NCBI RefSeq assembly: GCF_039602135.1
Contig: NZ_CP125942.1
Span: 3,472,001-3,536,000, forward strand
DNA from: Glutamicibacter sp. B1
Lineage (GTDB): Bacteria > Actinomycetota > Actinomycetes > Actinomycetales > Micrococcaceae
DNA length: 64,000 bases
Direction: 5' to 3'
Of this stretch, positions 1 to 64,000 are shown piece after piece. Position numbers and translations under genes: made by a program. The notes beneath the pieces are model-generated. The model was not told the DNA's origin, searched no databases, and saw only the letters and a program-made list of their open reading frames with translations. Numbering within the stretch: the first letter of the stretch is position 1; each line of letters starts with the position of its first letter.

Positions 1-139
1 TCCCCACAAAAAACCACGGGCCACTGTATTGGACGGCAATGTGGATGATCAGAAAAGTTGCGCCCCAGACGACGGTGGCGAGAACCAATACGGCTTCCTG
101 GCGGGAGAACGCACGCCAACGGGACTGATTGTGCAACAT
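1..139 (-). CDS. DMT-superfamily (EamA) transporter, N-terminal fragment
   Basis: The gene runs off the left edge, so only about 46 codons are visible. They read from an ATG at 139 and contain a hydrophobic first helix, 'VLATVVWGATFLIIHIAV', with the W-G-x-x-F pattern typical of the first membrane segment of EamA/RhaT-type drug-metabolite transporters. The family exports or imports small metabolites across the cytoplasmic membrane; the substrate cannot be told from this piece. It is divergent from the XRE-cupin regulator at 172, and a perfect inverted repeat covers its start codon, which suggests direct control by that regulator. The family call is moderately firm because the fragment is short. 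Confidence 0.6.
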   Translation of the reverse strand, partial: MLHNQSRWRAFSRQEAVLVLATVVWGATFLIIHIAVQYSGPWFFVG

Positions 140-150
140 AATGCACAATC
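127..150. promoter_or_regulatory. Inverted repeat, probable operator of the XRE-cupin regulator
   Basis: GATTGTGCA (127-135) and TGCACAATC (142-150) form a perfect 9-bp inverted repeat with a 6-base spacer. It lies between the divergent transporter and regulator genes and includes the transporter start codon (137-139). Binding here would block initiation on the left side. That the XRE-cupin protein binds it is inferred from position only. Confidence 0.6.
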
Positions 151-171
151 TTATGGTGAATAATAGTTCAC

Positions 172-726
172 ATGCAAACCAGTGACAGCGCAGAAGTACT
201 GACCCACGTCAGTAGAAATGTTCGCCGGCTACGACTTGCTACAGGCTTGAGCCAAGCAGCCCTCGCCGACCAATCAGGGGTTAGCCGACGCACGGTGATC
301 AAATTGGAAGCCGGCGAAGCAAACATCAGCCTCACCGGGCTAGACCGACTTGCGGAGTCTTTGGGCGTGACGTTTGTTGACCTGGTCGCAGAACCCTCAG
401 CTCCACGTTCCTTTATCAATGAAATCGTATGGAGAGGGCAACACCCTCGAAGCGTGGCGACCCTCATGGCTTCCGTTCCAGCAAACAAAGAAGCGCAGCT
501 TTTAACCTGGTCTCTTGAACCCACGGAGCGTTATGTTGGCGAACCGGATCCTGCCGGTTGGTCAGAAATGATTCTGGTTTTTGAAGGAACCCTGCGCATC
601 GTCACTACCGAAGAAACCGTACTGCGCTCTGCCGGTGAGCACTACGCCTTTGCCACCTCGCAGGACTTCTCCTATGTCAACGAAGGACAGCAGCTGACTC
701 GTTTTGCCCGCATTGTCGTTAGCTGA
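172..726 (+). CDS. XRE-family regulator with C-terminal cupin domain
   Basis: A cytoplasmic transcription factor of 184 residues. Residues about 14-66 form a lambda-repressor-like helix-turn-helix (LSQAALADQSGVSRRTVIKLEAG), and residues about 100-183 form a single cupin barrel that usually senses a small ligand. This arrangement (SutR/YdcN-like) is common for regulators encoded beside, and controlling, a divergent transporter. Here the neighbour is a DMT exporter and a perfect inverted repeat lies between the two. The start ATG at 172 fits the beginning of the HTH. The last 50 bases overlap the apparent end of the opposing dioxygenase-like gene. Ligand unknown. Confidence 0.85.
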   Translation: MQTSDSAEVLTHVSRNVRRLRLATGLSQAALADQSGVSRRTVIKLEAGEANISLTGLDRLAESLGVTFVDLVAEPSAPRSFINEIVWRGQHPRSVATLMASVPANKEAQLLTWSLEPTERYVGEPDPAGWSEMILVFEGTLRIVTTEETVLRSAGEHYAFATSQDFSYVNEGQQLTRFARIVVS

Positions 727-1820
727 CGCGAAGTTTTGAAAAATAAACAGAGCCTAAAGGCCAGCGGATAGCATTGCTGCTCCGCTGGCCTAAGACGATA
801 ACTGCTGGAATCAGTTGATGGTGAGGCAGAGGTTGTGCCCTCATCAGATGGCATCGAAGGAGCTCCCGATGGTGGAGTTCCGCCCGGTGCGCCCGAAGGT
901 GGGGTGCCACCTTGCTCACCTGGTCCACCTGAAGGCGGGGTTCCCCCGCCACCCATACCGCCACCATCCGGGGCGGAACCTGCAGATGGTTCAGTGTTGG
1001 TATCGACGTTGACGGTCAGTTTTACCGTGTAGCCCGAAGTTGTATCTCCGGTTACTGTTGCCAGCTGTGAAACGCCACCATCGTCGCCAAAGACATTGTC
1101 AGTCTCCAATGTCAGGCTCTTCATATTCGTGACTGACTTTTCGTATCCCGAGGTAGCAAATGCTGCGTCGCAGATATCCTTCGGCAAAGCTACCTGAGAC
1201 GTGGCGATGGCATTGGTGGAATCGGTAATGGAGTCGGTATCTGGGTAAACCTCAAAGTGAATGTGTGGCCAACGGCCCGAGTAACAGGCCGGGAAGATAC
1301 TGGTGTAACGAACAATGCCATCGGCGTCAGCTACCTGCACACCGCGCAAGTAGTTCTCGTTTTCCAGGCCAGTGGAGTACATCGAGTATTCACCGTCACG
1401 GTCACAATGCCAGACATAAACTGCTACGCCTTCAAAGGGAGCGTTGCCATTGGCCATGTCCACGATGCTCAGCTCGAGAGTCATGGGAATGCCTTCAGCG
1501 GTGGTGGTGCTTTCGCCGAAGCTAGAACGGATATCGCTTCGAACGATGCCGCTTTCTTCGAGAACATCTGGGCCGTTCGAACCATCACCCGGGTAAGGAC
1601 CAGCGGTTTCGTCGGGAATCTCAGCGGTGGTGGATGAGTCTGAACTGCTCGTTGGTGCACAGGCCGCCAAGGCGAAACCTACAGCGCCTAGCCCAACACC
1701 GGCCAGCACCTTTCGACGCTCAATGAGTGTTCCTACGTCGAAGGCCAGACCCTGGTCTTCGAGGTCTTCTTCCGGTCGGGGCAAGGGACGAGAGCCAAAC
1801 CAACGTGGTGGGGGATTCAT
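672..1820 (-). CDS. Intradiol ring-cleavage dioxygenase-like Tat lipoprotein
   Basis: An exported protein related to the protocatechuate/catechol dioxygenase fold. A twin-arginine signal (ERRKVLAG, residues 34-41) leads into a lipobox ending at Cys54 (FALAAC), so the product should be folded in the cytosol and anchored outside the membrane. Candidate Fe(III) ligands are visible: Tyr145, Tyr180, His186 and His188 (ACYSGRWPHIHFEVY). A Gly/Pro-rich tail with TPPSG repeats follows at about residues 280-330. The family includes secreted dioxygenases of unclear substrate. The last 35-40 residues are odd: the frame reads straight through a strong terminator hairpin (758-791) and into the opposite regulator gene. 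A lost stop or frameshift near position 790 is likely, so the true C-terminus is uncertain. Confidence 0.8.
   Translation of the reverse strand: MNPPPRWFGSRPLPRPEEDLEDQGLAFDVGTLIERRKVLAGVGLGAVGFALAACAPTSSSDSSTTAEIPDETAGPYPGDGSNGPDVLEESGIVRSDIRSSFGESTTTAEGIPMTLELSIVDMANGNAPFEGVAVYVWHCDRDGEYSMYSTGLENENYLRGVQVADADGIVRYTSIFPACYSGRWPHIHFEVYPDTDSITDSTNAIATSQVALPKDICDAAFATSGYEKSVTNMKSLTLETDNVFGDDGGVSQLATVTGDTTSGYTVKLTVNVDTNTEPSAGSAPDGGGMGGGGTPPSGGPGEQGGTPPSGAPGGTPPSGAPSMPSDEGTTSASPSTDSSSYRLRPAEQQCYPLAFRLCLFFKTSRQLTTMRAKRVSCCPSLT
758..791. terminator. Bidirectional terminator hairpin
   Basis: An 11-bp perfect stem (AGGCCAGCGGA, 758-768; complement 781-791) with a 12-base loop sits between the convergent XRE-cupin and dioxygenase-like genes. 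The minus-strand exit is T-rich (TTTATTTTTC). It lies inside the annotated end of the dioxygenase-like frame, which argues that this frame should stop earlier. Confidence 0.7.
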
Positions 1821-2028
1821 GAATGCTCCTATGAAAAAGTGTGAAATAAAGGGTGCAACTAAAGCATAGGAATAGCTACAGAGGATTGACCCAGCTAGCC
1901 CTGTGTAGTTTCTATGGCCACTTCCCCGGTGGTCAGATACTTAGATAGTTCGCCGTTTCCCTTTTACTGACATCGACAGGTCGCTAGGGTAAAGAGCAGT
2001 TACCCACCCACCCGTTTAGGGAGCTACT

Positions 2029-3057
2029 GTGCCTCTTTCACTACCGAGCCCATCATTTGCTCATCCCTCAACGGCGCCCGCAGTGAACTGGGGGATTCTA
2101 GGACCAGGCTGGATTGCCACGCAGTTCGCCAGTTCCCTCACGACTTTGACACAGAGCCGCATCTCAGCGGTGGGTTCGCGCAGCCAGGAACGTTCAGCAA
2201 GGTTCGCCCGCGAACATGGTGATAATGACACGAGCGCCTACGGTTCATATGATCAAGTACTTCTGGATCCCACGGTCGACGTGGTCTACATAGCAGTCCC
2301 GCACAGCGGACACGCGGACTTGGCACTACAAGCTATCAGCGCAGGAAAGCATGTTCTGGTGGAAAAGCCGCTGACTCTCAACTCCGCCCAAACCCAGCAG
2401 GTCATCACCGCGGCCAAAGCCGCCAAAGTCTTTGTTATGGAAGCAATGTGGTCGCGCCTTCTGCCCGTCGGTAGCGTCATCTCGCAGGTCATCACATCGG
2501 GACTGCTCGGTCAGATCATTGCCGTTAATGCGGATTTCGGAGCACAATTTGCCGTTGACCCCACCTCAAGGATCTATGATCCAGCGCTGGGTGGTGGAGC
2601 ATTGCTTGATCTAGGGATCTACCCGATTGCTTTTAGCCATATGGTCTCCCCTGCTCAGCGACTTCTGCACGCCTCCGGGCGCATGACCCACAGCGGTGTT
2701 GATGCTTCTTTTACAGCGTTACTTGCCAATGAGGACGGTTCCACGTCCAGCATCTTCAGCAGCATCGAAACTGACTCTCCGCAGTCAGCTTGGATTGCCG
2801 GAACTAAGGCAACTCTAGAGGTGCAGCGCCCCATTTTTGCCAGTAGCCGACTCACATTGCGCCGTAGTGATGGCAGTATTGCCGACAGCAAGGATTTCAC
2901 CGAGCATTCCCCCGCCACTGGTCTGGGTTGGGAAGCGGCGCATGTCGCGCAGTGCCTCAGCGAAGGGCTACTTGAGTCGCCGGTGATTCCGCTGCACGAT
3001 TCGTTAGCCATTGCTGACACGATGGATCTCATCGCCGAAGAACTACGCCGTAGCTAG
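2029..3057 (+). CDS. Gfo/Idh/MocA-family oxidoreductase (dihydrodiol dehydrogenase-like)
   Basis: An NAD(P)-dependent dehydrogenase of 342 residues, normal length for the family. The N-terminal Rossmann fold begins 'NWGILGPGWIA' (about residues 22-32), the conserved E-K-P lies in 'GKHVLVEKPL', and the C-terminal domain carries 'MWSRLLP' and 'GGGALLDLGIYP'. These last motifs resemble the dimeric dihydrodiol dehydrogenase / 1,5-anhydrofructose reductase branch rather than the inositol dehydrogenases found later in this window. The start is a GTG at 2029 preceded by GGGAG. The gene stands alone, its stop overlapping the stop of the convergent hydrolase in a shared CTAG. The substrate is unknown, probably a sugar or polyol. 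Confidence 0.85.
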   Translation: MPLSLPSPSFAHPSTAPAVNWGILGPGWIATQFASSLTTLTQSRISAVGSRSQERSARFAREHGDNDTSAYGSYDQVLLDPTVDVVYIAVPHSGHADLALQAISAGKHVLVEKPLTLNSAQTQQVITAAKAAKVFVMEAMWSRLLPVGSVISQVITSGLLGQIIAVNADFGAQFAVDPTSRIYDPALGGGALLDLGIYPIAFSHMVSPAQRLLHASGRMTHSGVDASFTALLANEDGSTSSIFSSIETDSPQSAWIAGTKATLEVQRPIFASSRLTLRRSDGSIADSKDFTEHSPATGLGWEAAHVAQCLSEGLLESPVIPLHDSLAIADTMDLIAEELRRS

Positions 3058-3860
3058 AGAATCGGTTCTGCCGGGTGCAGGGCACTGTGCTTGAGCACAT
3101 CCTCCATCAGCTGTTGCGGCCATACATTCACTTCTTCACGGGTGCTGGCAACGTCCAACCTCGCCTGCGGCAACGCATATAACAATGCCTGCGCGGTAGT
3201 GACCGGATGGGATGGATCCTCGGTCCACGCAAGGATGTGGGTGGGCACGGTGACTCGGGCCAGCTGCGCTAGTTGTGGCAGGTCACTGGCGGCAGCACCA
3301 CGAAGAATAGTAGGCAATAACTGCGGTGAATTATCCGGGACAGTGATCGGATTGCCGATAGTTGCGGGAGGTACTGGCTGATCTACATCAGCTTGGATAA
3401 AGGCCTCCCACCCCTGAGTTTCCAGCATTTGAGCTTGATCTAAGTAGGCTTGGGCTTTGGCCTTCCGCGATTCCCACGCCGTTGGCGGTAGTAGTAGGGT
3501 CAGCCCACAGAAGCGTTCGGGCTCTTTGATTGCTGCGTACAGCAAAGTAGCGCAACCCATCGAAGGGCCCACACCGTACACTTTTTCGTTCGGGAAGTAC
3601 TCATGGAGCAAAGCTAAGAGATCATCTGCAAGGTTCTTCCACTCATAGTCTTCAACCACTTTGCGTCCGGTGGATTCTCCGTGTCCGCGCGCATCATAGC
3701 GAAGCAACCGTGTGCCGCTCAGCCCCCGGCCGAGATCCATATTCAGTACGCGGTCACGGGCCCGGCTGGAGGTCAGCCCGTGTAACTGAACTACCGGATG
3801 CCCACCTTCATCACTGAGTTCTACTGCAAGTTCAGCGCCTTGAACACTAAATTTCGCCAT
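3054..3860 (-). CDS. Alpha/beta hydrolase
   Basis: A 268-residue serine hydrolase. The oxyanion region 'VVQLHGLTSS' (about 23-32) and the nucleophile elbow G-P-S-M-G ('VYGVGPSMGCATLL', about 94-107) are both present. A late Asp ('ILAWTEDPSHPV') and a His near the end complete a plausible Ser-Asp-His triad. No signal peptide is seen, so it acts in the cytosol. Esterase, lactonase or thioesterase activity cannot be separated by eye. It is transcribed divergently from the condensation-domain/GNAT gene, with 50 bases between their start codons. The stop overlaps that of the convergent oxidoreductase. Confidence 0.8.
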   Translation of the reverse strand: MAKFSVQGAELAVELSDEGGHPVVQLHGLTSSRARDRVLNMDLGRGLSGTRLLRYDARGHGESTGRKVVEDYEWKNLADDLLALLHEYFPNEKVYGVGPSMGCATLLYAAIKEPERFCGLTLLLPPTAWESRKAKAQAYLDQAQMLETQGWEAFIQADVDQPVPPATIGNPITVPDNSPQLLPTILRGAAASDLPQLAQLARVTVPTHILAWTEDPSHPVTTAQALLYALPQARLDVASTREEVNVWPQQLMEDVLKHSALHPAEPIL

Positions 3861-3910
3861 AATCCAAGTTCGCTTCCGTCATAGTCAATCTTGGGTAATA
3901 GGATAACGCC

Positions 3911-5677
3911 ATGAGACTGACGAACGTTGCACAGTTACGGTTGCCCTTCGGAAAGTTGCACGGTTACGACCTCTCGGTCCAACCTACCGATATTGAGTTG
4001 CCTATTTCTTTTGATCAGAGGCGTCATGTCTCTCTGGGCCAACGTCCAGGATCATGGATGGCCATCAGTTTCAGGTTGCCAGCCAAGGTGAGCTTAGAAG
4101 ATCTGGCTACCGCCTGGTTAGAAGTCATCAACCACCATGGAACCATGCGGTCAGCCTTCAGCCATGACTCTCAAGGCGAACTACGACTTGAGCAGATCAA
4201 CGTTTCACCCGGTGCTTGGGTGCAGCACCCTGTGGCCAGCGGTCAGTCAATGAATGAAGCCTTGAGAGATGTTTTTGACCAAGCCTGCGCTCCCTTTAAT
4301 GCCCCGTCTCACCGTTTGTGTCTCTTGGAAACCGCGCTGGAATCAACCCTCATCATTGCCTCAGATCATTCACACGTCGACATGTGGTCCATGCTGGTCA
4401 TCGTGCGTGATCTACTGCGAGCGCTGGGGCTTTCCGATGATGACGTGGTCGCACAGCCGCTACCCGCGCCAAGCTTTACCGATCACACCCGCGCGTTATC
4501 CGAACGTGAACGTGCACCACGTGAGGTGCACCAACGCTGGGCAGAGGTCTTGGAAGCCAGCGGTTCGGTGATGCCCCGCTTCCCTTTGCCCCTGGGAGAA
4601 CCAGTCCCCCACGCCGAACGGGTAGAAGTCCGAGATGTCTTGGATGTCGATGACAGCGCGGCTTTTGCTGCTCAAGCCAAAGAGGATTCTGTCTCCACGT
4701 TGAGCGCTGTTGTTTCGGCGATGACCTCGGTGACGTTGGAACTGGCCCAGGCCCCGCTACGTGCGGTCTTTCCGGTGCATAGCCGCTACGATCACCAATG
4801 GAATGACTCGGTGGGCTGGTTCATCACCAATTCGGTCATTGAATCCTCCGATCCTGCCCCGCTGGCCTGCGCGGCTGCCGTCAAGGAAGCGGTACGACTC
4901 GGTTCGTGGCCGCTGGAAGAAATCCTGGAACCCTTTGGGGGTATGCCCGAAGCCCCAGGGATGTTCGCCATTTCCTGGTTGGACCTGCGCCGACTCCCGG
5001 TGCGCGTTGACTCTATCGGTCTTCAAGCGCAGTACATCAGCGCCAATATCCGCACCGATGGGGTGATGTTGTGGTTCATCCTTGATGATGCCGGTCTACA
5101 TCTGCGTTGCCGCTATCCCGATACCGCCGAGGGCCGTGAACATGTGGGTGGCTGGCTTGATGCCCTGATCCTCAAACTACGTTCACAGGCCCGCGCTTCA
5201 GCCGGTGGACTGCTGCGCCTGGGTGAACGCCGTTACCGTGTGCAACGAGCCGAACGCTCTGATGTACCAGCCATTGTCGCACTACTTACCGATGACAAGT
5301 TGGGTGCCACCCGTGAAGGCAGCGAGCTGGTGACCTATGAACGGGCTTTCGACAAGATCAGCCGCGACTCATCCAACTATCTTGCAGTAGTCCGCGATGA
5401 ACAAGACACTGTCATCGGGACGATGCAGTTATCAATCATTCCGGGGTTATCCCGCAACGGCACCACACGTCTACAGATTGAAGGTGTTCGCGTGGCCGCC
5501 AGCGAAAGGTCGCAAGGAGTCGGCCGGGCAATGCTTGAATGGGCGCATACCCACGGTCGGGCTCGCGGTGCCCGCCTGGCACAACTGACCACCGATAATT
5601 CGAGGGTCAAGGCCCACGAGTTTTATGCACGTTTGGGGTATGAACAGAGCCATGTGGGGCTTAAATTGCAGCTTTAG
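3911..5677 (+). CDS. Condensation-domain / GNAT acetyltransferase fusion
   Basis: A 588-residue two-domain protein. Residues about 30-430 resemble the chloramphenicol-acetyltransferase-like fold of NRPS condensation and PapA-type acyltransferases. The core motif HHxxxDG appears as D152-H153-S-H-V-D157-M, so the second, catalytic His and the structural Asp are kept while the first His and the Gly are not. Residues about 440-588 form a GNAT N-acetyltransferase with the acetyl-CoA loop 'SQGVGRAM'. No adenylation or carrier domain is encoded nearby, so a stand-alone acyl-transfer enzyme is more likely than a peptide synthetase part. The fusion is unusual. Substrate and product are unknown. The start is an ATG at 3911; the upstream gap is short. 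Confidence 0.75.
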   Translation: MRLTNVAQLRLPFGKLHGYDLSVQPTDIELPISFDQRRHVSLGQRPGSWMAISFRLPAKVSLEDLATAWLEVINHHGTMRSAFSHDSQGELRLEQINVSPGAWVQHPVASGQSMNEALRDVFDQACAPFNAPSHRLCLLETALESTLIIASDHSHVDMWSMLVIVRDLLRALGLSDDDVVAQPLPAPSFTDHTRALSERERAPREVHQRWAEVLEASGSVMPRFPLPLGEPVPHAERVEVRDVLDVDDSAAFAAQAKEDSVSTLSAVVSAMTSVTLELAQAPLRAVFPVHSRYDHQWNDSVGWFITNSVIESSDPAPLACAAAVKEAVRLGSWPLEEILEPFGGMPEAPGMFAISWLDLRRLPVRVDSIGLQAQYISANIRTDGVMLWFILDDAGLHLRCRYPDTAEGREHVGGWLDALILKLRSQARASAGGLLRLGERRYRVQRAERSDVPAIVALLTDDKLGATREGSELVTYERAFDKISRDSSNYLAVVRDEQDTVIGTMQLSIIPGLSRNGTTRLQIEGVRVAASERSQGVGRAMLEWAHTHGRARGARLAQLTTDNSRVKAHEFYARLGYEQSHVGLKLQL

Positions 5678-5762
5678 GTCTGGTGATCGTTATCCGAAAA
5701 CTATGTGTGCAATCCTATGTGCCACTTACACTGCTGGTAGTCGTGGTCTGAGTCGTAAACTG

Positions 5763-5780
5763 GTGAATACATGTATTCAC
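5763..5780. promoter_or_regulatory. 18-bp palindrome, probable antitoxin operator
   Basis: GTGAATACATGTATTCAC is a perfect palindrome 17 bases before the start of the RHH antitoxin gene, just upstream of a strong AAGGAGG ribosome site. Ribbon-helix-helix antitoxins usually repress their own promoter by binding such a site. Confidence 0.65.
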
Positions 5781-5797
5781 TTTTGAAGGAGGACTAG

Positions 5798-6025
5798 ATG
5801 CCAACCAGCATTCGACTACCTCAAGAGACTGAAGAGCGCCTTGACCGATTAGCCGCCTCAACAGGCCGCTCTAAAGCGTTCTACTTACGCGAGCTGATCA
5901 CGACCGGACTTGATCGGATTGAGCGGGAATACACCATCGCCCAGAACGCCTCCGAGATTCGGGCAGGTCGTCGCCAGACCGTTTCCAGTGATGATGTAAG
6001 GCGTGAACTTGGCCTGGGAGGGTAG
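5798..6025 (+). CDS. Ribbon-helix-helix antitoxin (RelB/StbD type)
   Basis: A 75-residue protein whose N-terminus 'MPTSIRLPQETEERLDRLA' and following helix 'GRSKAFYLRELITTGLDRIE' form a standard ribbon-helix-helix DNA-binding domain. The C-terminal third is the toxin-binding tail. In type II systems the protein neutralises a RelE-like mRNA interferase and represses the operon. The start is well supported by AAGGAGG seven bases upstream. A perfect 18-bp palindrome precedes it. The toxin frame overlaps its end, the usual coupling, but that frame is interrupted. It may therefore be an orphan antitoxin. Confidence 0.85.
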   Translation: MPTSIRLPQETEERLDRLAASTGRSKAFYLRELITTGLDRIEREYTIAQNASEIRAGRRQTVSSDDVRRELGLGG

Positions 6026-6272
6026 GTACGACTAGGAGGCGATCAAAGCCTTAAAACGGCTGGATAAACCAGTCTCACAAAAGATCATGAACTACCTCGA
6101 TGAAGTGGCAGCACTTGATGATCCTCGCGTACGTGCCAAGCCCCTGCAAGGCCCGTTGACAGGCCTTTGGCGATACCGCGTCGGAGACTACCGCGTCATT
6201 TGCGATGTAATCGACGGAGAACTCACCATCGTCGCCCTGGATCTAGGTCACCGCTCCAAAATATACCTCTAG
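6003..6272 (+). pseudogene. RelE-family toxin interrupted by an amber codon
   Basis: Reading from a GTG at 6003, inside the antitoxin end, gives 'NLAWEGRYD', a TAG at 6033-6035 (codon 11), then 'EAIKALKRLDKPVSQKIMNY' and a clean RelE/ParE body to 'DLGHRSKIYL' at 6272. Without the stop the product would be 89 residues, the usual RelE length, and the sequence around the stop fits the family pattern (R-Y-D-x-E-A-I-K-A-L). Only one change separates it from an intact mRNA interferase. Translation could restart at the ATG at 6087 (61 residues) but would lack the first helix. The later catalytic-region residues (WRYRVGDYRVIC) are present. It is either a recently inactivated toxin or a sequencing error. 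Confidence 0.7.
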
Positions 6273-6801
6273 CCATTGGATACCCACTCCGTCCAAACGC
6301 ATAGCGCTGAAACTTGGCCAATGGACGTAGAAGTCAGAGCAGTTCACGTTGCTAAGATTCACTGGATGGCGGACCATGGTGAGCCTTTCCCGCATTCGAA
6401 GCAGCTCAGGCTTACGGCCGTCCGTTCCGAAGCGCTGCGACGGGTGACAGGCAGAGGCATTGTCTAGCAGGTAAATCCTCCGACAGAAGAGACCCCGAGG
6501 GAAATAAATTTAGTTGCTCGCCTGATTCAAGTTATTTCTTGAATGAAGTTATGGTCTTGCCAGAATTCTTGCCATCAAGCTGTATTTCTCTGCGGCCGAA
6601 AATCCCATGAGCTCGTCGTACGCCCCAGATTCCTTCACACCATCTATGGAGCCAGAGCTACGATATCTGAGGCGTTTTCCCAGTTACTTAATGTCCATTG
6701 ACTACGGGCTGTAGGCAATCCACCAGACAGGCCCACTTCAGGGGCGCTCAAACAAGTCTGAGACAACACAATCTTCACCATGATGTCACCGGCCCCACCA
6801 T
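6273..6801. other. Intergenic region without recognised gene
   Basis: About 530 bases separate the toxin remnant from galK. Short open frames occur (for example 6276-6467 on the plus strand) but none resembles a known protein, has a convincing ribosome site or shows the third-position GC bias of its neighbours. Short inverted repeats are present (TTCAAG/CTTGAA near 6527-6544). It may hold decayed sequence linked to the toxin locus. Confidence 0.5.
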
Positions 6802-7998
6802 CTACGCGCGGCCGGCCCCCTCGTCAGCCACCACGGCGAAGATATTCGGCTGTACATAACCGGCCTGCTCAAAAGCCTCTAATACCGCCTGGCTGACCGG
6901 TTCCACCTGGTCGCGGTGAATCAAGGCAATGGCACTGCCACCAAAGCCACCACCGGTCATCCGGGCACCTATCGCTCCAGCCCCCATCGCTGCTTCCACA
7001 GCGGCATCAAGTTCTTCACTAGAAATCTCATAGTCATCCCGCATGGAAACATGAGACTGATACAAGTGCTCGCCGACAGCATTGAGGTTACCTTCGCGCA
7101 GAACCTCGACGGTATCCAAGACTCGCTGATTCTCGGTGACAATATGCTTTGCGCGGCGCTTGATCACCGGGTCTTCAATGCCCTCAAGCTGGGCAACATC
7201 GCTTACCTCGCGAAGAGCGTCTACTTTCAAAACTTCGCAGGCTTCTTCGCAGCTTCGTCGACGCGCAGCATAACCACCATCAACATGCGAATGCTCCACC
7301 CGCGTATCAATGACCAATACCACCGCGTCATTTTCCGCCAAGGGCAACGGCACATTCTGCGCCTGCATGGAACGGCAATCCAAGAACAACGCATGCTGCG
7401 CCTGCGACATTAATGAAGCGCTCTGGTCCATGATCCCGGTCGGGGCACCCACAAATTCGTTCTCGGCGCGCTGGGTCAGCTGAGCCATTTCGGTGAGCGA
7501 GAGCCCCAGATCATAGAGATCGTTCAGAGCAACAATGGTCCCAACTTCTAGGGCGTGCGAGGAGGACAATCCCGAGCCCACGGGAACATCCGAGTCCACC
7601 AATAGCTCAAACCCTGATAGTTCAACACCCTCCAGCTGGTTCAGTACCCACACCACGGCCGCCGGATAGGCTGCCCATCCTGGGACCGCACGCGGCACTA
7701 ACTCATCAATAGTGATGGAGGTGATGGGAAGCGAGTCCGCCTGACCGTAGGTTGAGGCGAAGTGAAGTGTTGTGCTCTCTGGTTCCAGTTGCGACTTGCG
7801 ACGGATGGCTACCAAGGCGTTCTTGTCGATGGTAAAGGGCAGGACGTATCCCATGTTGTAGTCGGTGTGTTCACCGATCAGGTTTACTCGTCCCGGGGCA
7901 CGCCAGATGCCTTCCGGATGATGTCCGAAAGTCTTGGTGAACTTTTCTCGTAGTGCGGCCACGCGGGCCGCATGCTCTTGGCTGTCACTAATGCTCAC
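6802..7998 (-). CDS. galK: Galactokinase
   Basis: This cytoplasmic enzyme phosphorylates alpha-D-galactose with ATP to galactose 1-phosphate, the first committed Leloir step. At 398 residues it has the usual length. The galactokinase signature GRVNLIGEHTDYN is at residues 36-48, the GHMP ATP-binding loop 'VPVGSGLSSSHALE' at about 138-151, and the third motif 'GARMTGGGFGGSAIAL' near the C-terminus. It is the last gene of a minus-strand series ABC transporter-galM-galT-galK, and its ATG overlaps the galT stop by four bases, so the two are translationally coupled. Regulation is probably through the LacI operator upstream of the transporter genes. Confidence 0.96.
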   Translation of the reverse strand: MSISDSQEHAARVAALREKFTKTFGHHPEGIWRAPGRVNLIGEHTDYNMGYVLPFTIDKNALVAIRRKSQLEPESTTLHFASTYGQADSLPITSITIDELVPRAVPGWAAYPAAVVWVLNQLEGVELSGFELLVDSDVPVGSGLSSSHALEVGTIVALNDLYDLGLSLTEMAQLTQRAENEFVGAPTGIMDQSASLMSQAQHALFLDCRSMQAQNVPLPLAENDAVVLVIDTRVEHSHVDGGYAARRRSCEEACEVLKVDALREVSDVAQLEGIEDPVIKRRAKHIVTENQRVLDTVEVLREGNLNAVGEHLYQSHVSMRDDYEISSEELDAAVEAAMGAGAIGARMTGGGFGGSAIALIHRDQVEPVSQAVLEAFEQAGYVQPNIFAVVADEGAGRA

Positions 7999-9104
7999 GG
8001 GGTGACCTCACGCAATCTTGCTGCCGTAGCTTCGGCTGGTACGTCATTAATAAAAGCTCCCATCGCCGCCTCAGACCCGGCGAGGAACTTGAGTTTGTCG
8101 GCAGCTCGACGCGGGCTGGTCAGTTGCAGATGCAACCGTGAGGCGGCACGCTCTGGGGCAGCCAGCGGGGCTTGATGCCAGGCGGCGATATAAGGAGTTG
8201 GGGTGTCATAGAGTGCATCAAAACGACGCAAGAGATCTCGATACATGATCGCGAGCTCGTCTTTTTCTTCGTCGTTTAACGCTGCAAAGTCTGGCACGTG
8301 GCGGTGTGGAACCAGGTGGGCTTCCAGCGGCCAGCGCGCTGCATAGGGAACAAAAACAGAGAAGTGTTCACCCTGCACCACCATGCGAGTACCTTCAGCC
8401 TGCTCAAATTCGAGGATGTCTCCGAGCAGCGTACGACCGGTAGCCTCAAGATGTTTGACCGCCTGTTCTGCCATCTTGCGGGCCGTAGGTGTCAGGTACG
8501 GGTAGGCGTAAATCTGACCATGAGGGTGGTGCAAGGTAACACCAATATCCTGCCCGCGGTTCTCAAAAGGGAAGACCTGGGCGATGCCTTCCATCCCCGA
8601 GAGCTCTTGGGTGCGCTGCGCCCACGCTTCAATCACGGTACGGGCACGTTCATCATTCAGTGAAGCAAAAGACCCGTTGTGATCCGGGGTAAAGACCACC
8701 ACTTCACAGCGCCCGTAAGCCGGTACCGGCACCTGATTCTCCGCGCGTTCTGGCACCTGTCCTAGCGCCGGGCCCAGTGAGGGGAATCGGTTTTCAAAGA
8801 CCACCACGTCAAAATCTTCGGCGGGGATTTCGCTTTCACGTGAACCCACACTTGGACACAGCGGGCACTGGTCCTTGGGCGGCAGATAGGTGCGCGATTG
8901 GCGGTGGGCTGCCACAGCCACCCAGTCCCCGGTCAACCGGTCGAAGCGTAGTTCCCCGGGCTCACCGCGTGGATCCAAGGCTCGGGTGTCAACGACCTGT
9001 TCGGGCACGGTCGAAGTAGCGTCAGCGAAGAAGATCGCTTCGCGTCCGTCGGCGAGGTGGTGCACCCGATGGGTGATTTCATGTGCTGCGTTGCCCTGCG
9101 GCAT
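7995..9104 (-). CDS. galT: Galactose-1-phosphate uridylyltransferase
   Basis: This enzyme transfers UMP from UDP-glucose to galactose 1-phosphate in the Leloir pathway. The protein is 369 residues. Zinc-binding cysteines appear in 'QCPLCPS' (C80, C83), and the active-site triplet lies in 'LHHPHGQIYAYP' (residues 191-202), where the second His of HPH carries the uridylyl group. A second His cluster, 'EAHLVPHRHVPDF', follows. It lies between galM and galK; its stop overlaps the galK start. No galE is seen in the window, so UDP-galactose epimerase must be encoded elsewhere. Confidence 0.95.
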   Translation of the reverse strand: MPQGNAAHEITHRVHHLADGREAIFFADATSTVPEQVVDTRALDPRGEPGELRFDRLTGDWVAVAAHRQSRTYLPPKDQCPLCPSVGSRESEIPAEDFDVVVFENRFPSLGPALGQVPERAENQVPVPAYGRCEVVVFTPDHNGSFASLNDERARTVIEAWAQRTQELSGMEGIAQVFPFENRGQDIGVTLHHPHGQIYAYPYLTPTARKMAEQAVKHLEATGRTLLGDILEFEQAEGTRMVVQGEHFSVFVPYAARWPLEAHLVPHRHVPDFAALNDEEKDELAIMYRDLLRRFDALYDTPTPYIAAWHQAPLAAPERAASRLHLQLTSPRRAADKLKFLAGSEAAMGAFINDVPAEATAARLREVTP

Positions 9105-9166
9105 GGCAATGTCTCCAGATACTTCTCAAGTCGGTGGGTTCAAGCAAGTCGGTTCATCCAACGAGC

Positions 9167-10102
9167 CTAGGCCGGGCCGATCAACCAGCCGGCCTGGTGG
9201 ATGGTCGCTGGTTCCAAACGGATCACGTCCTCACCGGAATTAAAGGCCCCCGGCGGGCAGGTCATCGGTTCAATGGCTAGTCCGGTACGGTCCAGTTCAG
9301 GCTCATCACGGTCCGCGGTATGGATCTGTACCCAGGGGCAGGTGTCATCCCAGATGATCTGTGAACCGACCCCGTGCTCATCAGTGAGTACTGCGCGGGT
9401 CAGATGCTGGGCATCAAATTCCAGGGCAGTGTAGGCATGATCAATAAAGGTGGTGCCCAGTTCTCGTGGGGTGCGGAAGTCGAACTCGGTGCCGGCGACT
9501 TCGATGACCTCTTTGGGTAGCAGGCGTTCGCCTTCGGTGAGTTGAATCTTGTGGGCCGGCAGGCTCAACGTCCAGTTGTTCAACTGCTCTCCCGGGGCCA
9601 CCAGGTAAGCGTGCGATCCCCAGCCAAAAGGTGCCGGCGCATCTGCAAGGTTGGTGGCGGTGGCGGTGGTGCGCAAGCCATCGGCTTCTAACCCGTAGCC
9701 AATGACCAGTTGCAGGTGATGGGGGTAGCCTTCGCTCGGGGTGATGGTGGTGCGGAACTCGGCGAATTCAGCACTGTGCTGGTCAACGGTGAACTCCGTG
9801 TCGACCACCAGCCCGTGCAGGGCATGTGAGCGGTCAACCTCGGTGATCGGCAACTGTCGGGCTTCCCCGTCCCAGGTATAGCGGCCATCGGTGATGCGGT
9901 TGGGCCAGGGGGCGAGGATCGCTCCGGAGAAAACCGGGCGGGGGTGCTGGGGGTCAAAGGATCGCACCAGGTCTCGTCCCTGGTATTGGAGGCTGACTAG
10001 GCTCGCGCCGAGGCTAGCGATTTCGGCATTGAAGCCGTGGGCGGTCAGCTTAATGATCTGGCCGTTGACGCTGCCAACCTGTGCTTCGCTCACGCTGGGC
10101 AT
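9167..10102 (-). CDS. galM: Aldose 1-epimerase family protein
   Basis: A 311-residue mutarotase-fold protein that would interconvert the alpha and beta anomers of galactose (or arabinose) so that GalK receives the alpha form. Visible family features are 'GAILAPWPNRI' (substrate-binding Asn-Arg), 'HALHGLV' with the catalytic-region His, and 'PFGWGSHAYL'. It follows the transporter permease by 118 bases, a gap holding a hairpin, and precedes galT by 62 bases. The family also contains hexose-6-phosphate epimerases, but the gal neighbours favour GalM. The acidic C-terminal part 'LAIEPMTCPPGAFNSGED' is typical of actinobacterial members. Confidence 0.88.
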   Translation of the reverse strand: MPSVSEAQVGSVNGQIIKLTAHGFNAEIASLGASLVSLQYQGRDLVRSFDPQHPRPVFSGAILAPWPNRITDGRYTWDGEARQLPITEVDRSHALHGLVVDTEFTVDQHSAEFAEFRTTITPSEGYPHHLQLVIGYGLEADGLRTTATATNLADAPAPFGWGSHAYLVAPGEQLNNWTLSLPAHKIQLTEGERLLPKEVIEVAGTEFDFRTPRELGTTFIDHAYTALEFDAQHLTRAVLTDEHGVGSQIIWDDTCPWVQIHTADRDEPELDRTGLAIEPMTCPPGAFNSGEDVIRLEPATIHQAGWLIGPA

Positions 10103-10160
10103 GATTCCTCTTTCTTAGCTGGTGCGATTCAAAGTGCGAGTTCTTGGGTGTTAGCGCACG

Positions 10161-10196
10161 CTGGGCCCCTCCACACGCCGGTGCAGAAGGGCCCAG
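10161..10196. terminator. Hairpin between permease and galM
   Basis: CTGGGCCC (10161-10168) pairs with GGGCCCAG (10189-10196) across a 20-base loop in the gap between the permease and galM. There is no T run, so it may lower read-through or stabilise the transporter mRNA rather than end transcription fully. Confidence 0.35.
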
Positions 10197-10220
10197 TCGT
10201 ACACTGCGCGGGGCCGCGAC

Positions 10221-11402
10221 TTAGTGAGTAGCGCCTGCGCGACGCTTGTTGTAGATGTCGAAGGCCACGGCCAGCAGCAGCACGATGCCCTTGACGATCT
10301 GCTGGGTGGAAGCACCCACACCCATCAGCTGCATGCCGTTGGACAGCACCGCCATGACCAGGCCACCGACGATCGCGCCGGTCACTCGGCCGACACCACC
10401 GGTAGTGGAAGCGCCACCGATGAAGCAGGCGGCGATCGCGTCCAGCTCGAACATGTTGCCAGCGCCGGGCTGGGCACCATTGGAGCGCGAGGAGAAGACC
10501 ACGCCGGCGATGCCCGAGAGCAGGCCCATGTTGATGAAGATCCACAGGTTGATCTTCTTCACGTTCACGCCCGAGAGCTTGGCGGCCGAAAGGTTGCCGC
10601 CGATGGCGTACACGTGGCGACCAAAGACGGTCTTGGTGGTCAGCACGTTGTAGCCCAGGATCAGCACGGCCAGGATGATCAGGACGATCGGCATGCCACG
10701 GCTGGTGGCGATCTGCCAGAAGAACCAGAGGATGATGATAGCGATCAGCAGGTTCTTGCCTAGGAACATGGCCAGGGATTCAACGCTCTGCCCGTACTTC
10801 ACGCGTCCCTGACGGTTACGCCACTGCGAGTACACCAGACCGACCACAGCGATCACGCCGATGACCAGGGTGAAGGTATCAAAGCCGTATCCGCCCAGCA
10901 GACCGTTGAGGAAGCCACCGGCGATCTGACCATATTCACCCGGGAACGGGGAGAGGGAGACGTTGTTGAGCACTTCGTAGGTCAAACCGCGGAAGAGCAA
11001 CATACCAGCCAGGGTCACGATGAACGCGGGGATGCCCACATAGGCGACCCAGAAGCCCTGCCACAAACCACACAGTGCGCCCACCGCGATACCGGCGAGC
11101 ATACCGACCCACCAGGGCATATCGTTTTTGATGACCAGCACCGCGGATACCGCGCCGGTTAATGCCACGAGGGAACCAACCGAGAGGTCAATGTGCCCGG
11201 CGACAATCACGATGATCATGCCCAGGGCCAGGATCAGCACGTAGGAGTACTGCAGGACGATGTTGGTGATGTTGGTGGGGCTCAACAGCAGCCCGTTGGT
11301 CAGGATGCTGAAGAGTGCCACGATGAGCACAAAGGCAATGTAAATGCCCGAGGTGCGCAAATTCTTGGTGAAGATATCCTTCAACTCGGTGGTGATCGTC
11401 AT
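10221..11402 (-). CDS. mmsB: Monosaccharide ABC transporter permease (GguB/MmsB-like)
   Basis: A 393-residue membrane protein with about 10-12 hydrophobic segments. It belongs to the branched-chain-type permeases of class 2 sugar importers; the signature '[23 protein letters not shown]' near residue 60-80 is the usual substrate-path helix. With the ATPase and binding protein just upstream it forms a complete importer of the ChvE-GguAB / MmsABC group, which takes up arabinose, galactose, xylose and related sugars. The start overlaps the ATPase stop by four bases. The location between araBDA and galMTK suggests that it carries both arabinose and galactose. Confidence 0.92.
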
Positions 11403-12937
11403 CGGGTACTTTCCTTCTCGATGGTCATGAGTTCCATGAGGCGTTCCTGGGTGGCTTCGGTCACCGGCAGTTGGCCGGTCAGCCGGCCATAGGCCAGGGT
11501 GTAGATGCGGTCGCAGATGCCTAGCAGTTCGGGCAGTTCGGAGGAGATCACCAGAACCGCCTTGCCGGCTGCGGCCAGCTCGTTAATGATGGTGTAAATT
11601 TCGTATTTCGCGCCGACGTCGATGCCGCGGGTGGGCTCGTCGAGGATCAGCAGTTCCGGTGCGGTGTGCAACCATTTGCCCAGCACCACTTTCTGCTGGT
11701 TACCGCCGGAGAGGTTGCCGACCTTCGCCATCACATTGGGGGTCTTGATGCGCATGGACTTGCGGTAGTGTTCGGCGATCTGGATTTCGCGGTTGGAGTT
11801 CACGAAGCCGTTGGAGGAGATTTTCCCCAGCCCGGCCGCGGTGGTGTTCACGCGAATATCTTCGATCAGGTTTAGCCCGAACTTCTTGCGGTCCTCGGAG
11901 ACGTAGGCGATGCCGGCTTTAATGGCCTTGCCCACGGTGGAGGTATCAACTTCCTTGCCGCCCATCAGCACGCTGCCGGTGATATTCCGACCGTAGCTGT
12001 GCCCAAAGATGCTCATCGCCAGTTCGGTGCGTCCGGCACCCATGAGTCCTGCGATGCCCACGATTTCTCCGGCGCGCACGGACAGTGAGGCGTGATCCAC
12101 CACGGTGCGGTCCTGCTGGACCGGGTGTTGGACCGACCAGTCGCGCACCTCAAAGACCACGTCCCCGATTTCTGGTTCGCGGTCCGGGTAGCGTGAGGAG
12201 AGTTCGCGCCCTACCATGCCGCGGATGATGCGGTTCTGGTTGGAGGTCGGGTCGGCCATGTCCAGGGCTTCAATGGATTGGCCGTCGCGGATGATGGTGG
12301 TGGTATTGGCGATGTCTTCAATTTCGCCGAGCTTGTGCGAAATGATGATTGAGGTGATGCCTTGGTCGCGTAGTCCGCGCAGCAGGTTGAGCAGGTGCTC
12401 GGAGTCATCGTCGTTCAGCGCAGCGGTCGGCTCATCGAGGATCAGCAGCTTAACGTTTTTGCTCAGGGCCTTGGCGATTTCCACCAGCTGTTGCTTACCC
12501 ACACCCAGCTGTCCCACCTGGGTCACCGGAAGTTCATCCAGACCCACTCGGGCTAGCAGCTGTGCGGCGCGGTGGTTGGTTTCGTTCCAGTCGATGAAAC
12601 CGCCCTTGGAGGTTTCGTTGCCGAGGAAAATGTTTTCGGCCACCGAGAGGTAGGGCACCAGGGCCAGTTCCTGGTGGATGATGACGATGCCTTGGGCTTC
12701 GGAATCCTTGATATTCGAGGCTTTAAGTTCTTGGCCTTCGTAGATGATCTTGCCCTCGTAGCTGCCGTGCGGGTAAACGCCCGAGAGTACCTTCATGAGG
12801 GTGGATTTGCCGGCCCCGTTTTCGCCGCAGATGGCGTGAATTTCGCCCTTGCGAACCGACAGGTTGACGCCGTCGAGCGCCTTGACCCCGGGGAAAGTCT
12901 TGGAGATTTCCTGCATTTGCAGGATGGTGCTGTCCAT
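11399..12937 (-). CDS. mmsA: Monosaccharide ABC transporter ATP-binding protein (GguA/MmsA-like)
   Basis: A double-cassette ATPase of class 2 sugar importers, 512 residues. The N-terminal cassette has Walker A 'GENGAGKST' and Walker B '[12 protein letters not shown]'. The C-terminal cassette has a degenerate Walker A ('[10 protein letters not shown]') but a perfect signature '[15 protein letters not shown]' and Walker B '[14 protein letters not shown]', as is usual for the group. I place the start at the ATG at 12937 because AAGGACG lies just upstream and the protein then begins directly with the cassette; an in-frame upstream start would add 19 atypical residues. It overlaps the permease gene by four bases. 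Confidence 0.93.
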
Positions 12938-12980
12938 AGTGCGCACGTCCTTGCTGTGTGCTGTGAGCACCCTACCCGTT

Positions 12981-13012
12981 GCTGGCCGCAACACCTTGAT
13001 GTTGCGGCCAGC
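12981..13012. terminator. Hairpin after the sugar-binding-protein gene
   Basis: GCTGGCCGCAACA (12981-12993) and its exact complement (13000-13012) form a 13-bp stem with a 6-base loop between the binding-protein and ATPase genes. Such stems often protect or partly terminate the message so that more binding protein is made than ATPase and permease. No T run follows. Confidence 0.55.
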
Positions 13013-13027
13013 GCGGAGTGCGGGAAA

Positions 13028-14197
13028 CTACTTGCTCTGACCGGCCTTTACTTCTTCTGCCGTGTAGTACTCGGAATCAACGAGCAGGGACTTGATGTTG
13101 TCCTTGATCACGATGTCCGAATCCAGCAGGAAGGATGGGACAACCTTCTTGCCGTTGTCGTAGGTTTCGGTGTCATTGGCTTCTGGCTCACCGCCACCGG
13201 CGTAGGCCTTGACAGCGTCGACTGCCTGGGTGGCCAGCTTGCGGGTGTCCTTGAAGATGGTGGAGTACTGAACTCCGTCATCAATCAGCTTCACCGAGGC
13301 GATTTCAGCGTCCTGACCGGTGACTACTGGCAGGCCAGCCTTCATGGTCTTGCCGTAGCCAGCGTTGGACAGTGCGGTGATCACACCGCGGGAGATGCCA
13401 TCAAATGGCGAGAGGATGCCATCGATCTTGGTCTTGCCACCGGCGTAGTGAGCGGTGATCAAGTCCTCCATGCGCGACTGGGCTTCTTCCTGGCTCCAGC
13501 GCAGGGTTGCTGCCTGCTGGATGTCGGTCTGGCCGGACTTCACGACAATGGTCTTGTCATCGAGGTATGGCTGGAGCGTATCCATGGCACCCTTCCAGAA
13601 GAAGTGTGCGTTGTTGTCATCGATGGAACCTGCGAAGAGCTCAACGTTCAGCGGGCCCTTCTTGTCGGTCTTTTTGCCATCGGCATCCAAGAGTCCAAGA
13701 CCGGTCAGCAGCGAGGTAGCCTGCTGTACGCCGACGTTGTAGTTGTCGAAGGTGACGTAGAAGTCAACGTTTTCGGTGCCATTGATCAAACGGTCATAGG
13801 CGATGATCGGGATGTTGGCGTCGGCTGCTGCCTGCAGCTGGGTGGATAGTGCGGTGCCGTCAATCGAGGCAACTACCAAGATGTCATCACCCTTGGTGAT
13901 CATCTGGTCAATCTGCTGCTGCTGGGTAGGGATGTCGTCGTTCGCGAACTGTAGGTCAACGGTGTAGCCAGCTTCTTCGAGCTGCTTCTTGACGGACGCA
14001 CCATCAGCAATCCAGCGTTCGGAAGTTTCGGTAGGCATTGCTACGCCTACCTGGATGTCCTCCGGCGCCTTTGATTCGCCGTCTCCGGCGCCTGCGCCGC
14101 CACCTGCACCACTGCCGCCACAGGCTGCCAGTGCGGTAACCAATGCGAGGGAACCAACGGTCGCTGCAGCCTTGCGGGTCCAGTTATTCCATGCCAT
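13028..14197 (-). CDS. chvE: Sugar-binding lipoprotein (ChvE-like)
   Basis: The extracellular substrate-binding component of the adjacent sugar importer, 389 residues. The signal peptide 'AAATVGSLALVTALAACGG' ends in a lipobox with the acylated Cys at about residue 28, followed by a Gly/Ala linker. The body is a periplasmic-binding-protein type 1 fold ('QVGVAMPTETSERW', 'AYDRLINGTENVDFYVTFDN', 'SPFDGISRGVITAL'), matching multi-sugar binders. I place the start at the ATG at 14197, which has AAGGAGGA in front; a longer frame starts at 14266 but lacks this. A perfect LacI-type palindrome lies 52-71 bases upstream. Confidence 0.92.
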   Translation of the reverse strand: MAWNNWTRKAAATVGSLALVTALAACGGSGAGGGAGAGDGESKAPEDIQVGVAMPTETSERWIADGASVKKQLEEAGYTVDLQFANDDIPTQQQQIDQMITKGDDILVVASIDGTALSTQLQAAADANIPIIAYDRLINGTENVDFYVTFDNYNVGVQQATSLLTGLGLLDADGKKTDKKGPLNVELFAGSIDDNNAHFFWKGAMDTLQPYLDDKTIVVKSGQTDIQQAATLRWSQEEAQSRMEDLITAHYAGGKTKIDGILSPFDGISRGVITALSNAGYGKTMKAGLPVVTGQDAEIASVKLIDDGVQYSTIFKDTRKLATQAVDAVKAYAGGGEPEANDTETYDNGKKVVPSFLLDSDIVIKDNIKSLLVDSEYYTAEEVKAGQSK

Positions 14198-14248
14198 CTT
14201 TTCCTCCTTGAAAATGTGCCACTCTGTGCGAGTGAGACTGGGCTCACA

Positions 14249-14268
14249 CCATGTTAGCGCTAACATGG
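14249..14268. promoter_or_regulatory. LacI-type operator before the sugar transporter
   Basis: CCATGTTAGCGCTAACATGG is a perfect 20-bp palindrome with the central CG typical of LacI-family operators. Its core TGTTAGCGCTAACA is identical to the site before araB (18364-18381). The likely binder is the LacI protein at 18430-19491. Confidence 0.85.
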
Positions 14269-14322
14269 CAGATTAGGCCACCCCTAACTGCAGATAAATT
14301 AAGATTCCTTACTCATTGCGCT

Positions 14323-14349
14323 GGCGGAGCCCAAAATTTGCGCTCCGCC
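14323..14349 (-). terminator. Hairpin downstream of araA
   Basis: GGCGGAGC (14323-14330) pairs with GCTCCGCC (14342-14349) 32 bases after the araA stop. It could end the araBDA message before the transporter promoter. There is no clear T run on the minus strand. Confidence 0.4.
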
Positions 14350-14381
14350 GGAGCAAAAAACCGCGGAAATACGGGGTAGAA

Positions 14382-15893
14382 CTAGAAACCCTGAGCGAGT
14401 CGGTAGTAACTCTGGTTGACGCGAATTTGCTGTGCAAAGTTCCTTCGCGTGGTTTCTTCATCAATGACCAGCAGTTCTGTACCGGCAATTTCAGCAAAAA
14501 TTTCGAAGGCTTCGATACCGGCGGCGGTAGACATCACCGTATGGTGCGCTCCCCCGGCAGCCAGCCACGATTCAGCAGAGATATTGAAGTTTGGTCGCGG
14601 GCTCCACACGGCGCGAGCCACAGGCAGGTGTGGCAGATCCGCCGGTGGGGTCACCACGTCAACCACATTGGCGGTCAGACGGAAGCGCTCACGCATATCG
14701 GCCATGGAAACCACCACGGCACCCTGTGTCGCGTCAGCATTAAAGACCATGCGTACCGGATCTTCACGGTCGCCAATGCCCAGTGGGTGGATTTCCACGC
14801 GTGGCTTGGTGGTGGTCAACGAAGGACAAACCTCCAGCATGTGGGCACCGAGGATCAGCTCACTACCCCCACTCAGGTCATAGGTGTAGTCCTCCATCAA
14901 CGAGGCGCCACCGGGCAGGCCCTGGCCCATCACCTTCGCCGCGCGCACCAGCACGGCGGTCTTCCAGTCACCTTCGGCACCAAAGCCATAACCCTTGCCC
15001 ATCAGGCGCTGCACGGCCAGGCCAGGCAACTGCTTCAGCCCGCCCAGATCCTCAAAGTTGGTCGTGAAGGCCATGGCATTGGCTTCACTGAGGAACGCTT
15101 CCAAGGCGATTTCCTGCCGGGCCGCGTAGCGAAGCGACTCGTGGCGGTCCCCGCCGGCACGCAGCTCTTCGACAACGTCGTAGTCACGTTCGTACTCGGC
15201 GACGAGGGCGTCGATGTCGGTCTCGGCCACAGCTTCCACGGCTTCGACCAGGTCATTAACCGCCCAGGTATTCACCGAAACACCAAAGCGAATCTCGGCT
15301 TCGGTCTTATCCCCCTCAGTGACGGCAACGTTGCGCATATTGTCGCCAAAACGTACCAGGTTCAGGTTCTGCACGGCGTTGTAGCCGGCAGCTCCACGGA
15401 CCCAGGTTCCCACGCGACGGGCCACGACCGGGTTGGACACGTGGCCCACCACGGTGGTTCGAGCCGTCCCCAAACGGGTGGCGAGATAGGCGTATTCGCG
15501 GTCACCGTGCGCGGCCTGATTCAGGTTCATGAAGTCGAAATCGATGGTGTCCCATGGAAGCTCAACATTGGCCTGGGTGTGCAGGTGCAGCAGTGGCTTT
15601 TGTAGGGCCTTGAGACCATTGATCCACATTTTGGCTGGGCTGAAGGTGTGCATCCAGGTGATGACGCCGAGCACCTTGTCATCCGAGTTTGCTTCCAGCA
15701 TTGCCTTGCGGATGGATTCAGAATCTTTGAGCACTGGCTTCCAGATAATCTTGGCTGGAACCTCAGGCGACGCGTCGAGCGTTTGGGCCACCTCAGTGGA
15801 TTGCTGCGCCACTTGGCGCAGGGTTTCCTCGCCGTATAGGTCCTGGCTTCCGGTGAAGAACCAGATTTCTTTGTCGTTATATGCCTTAGCCAT
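14382..15893 (-). CDS. araA: L-arabinose isomerase
   Basis: Converts L-arabinose to L-ribulose with a divalent metal. The 503-residue length is normal. Family landmarks are '[15 protein letters not shown]' at the N-terminus, '[15 protein letters not shown]' (about 82-96) and 'EDYTYDL...[14 protein letters not shown]' with the metal-site Glu and His. I use the ATG at 15893, which begins the conserved N-terminus; the frame is open for 41 further codons upstream but there it overlaps araD. The araD stop is only seven bases upstream. Third gene of the araBDA operon, controlled by the operator at 18364. Confidence 0.97.
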
Positions 15894-15900
15894 GATGTCC

Positions 15901-16617
15901 TTACTGTCCGTATACGTTCTGGTAGCGCTCGTAGAGCGAGTCAATTTTTGCGGGGTCAATCGGCTGTGGATCCCCGAGCTGCTGTGCAATATGCACGGTG
16001 CGGGCCACTTCCTCACACATCACGGCAGCTTTGACGGCCGCTCGTGCGTCCTTGCCAATGGTGAAAGGACCGTGATTGGCCATGAGCACCGCGGGGCTGC
16101 GTGATTCGCTTAATGTCGAGACAATGCCGCGGCCAATGGAGTCATCACCGATGATGGCAAAAGGACCAATGGGGATGGGACCACCAAATTCATCGGCCAT
16201 CATGGTCAGTACGCAAGGAATGTCTTCTCCACGAGCGGCCCAGGCGGTCGCATAGGTGGAGTGCGTGTGCACCACACCGCCAACTTCTGGCATGTGCTCG
16301 TAGGTGTAGGCGTGAGCGGCAGTATCCGAGGAAGGCGAATGCTCGCCTTCCAGAAGTTGACCATCCAGGGTGCACACCACCATGGATTCAGGAGTCAGAT
16401 CATCATACGAAACTCCCGATGGCTTGATCACAAAAAGATCTTCGCTGCCGTCGGCAATTTCCGGGTGGCGCACCCGCTGGGAGACGTTGCCCGCCGTCCA
16501 GACCACCAGTTCATAACGGGGAAGCTCCGCATGCAGGTCAGCAACGACCTGGCGGACCCGCTGAACTTCTTCACGCATGGAGAGCGGATAGCTCTGCAAG
16601 GTTCGTTGTTGATTCAT
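15901..16617 (-). CDS. araD: L-ribulose-5-phosphate 4-epimerase
   Basis: Converts L-ribulose 5-phosphate to D-xylulose 5-phosphate, delivering arabinose carbon to the pentose phosphate pathway. The protein has 238 residues and the class II aldolase/epimerase fold: phosphate and substrate contacts in 'WTAGNVSQR' and '[10 protein letters not shown]', zinc ligands in '[13 protein letters not shown]', and '[10 protein letters not shown]'. The ATG at 16617 gives the standard N-terminus; an upstream extension of 52 codons overlaps the end of araB and is not credible. It lies 34 bases after araB and seven before araA. Confidence 0.96.
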
Positions 16618-16651
16618 GGGTTTCTCTTTTCGTTCAAAACTTTTCTTGTGC

Positions 16652-18265
16652 CTAGATGGCAGTGATGGCAGTGCGCTGAATGGCCAAACCGGCCTCGTAC
16701 TTTTGCAGGTAGGCCTCAAATCCCGCACGGTCTTCTTCCACCGGGTCAGCATGATGTAACTGGGCCTGGGCAAAGACCTCAGAATTCAAGAATTCGGGCA
16801 AAGAATCTTGTAATCCATCAAGGACCCGACGTCGGTACGCGGCGAGCACGGCGATACCCCATGCGCCGCCGTGACCGGCACTTTCGCCCACAAGAACCGG
16901 TGTGTTGATCGCGGCAGCCAGCAGTCGCTGGGCCGCACCAGCGGTACGGAAGATGCCACCGTGGGCAAACATCTGCTTCACCTCCACTCCCTCTTGGGCC
17001 AGCACCCGCAACCCCAGACTCAGGGTGGCAAACATGGCGTAGACCTGAGCGCGCATGAGGTTATGCAGGTTCAAGGTGGAATCGGGAGTGCGCAGTATTG
17101 CCGGGCGTCCTTCAGCCAAATCAACGACTGGTTCACCGGAAAGATTGTTGTAGGCCAGCAGTCCTGCCCCATCTGCCGCACCTTCCAAGGCAGCCCGAAG
17201 CAAGGTCTCAAAGATGGTGTTTTCATCGGCTTCACTGCCCAATGCTTGGGCGAACTGACCGAAGACCTGGGCCCAGGCCGCAAATTCGCTGGCACCGTTA
17301 TTGCAGTGAACCATCGCCACCGGATGTCCGTCAGGGGTGGTGACCACGTCAATTTCGTGGTGCACTTCTTGCAGCGGCTGATCAAGAACCACCATGGCAA
17401 AGATTGAAGTTCCCGCGGAAATGTTGCCAGTGCGCTGAGCCACCGAATTGGTGGCCACCATGCCGGTGCCGGCATCACCTTCCGGTGGGCACAAGGGGCT
17501 ACCGGCATTCAGCTGACCACTGGGATCAAGCAGTAATGCTCCAGCCTCACTGAGCGTTCCGGCATCGGCACCTGCCGGCACCGAGGCAGGCAACAACTTG
17601 GCCAGTTTGGTGGTGGCACCATGTTGCGCGGCCAGCGTATCAAAGGCGGAGAGCATCTGTGCGTCGTAGCTGCCAGTGGCCGGGTCGATAGGGAACATCC
17701 CCGCGGCATCACCCACGCCGAGCACAAATTCTCCAGTGAGTAATTCATGGACAAATCCGGCCAGCGTGTTCAGGCGAGCAACCTGTGACACGTGCTCTTC
17801 ACGATTCTGGAGAGCTTGGAAGTAGTGGGCTACGGACCAGCGTTGTGGAATGTTGAAGTTCAACTCTTTACTGAGCTGGGCTGCAGCGTCGGCGGTCGAG
17901 GTATTGCGCCAGGTTCGGAAGGGAACCAACAGCTCGCCCTCGGCGTCGAAGGCCAAGTAACCGTGCATCATCGCGGAAATACCAATCGCCCCGAAGTTCG
18001 TTGGGCGCACCCCGTGACGTTCCTGGGCATTGGCCAATACCTGGGCCGTGCAGTCCTGCAGGCCACTGATGATCGCTTCGCGGGAGTAGGTCCAGTTCTT
18101 GTCCTGGTATTGGTTCTCCCAAGCGTGGCTTCCGCTGGCCAATTGCTGGTGGTCAGGTCCGATCAGGCTGGCTTTGATATTTGTTGAGCCGAACTCGATA
18201 CCCAGCACTGCCTGACCGTTGTCAATGATCTCGTGGGCGGTAGACCCGTTGAGCTGTGTTGCCAT
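16652..18265 (-). CDS. araB: Ribulokinase (FGGY family)
   Basis: An FGGY carbohydrate kinase of 537 residues, first gene of the araBDA operon, phosphorylating L-ribulose. The N-terminal phosphate loop appears as 'VLGIEFGSTNIKASLIG'; the later 'GTGMVATNSVAQRTGNISAGTSIFAM' and 'MFAHGGIFRTAGAAQRLLA' are typical FGGY nucleotide-binding motifs. The branch resembles the actinobacterial/clostridial ribulokinase-like kinases rather than E. coli AraB, but the araD-araA neighbours settle the substrate. The start is the ATG at 18265, with GGAG upstream. The LacI operator lies about 100 bases further upstream. Confidence 0.92.
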   Translation of the reverse strand: MATQLNGSTAHEIIDNGQAVLGIEFGSTNIKASLIGPDHQQLASGSHAWENQYQDKNWTYSREAIISGLQDCTAQVLANAQERHGVRPTNFGAIGISAMMHGYLAFDAEGELLVPFRTWRNTSTADAAAQLSKELNFNIPQRWSVAHYFQALQNREEHVSQVARLNTLAGFVHELLTGEFVLGVGDAAGMFPIDPATGSYDAQMLSAFDTLAAQHGATTKLAKLLPASVPAGADAGTLSEAGALLLDPSGQLNAGSPLCPPEGDAGTGMVATNSVAQRTGNISAGTSIFAMVVLDQPLQEVHHEIDVVTTPDGHPVAMVHCNNGASEFAAWAQVFGQFAQALGSEADENTIFETLLRAALEGAADGAGLLAYNNLSGEPVVDLAEGRPAILRTPDSTLNLHNLMRAQVYAMFATLSLGLRVLAQEGVEVKQMFAHGGIFRTAGAAQRLLAAAINTPVLVGESAGHGGAWGIAVLAAYRRRVLDGLQDSLPEFLNSEVFAQAQLHHADPVEEDRAGFEAYLQKYEAGLAIQRTAITAI

Positions 18266-18363
18266 GAATTCTCCGTTCGCACAGCTCAATGAGCAGCGCC
18301 ATCGCCATCGTTACCTGCTTGCGTGCTTGGGAAAACACGTGAAGCAGAACAAAACCTCGATGC

Positions 18364-18381
18364 AATGTTAGCGCTAACATT
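18364..18381. promoter_or_regulatory. LacI-type operator before araB
   Basis: AATGTTAGCGCTAACATT is a perfect 18-bp palindrome sharing its 14-base core and one further base on each side with the site at 14249. It sits between the regulator gene stop (18430) and araB, where the araBDA promoter must be. Confidence 0.85.
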
Positions 18382-18429
18382 TTGTGATGCGCAACACCGA
18401 AAGTTGAATCGCCGAGACGTCGGGCCCGC

Positions 18430-19491
18430 TTAGCTAGACTTCGGCGGGGCCGTGCTTGCTCGAATCACGAGTGTTGGAACAATCACCTTCGGGGTCTTAT
18501 CCGCCGTGGCACCGTCCAACAATTCGGTTAGCGCGGCATGGCCAACATCGCGGAATGGCTGGCGCACCGTGGTCAAAGACGGGATGAGGAAGTTCGAAAT
18601 TTGCAGGTCGTCGAAGCCAATCACCGATACATCGGTAGGAACTTCCAGATCCGCTTCCCAGAAGGCGCGCAAAACGCCGGTGGCAAGGTAGTCGTTGGCT
18701 GCGAACACCGCGCTAACTTCACCGGCACGCACCGAATCAACCAGACGCTTACCTGCCTCATATCCACTCTGAGCCTGCCAGGATTCAGCAGGCACCTCGA
18801 TGATTGGAGCTTTGGCCTCCAACATTTTTTCCTGCCAACCGATCTGGCGTTCGGTGGCATCGAACCAGCCGGTCGGTCCAGAGACGTGCGCAATTTTTCG
18901 GTGCCCCAACGACAGCAAGTGTCCGGTGGCCTGACGGGCTCCCTCGCGCTGGTCAACATAGACGTAGTGAGCCGGATCTGCCTCGGGCACATTGGTTCGG
19001 GCGGCAACTACCACCACCGGAATCGTGAGTCCGGCATCATCAAGCGCCTCGATCACTTTTTCGAATGGCGCAACCATAACCACGCCTTCAACACCTTGAT
19101 CCACCAGGTGGTTTAGGGCTTCGCTGGCACTGTAAGCGTCGTATCGGTCTAGGGCGGTCACCGTGACGAAATAGCCTTGTGCACGGGCGGCCGCTTCAAT
19201 GGCCAACACGGTGGATTGCGGCCCGAAGAATTCACTCCCGATGGTCAGAATTCCGATAGTGCTGGAGTGTGAAGTCGCCAGTGCACGGGCTGCTCGGTTG
19301 CGTCGATATCCGAGCTTGCGGATTGCATCCAGCACCTGGTCTCGCGTGCCCGCTCTGACATTTGGATGGTCGTTGAGCACGCGGGAGACCGTCTGATGGG
19401 ACACTCCGGCCATAGCCGCTACGTCCGCCATCGACGGTGGTCGGTTTCCTGGACGCCCTTGTCCGGGCTGAGCAATGTTCACAACGGTCAT
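18430..19491 (-). CDS. araR: LacI-family regulator of arabinose/galactose genes (AraR-like)
   Basis: A 353-residue repressor. The N-terminal helix-turn-helix 'SMADVAAMAGVSHQTVSRVL' (residues about 20-39) is followed by the hinge helix 'AARALATSHSSTIGIL' and a periplasmic-binding-protein-like sugar sensor. It lies directly upstream of araBDA in the same direction. Two near-identical LacI palindromes, before araB and before the sugar transporter, are the expected targets. The effector is probably arabinose or a metabolite of it. Its own promoter region (19492-19717) shows only an imperfect repeat, so autoregulation is unclear. The name is by function; this is not the GntR-type AraR of Bacillus. 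Confidence 0.88.
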   Translation of the reverse strand: MTVVNIAQPGQGRPGNRPPSMADVAAMAGVSHQTVSRVLNDHPNVRAGTRDQVLDAIRKLGYRRNRAARALATSHSSTIGILTIGSEFFGPQSTVLAIEAAARAQGYFVTVTALDRYDAYSASEALNHLVDQGVEGVVMVAPFEKVIEALDDAGLTIPVVVVAARTNVPEADPAHYVYVDQREGARQATGHLLSLGHRKIAHVSGPTGWFDATERQIGWQEKMLEAKAPIIEVPAESWQAQSGYEAGKRLVDSVRAGEVSAVFAANDYLATGVLRAFWEADLEVPTDVSVIGFDDLQISNFLIPSLTTVRQPFRDVGHAALTELLDGATADKTPKVIVPTLVIRASTAPPKSS

Positions 19492-19717
19492 TATTGCAAA
19501 GACGCGCGTTTTAACTACTGTTACCTCGGGTACAACAAAGCTAAAACAGCCACTGGGAAATAATATTCTACTTTGTGCATATGTTTATTCTGGAAGAAAA
19601 ATCCGCAGGATTACAGGGGCTTTCCTTGACTTACTCGAAGATGAGGAGTGTCGAAAATTCTTGGATTTCGAAACACGATCAAAAAACAATGTTGGTGCCC
19701 ACAGAGGCGTTTGCCAC

Positions 19718-21193
19718 TTATCGACTCCGGTAAATAGCACCGCTAGAAACAGCTTCTTCGAGCGCTTCTAGGGTCCGCCCACGGGCTTCTGGAACCTGGG
19801 TGGCTACGAAGTACAAAGCCACTGCTCCAACCCCAGCAAAGATAAAGAAGGAGCCGGTGATTCCCACACCCGAGACCAGGGAGGGGAAGAAGAGTGTCAG
19901 CACACCATTGGTCCCCCAGCCAAAGAACACGGAGATACCGATACCCAAACCACGCATGTGCAGGGGGAAAATCTCGGCCAACCATACCCAGACTGCAACG
20001 CTCAAGAAAGTCTGCATCGAAGCTACGAAAGCCACCACCAGAATCAGGATGACGATAGGACGCAGCGCGCTTCCGACCGGTAGCAGCATGCTGGCGAAGG
20101 CCACCAACAGATGACAGGTGGTGGTCAGAGTCAGCCCGATCATAAAGGTTGTTCGGCGATCAAGACGGTCCATATTGCGCAAGGCAAACACACCGCCAAC
20201 AACAGCAACGACTCCGAAAGCAATGTTGGCTAAGACCGCCTGCTGAGCCGTCATGCCGGCCTCTTCTAGTACTCGTGTTCCGTAGTACATGATGGAGTTA
20301 ATTCCGGTGAGCTGCTGCATGGTCGCCACACCGATGCCAACCCCGACAATGCGCAATAACCACTTGTTGGTCAGCACCGCTTTGATACCTAAGGGCTTAT
20401 TCTTCTGTCGCTCTTTATCGGTGACTGCCTGGATTTCGCGGGCCTCGGCGAGCGCCCGCTCGGGCGAGCGTACGGTGTTCAGCACCTCCAGTGCTTTGTC
20501 ATACTTTCCCTTCTCCACGAGCCAACGTGGAGATTCGGGCATACGCAGCATCCCGAAAAAGAGAACGAGGGCCGGCAAGGCACAGATGGAAAACATGATG
20601 CGCCAGACGCCGTCCATGCTCTCACCCAGCCAGGTATCTAAAATTGCGTTCATCACGAAGGCGGCTAGCTGGCCAGAAACAATGGCAAGCTCGTTACGGC
20701 CGGTGATGGACCCACGAATCTCATACGGTGCCATCTCGGCAAGGTAAACGGGAGCCACGGTGGATGCACCGCCTACCGCCAGTCCGAGCATGATTCTTCC
20801 AGCCACCAGGACACTGAACCCTGCTGGGGAGAACGTTCCTGGTTCCGGGCCCGCGGGAGAGAACACCACAAAGAGGGTTCCCACGAAGAACAGCACAGCC
20901 AGAGCAATGATGGTTTTACGTCGGCCCCATGAGTCGGCGACTTGCCCCGCGATGAGCGCTCCAACCGCCGCGGCAAACACCAAGGAGCTAATCACGACGC
21001 CCACTTGTAGCAGGTTCAGCCCTAGCTCCATTGCCATGGGACCTTCGGCGCCGTTTGCTACACCGGTGTCATAGCCAAAGAGCAGTCCACCGAAGCAAGC
21101 GATGAGAGAGATCAGACCTAGGCGCTTTGTATGCGGGCCACGGGTCAGCGACGGTAAGTGCGTTCCGGCAGAATGGCCCTGAGCATTGGACAT
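19718..21193 (-). CDS. iolT: MFS sugar porter, IolT-type inositol:proton symporter (copy 1)
   Basis: A 491-residue, 12-helix sugar porter family member. Diagnostic motifs are 'DTGVANGAEGPM' in helix 1, 'GRRKT' in loop 2-3, 'PESPRWLVEKG', 'QQLTGINSIMYYG' in helix 7 and 'VPEARGRTLEALE' at the end. Closest characterised relatives by motif are the Corynebacterium IolT1/IolT2 proteins, which import myo-inositol and also glucose or fructose. A second, very similar copy is at 34310. The start ATG has a purine-rich AAAGGGG site. The divergent neighbour is a TIM-barrel/iolG pair with an IolR-like operator, supporting an inositol role. Confidence 0.88.
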   Translation of the reverse strand: MSNAQGHSAGTHLPSLTRGPHTKRLGLISLIACFGGLLFGYDTGVANGAEGPMAMELGLNLLQVGVVISSLVFAAAVGALIAGQVADSWGRRKTIIALAVLFFVGTLFVVFSPAGPEPGTFSPAGFSVLVAGRIMLGLAVGGASTVAPVYLAEMAPYEIRGSITGRNELAIVSGQLAAFVMNAILDTWLGESMDGVWRIMFSICALPALVLFFGMLRMPESPRWLVEKGKYDKALEVLNTVRSPERALAEAREIQAVTDKERQKNKPLGIKAVLTNKWLLRIVGVGIGVATMQQLTGINSIMYYGTRVLEEAGMTAQQAVLANIAFGVVAVVGGVFALRNMDRLDRRTTFMIGLTLTTTCHLLVAFASMLLPVGSALRPIVILILVVAFVASMQTFLSVAVWVWLAEIFPLHMRGLGIGISVFFGWGTNGVLTLFFPSLVSGVGITGSFFIFAGVGAVALYFVATQVPEARGRTLEALEEAVSSGAIYRSR

Positions 21194-21701
21194 GGAACCC
21201 CTTTCGGATCATGTGCGATCCGTTCGCTTTTATTCGATTCTGCATGGCGCCGCTCAGTGATATTCCGTCCGGCCCGTTGGGTCTGCAAGGAGTCGGCCGT
21301 CTGCGTTTAAATTCAACGTATTATGGCAGCAACAGGGTCCCTCAAGCGTGAATCGACAGGGGTAGTACGCCCCTCTCGCCCGTCATAATAATTTCATCAA
21401 TTCCCGTCCCGTCCAAACTCTCCTGGTTGTTCGGATCAGGGGGACTTCGCAGTGTTCATTTGTCAACGTGAAGGCACCGCGCCGTCCTTTATTTGTCGGC
21501 ATCGAACCGGCATCGAACCTAGCCTGGCAATGGATTATTCCTGAGGCCGTGCTCTATTCCGGCACAAGAAGTTCGGCCAGAAAAATTCTTCGGACAAATC
21601 CCTATCTTTCCGCATGGGTAAGGCATAGGATTCCTTATGACTTTGTACTGACAACTGTACATAGATTGTTTATTTACCGCTCTCAAAGTCCGGGAGGACC
21701 C
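21194..21701. other. Divergent control region between iolT and the TIM/iolG pair
   Basis: About 500 bases without a convincing gene. It includes an inverted repeat CGGATC-N6-GATCCG (21205-21222) in the iolT leader and an IolR-like operator (21642-21655) close to the right-hand gene. A frame starting at 21468 runs in phase into the TIM-barrel gene, but it is atypical in composition and there is a good ribosome site at the later ATG. Confidence 0.6.
21642..21655 (+). promoter_or_regulatory. IolR-like (GntR) operator
   Basis: TTTGTACTGACAAC lies 47 bases before the TIM-barrel gene start. It matches the shared motif TTTGTCCTGACAAA at 12 of 14 positions; the companion sites are at 29292, 29470, 36008, 45569 and 45678. 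Confidence 0.7.
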
Positions 21702-22586
21702 ATGGCAAAACTCTCCATGAACGTTACAACTAGTTTCTACGGAAACGTTGCAACTGACATCGCCACAGCAAAATCGGCTGGATTCGGCGGTATCGAATTA
21801 CAGAGTCCAAAGCTCTACCGTTACCTCGACGCTGGCTACTCGGTAAACACACTGCCCGATATGCTCGATGGTCTTGAAGTGACCGGGATTGGTGCCGTAC
21901 TCGATCTAGAACGCCAGGGCACTGCCCGCGAAGAGATGCTCCAAGAGGTCCAACGCATGGCTGAAATCGCTACAGTCGTTGGTGCACCCATTCTTCAAAT
22001 GTGCACCGGACCCGTGGACTGGAATGTAGTCAAGGACTTCAAAGCAGGAAAACTCACGGAATCCGATACTCGTTATCGCGGCACGCTCGGCCTCTCAGAG
22101 GCCGAAGCCATCAGCGTTGCAACCAATAACGTTTCTGCTGCGGCTAGCATCGCTGCCGACCATGGCTTAGAGATCTATTTGGAACCACTAGCCTGGTCCA
22201 ATATCAATCGGTGCCGACAAGCACTTGAAATTATCGAACGCTGCGGCCGAGACAATATTGGCATCGCCTTAGACACGTGGCATTTTTGGACCGTCGGCGA
22301 CACCTTGGAGGAAGTCGCTGCGCTGCCCAAGGAACTCATCAAGGCGGCACACATCTCTGACGGTTTGGATCTTGATCGTGAACATGAGGTTCCAACCCAG
22401 GATGTACATCGCAATGTTGTGATCGGGGGTGGCGCCATCCCTTTGCAGCAATGGGTGGACGCAATTAAGTCGACTGGCTATGACGGTTGGTGGGTTTCTG
22501 AAATGTTTTCCGACCGTGCCAATGAACACGATTTCCATAAGGTCGCCAGCACCATGCGCAACCTCCTAGACATCATGACTTCCTAA
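21702..22586 (+). CDS. Sugar phosphate isomerase/epimerase (TIM barrel)
   Basis: A 294-residue xylose-isomerase-like TIM barrel. Barrel strands carry the usual metal ligands: 'LEIYLEPLAW' (Glu), 'GIALDTWHFW' (Asp, His), 'KAAHISDG' (His) and 'GYDGWWVSEMF' (Glu). Relatives include inosose isomerase IolI, inosose dehydratase IolE and hydroxypyruvate isomerase. The start ATG at 21702 has GGGAGG just upstream. It is followed 29 bases later by an inositol dehydrogenase gene, so the pair probably oxidises an inositol isomer and then isomerises or dehydrates the ketone. An IolR-like operator precedes it. Confidence 0.85.
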   Translation: MAKLSMNVTTSFYGNVATDIATAKSAGFGGIELQSPKLYRYLDAGYSVNTLPDMLDGLEVTGIGAVLDLERQGTAREEMLQEVQRMAEIATVVGAPILQMCTGPVDWNVVKDFKAGKLTESDTRYRGTLGLSEAEAISVATNNVSAAASIAADHGLEIYLEPLAWSNINRCRQALEIIERCGRDNIGIALDTWHFWTVGDTLEEVAALPKELIKAAHISDGLDLDREHEVPTQDVHRNVVIGGGAIPLQQWVDAIKSTGYDGWWVSEMFSDRANEHDFHKVASTMRNLLDIMTS

Positions 22587-22615
22587 CTCCAATACCTTCT
22601 TTAAAGGATCTCTCC

Positions 22616-23617
22616 ATGCAAAGATTTGCCCTCATCGGCGCGGGTTTCATTGGCTCGGTACACGCACAGAACCTGGCCTCTCACCCCGACGTTGATTTCA
22701 AACTGATTTATGACATTGACCCACAGCGAGCCGCTGGACTGGCCTCACAACATGGGGCAAAAGCAGCGACCAGCCTAGATCAGATTTTCGACAACGACGA
22801 CCTTGATGCAGTTTTTATCGCCTCGTCCACAGATTCCCATGCGCAAAACCTCCGTTATGCAGCAGACGCGGGCCTAGCGGCTCTCGTTGAAAAGCCAATT
22901 GACTTGGACCTTGAAACAGCTAAGTCGACAGTGGCCTATGTTGAACGCGCAGGAATCAAGGCCATGGTCAATTTCAACCGTCGTTTCGATCGCGCCCACG
23001 CGGAGCTCAAGGATCTTGTGAGCTCGGGGGAAATCGGAGAACTCGCCTTACTTCAGTTAACTTCTCGTGGACCAGCCTTGCCACCCTTGGATTATCTGAA
23101 AACTTCTGGTGGACAGTTCCGGGACCAGGCAGTGCACTTTTTTGATTTGGCTCGTTGGATTTCAGGCCAAGACCCTGTCCGGGTGCATGCATTTGGTTCG
23201 GCACTGAGCGCGCCAGAAATTGCTGAATTTGGTGACGTCGACACTTCAATCTCCGCGCTGGCCTTCCCCAGTGGTGCACTTGCTCAAATTGATTGCGTTC
23301 GCCATACCAACTACGGCTATGACGAGCACATAGAAGTCCTCGGCTCTGATGCTATGGCCGAATCGGAACGGCAGCGTTCGGGTCACGTCAGCATATTGCG
23401 CGGGCAGGCAGCGCAGTCCCACGGCTTGCACAGCAACTGGTTCGACAGAGTGCAACCAACTTACGCTGCCAGCTTGGGAGCCTTTGTTCAGGCCCTTGAG
23501 GAAGACGGCGAAGTGCCGATTTCCCTTCGAGAAGGCCTTAAGTCTCAGGCTATCGCTCAGGCAGCCACACGTTCTATTTCTTCGGGACATAGCGAGATCG
23601 TTGACTACTCGCTCTGA
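22616..23617 (+). CDS. iolG: Inositol 2-dehydrogenase (Gfo/Idh family), copy A
   Basis: A 333-residue NAD-dependent dehydrogenase. The Rossmann motif 'ALIGAGFIGSVHAQNL' begins at residue 4, E-K-P is in 'LAALVEKPID', and the catalytic Asp-x3-His is in 'RDQAVHFFDLARW'. 'FNRRFDRAHAEL' is characteristic of IolG and scyllo-inositol dehydrogenases. It would oxidise myo-inositol or a stereoisomer to the inosose. It is encoded right after a TIM-barrel isomerase and ends at a strong terminator. One of five Gfo/Idh genes in the island; its exact stereoisomer preference cannot be read from sequence. Confidence 0.88.
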   Translation: MQRFALIGAGFIGSVHAQNLASHPDVDFKLIYDIDPQRAAGLASQHGAKAATSLDQIFDNDDLDAVFIASSTDSHAQNLRYAADAGLAALVEKPIDLDLETAKSTVAYVERAGIKAMVNFNRRFDRAHAELKDLVSSGEIGELALLQLTSRGPALPPLDYLKTSGGQFRDQAVHFFDLARWISGQDPVRVHAFGSALSAPEIAEFGDVDTSISALAFPSGALAQIDCVRHTNYGYDEHIEVLGSDAMAESERQRSGHVSILRGQAAQSHGLHSNWFDRVQPTYAASLGAFVQALEEDGEVPISLREGLKSQAIAQAATRSISSGHSEIVDYSL

Positions 23618-23628
23618 GAACCAAAAAC

Positions 23629-23679
23629 AGCCAAAGCTTGGGCGTCTTCACCACGGGTGTTGACGCCCAAGCTTTGGCT
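23629..23679. terminator. Strong bidirectional terminator
   Basis: An 18-bp perfect stem (23629-23646 with 23662-23679) and 15-base loop lie between the convergent iolG and ABC ATPase genes. On the minus strand it is followed by CTGTTTTTGG, a good T run for ending the ABC operon; the plus-strand exit is weaker. Confidence 0.85.
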
Positions 23680-23690
23680 TCTATGTTGTA

Positions 23691-24584
23691 TTAGGCAGTT
23701 ACTTGTGGATTGACGCCGGCTTCTGCCTCAGCCAGCTCTTCATCATGTCCGCCAAGCTGTTCAAGCTCATGAGCCAGTTCGGCCAGTTCGGCCCCACCGG
23801 CCATCTGCGCGGTCAGTTCTTCTACGGTGATTTCCGACTTGGAATAGTACCCAATGGACCTACCGCGCTTGAGTAGCAGGAACGAGTCTCCCACCGGATA
23901 AGCGTGATGCGGGTTGTGCGTAATGAAGATGACGCCCAAACCACGATCTCGCGCCTGAAGGATGTAGCGAAGCACCACGCCGGATTGCTTGACGCCCAGG
24001 GCGGCCGTTGGTTCGTCAAGGATGAGGACCTTAGCGCCGAAATAAACGGCACGAGCAATAGCCACACATTGTCGCTCACCACCTGAAAGCTGCCCAATCG
24101 GTTGTTCCACGTCGCGTAGATCAATCCCCATGTCGGAGAGTTCCTGCTTGGTGATGTCCTTCATTTTCTGCACATCGAGCTTCTTGAACGGTCCCACGCC
24201 GCTGGTCAATTCCGAGCCGAGGAAGAAGTTGCGCCAGATGGGCATCAGTGGCACAACTGCCAGATCTTGGTAGACCGCGGCAATGCCAGCATCCAGGGCA
24301 ACTCGCGGACTCTTGAGTTTGATGGAGGAACCATGCAGTTTGAAGTCGCCTTCATCATGTTGGTGTAGCCCGGCAATGATTTTGATCAACGTTGACTTAC
24401 CGGCGCCGTTATCGCCGAGCACGCAGGTGACCTTTCCTGGATCAACCACCATGTCGACACCACGTAGAGCGATGATGCTGCCGTAGTGCTTGCCCACGCC
24501 TTTGAGCGTCAGCAGGTTATCGCTGGTCTTCGGCTCGAGCTTTCCCAACAGCTCTTCGGTCTTCTTGTTTTTACGAGTTTTCAT
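23691..24584 (-). CDS. Sugar/inositol ABC transporter ATP-binding protein
   Basis: A single-cassette ATPase of 297 residues with Walker A '[12 protein letters not shown]', signature '[18 protein letters not shown]', Walker B '[11 protein letters not shown]' and the H-loop '[13 protein letters not shown]'. It belongs to the class of short ATPases (FrcA, IatA-like) that serve ribose, fructose or inositol importers with a type 1 binding protein. Last gene of a three-gene minus-strand operon (binding protein, permease, ATPase), followed by a strong terminator. An acidic Glu-rich C-terminal tail is unusual but common in actinobacterial relatives. Inositol as substrate is inferred from the flanking iol genes. 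Confidence 0.88.
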
Positions 24585-24603
24585 GATTATTGTCCTTGGC
24601 TTC

Positions 24604-25668
24604 CTACTTGCTGGATTCCGCGCGTTTTTTCACCACGATGTTGACCACTGTGGCCAGCAACAGCATCAGGCCCAGGAAGAACTTGAACCAGTCCGGGTTC
24701 CATTCGGCATACACAATGCCCTTATTGGCCATCCCGAAGATAAAGGCACCGATAGCGCCGCCAATGGCTGAGCCGTAACCACCAGTGAGCAGACAACCAC
24801 CAATCACTGCGGCGATGATGTACAGGAATTCGTTACCAATGCCTTCACCGGACTGCACGGCGTCGAAGGCGAACAGGTTATGCATGCCCAGAACCCAACC
24901 ACAGAATCCGACAGCCATGAAAAGACCTATTTTGGTGCGAACCACTGGGACACCGACGGCACGAGCAGCCTTTTCATCGCCACCGATGGCGAAGATCCAG
25001 TTGCCCACTTTGGTGCGGAGCAAGATCCACGAGGCAATGATGACCATTGCTAGCCAGATAAAGACCGTCACCTTCACATCGATTCCAGCAATACTCACCG
25101 AAGAGGCAAAGATCGCCTTGGCACTTTGAAAACCTTCCATGTCGGCAATGGATGGTGAGGATACCGAACCACCAATGGCGCGGGTCAAACCGAGGTTCAA
25201 ACCGGTGAGCATCAAGAAACTGGCCAGAGTCACAATAAATGAAGGCAGCTTGGTCTTGATCAGAATGATCCCGTTGATGAATCCAATCAGCAAAGAAACC
25301 AGCAACGCCAAGACGACTCCGACCCAGACATTCAAGCCGAAATACCATGAGATCAGCGAGGCGCTCAGCGCGGACGAGATCACGGCGACACCGGTGGAAA
25401 GGTCGAATTCGCCTCCAATCATCAGTAGCGATACACCTACCGCCATGATTCCGATGGTTGATGCTCCGTATAGGACGGTGGCCAAGGAAGCAGGGGCCAA
25501 GAACACCGGAGCGACTATGGCGAAAAAGATGAATAGTGCCACGGCACCAACTAAGGCACCGATTTCAGGTCGTCCCAGCAGGATGGACAGCGTGCTCTTT
25601 TTACCGACCCGCTCATCCGGGGCCGCAGTAGTTTTCTTATGCGAGGGTGAAGCTGTTAGAGATGTCAT
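24604..25668 (-). CDS. Sugar/inositol ABC transporter permease
   Basis: A 354-residue permease with about ten hydrophobic segments and the signature '[24 protein letters not shown]', the class 2 sugar permease motif. It works with the ATPase 19 bases downstream and the binding protein upstream. I choose the ATG at 25668 because GGAGGAAAA lies just before it; the frame is open for 44 more codons upstream, but they are low-complexity and basic. Family members of this type in Caulobacter and Sinorhizobium (IatP, IbpA-linked) import inositol. Substrate inferred from context. Confidence 0.88.
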
Positions 25669-25741
25669 GAGTTTTCCTCCGTGTCCTTGCTGCGCGCCAG
25701 CAAATAAGCGAGTTTTGTAAGGCGCGCGTCGCGGGACGTGG

Positions 25742-26734
25742 CTAGCGGACGCCTTCTTCTGCGAAACTGGTGATCTTTTCTGCCACGGTCTTGTCAACAA
25801 TGGCCGGGCCGGTCAACGTTGCTTGTCCGCCACCGATGGTGAACCCACCCCGGTAGTTCTGCCACAGCGCGTCAACAGCCATGTACCCCTGCAACCAAGG
25901 TTGCTGGTCCACGGTGAACAGCACGTTACCCGCGGTAATCTCCTGAACCAGCTGAGAATTCATGTCGAATGATGCAATCTCAACATCTGAATTTGCGGTC
26001 GCCTTGGACTTGATCAGGGTCATCGTGATTGGGGCTCCCAGTCCGATGATGGCGTCGGCCTTCTTGTCCGCCTGTAGCTTGGCAGTTGTGGTGGACTCGA
26101 CTTGCGTCATGTCGGTGCCTTGCACATAGAGCACTTCGGTTCCGGGGACGACTTTTTTCACGCCGGCACAGCGCGCTTCAAGACCGACATGCCCCTGATC
26201 TTGAATGACGCAGATGGGATTAGAGATGCCAGCTTCCTTGAGTTTTTCGCCGGCGGCTTCGCCAGCGAGTTGCTCATCTGAGCCGAAGTGAGCGAAAGCT
26301 CCTAGGTCTTTGAAACGGTCTTCGCCAGCGTTGAGGCTAACGATGGGAATTCCTGCATCGGTGGCCTTTTTCAAGGCTCCCTTCATCGCATCTGGTTTGG
26401 CCAGAGTCACGGCTATACCGTCAACGCCCTGGTCAATAGCCTGCTCAATGAGTTGGGACTGACGTCCGCCTTCAGGATCTCCAAGATACTGAAGTTCCAC
26501 GTTGTCTTTGACCGCTGCTTCTTCGGCTCCTTTACGGACAATGTCCCAAAAGGTATCCCCCGGAGGTGCGTGGGTAATGACTGCAATCTTAATGCGGTCT
26601 GTCGTTGCCACAGTCCCGCCCGAATCCGCTTCAGCTACCGGTTGGCGTCCTCCCGTGGATGAACAGGCTGCCAAGCCCAGAGCGGGCACGATGGCGAGAG
26701 TTAGCGCGAGTTTGCGCCAAGTTGGCTTTCCCAT
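25742..26734 (-). CDS. Sugar/inositol-binding lipoprotein
   Basis: The substrate-binding part of the adjacent ABC importer, 330 residues. The signal peptide 'LALTLAIVPALGLAACSS' ends with a lipobox Cys at about residue 24. The body is a type 1 periplasmic-binding-protein fold ('KIAVITHAPPGDTFWDIVRKG', 'QAIDQGVDGIAVTLAKPDAM', 'FTVDQQPWLQGYMAVDAL'), close to ribose/inositol binders. An in-frame ATG with AAGGGG upstream fixes the start. A weak IolR-like sequence (26865-26878) lies about 130 bases upstream. Inositol is the favoured ligand by location only. Confidence 0.88.
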   Translation of the reverse strand: MGKPTWRKLALTLAIVPALGLAACSSTGGRQPVAEADSGGTVATTDRIKIAVITHAPPGDTFWDIVRKGAEEAAVKDNVELQYLGDPEGGRQSQLIEQAIDQGVDGIAVTLAKPDAMKGALKKATDAGIPIVSLNAGEDRFKDLGAFAHFGSDEQLAGEAAGEKLKEAGISNPICVIQDQGHVGLEARCAGVKKVVPGTEVLYVQGTDMTQVESTTTAKLQADKKADAIIGLGAPITMTLIKSKATANSDVEIASFDMNSQLVQEITAGNVLFTVDQQPWLQGYMAVDALWQNYRGGFTIGGGQATLTGPAIVDKTVAEKITSFAEEGVR

Positions 26735-26864
26735 TGTTGTTTCCCCTTCAGGAATCCGTCAGCGCACCCCGCTAGTCCCCAGGAGTGGGCCGTCTAATCA
26801 AAATCCCGTGACGTGAATCACAAGTTGTCTAAAGTGTGCGACATGAATGGCGATCCGTCAACAC

Positions 26865-26878
26865 TTTGTAAAGACATA
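26865..26878 (+). promoter_or_regulatory. Weak IolR-like site upstream of the ABC importer
   Basis: TTTGTAAAGACATA keeps the outer halves of the IolR-like motif (TTTGT, GACA) but differs in the centre. It lies 131 bases upstream of the binding-protein start and is only a candidate. Confidence 0.3.
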
Positions 26879-26901
26879 AGGATGTGAAGACTAAAAGAAT
26901 G

Positions 26902-27948
26902 TCATTCCACCAGAGTGGCGCCAACGGCTGACTCGCCTGGAAGTTGCGTATTCCCCGTGGATGATGAACGCACTACCAGGCGCGGCGAAATCGTCAGTTG
27001 ACGTGTGAATTTACCCTCCGGGCTGCGCACCAGCTGAAGCAGCAGGCGCGCGCTGCTGCGGCCAAGATCCTGGAAATCGGAATCAACGCTGGTCAAGGAA
27101 ATTCGTTTCAAAGATGACAAGGAAATATTGTCGTAGCCTGTCACCGCGGCGCTCGCCCCAGCCTCATCCAGGGCCTGGATTGCGCCAAAGGCGCACAAGT
27201 CGTTGAAACAGGCCAGCGCGTCGGGGCGCGCACCGGATGCCAGCAGTTGCGCCACCGCGTCGTAGCCAGCGTGAAGGCTTGGACCGGCCTCTACGACCCG
27301 CACGTGCTGGCGCAGCCCGTGCCGCTGCATGGCCCGGTGATAGGCAGCTTCACGCTGGGCGGATACCGGCCCCGGTCCCCCTGAAACGTGGGCTATCCGC
27401 TGGTGCCCGCCAGCAACCAGATGGTCCATGACCAAGCCAAAACCCTGCTCATCGTCTACGGATACCACAGCCGTGTTCGCTTGGAGCTCGCGCCCGCTGC
27501 CCACGAACACGGCCGGGGTCTCGCCGAATGCGGTTTCGAAGCTGGCGGTATCGTCAGCCGAGCCCAGCACCAGCAACCCGCTCACCCGCAGGTCCCGCAG
27601 CGCCTGCGGCTCGGCCGGTCCGATGCCCCGGCCGTCGTGAATGGCGGCGGCGCTGAACAGCACATCAAAACCGGCCGCCTGCAGCGCCTCGCGCGCCACC
27701 TCGGCAACCTCGAGCACCCAGGGATTGTGCAGTTCCCCCAAGACCACGCCAATGGCGTGGCGATTCTCGGCGACCAGGGATCGTGCCGCCAAATTGGGCT
27801 GGTAGCCGAGTTCACGGATCGAGTCCTCAACCCGTGAACGCCTCAGTGAGCTGACCTTGCTCGGGTCCGAGAGGACCAGGGACTTGGAGACCCCCGCATG
27901 CTTGGCGACATCACGGATCGTAGGGCGGCGGCTTGGCATCTGCGACAT
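26902..27948 (-). CDS. LacI-family regulator with a shortened HTH
   Basis: A 348-residue LacI-type protein with a normal sugar-binding core ('GVVLGELHNPWVLEV', 'GLLVLGSADD', 'AAVTGYDNISLSSL'). The DNA-binding domain is abnormal: after 'DVAKHAGVSKSLV' it goes straight to 'LSDPSKVSSLRRSRV', three residues shorter than the same stretch in the other three LacI proteins of this window. The pattern suggests loss of one copy of a repeated Ser-Leu-Val (9 bases, near 27873-27883). Since this is the recognition helix, operator binding is probably reduced or altered. It is the second gene after a Gfo/Idh dehydrogenase (20-base gap); a LacI-like operator (29227-29240) lies upstream of the pair. Confidence 0.85.
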   Translation of the reverse strand: MSQMPSRRPTIRDVAKHAGVSKSLVLSDPSKVSSLRRSRVEDSIRELGYQPNLAARSLVAENRHAIGVVLGELHNPWVLEVAEVAREALQAAGFDVLFSAAAIHDGRGIGPAEPQALRDLRVSGLLVLGSADDTASFETAFGETPAVFVGSGRELQANTAVVSVDDEQGFGLVMDHLVAGGHQRIAHVSGGPGPVSAQREAAYHRAMQRHGLRQHVRVVEAGPSLHAGYDAVAQLLASGARPDALACFNDLCAFGAIQALDEAGASAAVTGYDNISLSSLKRISLTSVDSDFQDLGRSSARLLLQLVRSPEGKFTRQLTISPRLVVRSSSTGNTQLPGESAVGATLVE

Positions 27949-27968
27949 GGCTGCCAGTATCGCACTTT

Positions 27969-29162
27969 TCAGCTCTGGACGGGCTGGCCCACAGACTGCC
28001 AGCCGCCGGTGGCCGCCGATATCTCCGCCGCCTCAACCAGGGCGGCGGCAGCCACGGCGTCGGCAATGGTGGAGTTGGACTTCTCCCCGCCGCACACGGC
28101 CACCAGGAACTTCTTCGCTTCAATGGTTTTCAAGTCGTCAAAGCCCATGGCGTTGCCAGGTCCGGGCTGGAAGCGGGAATATTCGCCATGCCTTGGCGAG
28201 CCGATGACGGTAGTGAAGCCCTGCTCCTCATTGTTGCGGCCCAGAACCACCTCCAGCTCATTCATGCGCTCGAAATCCCACTTGACCGATCCTTCGGTCC
28301 CGAAGATCTCCAACCGGTAGCCACACTGCGGCCCCACGGCAACACGGGAGGCCTCAATCGTCCCAATCGCCCGGTGGGCCGGGCCCTCGGGGCTGAAACG
28401 CACCAGCGCCGCAGCATAGTCCTCATTTTCAACCTCCCCCATTTCGCCGCCTTCGATCAAGTCGAAGTGCGTTCCCTGGCCCATCGACAATATAGGACGA
28501 GAGGGAATCATGACATTCGTAGACGCGGAAATTCCCCGGATGGATCCAACTACATGGCGGCACAGATCCGCAGCGTGGCTGAAGAGGTCCGCAAGCACGC
28601 CGCTGCCCGCCAGCTCCCGATTGAAGCGCCACGATAGGGCGGCCCGCGGATCGGCGGCATACCCGGCAAGGAAGCTGGCGCGGACGTTGGTGATGTCCCC
28701 TAACCGGCCCTCGCGCACCAGCTGGCGCGCTCGCTCGATGGCTGGGGCATGGCGGTAATTGAAGCCCACGGAAGTCTCCACCCCGTTGCGCGCCACGGCT
28801 TGTTCAATGGACTGCGTCTCGGCCAAGCTGCGTCCAGCTGGCTTTTCGATCCAGAAGTGCTTTCCAGCGTCCGCCGCAGCGATCGCCATCTCGGCGTGCA
28901 GGAAGTTCGGCGCGCAGATCGAGACCACGTCCACCTCCGGGTCCGCCAGCACCTCGTGGTAATCCAGAGTTCCACGCTCGAAGCCCAGCGTCTCCACGGC
29001 ATAGTCCACCCGCGACTGCTCGGTGTCCGCAGCCACAACCAATCGCGGCTTGAGGCCCAGTTCCGGGTAGACGTAGGGCACGGAACTGTAGGCCCGAGCA
29101 TGCAGCTTGCCCATCCAACCAACCGAAATCAACCCAACACCGATGGTGCGCTGTTCATTCAT
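27969..29162 (-). CDS. Gfo/Idh-family dehydrogenase (levoglucosan/inositol dehydrogenase-like)
   Basis: A 397-residue NAD(P)-dependent dehydrogenase, longer than IolG and closer in length and motifs to levoglucosan dehydrogenase and related sugar C3-dehydrogenases. Rossmann start 'GVGLISVGWMGKLHARAY', E-K-P in 'KHFWIEKPAG', then 'FNYRHAPAIERAR' and 'ALSWRFNRELAGSGVLADLFSHAADL' with the catalytic Asp/His region. The ATG at 29162 has GAGGAGAAGG upstream; a longer frame to 29240 runs through the operator and is rejected. It forms an operon with the LacI gene downstream. Substrate unknown: an anhydrosugar, glycoside or cyclitol. Confidence 0.83.
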   Translation of the reverse strand: MNEQRTIGVGLISVGWMGKLHARAYSSVPYVYPELGLKPRLVVAADTEQSRVDYAVETLGFERGTLDYHEVLADPEVDVVSICAPNFLHAEMAIAAADAGKHFWIEKPAGRSLAETQSIEQAVARNGVETSVGFNYRHAPAIERARQLVREGRLGDITNVRASFLAGYAADPRAALSWRFNRELAGSGVLADLFSHAADLCRHVVGSIRGISASTNVMIPSRPILSMGQGTHFDLIEGGEMGEVENEDYAAALVRFSPEGPAHRAIGTIEASRVAVGPQCGYRLEIFGTEGSVKWDFERMNELEVVLGRNNEEQGFTTVIGSPRHGEYSRFQPGPGNAMGFDDLKTIEAKKFLVAVCGGEKSNSTIADAVAAAALVEAAEISAATGGWQSVGQPVQS

Positions 29163-29226
29163 GACCTTCTCCTCATCTGCGGCGCCGCACGCCGTCATCT
29201 CCAGCAGCCTCGATGGGCTCCTTTTC

Positions 29227-29240
29227 TTGGACCGTTCCAA
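29227..29240. promoter_or_regulatory. LacI-like operator before the dehydrogenase/LacI pair
   Basis: TTGGACCGTTCCAA is a near-palindrome (12 of 14 positions symmetric) 65 bases upstream of the dehydrogenase start. It resembles the TTGGAGCGCTCCAA core of the site at 46872. It is probably the target of the LacI protein encoded by the second gene. Confidence 0.55.
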
Positions 29241-29291
29241 AAAACCCTATGTTTCACCATGATCAATCGGCAACGGATTTGGGAGGGTTTC

Positions 29292-29303
29292 TTGTCAGGA
29301 CAA
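29292..29303 (-). promoter_or_regulatory. IolR-like operator in the divergent GntR/dehydrogenase region
   Basis: On the minus strand this reads TTGTCCTGACAA, an exact match to the central 12 bases of the shared motif. It lies between the minus-strand dehydrogenase (start 29162) and the plus-strand GntR gene. Confidence 0.7.
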
Positions 29304-29329
29304 TTGGACAAATGACGGATCTTGTCCAA
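29304..29329. repeat. Inverted repeat beside the IolR-like site
   Basis: TTGGACAA (29304-29311) and TTGTCCAA (29322-29329) form a perfect 8-bp inverted repeat with a 10-base spacer, directly adjoining the IolR-like site. The two halves contain TTGTCC, the left half of the IolR-like motif, so this may be an extended binding site. Confidence 0.5.
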
Positions 29330-29469
29330 ATTTCCTAGTCGAAGGCTGATTCTGGACCAAAGGCCAGCGAATGATTCGGGAGGCGATCTGCGCGAGCAGT
29401 CAGCGGAAAGGCCATGGATCGCACGGGTTTCCACAGGGGGATGCCCAAAGTGCCGATTTTCCGATATAG

Positions 29470-29483
29470 TTTGTCCTGTCAAA
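29470..29483 (+). promoter_or_regulatory. IolR-like operator before the GntR gene (autoregulation)
   Basis: TTTGTCCTGTCAAA differs from the palindromic consensus by one base and lies 39 bases before the GntR start codon, overlapping the probable promoter. Confidence 0.7.
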
Positions 29484-29521
29484 GCGACATATAACCTGAA
29501 GGTCGCTGGCAAGGAGCAACC

Positions 29522-30262
29522 GTGAGCACACCACTGAGCATCAAGATCGACCGTTCTTCGCCGATCCCCCTCTACCACCAGGTAGTGCAGGGCATCGAAG
29601 GCGCCATCCGAGACGGATCGCTGGCGTCCGGCACCCGGCTGGAAAACGAAATCGAGCTGGCCCAGCGCTTGCGCCTCTCCCGGCCGACCATCCGCAAGGC
29701 CATGGACGACCTGGTCCAGTCCGGCCTGCTGGTGCGCAAGCGCGGCGTGGGCACCCAGGTGGTCTCCAGCCAGATCCGCCGTCATCTGGAGCTCTCGAGC
29801 TTGAACGATGACCTCGAGCGCGCAGGAAAAAAGCCAACCACCACACTGCTGAGTTTTGAGCATATTCCCGCCCCGGAACACGTCCAGGATTTGCTGTCGC
29901 TGCCCAAGGACGTCTCCGTCTACCACTTCACCCGTCTGCGTTCAGCCGGCGGCAACCCGCTGGCCTTGATGGAGAATTGGGTTCGCGACGACATCGTCGA
30001 GCTGGATGAAAAGTCCTTGCGGGCCCACGGCCTGTATGAATTGCTCCGCGAGGCAGGCGTGAATTTCCGCCTCGCCCAGCAACGCATCGGCGCCACCGTT
30101 GCCGATGGCGCCCAGGCTGACGTGCTCGATACCGAGGCTGGATCCGCCCTAGTCACCATGCAGCGCACCGCTGTCGATGACACCGGTCGCAACGTTGAGA
30201 CTGGGTCTCACGTCTACCGCGCTGACGCGTACAGCTTTGAAATGACCTTGGTGCAGCGCTAG
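29522..30262 (+). CDS. iolR: GntR-family (HutC type) regulator, IolR-like
   Basis: A 246-residue regulator. An N-terminal winged helix-turn-helix ('PLYHQVVQGIEGAIRDGSL', 'SRPTIRKAMDDLVQSGLLVRK', residues about 12-68) precedes a UTRA ligand domain ('VYHFTRLRSAGGNPLALMENWV', 'ALVTMQRTAVDDTGRNVETG'). The start is a GTG with AAGGAG upstream. It is followed 41 bases later by iolB in the same direction, so they form an operon. Its own promoter and at least four other iol promoters share the motif TTTGTCCTGACAAA. In Corynebacterium glutamicum the iol genes are repressed by a GntR-type IolR whose published motif, KGWCHTRACA as I recall it, fits TGTCCTGACA. Identification as IolR is a strong inference. 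Confidence 0.85.
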   Translation: MSTPLSIKIDRSSPIPLYHQVVQGIEGAIRDGSLASGTRLENEIELAQRLRLSRPTIRKAMDDLVQSGLLVRKRGVGTQVVSSQIRRHLELSSLNDDLERAGKKPTTTLLSFEHIPAPEHVQDLLSLPKDVSVYHFTRLRSAGGNPLALMENWVRDDIVELDEKSLRAHGLYELLREAGVNFRLAQQRIGATVADGAQADVLDTEAGSALVTMQRTAVDDTGRNVETGSHVYRADAYSFEMTLVQR

Positions 30263-30303
30263 CCTCGCGAAGCACCGGACACCGCCGTCGAAAGGAATGA
30301 CAC

Positions 30304-31206
30304 ATGACCGACTGGATCTACCCTGCAGGTTCCGCCACCGACGGAGATTGGAGCATCTCGCTCGGTGCCCATGACTCCGCCCTCGCGGTGGACGGCTGGG
30401 CCCATACCGGGCTCAAGGTGGCCGAATTGGCTCCCGGGCAATCGATCCAGCTGGATGCCGCAGCCGAAGAACGAATCGTGGTTCCGCTCTCCGGTTCCTC
30501 CTTCTCGGTCAGCGTGGACGGCGAGGAGCACCTGCTCGCCGGTCGCGCATCGGTATTCAACGGCCCGGCAGATGTCCTGTACACCGGCATCAACAAGGCC
30601 ATCTCCGTCAGCACCGAGCACGGTGGCCGTGTCGCCATCACCCTGGCTCCAGCCAAGCAGGATTACCCGACGCGCCTGATCAAGGCCGAAGAAACGCCGG
30701 TAGAGCTGCGCGGAGCGGGCAACTGCTCCCGCCAAGTCCACAACTTCGGCACCCCGGCCGCGCTGGAAGCCGACCGCTTCATCGTCTGCGAAGTCATCAC
30801 CCCGGCCGGCAACTGGTCCTCCTATCCGCCGCACAAGCATGACGAGGAGAAGGAGGGCGAGACCAGCCTCGAGGAGATCTACTACTTCGAGACCCAGCTG
30901 GCCCGCGATATGCCAGCCCCGCAGGACACCGATCCGATCGGCTATGCCCGGGTTTATGCCTCGGACGAGCGCCCCATCGACGTCAATGCCGAGGTCCGCA
31001 CCGGCGACGTGGTCCTGGTCCCCTACGGCTGGCACGGGCCGGCCATGGCAGCCCCGGGCTACGACCTCTACTACCTGAATGTGATGGCCGGGCCGGGTCG
31101 GGTGCGCGACTGGCTGATCAGCGATGACCCGCACCACGGCTGGATTCGCCAGACCTGGGATGCCCAGGACATGGATCCGCGCCTGCCTTTCGGCCCCGGC
31201 GCTTAG
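30304..31206 (+). CDS. iolB: 5-deoxy-glucuronate isomerase
   Basis: Isomerises 5-deoxy-glucuronate to 2-deoxy-5-keto-gluconate in myo-inositol catabolism. The protein has 300 residues and a double-cupin fold. The metal-binding cluster 'YPPHKHDEEKEGETSLEEIYYFE' (about residues 177-199) and the later 'VPYGWHGPAMAAPGYDLYYLNVMAGP' are hallmarks of IolB. It is cotranscribed with the GntR regulator and separate from the main iol operon at 36-45.5 kb. It ends at a long, perfect terminator hairpin. Confidence 0.95.
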   Translation: MTDWIYPAGSATDGDWSISLGAHDSALAVDGWAHTGLKVAELAPGQSIQLDAAAEERIVVPLSGSSFSVSVDGEEHLLAGRASVFNGPADVLYTGINKAISVSTEHGGRVAITLAPAKQDYPTRLIKAEETPVELRGAGNCSRQVHNFGTPAALEADRFIVCEVITPAGNWSSYPPHKHDEEKEGETSLEEIYYFETQLARDMPAPQDTDPIGYARVYASDERPIDVNAEVRTGDVVLVPYGWHGPAMAAPGYDLYYLNVMAGPGRVRDWLISDDPHHGWIRQTWDAQDMDPRLPFGPGA

Positions 31207-31219
31207 CCCTCCAAGGCCC

Positions 31220-31267
31220 ACAACGAAGCGGTGGCCACAGGATCTCCTGTGGCCACCGCTTCGTTGT
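31220..31267. terminator. Bidirectional terminator after iolB
   Basis: A 23-bp perfect stem (31220-31242 with 31245-31267) separates convergent iolB and the TIM-barrel gene. The plus-strand side ends TTGTTTCTCC. Confidence 0.85.
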
Positions 31268-31272
31268 TTCTC

Positions 31273-32064
31273 CTAGCCCGCCGGTTGCAGCAGCGGCTCG
31301 AAGGCCTGCGCGAAGGCCGCGATAGCCGCATGCGAATCCGCGCTGGCATAGGCTTCCATGCCCACGGGACCCGAGTATCCCAGCTGGGCCAGGGCTGCGG
31401 CGACCGCACGATAGTTGATTTCCCCGGTACCCGGCTCGCAGCGCCCCGGCACATCCGCGACCTGGATCTCGCCGATGTACGGGCCGGCCGCACGGACCAG
31501 TTCGATGAGGTTCCCTTCGCCAATCTGCGCGTGGTAGAGATCGAGCATCATCTTGACGTTCGGGTGCTCCACGCCCTTGACCAGCGACAACGTATCCTTG
31601 GCACGCCCCAGCGGAATGCCCGGGTGATCAAGTATCGTATTCAGGTTCTCCAGCATGAAGGTCACGCCATGCTCTTCGCCCAGGCGCCCCAGTTCTTCGA
31701 GGGTCTTGGCCGCGGTCAGCCACATGTCTCCGGTGGCGCGGAAGCGCGGGGTGGCGGCCTGGCCATCGATGAGCTGCGCCGGGTGCACCACCAAGCGAGT
31801 GATGCCCAGTTCCTTGGCGGCCGGGATCAATTCCCGTGCGGTGCGTACGACCTCGTGCGCACTGTCCGCGTCGCAGAGGCTGCCGTGGCTGTAGCCTGTC
31901 ATGGAGCCGAAGCGGGCGCCGGTGGCCGCGAGGGCCGCCAGGTCCTTGTCCCGGATGTCCCAGAGTTCGATTTCGAAGCCCGCTTCGTCGAGTTTCCTGA
32001 CCCGGTCGATGAGCGGAAGGTCCAGGAAGACCATTTCCGCGCAGACCGCCAGCTGCGTGCTCAT
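31273..32064 (-). CDS. Hydroxypyruvate isomerase-like TIM-barrel protein
   Basis: A 263-residue xylose-isomerase-like TIM barrel close in length and motifs to the hydroxypyruvate isomerase (Hyi/OtnI) branch: 'NLNTILDHPG' near the middle, 'VKMMLDLYHAQIGEGNL' with Asp and His ligands, 'EIQVADVPGRCEPGTGEINY' and 'GMEAYASADS'. The metal ligands Glu, Asp, His and Glu appear retained. It starts four bases inside the end of the Gfo/Idh gene upstream, so the two are coupled. Its role is probably isomerising the ketone made by that dehydrogenase. True substrate unknown. Confidence 0.82.
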   Translation of the reverse strand: MSTQLAVCAEMVFLDLPLIDRVRKLDEAGFEIELWDIRDKDLAALAATGARFGSMTGYSHGSLCDADSAHEVVRTARELIPAAKELGITRLVVHPAQLIDGQAATPRFRATGDMWLTAAKTLEELGRLGEEHGVTFMLENLNTILDHPGIPLGRAKDTLSLVKGVEHPNVKMMLDLYHAQIGEGNLIELVRAAGPYIGEIQVADVPGRCEPGTGEINYRAVAAALAQLGYSGPVGMEAYASADSHAAIAAFAQAFEPLLQPAG

Positions 32065-33152
32065 GCGCTCACCGCGAGCCGGGTGGCCGATTCCAGCTTG
32101 ACCGGGAGGCCGGTTTCGGAGGACTCCAGTGCGGCCAGTGCCACGCGCAAGGCGGCGCGCGCGTCCTTGCCGGTGGGCACGGTGAGGGCCGCATCGGCGG
32201 TGCCTTCGCGCACGCCGCGGATCTTGCGGGTGAAGACCGCGAGCTGATCGCGGTAGGCCTGGGCGAACAGCTCGATGTTCAACCGCTCGGTGGGAGCGTG
32301 GGCCCCTTGCGCGTCATAGCTGGCGGCCGCCACCTGGACCGGGTTGCCCGCCTGGACCATGCCCTTGGAGCCGAAGACTTCTCCGCGCACGTCGTAGCCG
32401 TAGCTGGCAGAGAAGTTGGCCTCCGCCACGGCGATGGCCCCATTGGAGTAGCGCATGGTGACCACCGCGGTATCCAGCAGCCCGTTCTCACGATGCTCTG
32501 GAGCCACCAGGGCGTCTGCCATGACATGGACCTCTTGCACCTCGGCTCCCGGGTTCAGCCAGTTCAGGGTGTCGAAATCGTGGATCAGGGTTTCGGTGAA
32601 GATCACGTGGGAGCGGATCTTCGCAGCATTGGGCATGCCGCCGGCAACTTCCGGGTCGCGGGTCAGCGAACGCAGCAGCTGCGGGGTGCCGATAGCTCCG
32701 GAATTCACCTGCTCGGCCACGGCGGCGAAGTCCTGGGAGAAACGCCGGTTGAAGCCGATCTGCAAGAGTACGCCTGCGTCCTCGACCGCCTGCAATGCGT
32801 TGTCAAGATCGCCCAGCGCGTGGGCCGCGGGCTTTTCGCAGAAGATGTGCTTGCCGGCCGCGGCGGCCTGGGCAATCAGGCCGGCGTGGAAACTCGAAGG
32901 GGCCCCGATGACCACGGCGTCCACGGTTTCGTCGGCGAAGACGTCGGCAATGTCTTCGGTGTAGCTGGTGCATCCGAGTTCGGCGGCCAGTGCCGCGGCA
33001 CGCCCCGGTGCCGGGTCAGCGACAACATGAAGCTGTGCGTCGGGCAGGTACTGGGCCACGGTATGGGCGTGGAACGCACCGATCCACCCGGTGCCGATGA
33101 CGGCAATGCGCAGTGGCTGGACGCTGGATTCCGGCAATGATTGATAAGCCAT
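32061..33152 (-). CDS. Inositol 2-dehydrogenase-like (Gfo/Idh), copy B
   Basis: A 363-residue NAD-dependent dehydrogenase: 'IAVIGTGWIGAFHAHTV' Rossmann motif, 'GKHIFCEKPAAHAL' with E-K-P, 'IGFNRRFSQDFAAV', the catalytic 'ETLIHDFDTLNWL' and 'SYGYDVRGEVFGSKG'. These place it with IolG and scyllo-inositol dehydrogenases. It overlaps the downstream TIM-barrel gene by four bases. Divergent from it is a LacI gene, and the space between holds two AACGTT-centred operators, so this module is probably induced by its own substrate, perhaps an inositol stereoisomer or methyl ether. Confidence 0.87.
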   Translation of the reverse strand: MAYQSLPESSVQPLRIAVIGTGWIGAFHAHTVAQYLPDAQLHVVADPAPGRAAALAAELGCTSYTEDIADVFADETVDAVVIGAPSSFHAGLIAQAAAAGKHIFCEKPAAHALGDLDNALQAVEDAGVLLQIGFNRRFSQDFAAVAEQVNSGAIGTPQLLRSLTRDPEVAGGMPNAAKIRSHVIFTETLIHDFDTLNWLNPGAEVQEVHVMADALVAPEHRENGLLDTAVVTMRYSNGAIAVAEANFSASYGYDVRGEVFGSKGMVQAGNPVQVAAASYDAQGAHAPTERLNIELFAQAYRDQLAVFTRKIRGVREGTADAALTVPTGKDARAALRVALAALESSETGLPVKLESATRLAVSA

Positions 33153-33163
33153 GGGAGTTCTCC

Positions 33164-33175
33164 TAGAACGTTCTA
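33164..33175. promoter_or_regulatory. LacI-type operator (left)
   Basis: TAGAACGTTCTA is a perfect 12-bp palindrome with the central CG of LacI sites, 11 bases before the start of the minus-strand dehydrogenase gene. It would repress the dehydrogenase/isomerase pair. Confidence 0.75.
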
Positions 33176-33220
33176 TATTTGGTGTTCAGGAAAATCATGG
33201 CACACTGGAGAACACCTGTC

Positions 33221-33232
33221 TATAACGTTCTA
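33221..33232. promoter_or_regulatory. LacI-type operator (right)
   Basis: TATAACGTTCTA differs by one base from the left site and lies 16 bases before the LacI start codon, suggesting autoregulation. Confidence 0.7.
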
Positions 33233-33248
33233 GAAGAAAGTTTGGCCC

Positions 33249-34250
33249 ATGCCCGGAACTTCGGCCTCACGCCCTGCCAAGCGCCCCACCCTCGCCGATG
33301 TCGCTCGCGCTTCTGGAGTCTCTGTCGCCCTGGCCTCCATCGTGCTGCGCGGGGCCGAGGGGGCCAGCGAGGAGTCGCGGGCACGGGTCAAGCAGGCCGC
33401 CGCGGATCTGGGCTACCGCCCTGATTCACGGGCCCGCTCCCTGCGCAGCAGCCGCAGCCGGACCTTGGGCCTGGCCCTCGCGCTCGGTGAGCCGCTGCAC
33501 GCGGAGTTGGCCGATGCCCTGTTCGCCCAAGCCGACGCGAAGGGCTTCGAGATCATCCTGGGGGCCACCGGCAGGCACCGCGATGAGCACCGGGTGCTCA
33601 ACACCCTCATCGACGCGGGAGTCGAGGCGGTGATCGGCATCTTCCCGGAACTTCCCGCCACCCAGCTCGCCGGGGTGGCCAAGCAGCTTCCCGTCATCAG
33701 CCTGCTGCGCGAGGTCGAAGGATTGCCCTCGATCATCACCGATGAAGCTGCCGGCATCGAGCAACTCGTCAACCACCTGGTGCAACTGGGCCACACCCGG
33801 CTTCTGCACCTGGATGGCGGATCCGCCGTTGCGGCGCAACAACGCCGGGAAGCCTTCCGGCACGCTGCCGAACGCGCCCAGGCCGAGGCAGAGATCCTGG
33901 CCGCCGGCGCGGATGATGCCACAGCCTTCGAGGTCCTGCGCCGCTACCTGGAGACCACCTCCCCGGCGCAACGCGCCACGGCCGTGCTGGCCTTTAGCGA
34001 CCGGGCAGCCCTGGGAGCCCGACGGGCCCTTGACCTTTGCAACCTGGGGGTGCCGGGGCAGATGAGCCTCACCGGCTATGACGACAGCGAGTTTGCCCGG
34101 CTGGCACAGGCGGATCTGACCAGCGTCCGCCAGGACGTGAACGCCCTGGCCGAGGCCGCCATGCAGGCAGCGCTGCAGGCTCCCGGCGCCTCAAGCATCC
34201 ACGCACCGCACCTGGTGGTGCGAGGCAGCACCGGCGGCCACGCCGCTTAA
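33249..34250 (+). CDS. LacI-family regulator of the divergent dehydrogenase/isomerase pair
   Basis: A 333-residue repressor. The HTH reads 'TLADVARASGVSVALASIVL' (residues about 14-33), with full-length spacing to the hinge 'RARSLRSSRSRTLGLAL'. The core domain is the usual sugar-sensor fold ('GVEAVIGIFPELPATQL', 'LGHTRLLHLDGGSAVAAQQRR', 'SLTGYDDSEFARL'). Paired AACGTT-centred palindromes at 33164 and 33221 fit control of itself and of the divergent 33152-31273 genes. It lies in the GC-rich part of the island. Effector unknown, probably a cyclitol or its ketone. Confidence 0.88.
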   Translation: MPGTSASRPAKRPTLADVARASGVSVALASIVLRGAEGASEESRARVKQAAADLGYRPDSRARSLRSSRSRTLGLALALGEPLHAELADALFAQADAKGFEIILGATGRHRDEHRVLNTLIDAGVEAVIGIFPELPATQLAGVAKQLPVISLLREVEGLPSIITDEAAGIEQLVNHLVQLGHTRLLHLDGGSAVAAQQRREAFRHAAERAQAEAEILAAGADDATAFEVLRRYLETTSPAQRATAVLAFSDRAALGARRALDLCNLGVPGQMSLTGYDDSEFARLAQADLTSVRQDVNALAEAAMQAALQAPGASSIHAPHLVVRGSTGGHAA

Positions 34251-34253
34251 CGG

Positions 34254-34285
34254 GGTTCAGCCCCGTCTCAGGGCGGGGCTGAACC
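34254..34285. terminator. Hairpin between LacI and iolT genes
   Basis: GGTTCAGCCCCG (34254-34265) pairs perfectly with 34274-34285 across an 8-base loop, between two convergent genes. No T run follows, so it is a weaker terminator candidate. Confidence 0.6.
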
Positions 34286-34309
34286 GATCAGCAGGGCTGC
34301 GCGCTGCCG

Positions 34310-35800
34310 CTACGCGCCCACCGGGGCCTTGACCTGGTAGATCGCACCGGTGGAAACGTCCTCTTCGAGCGCTTCCAGCGAACGACCGCGGGTTTCAGGC
34401 ACCTGGGTGGCAACGAAGAGCAGAGCCAGGGCACCGACGCCAGCGAAGATGAAGAAGCATCCGGTGATGCCGACGCCCGAAACCAGGGATGGGAAGAAGA
34501 GCGCGAGCACTCCATTGGTTCCCCAGCCGAAGAACACCGAGATGCCAATGCCCAAGCCGCGCATGTGCAGCGGGAAGATCTCCGCCAGCCAGACCCATAC
34601 GGCCACGTTCAAGAAGGTCTGCATGGACATCACGAAGGCGACCACCAGAATCAGGATGACGATCGGCCGGATCGGGTTGCCGACCGGCAGGAGCATGCCG
34701 GCGAACGCTACCAGCAGGTGGCACGTGGTGGTCAATGACAAGCCGATCAAGAAGGTCTTGCGGCGGTCCATGCGGTCCATGTTGCGCAATGCGATCACGC
34801 CGCCAATTACCGCCACCACGCCGAAGGCGATGTTGGCCAGGACCGCCTGCTGCTCTGACATCCCGGATTCTTCCAGCACGCGCGTTCCGTAGTACATGAT
34901 CGAATTGATGCCGGTCAGCTGCTGGGTCATGGAGACACCGATGCCGATGACGATAATGCGCAACAGCCACTTGTTGGCCAGGATCGCCTTGAGGCCTACC
35001 GGCTTGTTGTTGCGTTTTTCTTCAGCGGCCACGATTTCAATTTCATGGACCTCGGCCAAGGCGCGTTCAGGCGAGCGCACGGTCTTCAAGACGCGCAGCG
35101 CATCGGCGTAGCGGCGCTTTTCGACCAGCCAGCGAGGCGATTCCGGCATGCGGAGCATTCCGAAGAAGAGGGCTACTGCCGGCAGGGCGCAGATGGCGAA
35201 CATGATGCGCCAGACACCATCAACGCTCCCGCCGAGCGCGGTGCCGATGATGGCGTTCATGACGAAGGCCGCCAGCTGGCCGGAGACGATGGCCAGCTCA
35301 TTGCGCCCGGTGATGGAGCCGCGAATCTCGTAAGGAGCCAATTCGGCAAGGTACACAGGAACCACCGTGGAGGCGCCGCCGACTGCCAGGCCGAGCATGA
35401 TGCGACCGGCGACCAGGACGCTGAATCCTGCCGGAGAGAAGGTTCCCGGCTCCGGTCCTGCCGGCGAGAAGATCACCAGCAGCGTTCCGAGGAAGAACAT
35501 GACAGCCAGCATAATGATGGTCTTGCGTCGTCCCCATGCGTCAGAGATCTGCCCCATGAGCAGCGCGCCGACTGCTGCCGCGAAAACCAGCGAGCTGATC
35601 ACGACACCGACCTGCAGGAGATCCAGGCCGAGCTCCGCGGCCATGGGACCTTCGGCACCGTTGGCCACACCTGTGTCGTAGCCGAAGAGCAGTCCGCCGA
35701 AGCAGGCGACAATCGAGATCAGGCCAAGCCGCTTGGAGTGCGGACCCGCGGTCAGGGGCGGGAGGCTCGATTTGGCAGATTGATTCTGCGCAGTGGACAT
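34310..35800 (-). CDS. iolT: MFS sugar porter, IolT-type (copy 2)
   Basis: A 496-residue, 12-helix sugar porter nearly colinear with the copy at 19718: most helices are identical, as in 'FFGWGTNGVLALFFPSLV' and 'QQLTGINSIMYYGTRVLEE'. It should import myo-inositol with protons and possibly some hexoses. The ATG at 35800 has AAAGGAG upstream, so the 18 codons ahead of it in the same frame are not used. A near-perfect IolR-like operator sits at 36008-36023. It differs from copy 1 in higher GC content and in the N- and C-terminal tails, consistent with different origins. Confidence 0.9.
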   Translation of the reverse strand: MSTAQNQSAKSSLPPLTAGPHSKRLGLISIVACFGGLLFGYDTGVANGAEGPMAAELGLDLLQVGVVISSLVFAAAVGALLMGQISDAWGRRKTIIMLAVMFFLGTLLVIFSPAGPEPGTFSPAGFSVLVAGRIMLGLAVGGASTVVPVYLAELAPYEIRGSITGRNELAIVSGQLAAFVMNAIIGTALGGSVDGVWRIMFAICALPAVALFFGMLRMPESPRWLVEKRRYADALRVLKTVRSPERALAEVHEIEIVAAEEKRNNKPVGLKAILANKWLLRIIVIGIGVSMTQQLTGINSIMYYGTRVLEESGMSEQQAVLANIAFGVVAVIGGVIALRNMDRMDRRKTFLIGLSLTTTCHLLVAFAGMLLPVGNPIRPIVILILVVAFVMSMQTFLNVAVWVWLAEIFPLHMRGLGIGISVFFGWGTNGVLALFFPSLVSGVGITGCFFIFAGVGALALLFVATQVPETRGRSLEALEEDVSTGAIYQVKAPVGA

Positions 35801-36007
35801 GAAAACTCCTTTGGTTTTCCCGAGTGGAAGCTTTGCTAGCCTACGGCTATCCATCGGATCTGCTGTGACCCGGCGTCTTCCATTCGGCGTGACGGGGTGC
35901 TACATCGCATCATCATTACCCCGCCTTTAAACTGAAAGTGATGGGCTTCACAGCCCTTATGTAAGGACAATACGTCATCAGGGTTGCACCGGCAAGCCTT
36001 TTCGGGA

Positions 36008-36023
36008 TTTTGTCCTGACAAAA
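36008..36023. promoter_or_regulatory. IolR-like operator before iolT copy 2
   Basis: TTTTGTCCTGACAAAA: two 7-base arms pair perfectly around a central CT. It is the most symmetric site of the set and lies about 210 bases upstream of iolT, just beyond the terminator of the iol operon. Confidence 0.75.
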
Positions 36024-36032
36024 AGAAAAAAA

Positions 36033-36070
36033 CCGAGGCCAGAACCATCGGCTGGTTCCGGCTTCGGCCT
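36033..36070 (-). terminator. Terminator of the iol operon
   Basis: An imperfect stem (CCGAGGCCAGAACCA against TGGTTCCGGCTTCGG) follows the last gene of the operon and is followed on the minus strand by TTTTTTTC. This is a typical intrinsic terminator. Confidence 0.75.
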
Positions 36071-36088
36071 ATCCTTCCCTGAGCTGTC

Positions 36089-37054
36089 TCATACCTGGGC
36101 GGGCGTCCAATCCGGTGCACCCTGCAGGGCCACCTTGCGCAATAGCCCCGCGGCACGGCGAACGCCCTCCTCGGAGTTGACCAGCACGTCTTCATGCTCG
36201 ATATTGAGCGTGCCATCATAGCCTGCGGCGCGCAGCTCATAGACGAAATCAGCCCAGAAGGCTTCGCCGCCCGGATGCCCCAGGCCCAGGGTCACATAGT
36301 TCCAGGCCCGCTGCTGCCACTGCGTCATGGCGGTGCCATCAGGCAACCCGTTGGCGGCGGCGACTGTGGCATTCAAGCGCACGTCCTTGGCATGAACATG
36401 CATGATGGTGCCGGCCAGGGCACGGATCACACTAGGGATATCAGCTCCCATCGCCATCAGGTGCGAAGGATCCAGGTTGATGCCAACCCAAGTGCTGCCC
36501 ACCGAATCGATCAGGCGCTTGGCGGTGGCGGCGTTATACACCAGCTGCGTGAAGCAGGGTTCGATCGCCAGCTTCACGTTGTGCTCTTCGGCGAAAGCAG
36601 CTAGGTCCCGCCAATAGGGCAGGGCCACCTGCTCCCATTGGTACTCCAGGATTGCCAGGTTTTCTGGTGGCCACGAGCTGGTCACCCAGTTCGGGGAGCT
36701 GTCTCCCGCAGCGCCTGGCAATCCGGACATGCACACGACGGTGGGGACCTCCATGAGCTGCGCGAGGCGGATCGTCTTGCGCAATACGGCGCCCTGCTCC
36801 GCTCCCGATACAGGATGCAACTGGTTTCCATTGGCATTCAGCGCGCTGATGCCCAGTCCGGCACCGGCAATCTTGGCCATGAAGGCCTGGCGCTCGGCAT
36901 CGTCTTCCAGCAGGGCATCGAGATTGAGGTGCGGGGCCTCGGACCAATTGCCGGTAGGCAATTCGAGGGAGCTCAGGCCAAGGTCCGCGGCAATGCCCAG
37001 GACCTCCTCGAGGCTTCGCGATGAGAGCGAATCGGTAATCAGGCCGATTTCCAT
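36089..37054 (-). CDS. Sugar phosphate isomerase/epimerase (TIM barrel), last gene of iol operon
   Basis: A 321-residue TIM-barrel protein. Landmarks: 'GISALNANGNQLHP', 'VVCMSGLPGA', 'VKLAIEPCFTQLVYN' (Glu ligand), 'VGINLDPSHLMAMG' (Asp, His), 'MHVHAKDVRLN' and 'LNIEHEDVL' (Glu). It is clearly homologous to the protein at 48092. Members of this branch sit beside Gfo/Idh dehydrogenases and act on 3-keto sugars, glycosides or inososes. Here it closes the iol operon, 64 bases after iolH, before a terminator. AAGGAAGG precedes the ATG. Function in inositol use is inferred, not shown. Confidence 0.82.
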   Translation of the reverse strand: MEIGLITDSLSSRSLEEVLGIAADLGLSSLELPTGNWSEAPHLNLDALLEDDAERQAFMAKIAGAGLGISALNANGNQLHPVSGAEQGAVLRKTIRLAQLMEVPTVVCMSGLPGAAGDSSPNWVTSSWPPENLAILEYQWEQVALPYWRDLAAFAEEHNVKLAIEPCFTQLVYNAATAKRLIDSVGSTWVGINLDPSHLMAMGADIPSVIRALAGTIMHVHAKDVRLNATVAAANGLPDGTAMTQWQQRAWNYVTLGLGHPGGEAFWADFVYELRAAGYDGTLNIEHEDVLVNSEEGVRRAAGLLRKVALQGAPDWTPAQV

Positions 37055-37118
37055 GATTGATTCCTTCCTTAAGGACTTGATGCCCGGCCCTGTGCGGGCC
37101 GGGCATCTGTGCTTGCGC

Positions 37119-38003
37119 CTAGACTCGTGCGCCCTGCGCGGCGGCTACTCGGCTGCGCATCTGCTCCAGTTGGTACTTCGAGACCTCCAAGGCGTTCTCA
37201 TTCTCCGCGAAAACGCTCGAGACCATCACACTCTCCTCGCGATCCGTGAAGCCATTGGCCACCAGCCCGGAAAAGAACTCATCCCAATTCACGTCGCCGT
37301 CGCCCACCTTCAGGTGCTGGTGCACCCGCACCGGGTTGCCCGGCGGATTGGTGATGTAGCGCAAGCCGTTCGAAGCATGGTGGTCCATCGTGTCGGCGAC
37401 ATGGACCACGCGAAGCCGCTCCCCCACGGTCTCCATGATCTCCAGTGGCTGGTCCTTCATGTGGAAGGAATGCGAGGCTACGTAGACGAAGGACAGGTTC
37501 GGTGAATTCACCCCGCGGATCACCCGCCACGCGGCCAGGCCCTCCTCCACGAAATCATCCGGGTGCGGATCGATTGCCACGTTGATGCCTTCGCGCTCGA
37601 TGATCGGCACCAGTTCCTCCATGGAGCGGTAGAACGCGGCCTCGGATTCCTCGGCGCGCTCAGGGCGTCCCGAGAATTCCGTATTCATCTGGGTCACGCC
37701 AAGATCCACGGCGATCTGGATGGCGCGCTTCCAGTAGCGCACCGCGGCCTGGCGCAGATTCTCATCGGGTGAGGACCAGCGCAGCACCGGGAGCACCGAG
37801 GCGATGCCCACGCCGGTCGCCTTGCACTGCGCGGCGAGCTTCGCCACCAACTCGTCATCGGCCTTCGGGTGGGTGAAGAACGGGATGACGTCCGGGTGCG
37901 GGGTCAGCTGGATGTAGTCATAGCCCAATTCCGCGGCGATCCTGGGAAACTCCAGTACCGAGTGCGTGGAATGGAACGGGGTCGGATCCAATGCGAATTT
38001 CAT
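37119..38003 (-). CDS. iolH: IolH-like TIM-barrel protein
   Basis: A 294-residue sugar-isomerase-like TIM barrel beginning 'MKFALDPTPFHSTHSVLEF', with 'GVTQMNTEFSGRPE', 'INVAIDPHPDDFVEEG', 'VVHVADTMDHHASNGLRY' and 'VHQHLKVGDGDVNW'. Gene order (iolE-iolG-iolH) and these motifs match the IolH proteins of actinobacterial inositol operons. IolH is needed or helpful for inositol growth in some bacteria, but its reaction is not settled. One of six TIM-barrel genes of this type in the island. It follows iolG by seven bases. Confidence 0.8.
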   Translation of the reverse strand: MKFALDPTPFHSTHSVLEFPRIAAELGYDYIQLTPHPDVIPFFTHPKADDELVAKLAAQCKATGVGIASVLPVLRWSSPDENLRQAAVRYWKRAIQIAVDLGVTQMNTEFSGRPERAEESEAAFYRSMEELVPIIEREGINVAIDPHPDDFVEEGLAAWRVIRGVNSPNLSFVYVASHSFHMKDQPLEIMETVGERLRVVHVADTMDHHASNGLRYITNPPGNPVRVHQHLKVGDGDVNWDEFFSGLVANGFTDREESVMVSSVFAENENALEVSKYQLEQMRSRVAAAQGARV

Positions 38004-38010
38004 GATGTTC

Positions 38011-39024
38011 CTAGTTGTAGAGATCCGGCTTGCTGTTCAGCACTACGTCGACTTTGGCACCGGTGCGCTGGGCCTCGACGCCCGCTTCGCAGCAGGCTGC
38101 GGTCGCGTAGCCATCCCATGCGCTCGGTCCGCCGATTTCGCCTTGCAATGCTGCGTCAACCCAGGACTGGATTTCGGTGTCGTAGGCCGCCCCGAAGCGC
38201 TCCTCGAAGCCCGGGGTGACCTTGCCGCCCCACTGGCCTGCGGTACGCACATAAGGGCCGGCATCGTTGCCGATGGACACGATGCCGTCTTCGAAGGACG
38301 CCTGGGTGGCCACCTCGTAGCCGAACTTCGCATTGACGTAGATCTCCACGTCAGCGAGCACGCCCGAGGTGGTTTCCAGCAAGACATGCTGCGGATCATG
38401 CTGCCCATTGGGCGCATTGCGGGTGGCCTTGCCCAGGCGCACCTGCACGCTGGTGATTTCCTCGCCGGTGAAGAAGCGGATCGCGTCGAACTCGTGCACC
38501 ACCGAGTCATTGATCAGCATTTCGTTGGTGAACCCTTCCGGGGTGCTCGGGTTGCGGTGCTGGTGGTGCAGCACCAGCAGTTCACCCAGGCCCTGGTTCC
38601 CGATCAGCTGGCGCAGCTGCTGGTACTCGGCATCAAAGCGGCGCATGAAGCCCACCTGGATGCGCTTGCGGCCCAGCTTCGCCTCGGCCTCGACGATCTC
38701 CCACGAGGATGCGGCATCCGGGGTCAGCGGCTTTTCGCACAATACCGGGATATCCGCCTCCAGCACCTTCAGCAGTGCATCGTGGTGCAAGAAGCCCGGG
38801 GTGGCGAGCAGGACCGCGTTCACGTCTCCGCCGGCGAGCGCGGCGTCCAGGTCGGTGTAGCCCTTGGCGCCGGGGATGCCGTCAATGGCGGCGTTGACCC
38901 GGTCCAGGTCGATGTCGACCACGGCAGCCACCTCGGCGCCGGAAATACGGTGGTGGATTCGCTGGATGTGGTCAGCGCCCATGCGTCCGGCTCCAACGAC
39001 GGCAACGCGCAGGATCTCTGGCAC
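38011..39024 (-). CDS. iolG: Myo-inositol 2-dehydrogenase (Gfo/Idh), operon copy
   Basis: Oxidises myo-inositol to 2-keto-myo-inositol (scyllo-inosose) with NAD. It has 337 residues from a GTG at 39024 that has AAAGGA upstream; a TTG at 39039 would add five residues but would absorb that site. Motifs: 'VAVVGAGRMGADHIQRI', 'IPVLCEKPLTPDA', 'VGFMRRFDAEYQQL', the catalytic 'NDSVVHEFDAIRFF' and 'KFGYEVATQASFEDG'. Position inside the iol operon between iolE and iolH makes it the main myo-inositol dehydrogenase of the window. Confidence 0.94.
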   Translation of the reverse strand: MPEILRVAVVGAGRMGADHIQRIHHRISGAEVAAVVDIDLDRVNAAIDGIPGAKGYTDLDAALAGGDVNAVLLATPGFLHHDALLKVLEADIPVLCEKPLTPDAASSWEIVEAEAKLGRKRIQVGFMRRFDAEYQQLRQLIGNQGLGELLVLHHQHRNPSTPEGFTNEMLINDSVVHEFDAIRFFTGEEITSVQVRLGKATRNAPNGQHDPQHVLLETTSGVLADVEIYVNAKFGYEVATQASFEDGIVSIGNDAGPYVRTAGQWGGKVTPGFEERFGAAYDTEIQSWVDAALQGEIGGPSAWDGYATAACCEAGVEAQRTGAKVDVVLNSKPDLYN

Positions 39025-39066
39025 GATATGTCCTTTCAAGAAATTTTTGGCTAGGTTCAGTCTTGC

Positions 39067-39987
39067 TTAAACGTGGGTGCGGGAGATGCAGCTGTGCAGA
39101 TAGTTCCGCGTGCGCGTGGCAATCGGCAGCGGCACCGAGAAATCGGCGACCGGGTACATGTCCTGCTCCACAATGCCGAAGATCGGGCGGCCCAGCTTCT
39201 CCACTTCCTGCAGCACCTCGTTCAGGTCGGGCAGGCCCGATGGCGGCTCGCACATGACCCCGGCGAGGTTGGCCGCGGCCCAGGTCATGCCCTGCTCGCG
39301 CACGGTGGCCAGGATGTCCGGGTTGATCTGCTTCAGGTGCAGGTAGCCGATGCGTTCCGGGAAGCGGCGGATCAGATCCACGCTGGAGGCTCCGCCGTAT
39401 TCGGCATGGCCGGTGTCCAGGCACAGGGTGGTGAACTGCGGGTCGGTGACTTCGAGGAACTTCTCGATATCACCCTGGCCGCAGACGTGGGAGTCCGCGT
39501 GGGAGTGGAATTGCTGCTTGAGGCCGAATTCCTCCTGCAGGATCCTGCCCAGGCGGTCATGGCCCTTGGCCAGCGAGTCCCACCCCTCGGCTTCCAGGAT
39601 GCCCGGTTCCAGTGCCTGCCCGGTGACGTCATCGCGCCACATCGCAGGGATGACCACGATGTGTTCGCCGCCCATGGCGGCGGTCAGCTCGGCGACCTTG
39701 CGGGCCGGCTCCCAGGCTTCTTCCCAGGCGTTGGCGCTGCCGTCGATCCCGCGGTGGAAGGCGGTGAACACGGTGCCGGCGCAGACGTTCAGGTCGCGGG
39801 CGGCCAGCTCATCAGCGAGCCGGGAAGGGTCGGTCGGCAGGTACCCGTAAGGGCCCAGCTCGATGGTTTTATAACCGGCTTCGGCCACCTCGTCGAGGAA
39901 GCGCTGCCACGGTGTTTGCTTGCGATCATCGGCAAACCAGACGCCCCAGGAGTCCGGAGCAGTTCCGATGGTGATGTTCTGTGCCAT
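39067..39987 (-). CDS. iolE: Inosose dehydratase (IolE-like TIM barrel)
   Basis: Dehydrates 2-keto-myo-inositol to 3D-(3,5/4)-trihydroxycyclohexane-1,2-dione. The 306-residue TIM barrel starts 'NITIGTAPDSWGVWF', the typical IolE opening, with 'GYKTIELGPYGYLPT', 'FHSHADSHV', 'LCLDTGHAEYGG' and 'GIVEQDMYP' giving the metal ligands His, Asp, His and Glu. The ATG at 39987 gives the conserved N-terminus; the open frame upstream overlaps iolA in another frame and is rejected. It sits between iolA and iolG in the operon. Confidence 0.87.
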   Translation of the reverse strand: MAQNITIGTAPDSWGVWFADDRKQTPWQRFLDEVAEAGYKTIELGPYGYLPTDPSRLADELAARDLNVCAGTVFTAFHRGIDGSANAWEEAWEPARKVAELTAAMGGEHIVVIPAMWRDDVTGQALEPGILEAEGWDSLAKGHDRLGRILQEEFGLKQQFHSHADSHVCGQGDIEKFLEVTDPQFTTLCLDTGHAEYGGASSVDLIRRFPERIGYLHLKQINPDILATVREQGMTWAAANLAGVMCEPPSGLPDLNEVLQEVEKLGRPIFGIVEQDMYPVADFSVPLPIATRTRNYLHSCISRTHV

Positions 39988-40015
39988 GCTGGGTACCGTT
40001 TCTGTGGCTGAAAAA

Positions 40016-41530
40016 TTAGTTGGATGGGAAGTTGAAGGTGGCGGCAGTGCCCTTGGCTGGTTCTGGCCAGCGCTGGGTGATGGCCTTGCCGCGGGTATAG
40101 AAGCGCACGCCGTCCGGGCCATAGATGTGGTGCTCACCGAACAGCGAGTCCTTCCAGCCGCCGAAGGAGTGCCACGCCACCGGCACCGGCAGCGGCACGT
40201 TCACGCCGACCATGCCCACCTGGATGCGGCGGGTGTAGGTGCGGGCGTGGGCGCCGGAGGAGGTGAAGATGGCGGTGCCATTGCCGTAGGGGTTGGCGTT
40301 GACCACGTCGATGGCCTCGTCCAGGGAATCCACGCGCAGCACCACCAGGACCGGGCCGAAGATCTCCTCGGTGTAGGCGCTCATTTCGCGGCTGACCTTG
40401 TCCAAGATGGTTGGGCCAACAAAGAAGCCATTCTCATGGTCCTTGACCACGATCTCGCGACCGTCGATGACCAAGGCGGCGCCAGCCTGCTCAGCTTCGC
40501 CGACAATCTTCTGCAGGCGGGACTTGGAGGCAGGGGTGATGACCGGACCCATATCGGCCCCTTCATCAAATCCGTGCGAGACGTTGACCTTGCGGGCGTG
40601 CTCTGCGAGCTTATCAACGAGGGCATCAGCGGCATCGCCCACGGCAACAGCAACGGAGATGGCCATGCAACGCTGGCCGGCGGAGCCGAAAGCGGCGGCG
40701 TTGATGTGGTCGGCGGCCAGGTCCATATCGGCATCTGGCATGATGACCGCGTGGTTCTTCGCCCCACCCAGTGCCTGCACGCGCTTGCCGTACTTGGTGG
40801 CGGTTTCGTGGACGTACTTGGCGATCGGGGTGGAGCCAACAAAGGAGATGCCGTCAACATCCGGGTGCGAGAGCAGTCCGTCAACGGTGTCCTTACCGCC
40901 GTGCAGCACCTGGAAGACACCGTCTGGCAGGCCAGCTTCCTTGAAGAGCTGTGCGATCAGCAGCGAGGCGGATGGATCGCGCTCGGATGGCTTGAGAATG
41001 AAGGCGTTACCGGTGGCGATGGCTACCGGGGCCATCCACAGCGGCACCATGACCGGGAAGTTGAACGGGGTGATACCGGCGACCACACCCAGTGGCTGGC
41101 GGAAGGAGAAGACGTCGATTCCGGTCGAAACCTGGTCGGAGTATTCACCCTTTAGCGACTGTGAAATACCGCAAGCGTATTCCACCACTTCGATGCCTCG
41201 GCTGATTTCGCCGGCGGCATCCGAGAGGACCTTGCCGTGTTCGCTGGTGACGATGCGGGCCAGCTCATCGGTGTGTTCGGTCAGCAGCTGCTGGAAGCGG
41301 AAGAGGATCTTGCTGCGCTTAGCGATCGAGACCTCGCCCCAAGTTTCGGAGGCTGCTTTGGCTACGGCGACGGCCTGCTGCAGGTCCTCGTCGTTGGCCA
41401 AGCGTAGCTGACCGGTGACTTCACCGGTGGCTGGGTTGTAGACCGGCTGGGTTTCGGTGCCAGAACCTGCCGAAGGTGTGCCGTTGATGTAGTGCAAGAT
41501 TTCTGCGACGTCGGTGGCGGTGGTAGTCAT
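40016..41530 (-). CDS. iolA: Methylmalonate/malonate semialdehyde dehydrogenase (CoA-acylating)
   Basis: Converts malonate semialdehyde to acetyl-CoA and CO2, the last step of inositol breakdown. It has 504 residues and the aldehyde dehydrogenase fold; the catalytic Cys is in 'GSAGQRCMAISVAV' and the NAD-binding part in 'PFNFPVMVPLWMAPVAIATG'. The N-terminus 'EILHYINGTP' is typical of MmsA/IolA. The start ATG at 41530 follows AAAGGAATAA. Within the gene the 3' part (below about 40,380) is visibly richer in GC than the 5' part, which suggests a recombination boundary here. Confidence 0.94.
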   Translation of the reverse strand: MTTTATDVAEILHYINGTPSAGSGTETQPVYNPATGEVTGQLRLANDEDLQQAVAVAKAASETWGEVSIAKRSKILFRFQQLLTEHTDELARIVTSEHGKVLSDAAGEISRGIEVVEYACGISQSLKGEYSDQVSTGIDVFSFRQPLGVVAGITPFNFPVMVPLWMAPVAIATGNAFILKPSERDPSASLLIAQLFKEAGLPDGVFQVLHGGKDTVDGLLSHPDVDGISFVGSTPIAKYVHETATKYGKRVQALGGAKNHAVIMPDADMDLAADHINAAAFGSAGQRCMAISVAVAVGDAADALVDKLAEHARKVNVSHGFDEGADMGPVITPASKSRLQKIVGEAEQAGAALVIDGREIVVKDHENGFFVGPTILDKVSREMSAYTEEIFGPVLVVLRVDSLDEAIDVVNANPYGNGTAIFTSSGAHARTYTRRIQVGMVGVNVPLPVPVAWHSFGGWKDSLFGEHHIYGPDGVRFYTRGKAITQRWPEPAKGTAATFNFPSN

Positions 41531-41573
41531 TGCTGTTATTCCTTTGATCTGCTGAAGTGTTGTGGTTTGCGTT

Positions 41574-43520
41574 TTAGCCCAGTAGGGGCTTTTGACGTGC
41601 CTTGTGTTTGGTGTAGTTCTGGTAGGCCGTTTGGGTGCTTTCAAGCTCGGCGACTTCACTGACCGGAACATCCCACCACGACTCACTAGAGGGGGCATCG
41701 GCGTAAAGATCCGATTCGATGTGGATCAGGATCGGACCAGTTCCTTCCGGCGCGGCCTTGGCGGTGGCGATCGCCGCTGAAAGCTCGTTGATGGCCTCAG
41801 GTCCCGGGGTAATCCGGATGACCGTCACGCCCAGGGATTCGGCGTTGGTGGCCAGATCGATCGGTAGGGTTTCGCCCTCATCAAAACTGTGGTTTTGCGC
41901 ATCCAAGGTGCGATATTTGGTACCGAAACGCTGGGATCCGAGGGATTCGGACAGGGCACCGATGGAGGCGTAGCCATGGTTCTGGATCAGCACGGTGATC
42001 AGCTTCAGGCCTTCGGCCACTGCGGTGACAAGTTCGGTGTGCATCATCAGGTAGGAGCCGTCACCCACCATGACCACCACATCGCGGTGTTCTTGATCTC
42101 CGCGCGCAGCTTCATCGATGGCTGCACGCTTGATGCCTAGTCCACCAGCGATCTCGTAGCCCATGCAGGAGAAGCCGTATTCCACGTGGTAGCCGAATGG
42201 ATCGGCAACCCGCCACATTTTATGCAGGTCCCCGGGCAGCGAACCGGCGGCGCAGACCACGACGTCGCGCGGATCCATCGCCTGATTCACCGCACCGATA
42301 ATGGCGTTTTGGCTCACCAGCGGGGAAAGCCGTTCGGCGAAGGCCTCATCCACGGTGGCATCCCAACGCTGCTTTTCGCTGGCGGTTTGCACTTCCAGGG
42401 CTCCCTCAACGCGGTATCCGCTCAAGGCTTCACGCAGGGCAATCAATGCCTTGCGGGCATCGGCCACGACCGGGAGCACAGTACCGTGCTTGTAAGCGTC
42501 CAGCGCAGCGACGTTGATGTTCACGAACTTCACGTCGGGATTCTGGAAGGCGGTACGGCTGGCGGTGGTGAAGTCTTCATAGCGGGTTCCGATGCCGATG
42601 ATGAGATCGGCCTGCTCGGCCAAGGCATTAGCAGCAGTGGTGCCGGTGGAGCCAATTGCGCCCAGCGAGTACTTCGAGTCCCACGGAAGCACACCCACGC
42701 CGGCCTGGGTATTACCCACTGGGATGCCGGTGGCTTCACAGAAAGCTACAAGCTCGTCGGTGGCGAAGGCATAGAGCACGCCACCACCGGCGACGATCAG
42801 CGGTCGTTTGGCCGCGCGGATCATCTTCGCAGCTTCAGCGATATCCTGGGCTTCGGGCTCAGGGCGGCGAATCTTCCACTCACGTTCAGCGAAGAATTCT
42901 TCGGGGAAGTCGAAGGCTTCGGCCTGCACATCTTGGGGTAGCGAAATGGTCACCGCACCGGTTTCTGCTGGGTCGGTGAGCACACGCAAGCCGTGGTGCA
43001 GGGCGCTAGCCAACTGCTCAGGGCGGGTGACACGGTCAAAGTACTTGGACAGTGGGCGGAAGGCATCATTCACGGTGATGTCGTAACCGTGCGGCATTTC
43101 CAGTTGTTGCAGTACCGGGTCTGCTGCGCGGGTCGCGAAGGTATCGGAGGGCAGCAGCAAGACGGGAAGGCGGTTGGCCGTGGCCAGCGCGGCTCCGGTG
43201 AGCAGGTTGGAGGATCCTGGGCCGATAGACGTCGACACCGCATAGGTTGCCCGGCGACGAGTGTGACGCGCGTAGGCGACGGCCTGATGCGACTGGGCTT
43301 GTTCGTTACGGCCCTGATAGTACGGCATGAGACTGGGATCTTTGGCCTGCCACTGTTTTAGCGCCTGGCCCACGCCGGCAACATTGCCGTGCCCGAAAAT
43401 ACCGAACATGCCGGGGATCAGCCGTTCACGGTACTGGGTTCCAGCAACGGAATCCACCGTGTACTGGCGGCCCAGAAATTCCACAACCGCTTGGGCCACG
43501 GTCATCGTGCGTGTAGTCAT
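41574..43520 (-). CDS. iolD: 3D-(3,5/4)-trihydroxycyclohexane-1,2-dione hydrolase
   Basis: A thiamine-diphosphate enzyme of 648 residues that opens the inositol ring, giving 5-deoxy-glucuronate. The N-terminal pyrimidine domain contains 'FGIFGHGNVAGVGQAL' and 'YYQGRNEQAQSHQAVAYA', the central domain 'VAGGGVLYAFATDELVAFCE', and the C-terminal cofactor domain has the GDG motif 'VMVGDGSYLMMHTELVTAV' and 'IQNHGYASIGALSESLG', which are specific to IolD. It follows the Cgl0159-like aldolase by six bases and precedes iolA by 43. Confidence 0.95.
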   Translation of the reverse strand: MTTRTMTVAQAVVEFLGRQYTVDSVAGTQYRERLIPGMFGIFGHGNVAGVGQALKQWQAKDPSLMPYYQGRNEQAQSHQAVAYARHTRRRATYAVSTSIGPGSSNLLTGAALATANRLPVLLLPSDTFATRAADPVLQQLEMPHGYDITVNDAFRPLSKYFDRVTRPEQLASALHHGLRVLTDPAETGAVTISLPQDVQAEAFDFPEEFFAEREWKIRRPEPEAQDIAEAAKMIRAAKRPLIVAGGGVLYAFATDELVAFCEATGIPVGNTQAGVGVLPWDSKYSLGAIGSTGTTAANALAEQADLIIGIGTRYEDFTTASRTAFQNPDVKFVNINVAALDAYKHGTVLPVVADARKALIALREALSGYRVEGALEVQTASEKQRWDATVDEAFAERLSPLVSQNAIIGAVNQAMDPRDVVVCAAGSLPGDLHKMWRVADPFGYHVEYGFSCMGYEIAGGLGIKRAAIDEAARGDQEHRDVVVMVGDGSYLMMHTELVTAVAEGLKLITVLIQNHGYASIGALSESLGSQRFGTKYRTLDAQNHSFDEGETLPIDLATNAESLGVTVIRITPGPEAINELSAAIATAKAAPEGTGPILIHIESDLYADAPSSESWWDVPVSEVAELESTQTAYQNYTKHKARQKPLLG

Positions 43521-43526
43521 CGAGCT

Positions 43527-44465
43527 TTATCCTTCTGCGCTGCGTACAGGTGCGGTGGTGTTCAACAAAGAGGCGGCGGTGGCTACGGCGGCGGCCACGT
43601 CCCCGTCCTCGGGGTAGAGCAGGGTTCGACCCACGGTCAGCCCCTGCACCCCAGGCAAAGCGAGGGCTGCCTGCCAGGAAGCGAAGACCTCGTCCGGACT
43701 ACCTGCCGGGTCCCCACCCAGCAGAACCGTGGGCAAGGTAGTGGCTGCCATGACGCGTTCCATTTCCTGCACTACCGGGATCTTCAGCCAGGTGTAGGCG
43801 CTGGACTCGCCGAGTCCGGCAGCGATGCCCATGGACTTAATGACGGCGTCTGGGCGCAGGTCGTTGACAACCTTCCCATCGACTCGCTTGGAGATGAAGG
43901 GTTCAACCATGGCTACTAGTTGGTGCCGGGCTAGATCGGAGACCGCGTCGGCGGTGGCCTGCAGTGTTTTGACGGTGTCCTGGTCCTCGTAGCTGATTCG
44001 GGTGAGCATCTTTCCGCCGTCAGCGCCGAGTGCCGATAGTGCTGCGGCTGTATGCCCGGTGAAGCGGTCATCGATCTCGTTGACCAGGCCGGTCAGCCCA
44101 CCGCGGTTCATCGATCCGAAAACCAGTTTGCCTTCCAATGCCCCGAGCAGGAGCAGGTCATCGAGGATATCTGGCGAGGCGAGCACACCGTCGCAGGCCG
44201 GGTTGGCCAAGGCGATCTGCAGCCGGTCCAATAGTTGGCGGCGGTCGGCCATGGCGGTGGTCTGCTTGCCGACGGACAGGGCTCCACGGGCCGGGTGATC
44301 GGCAGCAATAATGAAGTTCTGGCGCCCTAATACCGGTCCGGCATGCTTTTGGCGGGTGGCCGCGGCACGTTGTACCGATGCCGGGTCTTCTAAGCGTTGA
44401 CGGGTAATGGATTCATAACGGCGTGGATCTTCGCGATCCACGCTTAGCTCGGTTACCTGTTGCAT
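43527..44465 (-). CDS. Cgl0159-family (beta/alpha)8 aldolase-like protein
   Basis: A 312-residue protein with a DeoC/FbaB-like aldolase barrel: 'NFIIAADHPARGAL', 'LVAMVEPFISKRVDG', 'DAVIKSMGIAAGLGESSAYTWLKIP' (candidate Schiff-base Lys in strand 6 or 7) and 'TVLLGGDPAGSPDEVFASW'. Related genes accompany iolC in Corynebacterium. In many Gram-negative bacteria a similar domain is fused to the C-terminus of IolC. Here it is a separate gene two bases after iolC. No class II IolJ aldolase is seen in the window, so this protein may cleave 2-deoxy-5-keto-gluconate 6-phosphate to dihydroxyacetone phosphate and malonate semialdehyde. That role is an inference. Confidence 0.78.
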   Translation of the reverse strand: MQQVTELSVDREDPRRYESITRQRLEDPASVQRAAATRQKHAGPVLGRQNFIIAADHPARGALSVGKQTTAMADRRQLLDRLQIALANPACDGVLASPDILDDLLLLGALEGKLVFGSMNRGGLTGLVNEIDDRFTGHTAAALSALGADGGKMLTRISYEDQDTVKTLQATADAVSDLARHQLVAMVEPFISKRVDGKVVNDLRPDAVIKSMGIAAGLGESSAYTWLKIPVVQEMERVMAATTLPTVLLGGDPAGSPDEVFASWQAALALPGVQGLTVGRTLLYPEDGDVAAAVATAASLLNTTAPVRSAEG

Positions 44466-44467
44466 AA

Positions 44468-45460
44468 CTAGACCAGGTCTTTCTGGGAGGTGGGGACGGT
44501 GCGGCCGCGCTGTGCCAACAGGTCATTGACTTCTTCGGGGGTCGGCATCGCATCGGAGCAGGCGACCTTGGAGGCAACGATGGCACCGGCAGCGTTGGCG
44601 TAATCCAATACCTGTTCCAGGGGCCAGCCGGAGAGTAGCCCGTGGCAGAAGGCTCCACCGAAGGAGTCCCCTGCGCCCAAACCATTGGCGGTCTGCACCG
44701 GAACCGGCGCGGAGACCACGCGTTCGGTACGGGTCTTGGCCATCACTCCTTCGGGACCTAGTTTGACGACGGCGATCTGCACTCCGGCGTCCAAGAGTCG
44801 GTCTGCTTGTTCGTCGGGGGTTCCTTCACCCACGGCGACGGTGCATTCGGTGTCGTTGCCAATGGCGACGGTGGCTGAGGCTAGGGCCGCGGTGACCTGT
44901 TCACGGGCCTGTTCTACCGAATCCCAAAACATCGGGCGGTAATCCAGGTCCAGGATCGTGAACTGGCCTTCGGTCAGTGAGCTGGTTGGGCGAGCGCCAT
45001 AGGCTGCCAGTTGTGCGCTGCGTGAAGGTTCACGGCTCAGACCGGTCACGGTGCTCCAGAAGATCTTGGCATTCTTCACTGCGTCAAGGTCAATGTCGCT
45101 GGTGTTGATGTTCCAGTCCGGTGCCATGGGGAAGCGACCGTAGAAGTAGAGCGGGAAGTCATCTGGTGGCAGGATCGCGCAGAAGGTGACCGGAGTCTGC
45201 AAATCGGCATCCCGGGTGACCTGCGAGCGATCCACGTTATAGCGGTCTAGTTCGCGTTCCAGGAAAGTGCCAAAATCATCGTCACCGACCTTGGTGATCA
45301 CTCCGGTTGCGCGCCCGTGACGGGCTGCTGCTACCGCGACGTTGGTGGCGGAACCGCCGAGGTACTTGCCGAAGGTGTTCACGTCGGCCAGGGATACGCC
45401 GATGTCGTTCGGGTAAACATCAACGCTGATGCGTCCGAGGGTGAGTACGTCGTATGTCAC
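44468..45460 (-). CDS. iolC: 5-dehydro-2-deoxygluconokinase (PfkB family)
   Basis: Phosphorylates 2-deoxy-5-keto-gluconate. A 330-residue ribokinase-fold protein: the N-terminal 'VDVYPNDIGVSLADVNTFGKYLGGSATNVAVAAAR' holds the di-Gly substrate motif, and the C-terminal 'TANGLGAGDSFGGAFCHGL' holds the catalytic Asp and anion hole. The start is a GTG with GAAAGGAC upstream. First gene of the eight-gene iol operon running to 36089. IolR-like sites at 45569 and 45678 lie in its promoter region. Confidence 0.93.
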   Translation of the reverse strand: MTYDVLTLGRISVDVYPNDIGVSLADVNTFGKYLGGSATNVAVAAARHGRATGVITKVGDDDFGTFLERELDRYNVDRSQVTRDADLQTPVTFCAILPPDDFPLYFYGRFPMAPDWNINTSDIDLDAVKNAKIFWSTVTGLSREPSRSAQLAAYGARPTSSLTEGQFTILDLDYRPMFWDSVEQAREQVTAALASATVAIGNDTECTVAVGEGTPDEQADRLLDAGVQIAVVKLGPEGVMAKTRTERVVSAPVPVQTANGLGAGDSFGGAFCHGLLSGWPLEQVLDYANAAGAIVASKVACSDAMPTPEEVNDLLAQRGRTVPTSQKDLV

Positions 45461-45568
45461 GCGGATCGACGTCCTTTCGAATCAGAAGTTCAGGGATCGG
45501 CTGGCTGCCGAGAATGTGAACGGTGCCACAGGAAATACTTTGCACCATGAAACATGCGCTGTCAAAGG

Positions 45569-45582
45569 TTTGTACTGACATA
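45569..45582 (+). promoter_or_regulatory. IolR-like operator before iolC (proximal)
   Basis: TTTGTACTGACATA lies about 110 bases upstream of the iolC start. Its first 12 bases are identical to the site at 21642. Confidence 0.7.
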
Positions 45583-45677
45583 TTTACAACATGAGTAACA
45601 CAATGGATGTAAATCCCCGAAAAATCAGGGTTTTCCATCGATACCTGACGCTAAAAATTAAGAAAATGTCTCAAGAC

Positions 45678-45691
45678 TATGTCCTGACTTT
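45678..45691 (+). promoter_or_regulatory. IolR-like operator before iolC (distal)
   Basis: TATGTCCTGACTTT keeps the core TGTCCTGAC but is weak in its right half. Together with the proximal site, 109 bases away, it could allow cooperative or looped repression. Confidence 0.55.
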
Positions 45692-45797
45692 ATGACTTGG
45701 TCAATGCAAATTTGTACAAGGAAACCACCCTAGACCTCGGCACGCACGCGTGAAACGCTAGGCTCTTTAAAAGACACCCAAACACCTTGGAGGAACC

Positions 45798-46805
45798 GTG
45801 GCCGCTGAACGCCGTCGAGCAACCATCTATGACGTTGCCCAGGCCGCCGGCGTTTCCAAATCACTGGTTTCCCTGGTGCTGCGCGACTCCCCCAGCGTCT
45901 CAGCCCCCCGTCGCGAAGCAGTCCTCGCGGCCATCAAGGAGTTGAACTACCGCCCCAGCCAGGCCGCGACAGCACTGGCCGGTGGGACCAGCCAAACCGT
46001 CGGCGTGGTCATCGACGACTACACGAACACCTGGTTTGTGGAACTGCTGCGCGGACTTCAAGAAGGTCTAGCCAGCGCAGGTTTGCGCATCGCGGTCTCC
46101 GACCGTTCACTCAATGCCCATATCGAATCCGATCCGCTAGACGGCTTCCTCAGCACACGAGTCGAAGCTTTGGTTTTGGCCACCGAGCCCACCCCAGCCA
46201 TGCGCTTCCCTTCACAGATCCCGGTCATTATCGCCGGCAATCGCGCCACCCAAATCCCCGGGGCAGATATCACTTGCAGCGATGACCGACTCGGCGCCCG
46301 ACGGGCCATCGAGCACTTGATCTCACTGGGACACCAACACATCGGCCATATCGCCGGTGGCGGCGGAGCCTCACGACTGCGCTTGAATGGATATAGGGAC
46401 GCACTGACGGCCGCCGGACTCAAAGAACACATCGTCTCAGTCAGCGAACTAACCACCGAAGATACCGGATACCAATGCACCCGACGCCTACTGAAGGACG
46501 CCGGGGAAATAACCGCCATTCTGGCCGGCAATGATTCCATGGCCATGGGAGCGATGGCCGCAGCCCAAGAGGCGGGACTGTCGGTACCTGAAGATCTTTC
46601 CATCATTGGGTACGACAACTCCCCACTCTCCGACACGCATTTACTGCATTTGACTACTGTAGATAGCCGCAACCATGAACTCGGGTTACATGTGGCCACA
46701 CAGGTACTCTCCCGGCTTGCCGATCCTGAGCGTGAAGCCCAGCGGGTGCAGTTAGAGCCATTGCTGATCGAGCGTGGCACCTGCGCAGCTGCGCGCAACG
46801 CCTGA
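45798..46805 (+). CDS. LacI-family regulator of the downstream dehydrogenase/isomerase pair
   Basis: A 335-residue repressor: HTH 'TIYDVAQAAGVSKSLVSLVL' (residues about 8-27), hinge 'AATALAGGTSQTVGVV', and a sugar-sensing core ('LVLATEPTPAMRFPSQIPVII', 'LGHQHIGHIAGGGGASRLRLN', 'SIIGYDNSPLSDTHL'). The start is a GTG preceded by TTGGAGGA. It is closely similar in its HTH to the 26902 protein but has the full-length recognition helix. A perfect palindrome at 46872, between it and the next gene, is the likely operator. Effector unknown. Confidence 0.9.
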   Translation: MAAERRRATIYDVAQAAGVSKSLVSLVLRDSPSVSAPRREAVLAAIKELNYRPSQAATALAGGTSQTVGVVIDDYTNTWFVELLRGLQEGLASAGLRIAVSDRSLNAHIESDPLDGFLSTRVEALVLATEPTPAMRFPSQIPVIIAGNRATQIPGADITCSDDRLGARRAIEHLISLGHQHIGHIAGGGGASRLRLNGYRDALTAAGLKEHIVSVSELTTEDTGYQCTRRLLKDAGEITAILAGNDSMAMGAMAAAQEAGLSVPEDLSIIGYDNSPLSDTHLLHLTTVDSRNHELGLHVATQVLSRLADPEREAQRVQLEPLLIERGTCAAARNA

Positions 46806-46871
46806 TTTCACCGTTCCAAAACCTTCTTTCCCATAACCCCTTGACCCTGATCCAAAATCAGCTCTACACTC

Positions 46872-46889
46872 TTTTGGAGCGCTCCAAAA
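46872..46889. promoter_or_regulatory. LacI-type operator before the 46923 module
   Basis: TTTTGGAGCGCTCCAAAA is a perfect 18-bp palindrome with a GCGC centre, 33 bases before the dehydrogenase start codon. Confidence 0.85.
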
Positions 46890-46922
46890 AATTCCAAAAC
46901 ACTCTTTCTCAGGAGAATTCCC

Positions 46923-48095
46923 GTGGCAAAAAGCATCGGCATCGCTGTCATTGGCGCCGGCATGGCCGGACTGTCTCACATCGCCGGATACCGCACGGCA
47001 CCCACCCTCTACGAACCAACATTGCCTAAGTTGCGGTACGTCGCGGTGGCAGACGTGAACACTGAACTCGCCGCTAAAGTGGCCCAACGATACGGGTATG
47101 AAAAAGCTTTGGGTTCATGGCAAGAAGTCGCAGCCGACCCCGACATCGACGTGGTTTCGGTGGTAATCGCCAACCGTTTCCACCGCGAGGCAGTGGAAGG
47201 TCTGCTGGCCGCTGGCAAGCACGTGCTGTGCGAAAAGCCGTTAGCTGACACCTTAGAAGAAGCAGAAGCGATGGCTGACGCCGCGCGCAATGCACAGTCC
47301 ATCGCCCGCGTCGGGTTCACCTTTAGGCGCACTCCGGGCATCGCCGCCATCCGGGATCTCATCACCGATGGAACCCTAGGCAAGGTCTTGCACTTCTCCG
47401 GTCGCTACTGGGCAGACTATGGACACAGCCCTGAAGCGCCAATGAGTTGGCGCTTCAAGGGCGAACCTGGCTCCGGGGCTTTGGCCGACGTTGGCAGCCA
47501 CCTAGCCTACATCGCCGAGTTCTTGGCCGGCGAGATCAGTTCAGTAAGCGGCGGACAGCTGCGCACCAGCATCACCGAACGCTACCTGCCTGCAGGTGCG
47601 GTAACCGGTCACAATCTCGTGGAACTGAGCGACCAATCGGAGCCAGTAGAAAATGATGACTACGCCGCCTTCAACGTGCAATTCCCTTCGGCGGCGGGCA
47701 GTTTGGAAGTCTCTCGTGTAGCTGCCGGTCACCCCAATACGCTGAATTTTGAAGTGTTCTGCGAAAACGGTGCCGCCCGCTTCAATCAGCTGCGACCAGC
47801 CGAAATCGAAATCATGCTCACCGAGGGACCTGAGATTACTAACGGCTATCGCACGGTGAATCTTGGCCCAGAACATGCCTACATCGGTGGCGGCTTGCCA
47901 ATGGACGCACCCGGTGTTGGTTTCGGACAGAACGATGCTTTTGGCTACCAGGCTCGAGCTTTCCTCGACGAGGTCACCGGTGTTCAAAGCACTTTGCCAA
48001 CCAACGCCACCTTCGACGACGGCGTACACAATATGAAAATCCTGCAAGCAGTAGTCCAGTCAGCAGCCAATGACGGAAAGAAGGTCTCACTATGA
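46923..48095 (+). CDS. Gfo/Idh-family dehydrogenase (levoglucosan dehydrogenase-like)
   Basis: A 390-residue NAD(P)-dependent dehydrogenase: 'GIAVIGAGMAGLSHIAGY', 'KHVLCEKPLADTLEEA' with E-K-P, 'FTFRRTPGIAAIRDL', 'MSWRFKGEPGSGALADVGSHLAYIAEF' with the catalytic Asp and His, and a long C-terminal part. Length and the MSWRF motif match the branch of levoglucosan dehydrogenase and sugar/glycoside C3-oxidising enzymes rather than short IolG proteins. The start is a GTG. It overlaps the downstream TIM-barrel gene by four bases, and a perfect LacI operator lies upstream. Substrate is probably a sugar, anhydrosugar, glycoside or inositol derivative. Confidence 0.85.
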   Translation: MAKSIGIAVIGAGMAGLSHIAGYRTAPTLYEPTLPKLRYVAVADVNTELAAKVAQRYGYEKALGSWQEVAADPDIDVVSVVIANRFHREAVEGLLAAGKHVLCEKPLADTLEEAEAMADAARNAQSIARVGFTFRRTPGIAAIRDLITDGTLGKVLHFSGRYWADYGHSPEAPMSWRFKGEPGSGALADVGSHLAYIAEFLAGEISSVSGGQLRTSITERYLPAGAVTGHNLVELSDQSEPVENDDYAAFNVQFPSAAGSLEVSRVAAGHPNTLNFEVFCENGAARFNQLRPAEIEIMLTEGPEITNGYRTVNLGPEHAYIGGGLPMDAPGVGFGQNDAFGYQARAFLDEVTGVQSTLPTNATFDDGVHNMKILQAVVQSAANDGKKVSL

Positions 48096-49105
48096 AACTC
48101 GGCGTCTACAACGCAATCCTCCACGACCGCCCCTTAGCCGAGGCGTTGAAGGTCATCGCGGATCTTGGGCTGACAGGCATTGAACTGAATACCGGCGGAT
48201 TCCTCCCACCGGCTCATGTGCCAAATATCGATCAGATCCTGCACAGCGACGCCGCCCGGGATGACTTCTTAGAAATTTTCGAGAACACCGGCGTTCAGAT
48301 TGCCGGGCTGAACTGCAACGGCAATCCCTTGCACCCCAATCCGATCATCGGCGAAAAGCACGCCGAGGACATTCGCCGTAGCATCAAGCTCGCACAGCGC
48401 TTGGGCCAACACCGCGTGGTGACCATGTCGGGACTGCCCGGCGGCGAACCGGGCGCCACGCGTGTGAACTGGGTAGTCAATGCATGGAACTCGGCAGCCT
48501 TAGAACAATTGGATTACCAGTACGACATCGCAGCCAGCTTCTGGAAAGAAATTGACGTTCTTGCACAAGAAAACGACGTTAAGGTTGCCCTGGAATTGCA
48601 CCCGCAAAACGTCGCTTTTAATCCGGCCAGTTTCCGCGAACTCATCGAGCGTGCAGGAACCAGCAACATCGGAGTTGAACTGGATGCTTCGCACCTGTTC
48701 TGGCAGCAAATGGATCCGGTAGCCGTAGTTAGGGACTTGGGTTCCTGGGTCTTCCATGCGGCAGCTAAGGACGTTCGCATTAACCCTCACGCAGCCATTC
48801 AAGGCGTGCTGGATAACAGCTTCCGCAGGTTACGCGCCGATGAGCATCGAACCAACCTCGGTGGAGATGAGTGGGCCAATGAGTGGCCCAAAAACTCGGC
48901 ATGGGATTTTGTGGCCTTGGGCAAGGGACATGACACTGCATTTTGGACCGAGTTCCTCAAAGCCCTGCACGAAGTGGATCCTGACATGCTGGTCAACATC
49001 GAGCACGAGGATACCGAGTTGGGTGCAGTTGAAGGTTTAGAAGTGGCCGCGAAAGTGTTGCTTGATGCCGACGCCGCGTTGACTTCCTCGCTGGCCAGAA
49101 ACTAG
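48092..49105 (+). CDS. Sugar phosphate isomerase/epimerase (TIM barrel)
   Basis: A 337-residue TIM barrel: 'IAGLNCNGNPLHPNP', 'VVTMSGLPGGEPGATRVNWV', 'VALELHPQNVAFNP' (Glu ligand), 'GVELDASHLFWQQMD' (Asp, His), 'HAAAKDVRIN' and 'VNIEHEDTEL' (Glu). It is homologous to the 36089 protein and resembles the isomerase/lyase partners of Gfo/Idh dehydrogenases in 3-keto-glycoside pathways. Coupled to the dehydrogenase by an ATGA overlap, it probably acts on that enzyme's keto product. It ends at a strong terminator. Confidence 0.85.
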   Translation: MKLGVYNAILHDRPLAEALKVIADLGLTGIELNTGGFLPPAHVPNIDQILHSDAARDDFLEIFENTGVQIAGLNCNGNPLHPNPIIGEKHAEDIRRSIKLAQRLGQHRVVTMSGLPGGEPGATRVNWVVNAWNSAALEQLDYQYDIAASFWKEIDVLAQENDVKVALELHPQNVAFNPASFRELIERAGTSNIGVELDASHLFWQQMDPVAVVRDLGSWVFHAAAKDVRINPHAAIQGVLDNSFRRLRADEHRTNLGGDEWANEWPKNSAWDFVALGKGHDTAFWTEFLKALHEVDPDMLVNIEHEDTELGAVEGLEVAAKVLLDADAALTSSLARN

Positions 49106-49120
49106 CGCACTAGCCTTAAG

Positions 49121-49170
49121 AATCAAGCAAGCCCAGAACTGACAATGCTCAGTTCTGGGCTTGCTTGATT
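49121..49170. terminator. Strong terminator after the 48092 gene
   Basis: A 22-bp perfect stem (49121-49142 with 49149-49170), six-base loop, then TGTGTTTTCGG on the plus strand. It separates this gene from the convergent nitroreductase and probably serves both. Confidence 0.85.
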
Positions 49171-49197
49171 GTGTTTTCGGGAGTCAGTCACTCGTGA

Positions 49198-49803
49198 CTA
49201 GACGGTGCGAACAGCCTTCTCATACTCGAAACGAGCCTTTGGTGCACCGAGCTCGCTCTGAGCTGGCTGACCGATGTTGACTACGAGGAAGCTCTTCTGC
49301 TCGCCTTCTGGGAAGAAGGATGCGTCGATTGCGGAGAAGTCAGCACCGGTCATTGGACCAACGGCGAAGCCGAGGCTGCGTGCAGCAAGCAGGAAGTAGC
49401 CTGCCTGCAGGTGAGCATTGTTGTTACCGGTAGCGGCGGTGAAGTCAGCATCTGCATCGTACATGGCCTTTGGTGCGTTGTAGCCCGGCAGGAAGTTATC
49501 CCACTGTTCGTGCCATGCGGTGTCGTAGCTGAGGATTGCTACCAATGGTGCTGCGGCGGTCTTGGCCTGGTTGCCATGAGCCATGGCATCCACCAAGGTG
49601 GCGCGGGCTTCGTCCGAGCGTACGTAAGTCACGCGCAGTGGCTGGGAGTTGAACGCGGTCGGACCGAACTTGGCCAGTTCGTAGATCTCCTGGGCCTGCG
49701 CCTCGGTGACCTCTCCGGTGAACGCGTTAGCGGTGCGTGCTTCGCCAAAAATGGCGTTGAGCGTTGCGGTGTCGACCTGGTTTTCCTGGGATGCAACAGT
49801 CAT
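49198..49803 (-). CDS. Nitroreductase family protein, malonic semialdehyde reductase (RutE/HadB)-like
   Basis: A 201-residue flavoprotein of the nitroreductase fold. 'IFGEARTANAFTGEVTEAQAQEIYELAKFGPTAFNSQPLR' near the N-terminus and 'HLQAGYFLLAARSLGFAVGPMTG' are characteristic of the RutE/HadB branch, which includes NADPH-dependent malonic semialdehyde reductases. It is usually found with uracil (Rut) genes, but none is present here. Malonic semialdehyde is also an intermediate of inositol catabolism, so a role in removing excess of it beside the iol island is attractive. It could equally be a general quinone or nitro reductase. Confidence 0.85.
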   Translation of the reverse strand: MTVASQENQVDTATLNAIFGEARTANAFTGEVTEAQAQEIYELAKFGPTAFNSQPLRVTYVRSDEARATLVDAMAHGNQAKTAAAPLVAILSYDTAWHEQWDNFLPGYNAPKAMYDADADFTAATGNNNAHLQAGYFLLAARSLGFAVGPMTGADFSAIDASFFPEGEQKSFLVVNIGQPAQSELGAPKARFEYEKAVRTV

Positions 49804-49988
49804 TGGATGCCTTTCGGATCAGCCCGAGGCCACAGTACTGGCCATAGTCGGACACGAATTTGTTCTACTCGTTTGCAACCAACCAGGGGCATACTGCATT
49901 CCAAGAAATGATGTGTCTTGTGACACGTTAATAGCGGTGAGAGTGCCGCTTCGGTTGTCACCGCAGTAGAAGAAAAGAGTTCGAAAAA

Positions 49989-51200
49989 TCAGAATTTCTT
50001 TGAAAGACGTTCCACTGTAGCGCTGGTCCACCGATGATGCAGCATCAAGCACCCTACCGAACAAAGCGCGATGATCGCGCCAAAGAGAGTCACTGCCATT
50101 GATTCGCCGGTGAACTGGCCAACCCAACCTAGTCCCAGTGCTCCCAGCGCGGTCAGCGCGTAGCCCAGTACCCAGAAGGCTGAACTGGCGCTTCCACGAT
50201 GACGCAATTCAATCCTCCGCAAGACAATGCCAAGCCCTACAGGGAACAAGGCCCCATGACTCAACCCCGCAACAAGCAATCCGACCAAATACACCATTAC
50301 CGCCAAGGCTCCGTGCAGTCGCGGGGCTAGGGCAATTAGTGCGGTACCCAGCATCAACCCAACATAGCCTAGGTATACTTTTTCACTCACTAGCCTTCCA
50401 CCGGCTTTTTGTCCCACCGTCGTCGCGACAAAAATCAGTGATCCAATGAGCCCCAAAAGTCGAAGATCCGTAATGCCGAAGGCGCGGACCACCAAGATGG
50501 ATGTCATGGCAGTGCAGCCACCCATCACCGCGAAGCCCAAAGTCATCAAGCCGCCGACACAAAAGTCACGCAAGGCAAAACGAGGAATCAAAGGAAGGCT
50601 AAATTTCAACTTATGCCCGCGGTGCACCACGGTGTCAGGGATCGTCGCCAGCAGCAACATGCACACCCCGGAGGCAGCGGCATGGACGCTAAACGCGATC
50701 ATCGGCGTGGATGGCACAAAGTATGTCAAGAATGCCGCCAAAGTGGGACCGCTACCTAGACCCGCCATATTTGCCACGCTTGAAATACTGGCACCACGTG
50801 TTGAACTGGTGGCCAAATCCGTGAGGTAGGCAGTTGCCGTACCCGTGACCAGTCCAGCACACACCCCGGAGAGGATTCGTGCAATGAACAGGGTTGGTGC
50901 TTCTGTTGCGAGCGCATAAAGAATTCCGCTAGTCGCTGAGGCAAGCAAACCGATAATCATCACCGGTTTACGTCCAATAGCATCCGACAGGGACCCAAAT
51001 AGGCACAGGACTACGAGTACCACGATCGCGTAAACAGCAAAAAGCTGAGTCGATGCGGCGGTACTGAGCCCATATTCATCTTGCAGGGTTGGATACAGCG
51101 CCGTAGGCATCGTTGTGCCACACATTGCTACCGCATAAGTCGCCAGAACAATACCTAAGGATGCACCTAAAGTCCGGTCTGGCTTAGCCGACAGGTTCAC
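49989..51200 (-). CDS. MFS transporter
   Basis: A 403-residue, 12-helix major facilitator of the drug/metabolite exporter type: motif A-like 'GSLSDAIGRKPVMIIGLLA' in loop 2-3, and 'RILSGVCAGLVTGTATAYLTD' in helices 4-5. The start is a GTG at 51200. It stands alone between a nitroreductase and a ROK kinase. Just upstream (51251-51264) is a sequence resembling the IolR-like motif, so it may belong to the inositol regulon; the substrate cannot be told. Confidence 0.85.
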   Translation of the reverse strand: MNLSAKPDRTLGASLGIVLATYAVAMCGTTMPTALYPTLQDEYGLSTAASTQLFAVYAIVVLVVLCLFGSLSDAIGRKPVMIIGLLASATSGILYALATEAPTLFIARILSGVCAGLVTGTATAYLTDLATSSTRGASISSVANMAGLGSGPTLAAFLTYFVPSTPMIAFSVHAAASGVCMLLLATIPDTVVHRGHKLKFSLPLIPRFALRDFCVGGLMTLGFAVMGGCTAMTSILVVRAFGITDLRLLGLIGSLIFVATTVGQKAGGRLVSEKVYLGYVGLMLGTALIALAPRLHGALAVMVYLVGLLVAGLSHGALFPVGLGIVLRRIELRHRGSASSAFWVLGYALTALGALGLGWVGQFTGESMAVTLFGAIIALCSVGCLMLHHRWTSATVERLSKKF

Positions 51201-51250
51201 ACCAAGACCTCGCTCTCAAATCACCAATGATCCGAGCCTAAATAGGTCTT

Positions 51251-51264
51251 AATGTCCTGTCAAT
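51251..51264 (+). promoter_or_regulatory. Possible IolR-like site before the MFS gene
   Basis: AATGTCCTGTCAAT shares the core TGTCCTGTCAA with the GntR gene operator at 29470. It lies about 50 bases upstream of the MFS start. It is a single-site candidate without further support. Confidence 0.3.
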
Positions 51265-51268
51265 CTTT

Positions 51269-52231
51269 TTATTGCTGTTGATTGAACCTTGCCAGGTCCG
51301 CAGCCCCAATTAGGCCAGCTGCCGGCCCCAATTCTGCCTGGCAGATCTTCGCAAAGGGACGGTAACCACGGCCGGAGAGACTACGACGGTAGGTTTCTTC
51401 AGCCGTCTCTACCAGTTGTTTTGAAGCAGTGCCCAACCCGCCACCAATCACGATGGTCCCAGGGTCCAGCACCGAGGCGAGATTCGCGATTCCAAGACCA
51501 AGCCAACCGCCCATGTCTTCAATCAAATCTTTACAGGCCGGATCACCGTTGGCGGCTAGTCGTGTCACATCTGCACCAGTGACCGCATCCGGGTTATCCC
51601 CTACGGCCTCACGCAGGCGGAAGGCGACCGGCGACTTGCTCCGCACAAGTTCTGCACCTTCACGCCCCAAAGCATTGCCGGAAGCGTACTGTTCCCAACA
51701 GCCTCGATTGCCACAGGCACATCGATGCCCACCGGGAACAATAACTTGATGCCCAAATTCTCCGGCAATCCCGGACTTGCCACGGTGGATCTGGCCACCG
51801 AGGATGACTGCACCACCGATGCCGGTACCCAGTGTCAGGCAGACCATGTCGCTTTCGCCGCGGCCGGCACCGAAACGGTGTTCGGCCCAACCGGCGGCGT
51901 CAGCGTCATTAACGAGGGTGACTTCGTGCCCCACGAGCTTCATCAGGCGATCACGCACCGGCTCATTACGCCAGGAAAGGTGTGGGCTGAACAGAACGTT
52001 CTTTCCTTGACGATCCATCCACCCTGCGGCCCCGATGCCCACCGGCATCTGATCATTGTCTTCAGAGAGCTCGCGAATCATTTCCGCTAGGGTGCGTTCT
52101 GTCCTGGCGACGTCATGATTGGGTGTTTCGCGGTGGATCTGTCCGTAGACTTTTCCGTCTTCGTCTACGAGAGCTGCAAGGATTTTGGTGCCACCGATGT
52201 CAACGCCGATGGAAAGATTTGTTGGATGCAC
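51269..52231 (-). CDS. glk: ROK-family glucokinase
   Basis: A 320-residue sugar kinase, probably phosphorylating glucose with ATP. 'IGVDIGGTKILAALVDEDG' is the N-terminal phosphate loop, 'LTLGTGIGGAVILGG' the second, and the ROK zinc site is 'EFGHQVIVPGGHRCACGNRGCWEQYASG' with one His and three Cys ligands. This matches the actinobacterial GlkA-type enzymes in length. The start appears to be a GTG at 52231 with a weak AGGG site. ROK proteins can also be N-acetylglucosamine or fructose kinases; there is no N-terminal HTH, so it is not a ROK repressor. Confidence 0.88.
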   Translation of the reverse strand: MHPTNLSIGVDIGGTKILAALVDEDGKVYGQIHRETPNHDVARTERTLAEMIRELSEDNDQMPVGIGAAGWMDRQGKNVLFSPHLSWRNEPVRDRLMKLVGHEVTLVNDADAAGWAEHRFGAGRGESDMVCLTLGTGIGGAVILGGQIHRGKSGIAGEFGHQVIVPGGHRCACGNRGCWEQYASGNALGREGAELVRSKSPVAFRLREAVGDNPDAVTGADVTRLAANGDPACKDLIEDMGGWLGLGIANLASVLDPGTIVIGGGLGTASKQLVETAEETYRRSLSGRGYRPFAKICQAELGPAAGLIGAADLARFNQQQ

Positions 52232-52253
52232 AAATCCCTATCTTAGAAGAATA

Positions 52254-52279
52254 CCGGCTCCCTTGCCCAAGGGAGCCGG
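52254..52279. terminator. Terminator after the NCS2 permease gene
   Basis: CCGGCTCCCTTG (52254-52265) pairs perfectly with 52268-52279 in a tight hairpin 13 bases after the permease stop, followed on the minus strand by a T-rich TATTCTTCT. Confidence 0.75.
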
Positions 52280-52292
52280 CCATAATTCCTCT

Positions 52293-53828
52293 TTAGTGCT
52301 CCGGAGATTGGGTGAGTTTCGGCACGGGCATCTGGATTTGCCCGGTTTGAATTTTCTCAAATTCGTCCGGAGAGACGACAGGAATTTCGTAGCCTTCCTT
52401 GTCAATCAGCTTGCCATTTTCGAAGTGGTCACCTTCGATCAAGCCACAGATCTCTTCTTGTTTCACCATGCGCGGTGGGGCTGCTGAAAATACTGAAGCG
52501 TTCTTGGTATTGCCGAACTTGAATTCGTTGAAGAGCAGGTTCAACAGGACTGCCATGATGGCCGCGGAAGAAATTCCGGAGTGGAAGATGGTTTCAAACC
52601 AGGTAGGGAAACCGGCATAGAAGTCGGTCTTGACGATCGGGATGCAACCAAAAGCGATCGATGCAGCCACGATGACTAGGTTCATTCCATCGTATTTGAC
52701 CTTGGATAGCGTTCGGATTCCCGAGGCGGCCACGGTACCGAAGAGCACAATGCCTGCGCCGCCCAAGACTGGGGTTGGAATGGCAGCAACAACTCTGCCA
52801 AGAATCGGCAGCAGACCGAGAACCATCAAGATTCCGCCACCGGCGGCGACCACAAATCGGCTGGTAATTCCGGTGATGGCTACCAGGCCAACGTTCTGCG
52901 CGAAGGCCGACTGGGTAAAGGTGTTGAAGATCGGGGCGATAGCCGAGGAGGCCATGTCGGCGCGAAGACCGTTGGCGATGCGTCGTGAATCGATTTTGGT
53001 TCCTGCGATCTCACCGACGGCAAGAATATCTGCGGTTGTTTCGGTGAGGATCACCAGCACCACAATGGTCATCGAGATGATGCCACCAATTTCAAAGACT
53101 GGCATTCCAAAAGCCAATGGCTGCGGGAAGGCGAAGATTGCTCCCTCACCAACCTTGGAGAAGTCGGCCATCCCCAAGATGGCGGCAACAATTGTGCCGA
53201 GAATGATTGCTAGGAGAATGGACATCCGCGAAATCGCAGCGTTACCCACCTTGGATAGGAGCAAGACGACCAACAGTGTTCCGGCCGCCAAACCGATATT
53301 AGCTAGGGAACCATAGTCATCGGCCTTAGCGTCTCCACCCATGGCCCAGTTCGCGGCCACTGGGGTTAACGAGATTCCAATCATCGTAATGACGACGCCA
53401 GTGACTACCGGCGGGAAGAATCGGATAATGCGAGCGAAGAACGGGGCAATGAGCAAACCGATCAGTGCGGCGACGAGTACCGCGCCGAACACTGCCGGAA
53501 GTCCCCCACCACCGTTGACGATGGCCACCATGGTGGCCACTGATGCGAAGGAGGTGCCTTGAACCAGTGGAAGTTGTGCGCCAAAAAATGGGACGCCGAG
53601 GGTCTGCAACAAGGTAGCAACGCCACCGACGAAGAGGCAGCAGGCCACCAGCAGACCAATATCTGCAGGAGAGACCCCAGCGGCGTTGCCGATGATCAGT
53701 GGTGGGGCGATGATGCCGCCGTACATGGTCAACACGTGTTGCAGGCCGTAAGCAAAACTTTTGCCTACAGAAAGTTTTACATCCTCAGGCCGGATGGATT
53801 TGGTAGATTCATCAGGTGTAGCGCTCAA
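52293..53828 (-). CDS. NCS2 nucleobase (urate/xanthine):cation symporter
   Basis: A 511-residue membrane protein with about 14 hydrophobic segments of the UraA/PbuX/PucJK family. 'FAYGLQHVLTMYGGIIAPPLIIG' is the family N-terminus, 'PLVQGTSFASVATM' helix 3, and 'ILTETTADILAVGEIAG' carries the substrate-site Glu motif. As the last gene of the urate operon it most likely imports urate or xanthine. The start is a TTG with AGGAGG upstream. A hairpin lies in the 75-base gap from uricase. Confidence 0.9.
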   Translation of the reverse strand: MSATPDESTKSIRPEDVKLSVGKSFAYGLQHVLTMYGGIIAPPLIIGNAAGVSPADIGLLVACCLFVGGVATLLQTLGVPFFGAQLPLVQGTSFASVATMVAIVNGGGGLPAVFGAVLVAALIGLLIAPFFARIIRFFPPVVTGVVITMIGISLTPVAANWAMGGDAKADDYGSLANIGLAAGTLLVVLLLSKVGNAAISRMSILLAIILGTIVAAILGMADFSKVGEGAIFAFPQPLAFGMPVFEIGGIISMTIVVLVILTETTADILAVGEIAGTKIDSRRIANGLRADMASSAIAPIFNTFTQSAFAQNVGLVAITGITSRFVVAAGGGILMVLGLLPILGRVVAAIPTPVLGGAGIVLFGTVAASGIRTLSKVKYDGMNLVIVAASIAFGCIPIVKTDFYAGFPTWFETIFHSGISSAAIMAVLLNLLFNEFKFGNTKNASVFSAAPPRMVKQEEICGLIEGDHFENGKLIDKEGYEIPVVSPDEFEKIQTGQIQMPVPKLTQSPEH

Positions 53829-53856
53829 GGCTGACCTCCTACGTCAGTCGCTGCCA

Positions 53857-53890
53857 AGGGTGTGCCAGTGTGTCCGCACCGGCACACCCT
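53857..53890. terminator. Hairpin between uricase and permease genes
   Basis: AGGGTGTGCC (53857-53866) pairs with GGCACACCCT (53881-53890) around a 14-base loop. It may reduce read-through from uricase into the permease gene. No T run. Confidence 0.4.
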
Positions 53891-53903
53891 CAACGCTGTT
53901 CTG

Positions 53904-54827
53904 TTAGATAAATGCCGGAATATTGGCCCAGATTGGGTGATTGGCCTCGGTGTCTTCACGCGTGATGGTTGCTTCGATCAATCCATAAGGACGATCAGCA
54001 GCGAAGAAGACCTCATTCGGGTTGTCTTGCCCGAAGACATCCAAGTCCACAAGGAAGTGGTGCTTGTTCGGGAGTGACATCTTGATTTCGGCGATTTCTG
54101 GATGCTCCTCAAGTACTGCCTGGCCCATCTGGAACATGGTCTGCTGCAGCGCGTAGGAGTGAGTCTGTGCAAAACGAGTGAGCAGCAGGTTACGGACCGA
54201 GGCATACACACCATCGAAGTCGATGCCTTCGGCAATGGCTTCTTCGGTGTAGCGCCAACGTGCAGTCACGTCGGTGGCCAAGATGCGGTCGGTGGTTTCC
54301 TTCAAGGTGGTGTACTTGTCCCGCGGGAAACCATGGAATTCACTGCCGGTGGACTTCAGAACGGTGAGGTCTTCTAGACCGGCAACGATTGACTTCTTGC
54401 CCTGTGCGTCAATTTCCAGCACGGCGGTGCGGACCTCGGACTTGTTCTGCGAGAAGGCATGATCGTGGTCGTTGATGCGGTCCCAGAAGAACTGCTGTGC
54501 TGCCCAGCGGCCACCGGTGATCCATTCAAATGAACCGGTGAAGTGCTCACCAAGGTTGACCAAGAATTCTTCGATGGCGCCCACGCCATTGCGGGCTAGA
54601 CCGTACACCGTGTTCTTCTGGGTGTCGGTGGCGACAACTCGTGAGTTGTCTCCGTCCTGATGGGCTGCGCTGAAGTCGCCGTGAAGCTGACTGGTGACGT
54701 TCAGGTCCTGGATCTGGTGACGGTCGGTGTCGCGGGTGATCTTGACCAGGCGGACTTCTGCCTTGCCGTACTGGTTGGATCCGAGCACGATCTTGGTCTG
54801 GGCTGGGGCGGTGATTTCGGTAGTCAT
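53904..54827 (-). CDS. uao: Urate oxidase (factor-independent uricase)
   Basis: Oxidises urate with O2 to 5-hydroxyisourate. It has 307 residues from the ATG at 54827, with two tunnelling-fold domains: 'VLGSNQYGKAEVRLVKI', 'GDNSRVVATDTQKNTVYGLA' (the Thr-Asp-Thr catalytic site), 'FEWITGGRWAAQQ' and 'DVTARWRY', and near the end 'MPNKHH'-like 'SLPNKHHFLVDLDVFGQDNPNEVFFAADRPYG', with the catalytic His. The frame is open for 23 more codons upstream, overlapping the HIU hydrolase gene, but these are not conserved in the family. Middle gene of the urate operon. Confidence 0.95.
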   Translation of the reverse strand: MTTEITAPAQTKIVLGSNQYGKAEVRLVKITRDTDRHQIQDLNVTSQLHGDFSAAHQDGDNSRVVATDTQKNTVYGLARNGVGAIEEFLVNLGEHFTGSFEWITGGRWAAQQFFWDRINDHDHAFSQNKSEVRTAVLEIDAQGKKSIVAGLEDLTVLKSTGSEFHGFPRDKYTTLKETTDRILATDVTARWRYTEEAIAEGIDFDGVYASVRNLLLTRFAQTHSYALQQTMFQMGQAVLEEHPEIAEIKMSLPNKHHFLVDLDVFGQDNPNEVFFAADRPYGLIEATITREDTEANHPIWANIPAFI

Positions 54828-54831
54828 TTCT

Positions 54832-55188
54832 TTAACTCCCTCGGTACGTGGAATATGCAAACGGGCTGATAAGAAGAGGTACGTGGTAATGCTCATCGAC
54901 GTTATTCACGGAGAAATCGATGGTTACCGCGGGGAAGAAGCTTTCCGTTCCCTGCTTCCCGAAGTAGTCGCCGGTTTCAAAAGAAATCCGGTAGCGACCT
55001 GCTTCAACCTGTATCGGTCCTAGGTTCTTGATGCGTCCATCCGCATCGGTTGTACCTGTTCCGATTTCTTGCCAGCCGGATGCCGTCTTGGCTTCCAGCG
55101 TGGCCTTGACACCGGAGGAAGGCCTCCCGGTCCCGGTGTCGAGAATGTGGGTGGTGATGTGGCTGCGTTCAGCGCTGACATCTGCCAT
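54832..55188 (-). CDS. uraH: 5-hydroxyisourate hydrolase (transthyretin-like)
   Basis: Hydrolyses the uricase product 5-hydroxyisourate to OHCU. It has 118 residues and the transthyretin-related fold: 'ITTHILDTGTGRPSSGV' (catalytic His), 'TTDADGRIK', 'FFPAVTIDF' and the diagnostic C-terminus 'YHVPLLISPFAYSTYRGS'. Two in-frame ATGs (55194 and 55188) are possible. I prefer 55188, which is six bases from AGGAG. The stop is four bases before the uricase start, indicating translational coupling. Confidence 0.94.
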   Translation of the reverse strand: MADVSAERSHITTHILDTGTGRPSSGVKATLEAKTASGWQEIGTGTTDADGRIKNLGPIQVEAGRYRISFETGDYFGKQGTESFFPAVTIDFSVNNVDEHYHVPLLISPFAYSTYRGS

Positions 55189-55214
55189 GGTCATCTCCTA
55201 AATGTTGGAGCGAA

Positions 55215-55709
55215 TCAATTGGTAATGAGGTCGTTGAGCCGCAAGACCGCGATTTCGCGTAGTTGGGTCGCGACTTCAGAAATTTCGGTGGCGTCATCGT
55301 TGCCGAGCCGGCGTTCACATTCGGCCAAGATCTCTTCGGTGCTACGGCCGGCAGCACGGATGAGGAAAACGCGATCAAAGCGTTGTTCGTAGCGCTGATT
55401 AGCAACTTTCAGGCGTGCGGAGGCATCGTCATCCAGGTTCAGCGTGGCTTGCTCACCACGAGAGAGGTCCGCTTCCTTGCTTTGCCCTTGAGCCTGCTCG
55501 CCGATCCGTGGATGGTGAGCTAGGGCCATGTCTAGTTCAAGGGAATCAAAAGGAGTGATTCCCTTCAGTGCATAGGAAGTTAGTTCTGCCCGGGTAGTAA
55601 AGGGGCGGGCTGAGATCAGGTCGTGGACCCAACGGTCTACATCAACGCAGGGTCGAAGCACGGATTCGGCTTCCGCTGCGGAGAGTTCGTTGAATGCGTC
55701 GAGATGCAT
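55215..55709 (-). CDS. uraD: 2-oxo-4-hydroxy-4-carboxy-5-ureidoimidazoline decarboxylase
   Basis: Decarboxylates OHCU to S-allantoin, completing urate breakdown to allantoin. It has 164 residues, all-helical: 'AFNELSAAEAESVLRPCVDVDRWVHDL', the catalytic His and Glu in 'ALAHHPRIGEQAQ', and 'FLIRAAGRSTEEILAECERRLGND'. The ATG at 55709 gives the standard N-terminus; 44 further in-frame codons upstream are not conserved. First gene of the four-gene urate operon. No allantoinase genes are in view. Confidence 0.93.
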   Translation of the reverse strand: MHLDAFNELSAAEAESVLRPCVDVDRWVHDLISARPFTTRAELTSYALKGITPFDSLELDMALAHHPRIGEQAQGQSKEADLSRGEQATLNLDDDASARLKVANQRYEQRFDRVFLIRAAGRSTEEILAECERRLGNDDATEISEVATQLREIAVLRLNDLITN

Positions 55710-56031
55710 TGGGTGATCAGCTCTTTTCTTCGGTCGACATTCCACGGACCTTGGCTGAACACCCTTACCACCGAAATTTATTGTCTTCGGCTTCGACTCG
55801 ATGCTGGTTTCGTGGAACCTTATTGCACAACTGTAAGCCATCTCACAGAGCGCTCGTCAAGAGAAAAACCGAAAAATTTACACGACGTGTATTTGTTAAA
55901 TCCTTTTCACACTCCCGCGAAATCAGTTGCCCAAACCCCTTGCCAACACCCCCACAGAGCTCGCATACTAGTTTCACTAGACAAAACGCAACTTTCACAA
56001 TGCGAAAGTTTTCCAATTCAGAGGAGGGGTC
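55710..56031. other. Control region of the urate operon and divergent small gene
   Basis: About 320 AT-rich bases without a gene on either strand. It must hold the urate operon promoter and that of the 56032 gene, and it contains the inverted repeat described separately. Confidence 0.6.
55990..56010. promoter_or_regulatory. Inverted repeat, possible operator
   Basis: AACTTTC and GAAAGTT (55990-55996 and 56004-56010) form a perfect 7-bp inverted repeat with a 7-base spacer, 21 bases before the small gene and about 280 bases from uraD. It could bind a purine-responsive regulator; no regulator gene lies adjacent to it. Confidence 0.5.
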
Positions 56032-56226
56032 ATGACCGCCATCAATCAGACAAAAATTAATTATCCAACCGCAGAGAATCGTCCTTTAAGCGGAACGGCG
56101 GCATTGCGCACGGGATTGTTCCAGCCCATCGACAACCTGGATCCGGATATTGTTCGTCAGCCAAAAATCTCCACTACTAGCCCGTCACTGTGGAACAAGA
56201 TTTTTGGAACTTCCTCAGGACGCTAG
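56032..56226 (+). CDS. Small protein of unknown function
   Basis: A 64-residue frame with a very strong ribosome site (GAGGAGGGG, four bases before the ATG), which makes translation likely. The sequence is hydrophilic with no membrane segment or signal, ends 'SPSLWNKIFGTSSGR', and resembles nothing I recognise. It is divergent from the urate operon with a perfect inverted repeat just upstream. It may be a small regulator or purine-linked protein, but no function can be assigned. Confidence 0.6.
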   Translation: MTAINQTKINYPTAENRPLSGTAALRTGLFQPIDNLDPDIVRQPKISTTSPSLWNKIFGTSSGR

Positions 56227-56475
56227 GCTCAAAGGCTCCGCATCACCCTGAATTCGGAGCGAGCAATCATTGATGGCCAGCCCTAGCGCCTCGAAAGCAG
56301 CAAGGTTGAGTGCTGGCTCAGTGAAGCAACATCAAAAACGGGGACCTGCCGCAGGGCGCCCACAGCGCCCAGTACTGCGAGCGCAACAAGAAACAGCTAC
56401 AGCTCGCTCACTGAGCACACTTTCCAGTCACAGCTTTTACATCCCACGTGGAAAGGCTGGCGTCGCGCCCACTAA

Positions 56476-57129
56476 CTACTTCTGGGTAAAGTCCATAAAA
56501 TCTGCGGGCGCAGTACTCGGCGCAGCCAGCATTCCCACGACTGCGTCCACCACGAAATACCCCATGGACTCCCAGCTACCACGCTGCTCGCCTTCGTTCA
56601 CGAGCGCCTCATATTCGGCACAGAGCCCAAGAACCATGGGCCCGAGAATCCTCGCCCTTGAGCTAACAACAACTTCCGGTATGCCCTTGAGCTCCTCAAG
56701 GGTGTCACTCGCGGCGGCCCGGCGCTGTATCCCTTCGCTGATCAAGCCGGCCAGCATTTCGGTAAATTCGGGGCGCAGACGCACCTGAAACAAGAATTGC
56801 GCCCGCCACGAAGGTCGAGGCAAAGCATCGAAAGAGTGGATCAACGCCAGCGTGTGGACGGTTACCAGTTCGCGCAGGCTCGTTGGATCGGCACTGTCAT
56901 CCCCTACGAGTTTTTCACGGCAGACACGCACGTCATCCACCGCTCGTTGAACCATCGCACGCAGCAAGTCATCCTTAGCACCAAAGTGGTACTTGATGGC
57001 GGAGTGATTAGCCGTTCCGGCATGTTCGGTGATCTTGCGGTTGGACACGGCATCAATTCCATGGCGCGCGAACAGCTCTTCTGCAGCGTTGAGCAAAACT
57101 TCTCGCGCCTTGTCGCTATGTCGACCCAA
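56476..57129 (-). CDS. TetR-family regulator
   Basis: A 217-residue repressor: N-terminal HTH 'AAEELFARHGIDAVSNRKITEHAGTANHSAIKYHFGAKDDLL' (residues about 15-55), then a helical ligand domain. The start is a TTG (57129) with AGGAGAAA upstream; no ATG is available in this frame. It is divergent from the 57300 membrane-protein gene, and a perfect 20-bp palindrome lies between. It probably represses that transporter-like protein and itself, as TetR proteins beside exporters usually do. Ligand unknown. Confidence 0.88.
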   Translation of the reverse strand: MGRHSDKAREVLLNAAEELFARHGIDAVSNRKITEHAGTANHSAIKYHFGAKDDLLRAMVQRAVDDVRVCREKLVGDDSADPTSLRELVTVHTLALIHSFDALPRPSWRAQFLFQVRLRPEFTEMLAGLISEGIQRRAAASDTLEELKGIPEVVVSSRARILGPMVLGLCAEYEALVNEGEQRGSWESMGYFVVDAVVGMLAAPSTAPADFMDFTQK

Positions 57130-57201
57130 GGAACATTTCTCCTATCAAATACGTGGCAACCACCATCTCCATGGTGATCCACAGCTCACGTTATGTCATT
57201 T

Positions 57202-57221
57202 TTACGCCACGTGGCGTAAAG
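57202..57221. promoter_or_regulatory. TetR operator palindrome
   Basis: TTTACGCCACGTGGCGTAAA is a perfect 20-bp palindrome in the 170-base gap between the divergent TetR and membrane-protein genes. Its length and place suit a TetR dimer site. Confidence 0.85.
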
Positions 57222-57299
57222 TCGTTGCCGTACAACATCTACTTCCGATGGCCTGCTGCAGCAGCCCCGACGGACCGACACTCCTAGGAGCATGGGAAT

Positions 57300-59561
57300 T
57301 TGAGCACTGCACCCACCGAGCCACAAACACCTCCGCCACCCCGGCACAAAGCCAAGGACAAACAACAAGACCTTTCCCCGCAAGAACTCGCCGCTAAACG
57401 AGCTAAAGCCGAGAAAATCGGACGGACCGCCGCGGTTTTCGTCATGCCACTGATGATCGTGGGAATGATGATCTGGGGTTATCTGGGTGCGATGCACCAT
57501 CAAGAAGCCAAAAACATGCCCGTAGCCATCTACTCCAGTAGCGCTTCGGCAGCCTCGGACTTTGTAGAAGACCTAGACACCACGAACGGCGAAGCGGTCG
57601 ATCCCGAAATCGTCGACTCATCTCTGGAAGCACGCAACCTGGTTTACGACCGCGAAGTCACCGCAGCAGTGGTCCTCGACGCGAATTCTGCGACCCTCTA
57701 CACCGCCAGCAGCGCTGGTGTTTCCTCCTCCGGCGCCATTTCGGCGATACTAACTCCTGCCCTCGCCGAGGCAGGATTCACCGTGGATGCGCAAGACATT
57801 GCTCCCCTCCCAGAGAACGACCCCATGGGCATGGGCGCGATGCTTTTGGCCACCGCCATGGTCACCGCAGGATATATGCCATGGTCCTTGGCTTTCTCCA
57901 ACTCCCCTGAGTTGCTCAAGCGCCGCCGAGCACTTCCGTTGCTGGCTGGATGGTCCATCCTGTTGGCCGGTCTCGGGGTACTCATTGGTGGACCGATCCT
58001 GGGCGTCATCCCAGCATCAAGCATCATTCCCGTGATAGGCACACTGGCCCTCGGTGTTTTCGCCGTGGGTTCCTCGCAAGTGCTGCTGACCCGGATTTTC
58101 GGGCCGTTGGCGGCCATCCCTGGAATGCTCTTGTTCATGGTGCTTGGTCAGCCTGCATCCAACATGGGCATGTCCGTCTACGCCTTGCCGAAGATCTACC
58201 CGTTCTTGCACCAATTCTTGCCCTTGCCGGCACTGGGTGAAGCCATGCGTTCGGTGCTGTACTTTAACGGCGACGGAGCAGCTAAACACATTCTGATCCT
58301 CGTCGGTGGAGCTGTTGCCGCACTGCTACTAACCACCTTGATCGACAAGATACGCACCAAGAAGGGCAAGAGCCCAACCCCCACCCAGATCAACATTGCC
58401 TCGCTTCACGGCGGCCCACGCCCACAGCGCAAAGCCTGGCGATACATCACCCTGGGCGCGGTCCCCTTCACGCTGATTGCCATCATGCTCACTGCCATGC
58501 TCGGAGCCATGCAGACCCCAACACCGCGTCATATGCCGGTCGCCATTGTTGGTTCCACCACCGAGCAAGCCGATCAGATGGCGCAATCCTTGGAAGAATC
58601 CATGTCGGGACTTTTTGATTTCACGACGTTGCAGGACGCCGATGAAGCCAAGCAACTGGTGGAATCCCAAGAACTCACCGGAGCATTTGTACTGCCGTCA
58701 GCTACGCAGCCCGAGGCAACTATCTACACTGCTCAGGCTTCCGGGAACGCCGCTTCACAGGTGGTCAAACAGGTATTTACCCAGATCGCACAGTCGCAAG
58801 ATATGGCAGTGGAGTACCAAGAATTGGCTGCCCTGCCGGATCACGACAATATGGGTACGGCAAGCATGTACGTGGGCATGGGCTGGGTCATGGCCGGATT
58901 CATGGCCATCATGGTCGGTTCCACCGCAGCGCCACACCTGCGTCCGCTAAAGACACTGCTCCCACTGCTCGCGGTCTATTCCGCCTTCATGTCCGCGGTG
59001 ATCTATATGATCGCCGGACCACTTACACACGCCGTGGACGGACACTTCTGGGAACTTTTTGGGGTGGGCATGCTGGCCATCTTCGCAGTCTCGATGTTGA
59101 CCACGGTCTTTAACCGCCTCATTGGCATGCTGTGTCTACTGCCAACCATGTTGCTGGTGATGTTCCTTGGCGTTCCGGCCTCCAACGGCGCCTTGTCAAT
59201 CTACATGGAACCTCGGATGTTCACGATTCTGCACGACATTTTGCCTATGCCGGCAGCCGTCGAATCGGTGCGTTCGGTGCTCTACTTCGGTGGCGCGGGT
59301 CTTGGTACGCACCTGATCACTTTGTCGATCTGGGCTCTTGTCTGCTTGGCTCTCACGATGGTGATAGATCAGCTCAAGCCGGTGATGACAGAAAGCCATC
59401 CAATCTCCGCTGAAGAGCTAGCAGCCCTGCAGGGCCGGGCTCTCGAGGCCAAGGCCAATGAAGCCGCGCTAGGTGCCAACCAGATTGCTGCCGAAGCACA
59501 AGACCTGATCGATGCTGATACTCCACAGTCCATCGATGAGAAGCAATCGATCACCAACTGA
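57300..59561 (+). CDS. Internally duplicated ABC-2/YhgE-like membrane protein
   Basis: A 753-residue membrane protein made of two homologous halves. Repeat unit 1 (about 40-375) and unit 2 (about 380-715) each have one N-terminal helix, an extracellular domain beginning 'MPVAI' (residues 73 and about 412) and a block of about five helices ending 'SVLYF' (about 320 and 660), a period of about 340 residues. The layout, with one helix, an external loop and five helices, is that of ABC-2-type permeases and phage-infection (YhgE/Pip) proteins. A fused dimer that could act without a partner subunit is implied. No ATPase gene adjoins it. The start is a TTG with AGGAG upstream. It is controlled by the divergent TetR protein, suggesting an export or envelope stress role. 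Confidence 0.8.
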   Translation: MSTAPTEPQTPPPPRHKAKDKQQDLSPQELAAKRAKAEKIGRTAAVFVMPLMIVGMMIWGYLGAMHHQEAKNMPVAIYSSSASAASDFVEDLDTTNGEAVDPEIVDSSLEARNLVYDREVTAAVVLDANSATLYTASSAGVSSSGAISAILTPALAEAGFTVDAQDIAPLPENDPMGMGAMLLATAMVTAGYMPWSLAFSNSPELLKRRRALPLLAGWSILLAGLGVLIGGPILGVIPASSIIPVIGTLALGVFAVGSSQVLLTRIFGPLAAIPGMLLFMVLGQPASNMGMSVYALPKIYPFLHQFLPLPALGEAMRSVLYFNGDGAAKHILILVGGAVAALLLTTLIDKIRTKKGKSPTPTQINIASLHGGPRPQRKAWRYITLGAVPFTLIAIMLTAMLGAMQTPTPRHMPVAIVGSTTEQADQMAQSLEESMSGLFDFTTLQDADEAKQLVESQELTGAFVLPSATQPEATIYTAQASGNAASQVVKQVFTQIAQSQDMAVEYQELAALPDHDNMGTASMYVGMGWVMAGFMAIMVGSTAAPHLRPLKTLLPLLAVYSAFMSAVIYMIAGPLTHAVDGHFWELFGVGMLAIFAVSMLTTVFNRLIGMLCLLPTMLLVMFLGVPASNGALSIYMEPRMFTILHDILPMPAAVESVRSVLYFGGAGLGTHLITLSIWALVCLALTMVIDQLKPVMTESHPISAEELAALQGRALEAKANEAALGANQIAAEAQDLIDADTPQSIDEKQSITN

Positions 59562-59579
59562 TCAGAGCAAGTCATGGAT

Positions 59580-59615
59580 GTAGTCGCGGGCCGAGTTCCA
59601 TCGGCCCGCGACTAC
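59580..59615. terminator. Bidirectional terminator
   Basis: A 15-bp perfect stem (59580-59594 with 59601-59615) with a 6-base loop directly abuts the stop codon of the convergent AEC transporter gene and follows the 57300 gene by 18 bases; TTATTTC follows on the plus strand. Confidence 0.8.
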
Positions 59616-60629
59616 TTATTTCAAGACCAGTTGCGCGAGCACCGGAAGTGCAATGACAGATAGAAGGCAGGTGATCACAATGGCCACGGCGGTAGGTTCG
59701 CCATTGCCTGTGTCATTGTGCGCCATGATGTAGGCGGTGGCACTGACTGGCATGGCGGCCATGAGCACTGCCGCGTTGAACCAGATGCGATCCAGCTGTG
59801 GCGCGAAAAGCTGGAGCATCACTACGGTCAGAAGCGGTAGCGCTACGAGCTTGCCAATAATCATCACCAGCATCGACGACTTGGCCCGGACGGTCGATGC
59901 TTGATCCTCCACCGCTTCCGCGTTCCTTGCTGCACGGGAGCGTTCAATGGTTCGCTTCAGTGACATGCCGATAACAAAAAGTGCTCCAGGAGCCGCCGCT
60001 GCGGAGAGCAGGTCAATCGTGTCATCAATAGGTCCGGGCACATGAACTCCCGTGAGCACCACGGCACCACCAATGACCATCGCCCAGGTCACCGGGCTGT
60101 AAAGCAGTGCGCTTCGGATGGTTCGAAGCAACCGCGACCCACTGGCGGGATGTTGCTCGGCATGGGCTCCGGTTGGCAACATGATCTGCGCAAGAATCGG
60201 GAAGCCCACCATGAAGATGATGTTGTGCACCAGTTGACCCATCCCAGCCGCAAAACCTGCTTCCGGCCCCATCACCCCGATGATCACCGGAATTCCAAGG
60301 TATGAGACATTACCAAAACTCGTGGTGAGCATTCCGGCGAGCGCGCGTTGTGGACCCACACGCAGTAAATATCTGAAGAATGCCCAACTCATCACCGCGA
60401 AGAGTAGTGTTGCCGCGATGCTAATCCCGAGAAATGAGAACGGCACTCCGTCACTAATATCGGCGCGGGCCACTACTTTATAGAGCAATGCAGGTAAGGC
60501 CACATAGAACACGAAGACGTTCAGTGCCGGCTCCACGGAAGCAGGAAACTTAGGTGCATAACTCGTGCCAAAGCCAATGAGCATGATGAAGAACAGTGGC
60601 AGAACACCGTAAAGCACGTCGAGGAACAC
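59616..60629 (-). CDS. AEC-family transporter (auxin efflux carrier-like)
   Basis: A 337-residue membrane protein with about ten hydrophobic segments. 'VLPLFFIMLIGFGTSYAPKFP', 'NVFVFYVALPALLYKVVARAD' and 'SFGNVSYLGIPVIIGVMG' fit the AEC family (MdcF, YfdV), which moves malonate, other carboxylates or related small acids. The N-terminal half is typical; the C-terminal half contains 'MPVSATAYIMAHNDTGNGE'. The start is a GTG with AAAGGAG. It stands alone; the substrate is unknown. Confidence 0.88.
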   Translation of the reverse strand: MFLDVLYGVLPLFFIMLIGFGTSYAPKFPASVEPALNVFVFYVALPALLYKVVARADISDGVPFSFLGISIAATLLFAVMSWAFFRYLLRVGPQRALAGMLTTSFGNVSYLGIPVIIGVMGPEAGFAAGMGQLVHNIIFMVGFPILAQIMLPTGAHAEQHPASGSRLLRTIRSALLYSPVTWAMVIGGAVVLTGVHVPGPIDDTIDLLSAAAAPGALFVIGMSLKRTIERSRAARNAEAVEDQASTVRAKSSMLVMIIGKLVALPLLTVVMLQLFAPQLDRIWFNAAVLMAAMPVSATAYIMAHNDTGNGEPTAVAIVITCLLSVIALPVLAQLVLK

Positions 60630-60827
60630 AAGTCTCCTTTGAGGGTTGATCGGCCAATTTCCTGTGGGCCGAACAAATTAAGCCTAGTAGCTTGGATTGC
60701 TTCTGCCCTAGTGCACCCCGAATGACACGCAATATCTACTATCTCGACTGTGCATTCTGAGCCGGTATTCCTAGGATGAGAGTACGCACGTTGCACCAAT
60801 GCCGATGGAACCTTGCAAGGAGAAATA

Positions 60828-61592
60828 ATGTCCCAGTCCCCTCAGATAAACGAGGCAACTCGCACCGTCGTGATCACGGGTGCCGGTTCTGGCATTGGAC
60901 GTGCCACCGCCCGTTTGCTCTTGTCTCAGGGATGGAATGTTGTCCTCGCCGGACGCACCAAGTCCACCTTGGAGGAAACTGCGCAGTCTCATCCCTCGGC
61001 ACTGGTCATCCCCACAGATGTCACGGATGCCAGCGCCGTTGATGAACTCTTCTCTGCGGCCCAGCAGCGTTTTGGCTCCGTCGATGTGCTCTTTAATAAC
61101 GCAGGAGTTTTTGGTCCTTCGGTTTCCATCGACCAGTTGAGCCCCGAGCAGTGGGACCAGGTGTGTCAGATTAATCTGACTGGTGCCATCAATGCAGCCC
61201 GTAGCGCCTTTGCACACTTCAAGGCTCATGGTGGTGGCCGCATCATTAATAATGGGTCGATCTCCGCCCAGGTCCCCCGCGTGAATTCGGTGGCGTATAC
61301 GGTGACCAAACATGGGATCGCGGGACTAACTAAAGCGTTGGAGCTTGATGGCCGCCCCTATCAGATCCGGGCGACGCAGCTAGATATCGGCAATACGGCC
61401 AGCGACTTGCTCGATGACTTTGGTGCCAACGATGGGGCCCTGCAGCCCAGTGGCCAACGAATTGTTGAGCCAACGTTCCCCCTCGAGCAGGCTGCCGAAG
61501 CCATCGCCTACATCGCTGGGTTACCTTTGGGAACCTCTATCAATCAGTTCACCATCACCGCCGGTGGCATGCCGTATATCGGACGAGGTTAG
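60828..61592 (+). CDS. Short-chain dehydrogenase/reductase
   Basis: A 254-residue SDR. The cofactor motif 'VVITGAGSGIGRATARLL' is near the N-terminus, 'LFNNAGVFGPS' in the middle, and the catalytic Ser-Tyr-Lys is in 'NNGSISAQ...SVAYTVTKHG'. A basic cofactor-selecting residue in 'LAGRTKSTLEE' suggests NADP(H). The start is the ATG at 60828, with AAGGAG upstream. Eight bases downstream starts a SnoaL-like gene, so the two are probably cotranscribed. Substrate unknown. Confidence 0.88.
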   Translation: MSQSPQINEATRTVVITGAGSGIGRATARLLLSQGWNVVLAGRTKSTLEETAQSHPSALVIPTDVTDASAVDELFSAAQQRFGSVDVLFNNAGVFGPSVSIDQLSPEQWDQVCQINLTGAINAARSAFAHFKAHGGGRIINNGSISAQVPRVNSVAYTVTKHGIAGLTKALELDGRPYQIRATQLDIGNTASDLLDDFGANDGALQPSGQRIVEPTFPLEQAAEAIAYIAGLPLGTSINQFTITAGGMPYIGRG

Positions 61593-61600
61593 GAAGGCCC

Positions 61601-61966
61601 ATGAAAGTAGAGATACCAGCAACCTGCGGCAATGCTCCTCGCCATCAAATTATTACCGACGTAATTACCGCCGTTCATGACCAAGACGTATCGGTACTTG
61701 AGCAGTGGTTCTCCGAAGATATTCAGTGGGAAATCATCGGAAGAACAACCTTGGTGGGCGTGGATTCAGTGCGCGAATGGATACTTGCAACGCCGACGAC
61801 TGACTCCCTGCAATTTTTCAGCGTTCTAACCCACGGCAAGGAAGGGAGCACCGATGGTCAAAGCTACGATCAGCAAAAGTCGGTGACTCACTTTAGCCAT
61901 GTGCTGAAGTTTGCTTCTGCGGGCAAAGCCGCAAAAATCAAGGAGATCCGAAGCTATTTTGTTTAG
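61601..61966 (+). CDS. SnoaL/NTF2-like protein
   Basis: A 121-residue protein with the cone-shaped NTF2-like fold: 'IITDVITAVHDQDVSVLEQWFSEDIQWEIIG' and 'VGVDSVREWI' match the SnoaL-like branch used by small-molecule isomerases and by proteins of unknown role. It lies eight bases after the SDR gene and overlaps the end of the convergent SRPBCC gene by four bases. No catalytic residue can be assigned safely. Confidence 0.78.
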   Translation: MKVEIPATCGNAPRHQIITDVITAVHDQDVSVLEQWFSEDIQWEIIGRTTLVGVDSVREWILATPTTDSLQFFSVLTHGKEGSTDGQSYDQQKSVTHFSHVLKFASAGKAAKIKEIRSYFV

Positions 61967-62412
61967 AAGTACTCGGAGAGTAGTGCTTCGAGCTTACCCA
62001 GGGCTGAATGCCAGGCTTTAGTACTGGAATCCACTACTTCATAAGGCAACGGTCCCTGAGTCAGCGTCAGCATGGTCTGACCGGCGAATTCCTTGAATTC
62101 GATACGAGTTTCAATGACTAGGTCCAAGGTCATCTCATGTGGGCCATCGGCACTGACCAAGCACTCATATTCGTCAAATGAGGTAATGACGGCCTTGAGT
62201 GGAACCATCGCCTCTGGGTTCTCAATTTGAACCATTTCTAGTTCATGGCGACCGCCAACTTTGGCTTCGAAGACAACCGATTCTTCATTGACGCTCCACC
62301 CTTGTGGCCCCCACCATTGGACAATGATTTCGGGTTCCACGAAAGCTGCCCAAACAGCTGTTTTTGGGGCGGAAAACTGTCGTGCAATCACCAGTTCAGT
62401 CATCGATTCCAT
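61963..62412 (-). CDS. SRPBCC-domain protein (AHSA1 family)
   Basis: A 149-residue protein of the START-like AHSA1 branch: 'VIARQFSAPKTAVWAAFVEPEIIVQWWGPQGW' is the characteristic opening, with 'GGRHELEMV' and 'LTLTQGPLPYEVVDSSTKAWHSALGKLEALL' at the end. Bacterial members are small hydrophobic-ligand binders of unknown role, often regulated with HTH proteins. Two ATGs (62412, 62403) are possible. The gene is convergent with the SnoaL-like gene. Confidence 0.86.
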   Translation of the reverse strand: MESMTELVIARQFSAPKTAVWAAFVEPEIIVQWWGPQGWSVNEESVVFEAKVGGRHELEMVQIENPEAMVPLKAVITSFDEYECLVSADGPHEMTLDLVIETRIEFKEFAGQTMLTLTQGPLPYEVVDSSTKAWHSALGKLEALLSEYF

Positions 62413-62489
62413 GAGTTCAATGGTATCGCGACAAACTTAGCTCACCACACGCCAACCTTTGTTCTTCCGGCCTGCACGAAGTGACGTTG

Positions 62490-62747
62490 TTACTGGGGGC
62501 GACGGCGTGGTTCCATGCGGCTGACCGTGTACAAAGTCTGCTCATCGGGCTGAGTTCCTGCAGCTTCATGAGCTGCTTTGACCTTCATTGCACGGTCCCA
62601 CTTGGCGCGTTCACGTGGGCTCAAAACCACACGACGTTCTGCTGGGCCGAAGATGCTCAAACCCAAGTACTTCAGGCGCCAGAGAATGCGGTATCCGGTG
62701 CTCAGGCCAGTGGTATCGGTGATGATTGGCAGCGGCGATTCATCCAT
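62490..62747 (-). CDS. Hypothetical protein, 85 residues
   Basis: A small basic protein with one weakly hydrophobic stretch ('GYRILWRLKYLGLSIFGPAE') and a charged C-terminal half. An AAAGGATC ribosome site and two in-frame ATGs support translation. A perfect 20-bp palindrome lies 59-78 bases upstream of its start, so it is probably controlled by the MarR protein encoded immediately upstream in the same direction. No known domain is recognised. Confidence 0.6.
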   Translation of the reverse strand: MDESPLPIITDTTGLSTGYRILWRLKYLGLSIFGPAERRVVLSPRERAKWDRAMKVKAAHEAAGTQPDEQTLYTVSRMEPRRRPQ

Positions 62748-62805
62748 GAGGGTGATCCTTTGCAGTACGCGTATTCGGTCGTGTTCCTGTTACCAGTATA
62801 CGTTA

Positions 62806-62825
62806 TTAGTTGGTGCACCAACTAA
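62806..62825. promoter_or_regulatory. MarR-type operator palindrome
   Basis: TTAGTTGGTGCACCAACTAA is a perfect 20-bp palindrome between the MarR stop codon and the 85-residue gene. The TTGGTG/CACCAA arms resemble MarR-family sites such as that of Corynebacterium RosR. Confidence 0.75.
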
Positions 62826-62833
62826 ATTTTTAA

Positions 62834-63295
62834 TCACACCTTCGGAGCGTTTCCACCGGCGTCAATCAAGTGATCTAAAATCCCTCTGAGCTCAACAACT
62901 TCCTTCTCGGATAGCTGCAGCCGCGCCATCATCTCCACGGGCACGTTCAATGCGTCCTTGCGAAGTTCTGCACCCTTGGCAGTGGGTTGCAGGATAACCG
63001 CCCGTTCATCTTGCGGGTTTTTGGCTTTGTCCACCAGCCCGGCAGCTTCCAGCCTTTTCACCAAAGGCGACAGGGTTCCAGGATCTAGATGCAACTGCTC
63101 ACTGAGTTCACGAGCACTCATCGGCCCTGAGTCCCACAACGCCAGCATCACCAAATACTGCGGATGTGTCAGACCCAAAGGGTCCAGCACAGGCTTGTAG
63201 GCGGAAATCACCGTTCTCGAAGCGACCGCTAGACCAAAGCACACTTGTCTTTCCAGTTTGAGAAGATCCTCGGCCTGTTGGCTCATACCGTCCAC
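62834..63295 (-). CDS. ohrR: MarR-family regulator, OhrR-like
   Basis: A 153-residue winged-helix repressor. 'LLKLERQVCFGLAVASRTV' carries the N-terminal Cys (about residue 19) that senses peroxides in OhrR proteins, and the wing region 'LEAAGLVDKAKNPQDERAVILQPT' is typical. 'YLVMLALWDSGPMSARELSEQLHLDPGTLSPLVKRL' is the recognition helix region. The start is a GTG with AAGGAG upstream, although an ATG three codons later is possible. No ohr gene is adjacent; the neighbours are an 85-residue unknown and a divergent pirin. The target palindrome is on the downstream side. Confidence 0.87.
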   Translation of the reverse strand: MDGMSQQAEDLLKLERQVCFGLAVASRTVISAYKPVLDPLGLTHPQYLVMLALWDSGPMSARELSEQLHLDPGTLSPLVKRLEAAGLVDKAKNPQDERAVILQPTAKGAELRKDALNVPVEMMARLQLSEKEVVELRGILDHLIDAGGNAPKV

Positions 63296-63400
63296 GTTGC
63301 TGCAAACTCCTTAAATGGGACACTACCGGTGTATCGATCGTACCCCTGTCTTGAACAGTTTCTTGTGGCCAAAATTTTGCGCAGTGCATAACCTTGGCAC

Positions 63401-64000
63401 ATGAGCAATCTGGAGCACAGCCCCGCTGAAATCGACTGTTGCAAAGTCGCGTCCCACGCTGAGGTTGAAATCCTCACTCCCCGTGAAGTCCCCTTGGGCG
63501 GCCCACGCGCCATGACAGTCTTCCGCACCCTGCCGCAAAAGCAACGCAGCCTCATTGGCGCATGGTGCTTCCTGGACCACTATGGTCCCGACGACGTTAA
63601 AGCCACCGGTGGCATGAACGTTCCACGCCACCCACATACCGGCCTACAAACTGTCTCATGGTTGTTCACTGGAGGAATCAACCACTTGGATTCGGCAGGG
63701 TTCAAAGCCACCGTGCGTCCTGGCGAGGTTAACCTCATGACCGCCGGACATGGCATTAGCCATTCAGAAATTCTCACAGATGACACCACCATCTTGCATG
63801 GTGCCCAGCTGTGGACTGCGTTGCCAGACCACGCTCGAAACATGGAACATACTTTTGAGAACTACCGGCCCGAGCCTCTTCACGGTGACAACTGGTCAAT
63901 CTCGGTATTCCTGGGCAGTTATGAAATCGCCGGACAACGATCCACGTCCCCGGTCATCACCCACACCGAACTCGGTGGCGCGGAACTACGTTTGGCACCG
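63401..64000 (+). CDS. Pirin family protein, 5' part
   Basis: The gene is open to the right edge (200 codons seen). The N-terminal cupin is recognisable: 'PLGGPRAMTVFRTLPQKQRSLIGAWCFLDHYGP', 'MNVPRHPHTGLQTVSWLFTG' with the metal-binding His pair, and 'VNLMTAGHGISHSEI'. Pirins are iron-binding cupins with quercetinase or redox-linked regulatory roles. It is divergent from the OhrR-like regulator, so oxidative control is possible. The C-terminal cupin lies beyond the window. Confidence 0.9.
   Translation, partial: MSNLEHSPAEIDCCKVASHAEVEILTPREVPLGGPRAMTVFRTLPQKQRSLIGAWCFLDHYGPDDVKATGGMNVPRHPHTGLQTVSWLFTGGINHLDSAGFKATVRPGEVNLMTAGHGISHSEILTDDTTILHGAQLWTALPDHARNMEHTFENYRPEPLHGDNWSISVFLGSYEIAGQRSTSPVITHTELGGAELRLAP

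Follow-up and report, generated by a model that had tools for sequence, protein, structure and literature searches.

Why should some 30 kb of the genome of an Arthrobacter-related bacterium gather dehydrogenase and TIM-barrel modules around one ordinary inositol-degrading pathway, and do these modules serve that pathway? Plants and soils commonly contain isomers, ethers and glycosides of inositol. We consider it probable, although well short of certain, that the locus is a strain-variable inositol island, in which a classical iol trunk is joined by entry modules that make inososes from other cyclitols. The trunk would comprise IolG, IolE, IolD, IolB, IolC, an aldolase and IolA under the control of a GntR-type IolR, and the inososes made from other cyclitols by the entry modules would pass into the shared IolE and IolD steps. 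That each module is devoted to a different cyclitol is plausible.

Gene content and layout of the island

Gene families, conserved units, co-occurrence with IolD and operator sharing were computed for the window (the whole stretch of 64,000 nucleotides analysed) and for related genomes. The five Gfo/Idh dehydrogenases (at 22616, 27969, 32061, 38011 and 46923) and six AP_endonuc_2 TIM barrels (at 21702, 31273, 36089, 37119, 39067, which is IolE, and 48092) that the initial annotation placed in 27 kb are all there, with every named unit on the expected strand. PF01408 finds 12 places in the whole genome at E <= 0.001, and five of these fall within 27.4 kb of the 3.6 Mb (a uniform model puts P at about 2e-8). 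Four satellite units, A to D, surround the trunk, and the LacI genes of the island are found at 26902, 33249 and 45798. The satellites had been seen as repeating one idea; the units do exist, but they are not copies of one another, and unit B has no TIM barrel. Tandem duplication was rejected, as the dehydrogenases are mutually only 23–35% identical (best BLASTP segments) and even the closest pair of TIM barrels, tim36 and D_tim48, shares 35% identity. The sole close copies are the two MFS genes at 19718 and 34310 (83% identity).

The ABC importer (23691–26734) and both of the symporters originally listed are present, but the link of MFS 19718 to inositol is uncertain because it adjoins an arabinose operon (AraA at 14382, FGGY kinase at 16652). 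The other MFS gene (34310–35854, minus strand; PF00083) encodes a sugar porter that is a candidate IolT, with TTTTGTCCTGACAAAA upstream at 36008. No tRNA gene was found in the 64,000 nucleotides, and tRNA-borne integration was rejected on this ground.

The inositol trunk and its predicted regulation

The trunk operon does consist of eight minus-strand genes, as first described, but iolB stands outside it, paired with a GntR-UTRA gene at 29522–31206. IolC (44468–45460; TIGR04382, 359 bits, cut-off 300), IolD (41574–43520; TIGR04377, 835 bits, cut-off 715) and IolA, a CoA-acylating MMSDH (40016–41530; TIGR01722, 715 bits, cut-off 448.5), all exceed the curated cut-offs. IolE (39067–39987; TIGR04379, 131 bits) and IolG (38011–39039; NF052679, 303 bits, triad kept) fall below theirs, 290 and 540, respectively, yet are situated inside the operon. 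Between iolC and iolD lies the gene of a Cgl0159-type protein (43527–44465; PF22649, 397 bits), to which we ascribe a putative aldolase (IolJ) role, and the operon is completed by two TIM barrels: tim37 (37119–38003), which is also found in the core operon of relatives, in what we take to be the position of IolH, and tim36 (36089–37054), a paralogue of D_tim48. With IolB (30304–31206, plus strand; PF04962, 278 bits), the classical pathway is represented throughout. The adjoining GntR-UTRA protein (29522–30262, plus strand; PF00392 and PF07702), a candidate IolR, is also next to iolB in relatives.

Five IolR-like sites occur in the window within three mismatches, compared with 0.31 expected. 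Such sites lie on the B_dh27 side (29290–29305, minus strand), before gntR–iolB (29469–29484, plus strand), before MFS 34310 (36008–36023, plus strand; the source of the consensus) and, as TTTGTACTGACATA, in the divergent promoter region of iolC and the module D lacI (45461–45797). In relatives, where a site was taken as at least 11 of 14 letters and the locus counts leave out L158–L191, it precedes gntR in 13 of 14 loci, iolC in 11/12, the D lacI in 10/12, the gene of the ABC substrate-binding protein in 9/12, B_dh27 in 6/8 and mfs34 in 7/14, against a background level of 3/15 for iolE; D_tim48 has 4/17. The 9/14 obtained for D_dh46 takes in a weak match at a start codon and the overlapping loci L140 and L141, and for L129 and L131, both relatives from the genus, the score there is just 8. 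Module D has IolR-like sites in most relatives outside the genus, and in all three of the examined D loci that lie away from iolD (L136, L149 and L152). A GntR-UTRA regulator with putative TTTGTCCTGACAAA-like sites before transporter, trunk and regulator genes is the arrangement of a C. glutamicum-type IolR regulon, and the sites presumably fit the published C. glutamicum IolR motif. In the published accounts of that regulator, 22 genes are under its control and the iolT1 promoter contains an operator for it (PMC6475665, PMC5948850).

Binding by the LacI regulators, like that by IolR, we infer from predicted operators. TTGGANCGNTCCAA occurs exactly twice in the 3.6-Mb genome, within TTGGACCGTTCCAA before B_dh27 (29227–29240) and within TTTTGGAGCGCTCCAAAA before D_dh46 (46872–46889). 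At two mismatches, five B/D-type operators are found in the window compared with 1.94 expected, which is unexceptional (reached by 5 of 100 shuffles); TTTGGAGCGCTCCA precedes D_dh46 in four of the 12 relative loci listed (L129, L131, L152 and L156). Module C has its own operator type, at 33163–33176 and 33220–33233, of which (TAGAACGTTCTA) 10–12 of the 12 letters are kept at 14/14 loci (a raw count, without a shuffle control).

The satellite modules and their proposed ties to the trunk

A comparison with related genomes, which the initial annotation had put forward as a check, came out in favour of a tie between modules and trunk. IolD is present in 44 of 129 family genomes, and these include every genome with D_tim48 (22/22), D_dh46 (20/20), C_dh32 (19/19) or B_dh27 (6/6). 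For uricase, taken as a control, 35/73 genomes have IolD, which also deviates (P 1e-4). Counted by genus (32 in all, 15 with IolD), D_tim48 is found in 12 of the IolD genera (P 2e-6), and in a class sample 6/6 D_tim48 genomes have IolD compared with 101/256 (P 0.003), all of these P values being inflated by relatedness and by the joint transfer of linked genes. D_tim48 lies within 35 kb of iolD in 16/22 genomes and C_dh32 in 14/19, and the co-occurrence also holds where D (6/22) or C (5/19) is not within 35 kb on the same contig; among the six D_tim48 genomes concerned, the two genes are far apart on one contig in G020 and G072 and on different draft contigs in the other four. A search at class level for IolD2 without IolC gave a close IolD2 relative only in G274 (68%), which also has a second IolD-type gene (41%) and IolC; the small genomes G152, G189, G218 and G345 are among those with an IolD-type match and no IolC entry. 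The idea that the modules feed the shared trunk is thus supported for D, C and B, which co-occur with IolD (B and D also have IolR-like sites and a shared operator type); module A is too rare for such a comparison.

Module A resembles, in sequence, a myo/D-chiro-inositol dehydrogenase with an IolI-type isomerase lookalike, and may oxidize and isomerize these two inositols. A_tim21 (21702–22586, plus strand; PF01261), a candidate inosose isomerase, has B. subtilis IolI as its best PDB match (1i60, 40 bits); its ORF opens at 21468, and the stretch analysed was 21501–22586. A_dh22 (22616–23617, plus strand; TIGR04380, 312.8 bits, below the cut-off of 355; best PDB matches 4hkt and 3euw) keeps the K/D/H triad and the YGY of motif V that define group i IDHs (myo/D-chiro) in the account of PMC9603128. 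Within the sample, module A stays inside the genus, A_tim21 being found in 2/129 family genomes, and no IolR-like site was seen at its two loci.

Module C is a conserved unit: C_tim31 (31273–32064, minus strand; hydroxypyruvate-isomerase-like, TIGR03234, 117 bits, cut-off 353) adjoins C_dh32 (32061–33152, minus strand; TIGR04380, 299 bits, cut-off 355) in 19/19 loci, and the divergent LacI gene (33249–34250, plus strand; LacI-family NCBIfam matches) does so in 18/19. This LacI-controlled pair would oxidize and isomerize another cyclitol. C_dh32 has YGY in 19/19 loci, but Glu replaces the catalytic Asp in all 19, which sets it apart from group i IDHs. C. glutamicum IdhA3, described as of obscure function, has the same Glu and did not support growth on any of three inositols (PMC9603128), whereas Gk1899, also with this Glu, is reported to be active; C_dh32 may help to explain IdhA3.

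Modules B and D, with a common operator type and one LGDH/scyllo-IDH-type enzyme each, may together make up a single system. B_dh27 (27969–29162, minus strand; NF052479, 299.3 bits; PDB entries 6a3f and 5ya8 among its best matches) lies beside a LacI gene (26902–27948, minus strand; PF00356), and D_dh46 (46923–48095, plus strand; NF052479, 275.5 bits) lies between its own LacI gene (45798–46805, plus strand; LacI-family NCBIfam matches) and D_tim48 (48092–49105, plus strand). Both dehydrogenases keep the catalytic K, D and H, as does the Paracoccus-type scyllo-IDH; in the alignment, its swap-loop His318 is replaced by Asn in B_dh27 and by a non-His residue in D_dh46. The ABC importer, with a single-domain ATPase (23691–24584; PF00005), a permease (24604–25800; PF02653) and a distantly rhizopine-SBP-like binding protein (25742–26734), all on the minus strand, is probably part of the same system; rhizopine import or (moc) catabolism was rejected, the binding protein scoring 177 bits against an NF052284 cut-off of 420. 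D_tim48 is modelled with a fold like that of a 2-hydroxy-3-keto-glucal hydratase: in Foldseek the closest structure is a glycoside-pathway hydratase, and it stands next to AtHYD (PDB entry 8ro4; 21% identity). We therefore rejected a plain IolI orthologue, although IolI still holds the fifth row. Among the 120 listed of 4585 homologues, those that are named are just 'sugar phosphate isomerase' or similar; our alignment set 15 D_tim48 homologues beside two proteins of the window and six loci.

Taken together, B and D probably handle a modified inositol with two dehydrogenases, two LacIs and one hydratase-like TIM barrel. We infer that a dehydrogenase would make a ring ketone, which D_tim48 would either isomerize or take through elimination and re-hydration to an inosose. 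A more specific proposal, tentative and on balance unlikely, has the cyclitol ring undergo oxidative de-etherification or de-glycosylation: a hydroxyl of the ring, lying two carbons away from the O-methyl or O-glycosyl substituent, would be oxidized by D_dh46 or B_dh27, and D_tim48 would eliminate ROH and re-hydrate the enone. The product would itself be an inosose, taken directly by IolE, and no reductase would therefore be needed. If so, neither a hydrolase nor a demethylase would be required for pinitol-, ononitol- or galactinol-like compounds to reach the iol trunk. Module D is the most novel part of the island; it may strip inositol ethers or glycosides of their O-substituents and, if it does, would open a new way into a textbook pathway. 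That D and C co-occur with IolD, and that B and D share operators, is a direct reason to try such pairs on cyclitols first.

Could the extra enzymes instead be ordinary redundancy, limited to the three common isomers? This is possible, but we doubt it. In C. glutamicum the three isomers are described as covered by four of its seven IDHs between them (PMC9603128), A_dh22 and the IolI-like A_tim21 fit such a role, and the B and D dehydrogenases are related to a scyllo-IDH. However, the fold of D_tim48 is nearer to a hydratase than to IolI, B and D have LacI regulators of their own with a common operator type, and neither keeps His318.

A further view, that B and D merely adjoin the inositol genes and break down levoglucosan (or some other simple 3-keto-glycoside) to glucose, is very unlikely. 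Among NCBIfam models, both dehydrogenases match that of levoglucosan dehydrogenase best, but both reach less than half of its cut-off (650 bits). D_tim48 sits structurally beside AtHYD, a ROK glucokinase-like gene is near it in at least 6/22 genomes, and in the published description of Arthrobacter sulfoquinovose clusters an IolG homologue is suggested to act by 3-oxidation (PMC8873060). Glucose formation, however, needs no IolD, which all 22 D genomes have (co-occurrence not being need), and IolR-like sites are found at B and D. Levoglucosan is thus disfavoured as the main substrate by the cut-offs and the co-occurrence; any lack of a separate LgdC-type reductase would be no argument, because its role could fall to another of the island's Gfo/Idh proteins.

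Accretion of unrelated sugar modules, with no shared function, at a variable locus flanked by arabinose and purine genes is likewise very unlikely. In its favour, IolD is absent from 4/7 sampled genus members, module A and MFS 19718 (which borders the arabinose operon) are variable and GC content is unequal between blocks, but modules share operators and co-occur with IolD also where iolD is not within 35 kb on the same contig. Module A alone may be such an accretion.

Comparison with known systems

The entry modules proposed here have partial counterparts elsewhere. B. subtilis IolI resembles A_tim21 at the protein level (40 bits only), and the same chemistry is proposed for module A. The Paracoccus scyllo-inositol/L-glucose dehydrogenase (PDB entry 5ya8; PMC5969746) belongs, as described, to the subfamily of B_dh27 and D_dh46 and has their K, D and H, but differs in its His318. 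With the LgdA–LgdB1–LgdB2–LgdC system of Bacillus smithii (PMC7676230), the island has in common a Gfo/Idh of related subfamily, an isomerase-annotated protein of about 36 kDa and the logic of oxidation, elimination and hydration; going by that description, it differs in dehydrogenases far below the LGDH cut-off, IolD co-occurrence and IolR-like sites. Unlike the published Agrobacterium GlycDH–OGE–HYD route (PMC10628242; 8ro4), from whose hydratase it is distant in sequence, D_tim48 sits with inositol genes.

An undescribed poly-cyclitol system had been suggested; the general idea of a multi-dehydrogenase inositol system is already known from Corynebacterium (C. glutamicum), and what is new is a variant of that kind. 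Cg0212 and Cg2312 of C. glutamicum have reportedly been named inosose isomerases. The iol1/iol2 system of this species, with seven annotated IDHs, shares with the island a classical trunk, a GntR-type IolR, several Gfo/Idh proteins and secondary inositol transporters (PMC9603128), whereas the island, as far as that description goes, stands apart in that its extra enzymes are grouped into small units, a dedicated LacI regulator accompanying three of these, and in having an ABC importer.

Layout and variability of the inositol island

In the window (positions 3,472,001-3,536,000 of one contig of 3.60 Mb), the island lies between arabinose and galactose genes on its left and the xanthine permease and uricase genes on its right. 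The core operon, on the minus strand, comprises iolC, the gene for a Cgl0159-type protein, iolD, iolA, iolE, iolG and the TIM-barrel genes tim37 and tim36, with gntR-iolB (29522-31206; gntR encodes the IolR candidate) standing apart. The module genes that the initial annotation had placed around this core are indeed present, with the expected gene families: module A (TIM barrel 21702, dehydrogenase 22616), module B (LacI 26902, dehydrogenase 27969), module C (TIM barrel 31273, dehydrogenase 32061, LacI 33249) and module D (LacI 45798, dehydrogenase 46923, TIM barrel 48092), together with an ABC importer and an MFS porter (mfs34, 34310). The importer ATPase (23691-24584) has a single ABC domain (297 aa), while the best-matching sugar-importer models span about 500 positions. 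By eye, tim37 (37119-38003, in the IolH position) seems to lack three of the four Glu-Asp-His-Glu metal ligands that are usual for its TIM-barrel family; relatives nevertheless retain it in their core operon.

The island is variable among genus members. IolD was found in three of the seven sampled, and the IolD-negative G112, G127 and G023 carry uricase and xanthine-permease genes and no island genes in the 20 kb read in each (in G112, an arabinose-type LacI and a kinase lie about 3 kb past the permease gene). MYb229 (L003) has neither module A nor the MFS of 19718, and MYb214 (L004) is without this MFS. The GC content is 0.62-0.67 for B, gntR-iolB, C, mfs34, tim36 and the core, 0.53-0.58 for A, the ABC importer and D, and 0.55-0.57 for the flanks.

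The modules were brought together rather than copied from each other, since BLASTP within the set gives only 23-35% identity among the five dehydrogenases and 35% between the TIM barrels of module D (D_tim48) and tim36. The module C TIM barrel adjoins its dehydrogenase (C_dh32) in 19/19 loci, with a LacI alongside in 18/19; the starts of D_tim48 and the module D dehydrogenase (D_dh46) are less than 2.4 kb apart in 14 of 20 cases and 11-35 kb apart in six. The MFS porters 19718-21193 and 34310-35854 are 83% identical (BLASTP), one adjoining the arabinose operon and the other sitting with the inositol genes. In L081 (40000-59900 of the window's own genome), three Gfo/Idh places at 46-55 kb form a second cluster together with LacI-like genes.

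Association of the modules with the iol trunk

The initial annotation proposed that the modules feed a shared trunk, the classical iol pathway. Our computations support this for D, C and B, each on putative substrates; for A it is a possibility. In one fixed set of 129 Micrococcaceae genomes, IolD (E cut-off 1e-100) was found in 44. All genomes with D_tim48 (1e-60; 22/129), D_dh46 (1e-90; 20/129), C_dh32 (1e-80; 19/129) or the module B dehydrogenase B_dh27 (1e-110; 6/129) were IolD-positive (22/22, 20/20, 19/19 and 6/6; hypergeometric P, kinship ignored, of 6e-13, 1e-11, 5e-11 and 1e-3, respectively), as were both genomes (2/129) with the module A TIM barrel (A_tim21, 1e-60). D_tim48 was present in 20/20 D_dh46 genomes. 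The sole control, uricase, also deviates (35 of 73 uricase genomes IolD-positive, P 1e-4), and part of the signal is therefore due to genome size or phylogeny. Fifteen of the 32 genera have IolD, and of these 12 also have D_tim48 (P 2e-6) and eight have C_dh32 (P 6e-4); in a class sample of 256 genomes, an IolD-type gene accompanies D_tim48 (E 1e-90) in 6/6 genomes, compared with 101/256 overall (P 0.003).

D_tim48 lies within 35 kb of iolD in 16/22 genomes and C_dh32 in 14/19. On one contig, D_tim48 is far from iolD in G020 and G072, as is C_dh32 in G063; in the other genomes the two genes are on different contigs and may be near or far. D_tim48 adjoins iolC in 7/22 genomes, one such copy (L104) being partial. 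A ROK glucokinase-like gene (51269-52231) has counterparts near D_tim48 in at least six of the 22 genomes (G000, G075, G095, G074, G126 and G122), a lower bound as several others were read with just about 1.5 kb of flank; its product might handle sugar freed by module D.

Predicted operators

The 14-base consensus TTTGTCCTGACAAA was trimmed from the 36008 site, so that the window's mfs34 matches by construction. It was scored over gene upstream regions of some 260 bases, taken from 32 sequences (the window, L129-L157, L001 and L002), with first-order Markov shuffles as the control (mean 8.0-8.8 matches); sites were counted as IolR-like at 11 or more matches. Such sites precede iolC (11/12), gntR (13/14), mfs34 (7/14), the importer gene sbp (9/12) and, in module D, D_dh46 (9/14), lacI (10/12) and D_tim48 (4/17), counts that are not independent, as divergent genes share sites, L140 and L141 overlap, and L129-L132, L001 and L002 are of the same genus as the window. 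B_dh27 has a site in 6/8 cases, and both misses (L145, L155) have their own IolD2. Counts were low for iolE (3/15), iolG (1/17) and abcP (1/7), and zero upstream of iolD (n=15), iolA (n=16), iolB (n=17), tim36 (n=3), A_tim21 (n=2) and the module C genes (C_dh32, n=14; lacI, n=13; C_tim31, n=15). For D_dh46, the window offers only a weak match, of 11 letters at the start codon, and the score is just 8 in both L129 and L131; there the module D lacI gene instead has a promoter region in common with iolC. The 16-base form of the consensus, with up to three mismatches, gives five window sites, compared with 0.31 expected.

Module C has its own predicted operator, TAGAACGTTCTA, conserved at 10-12 of 12 letters in 14/14 loci, with four matches in the window compared with 0.25 expected. 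The LacI-type pattern TTGGANCGNTCCAA occurs exactly at two places in the whole genome, upstream of B_dh27 and of D_dh46; with one mismatch there are 13 places, compared with eight for the reversed pattern, and with two the window count is unremarkable.

Module B and the IolD2 cassette

The closest named relatives of B_dh27, among the best 80 of 302, are from Arthrobacter sp. S41, NIO-1057, MYb229 and MYb214 (90-93% identical). Across these 80 named loci (best 80 of 302), IolD2 occurs together with an HpcH/HpaI aldolase in 62; counted across the full 80, a 2-hydroxyacid dehydrogenase is present in 62, ALDH2 in 60, IolE2 in 59 and an importer substrate-binding protein (at least 40% identity) in 26. 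A recurring cassette has the order ALDH - IolD2 - HpcH/HpaI aldolase - B_dh27 - 2-hydroxyacid dehydrogenase - (IolG2, SDR) - IolE2 (L016:5491-16014; also L005, L013, L155, L036, L042 and others). The window genome has a single IolD match. Module B and the importer therefore resemble this cassette's front end, attached in the island to the classical trunk and bearing IolR-like sites.

Within 10 kb at most on either side of the 62 IolD2 and HpaI loci, an IolC or Cgl0159-type gene occurs in one and IolB in ten; an IolA (68-70% identical) lies downstream of the cassette in 21/26 loci (L005-L030). By inference, the cassette may encode an inositol route of the non-phosphorylative type, in which 5-deoxyglucuronate would undergo two oxidations before a retro-aldol reaction splits it into hydroxypyruvate plus malonate semialdehyde, which IolA could consume. 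Another IolD-type gene is also present in all three cassette genomes examined (G037, G118 and G274). L042 and L046, recorded as a Bifidobacterium breve MAG, resemble in arrangement a Nanopelagicales MAG (L041), and their names may be wrong.

Among the papers listed in searches of an open-access library, we found no account of such a route via the IolD2 cassette, and none of modules A-D by name. The kind of system described here is already known; what merits testing is module D together with B.
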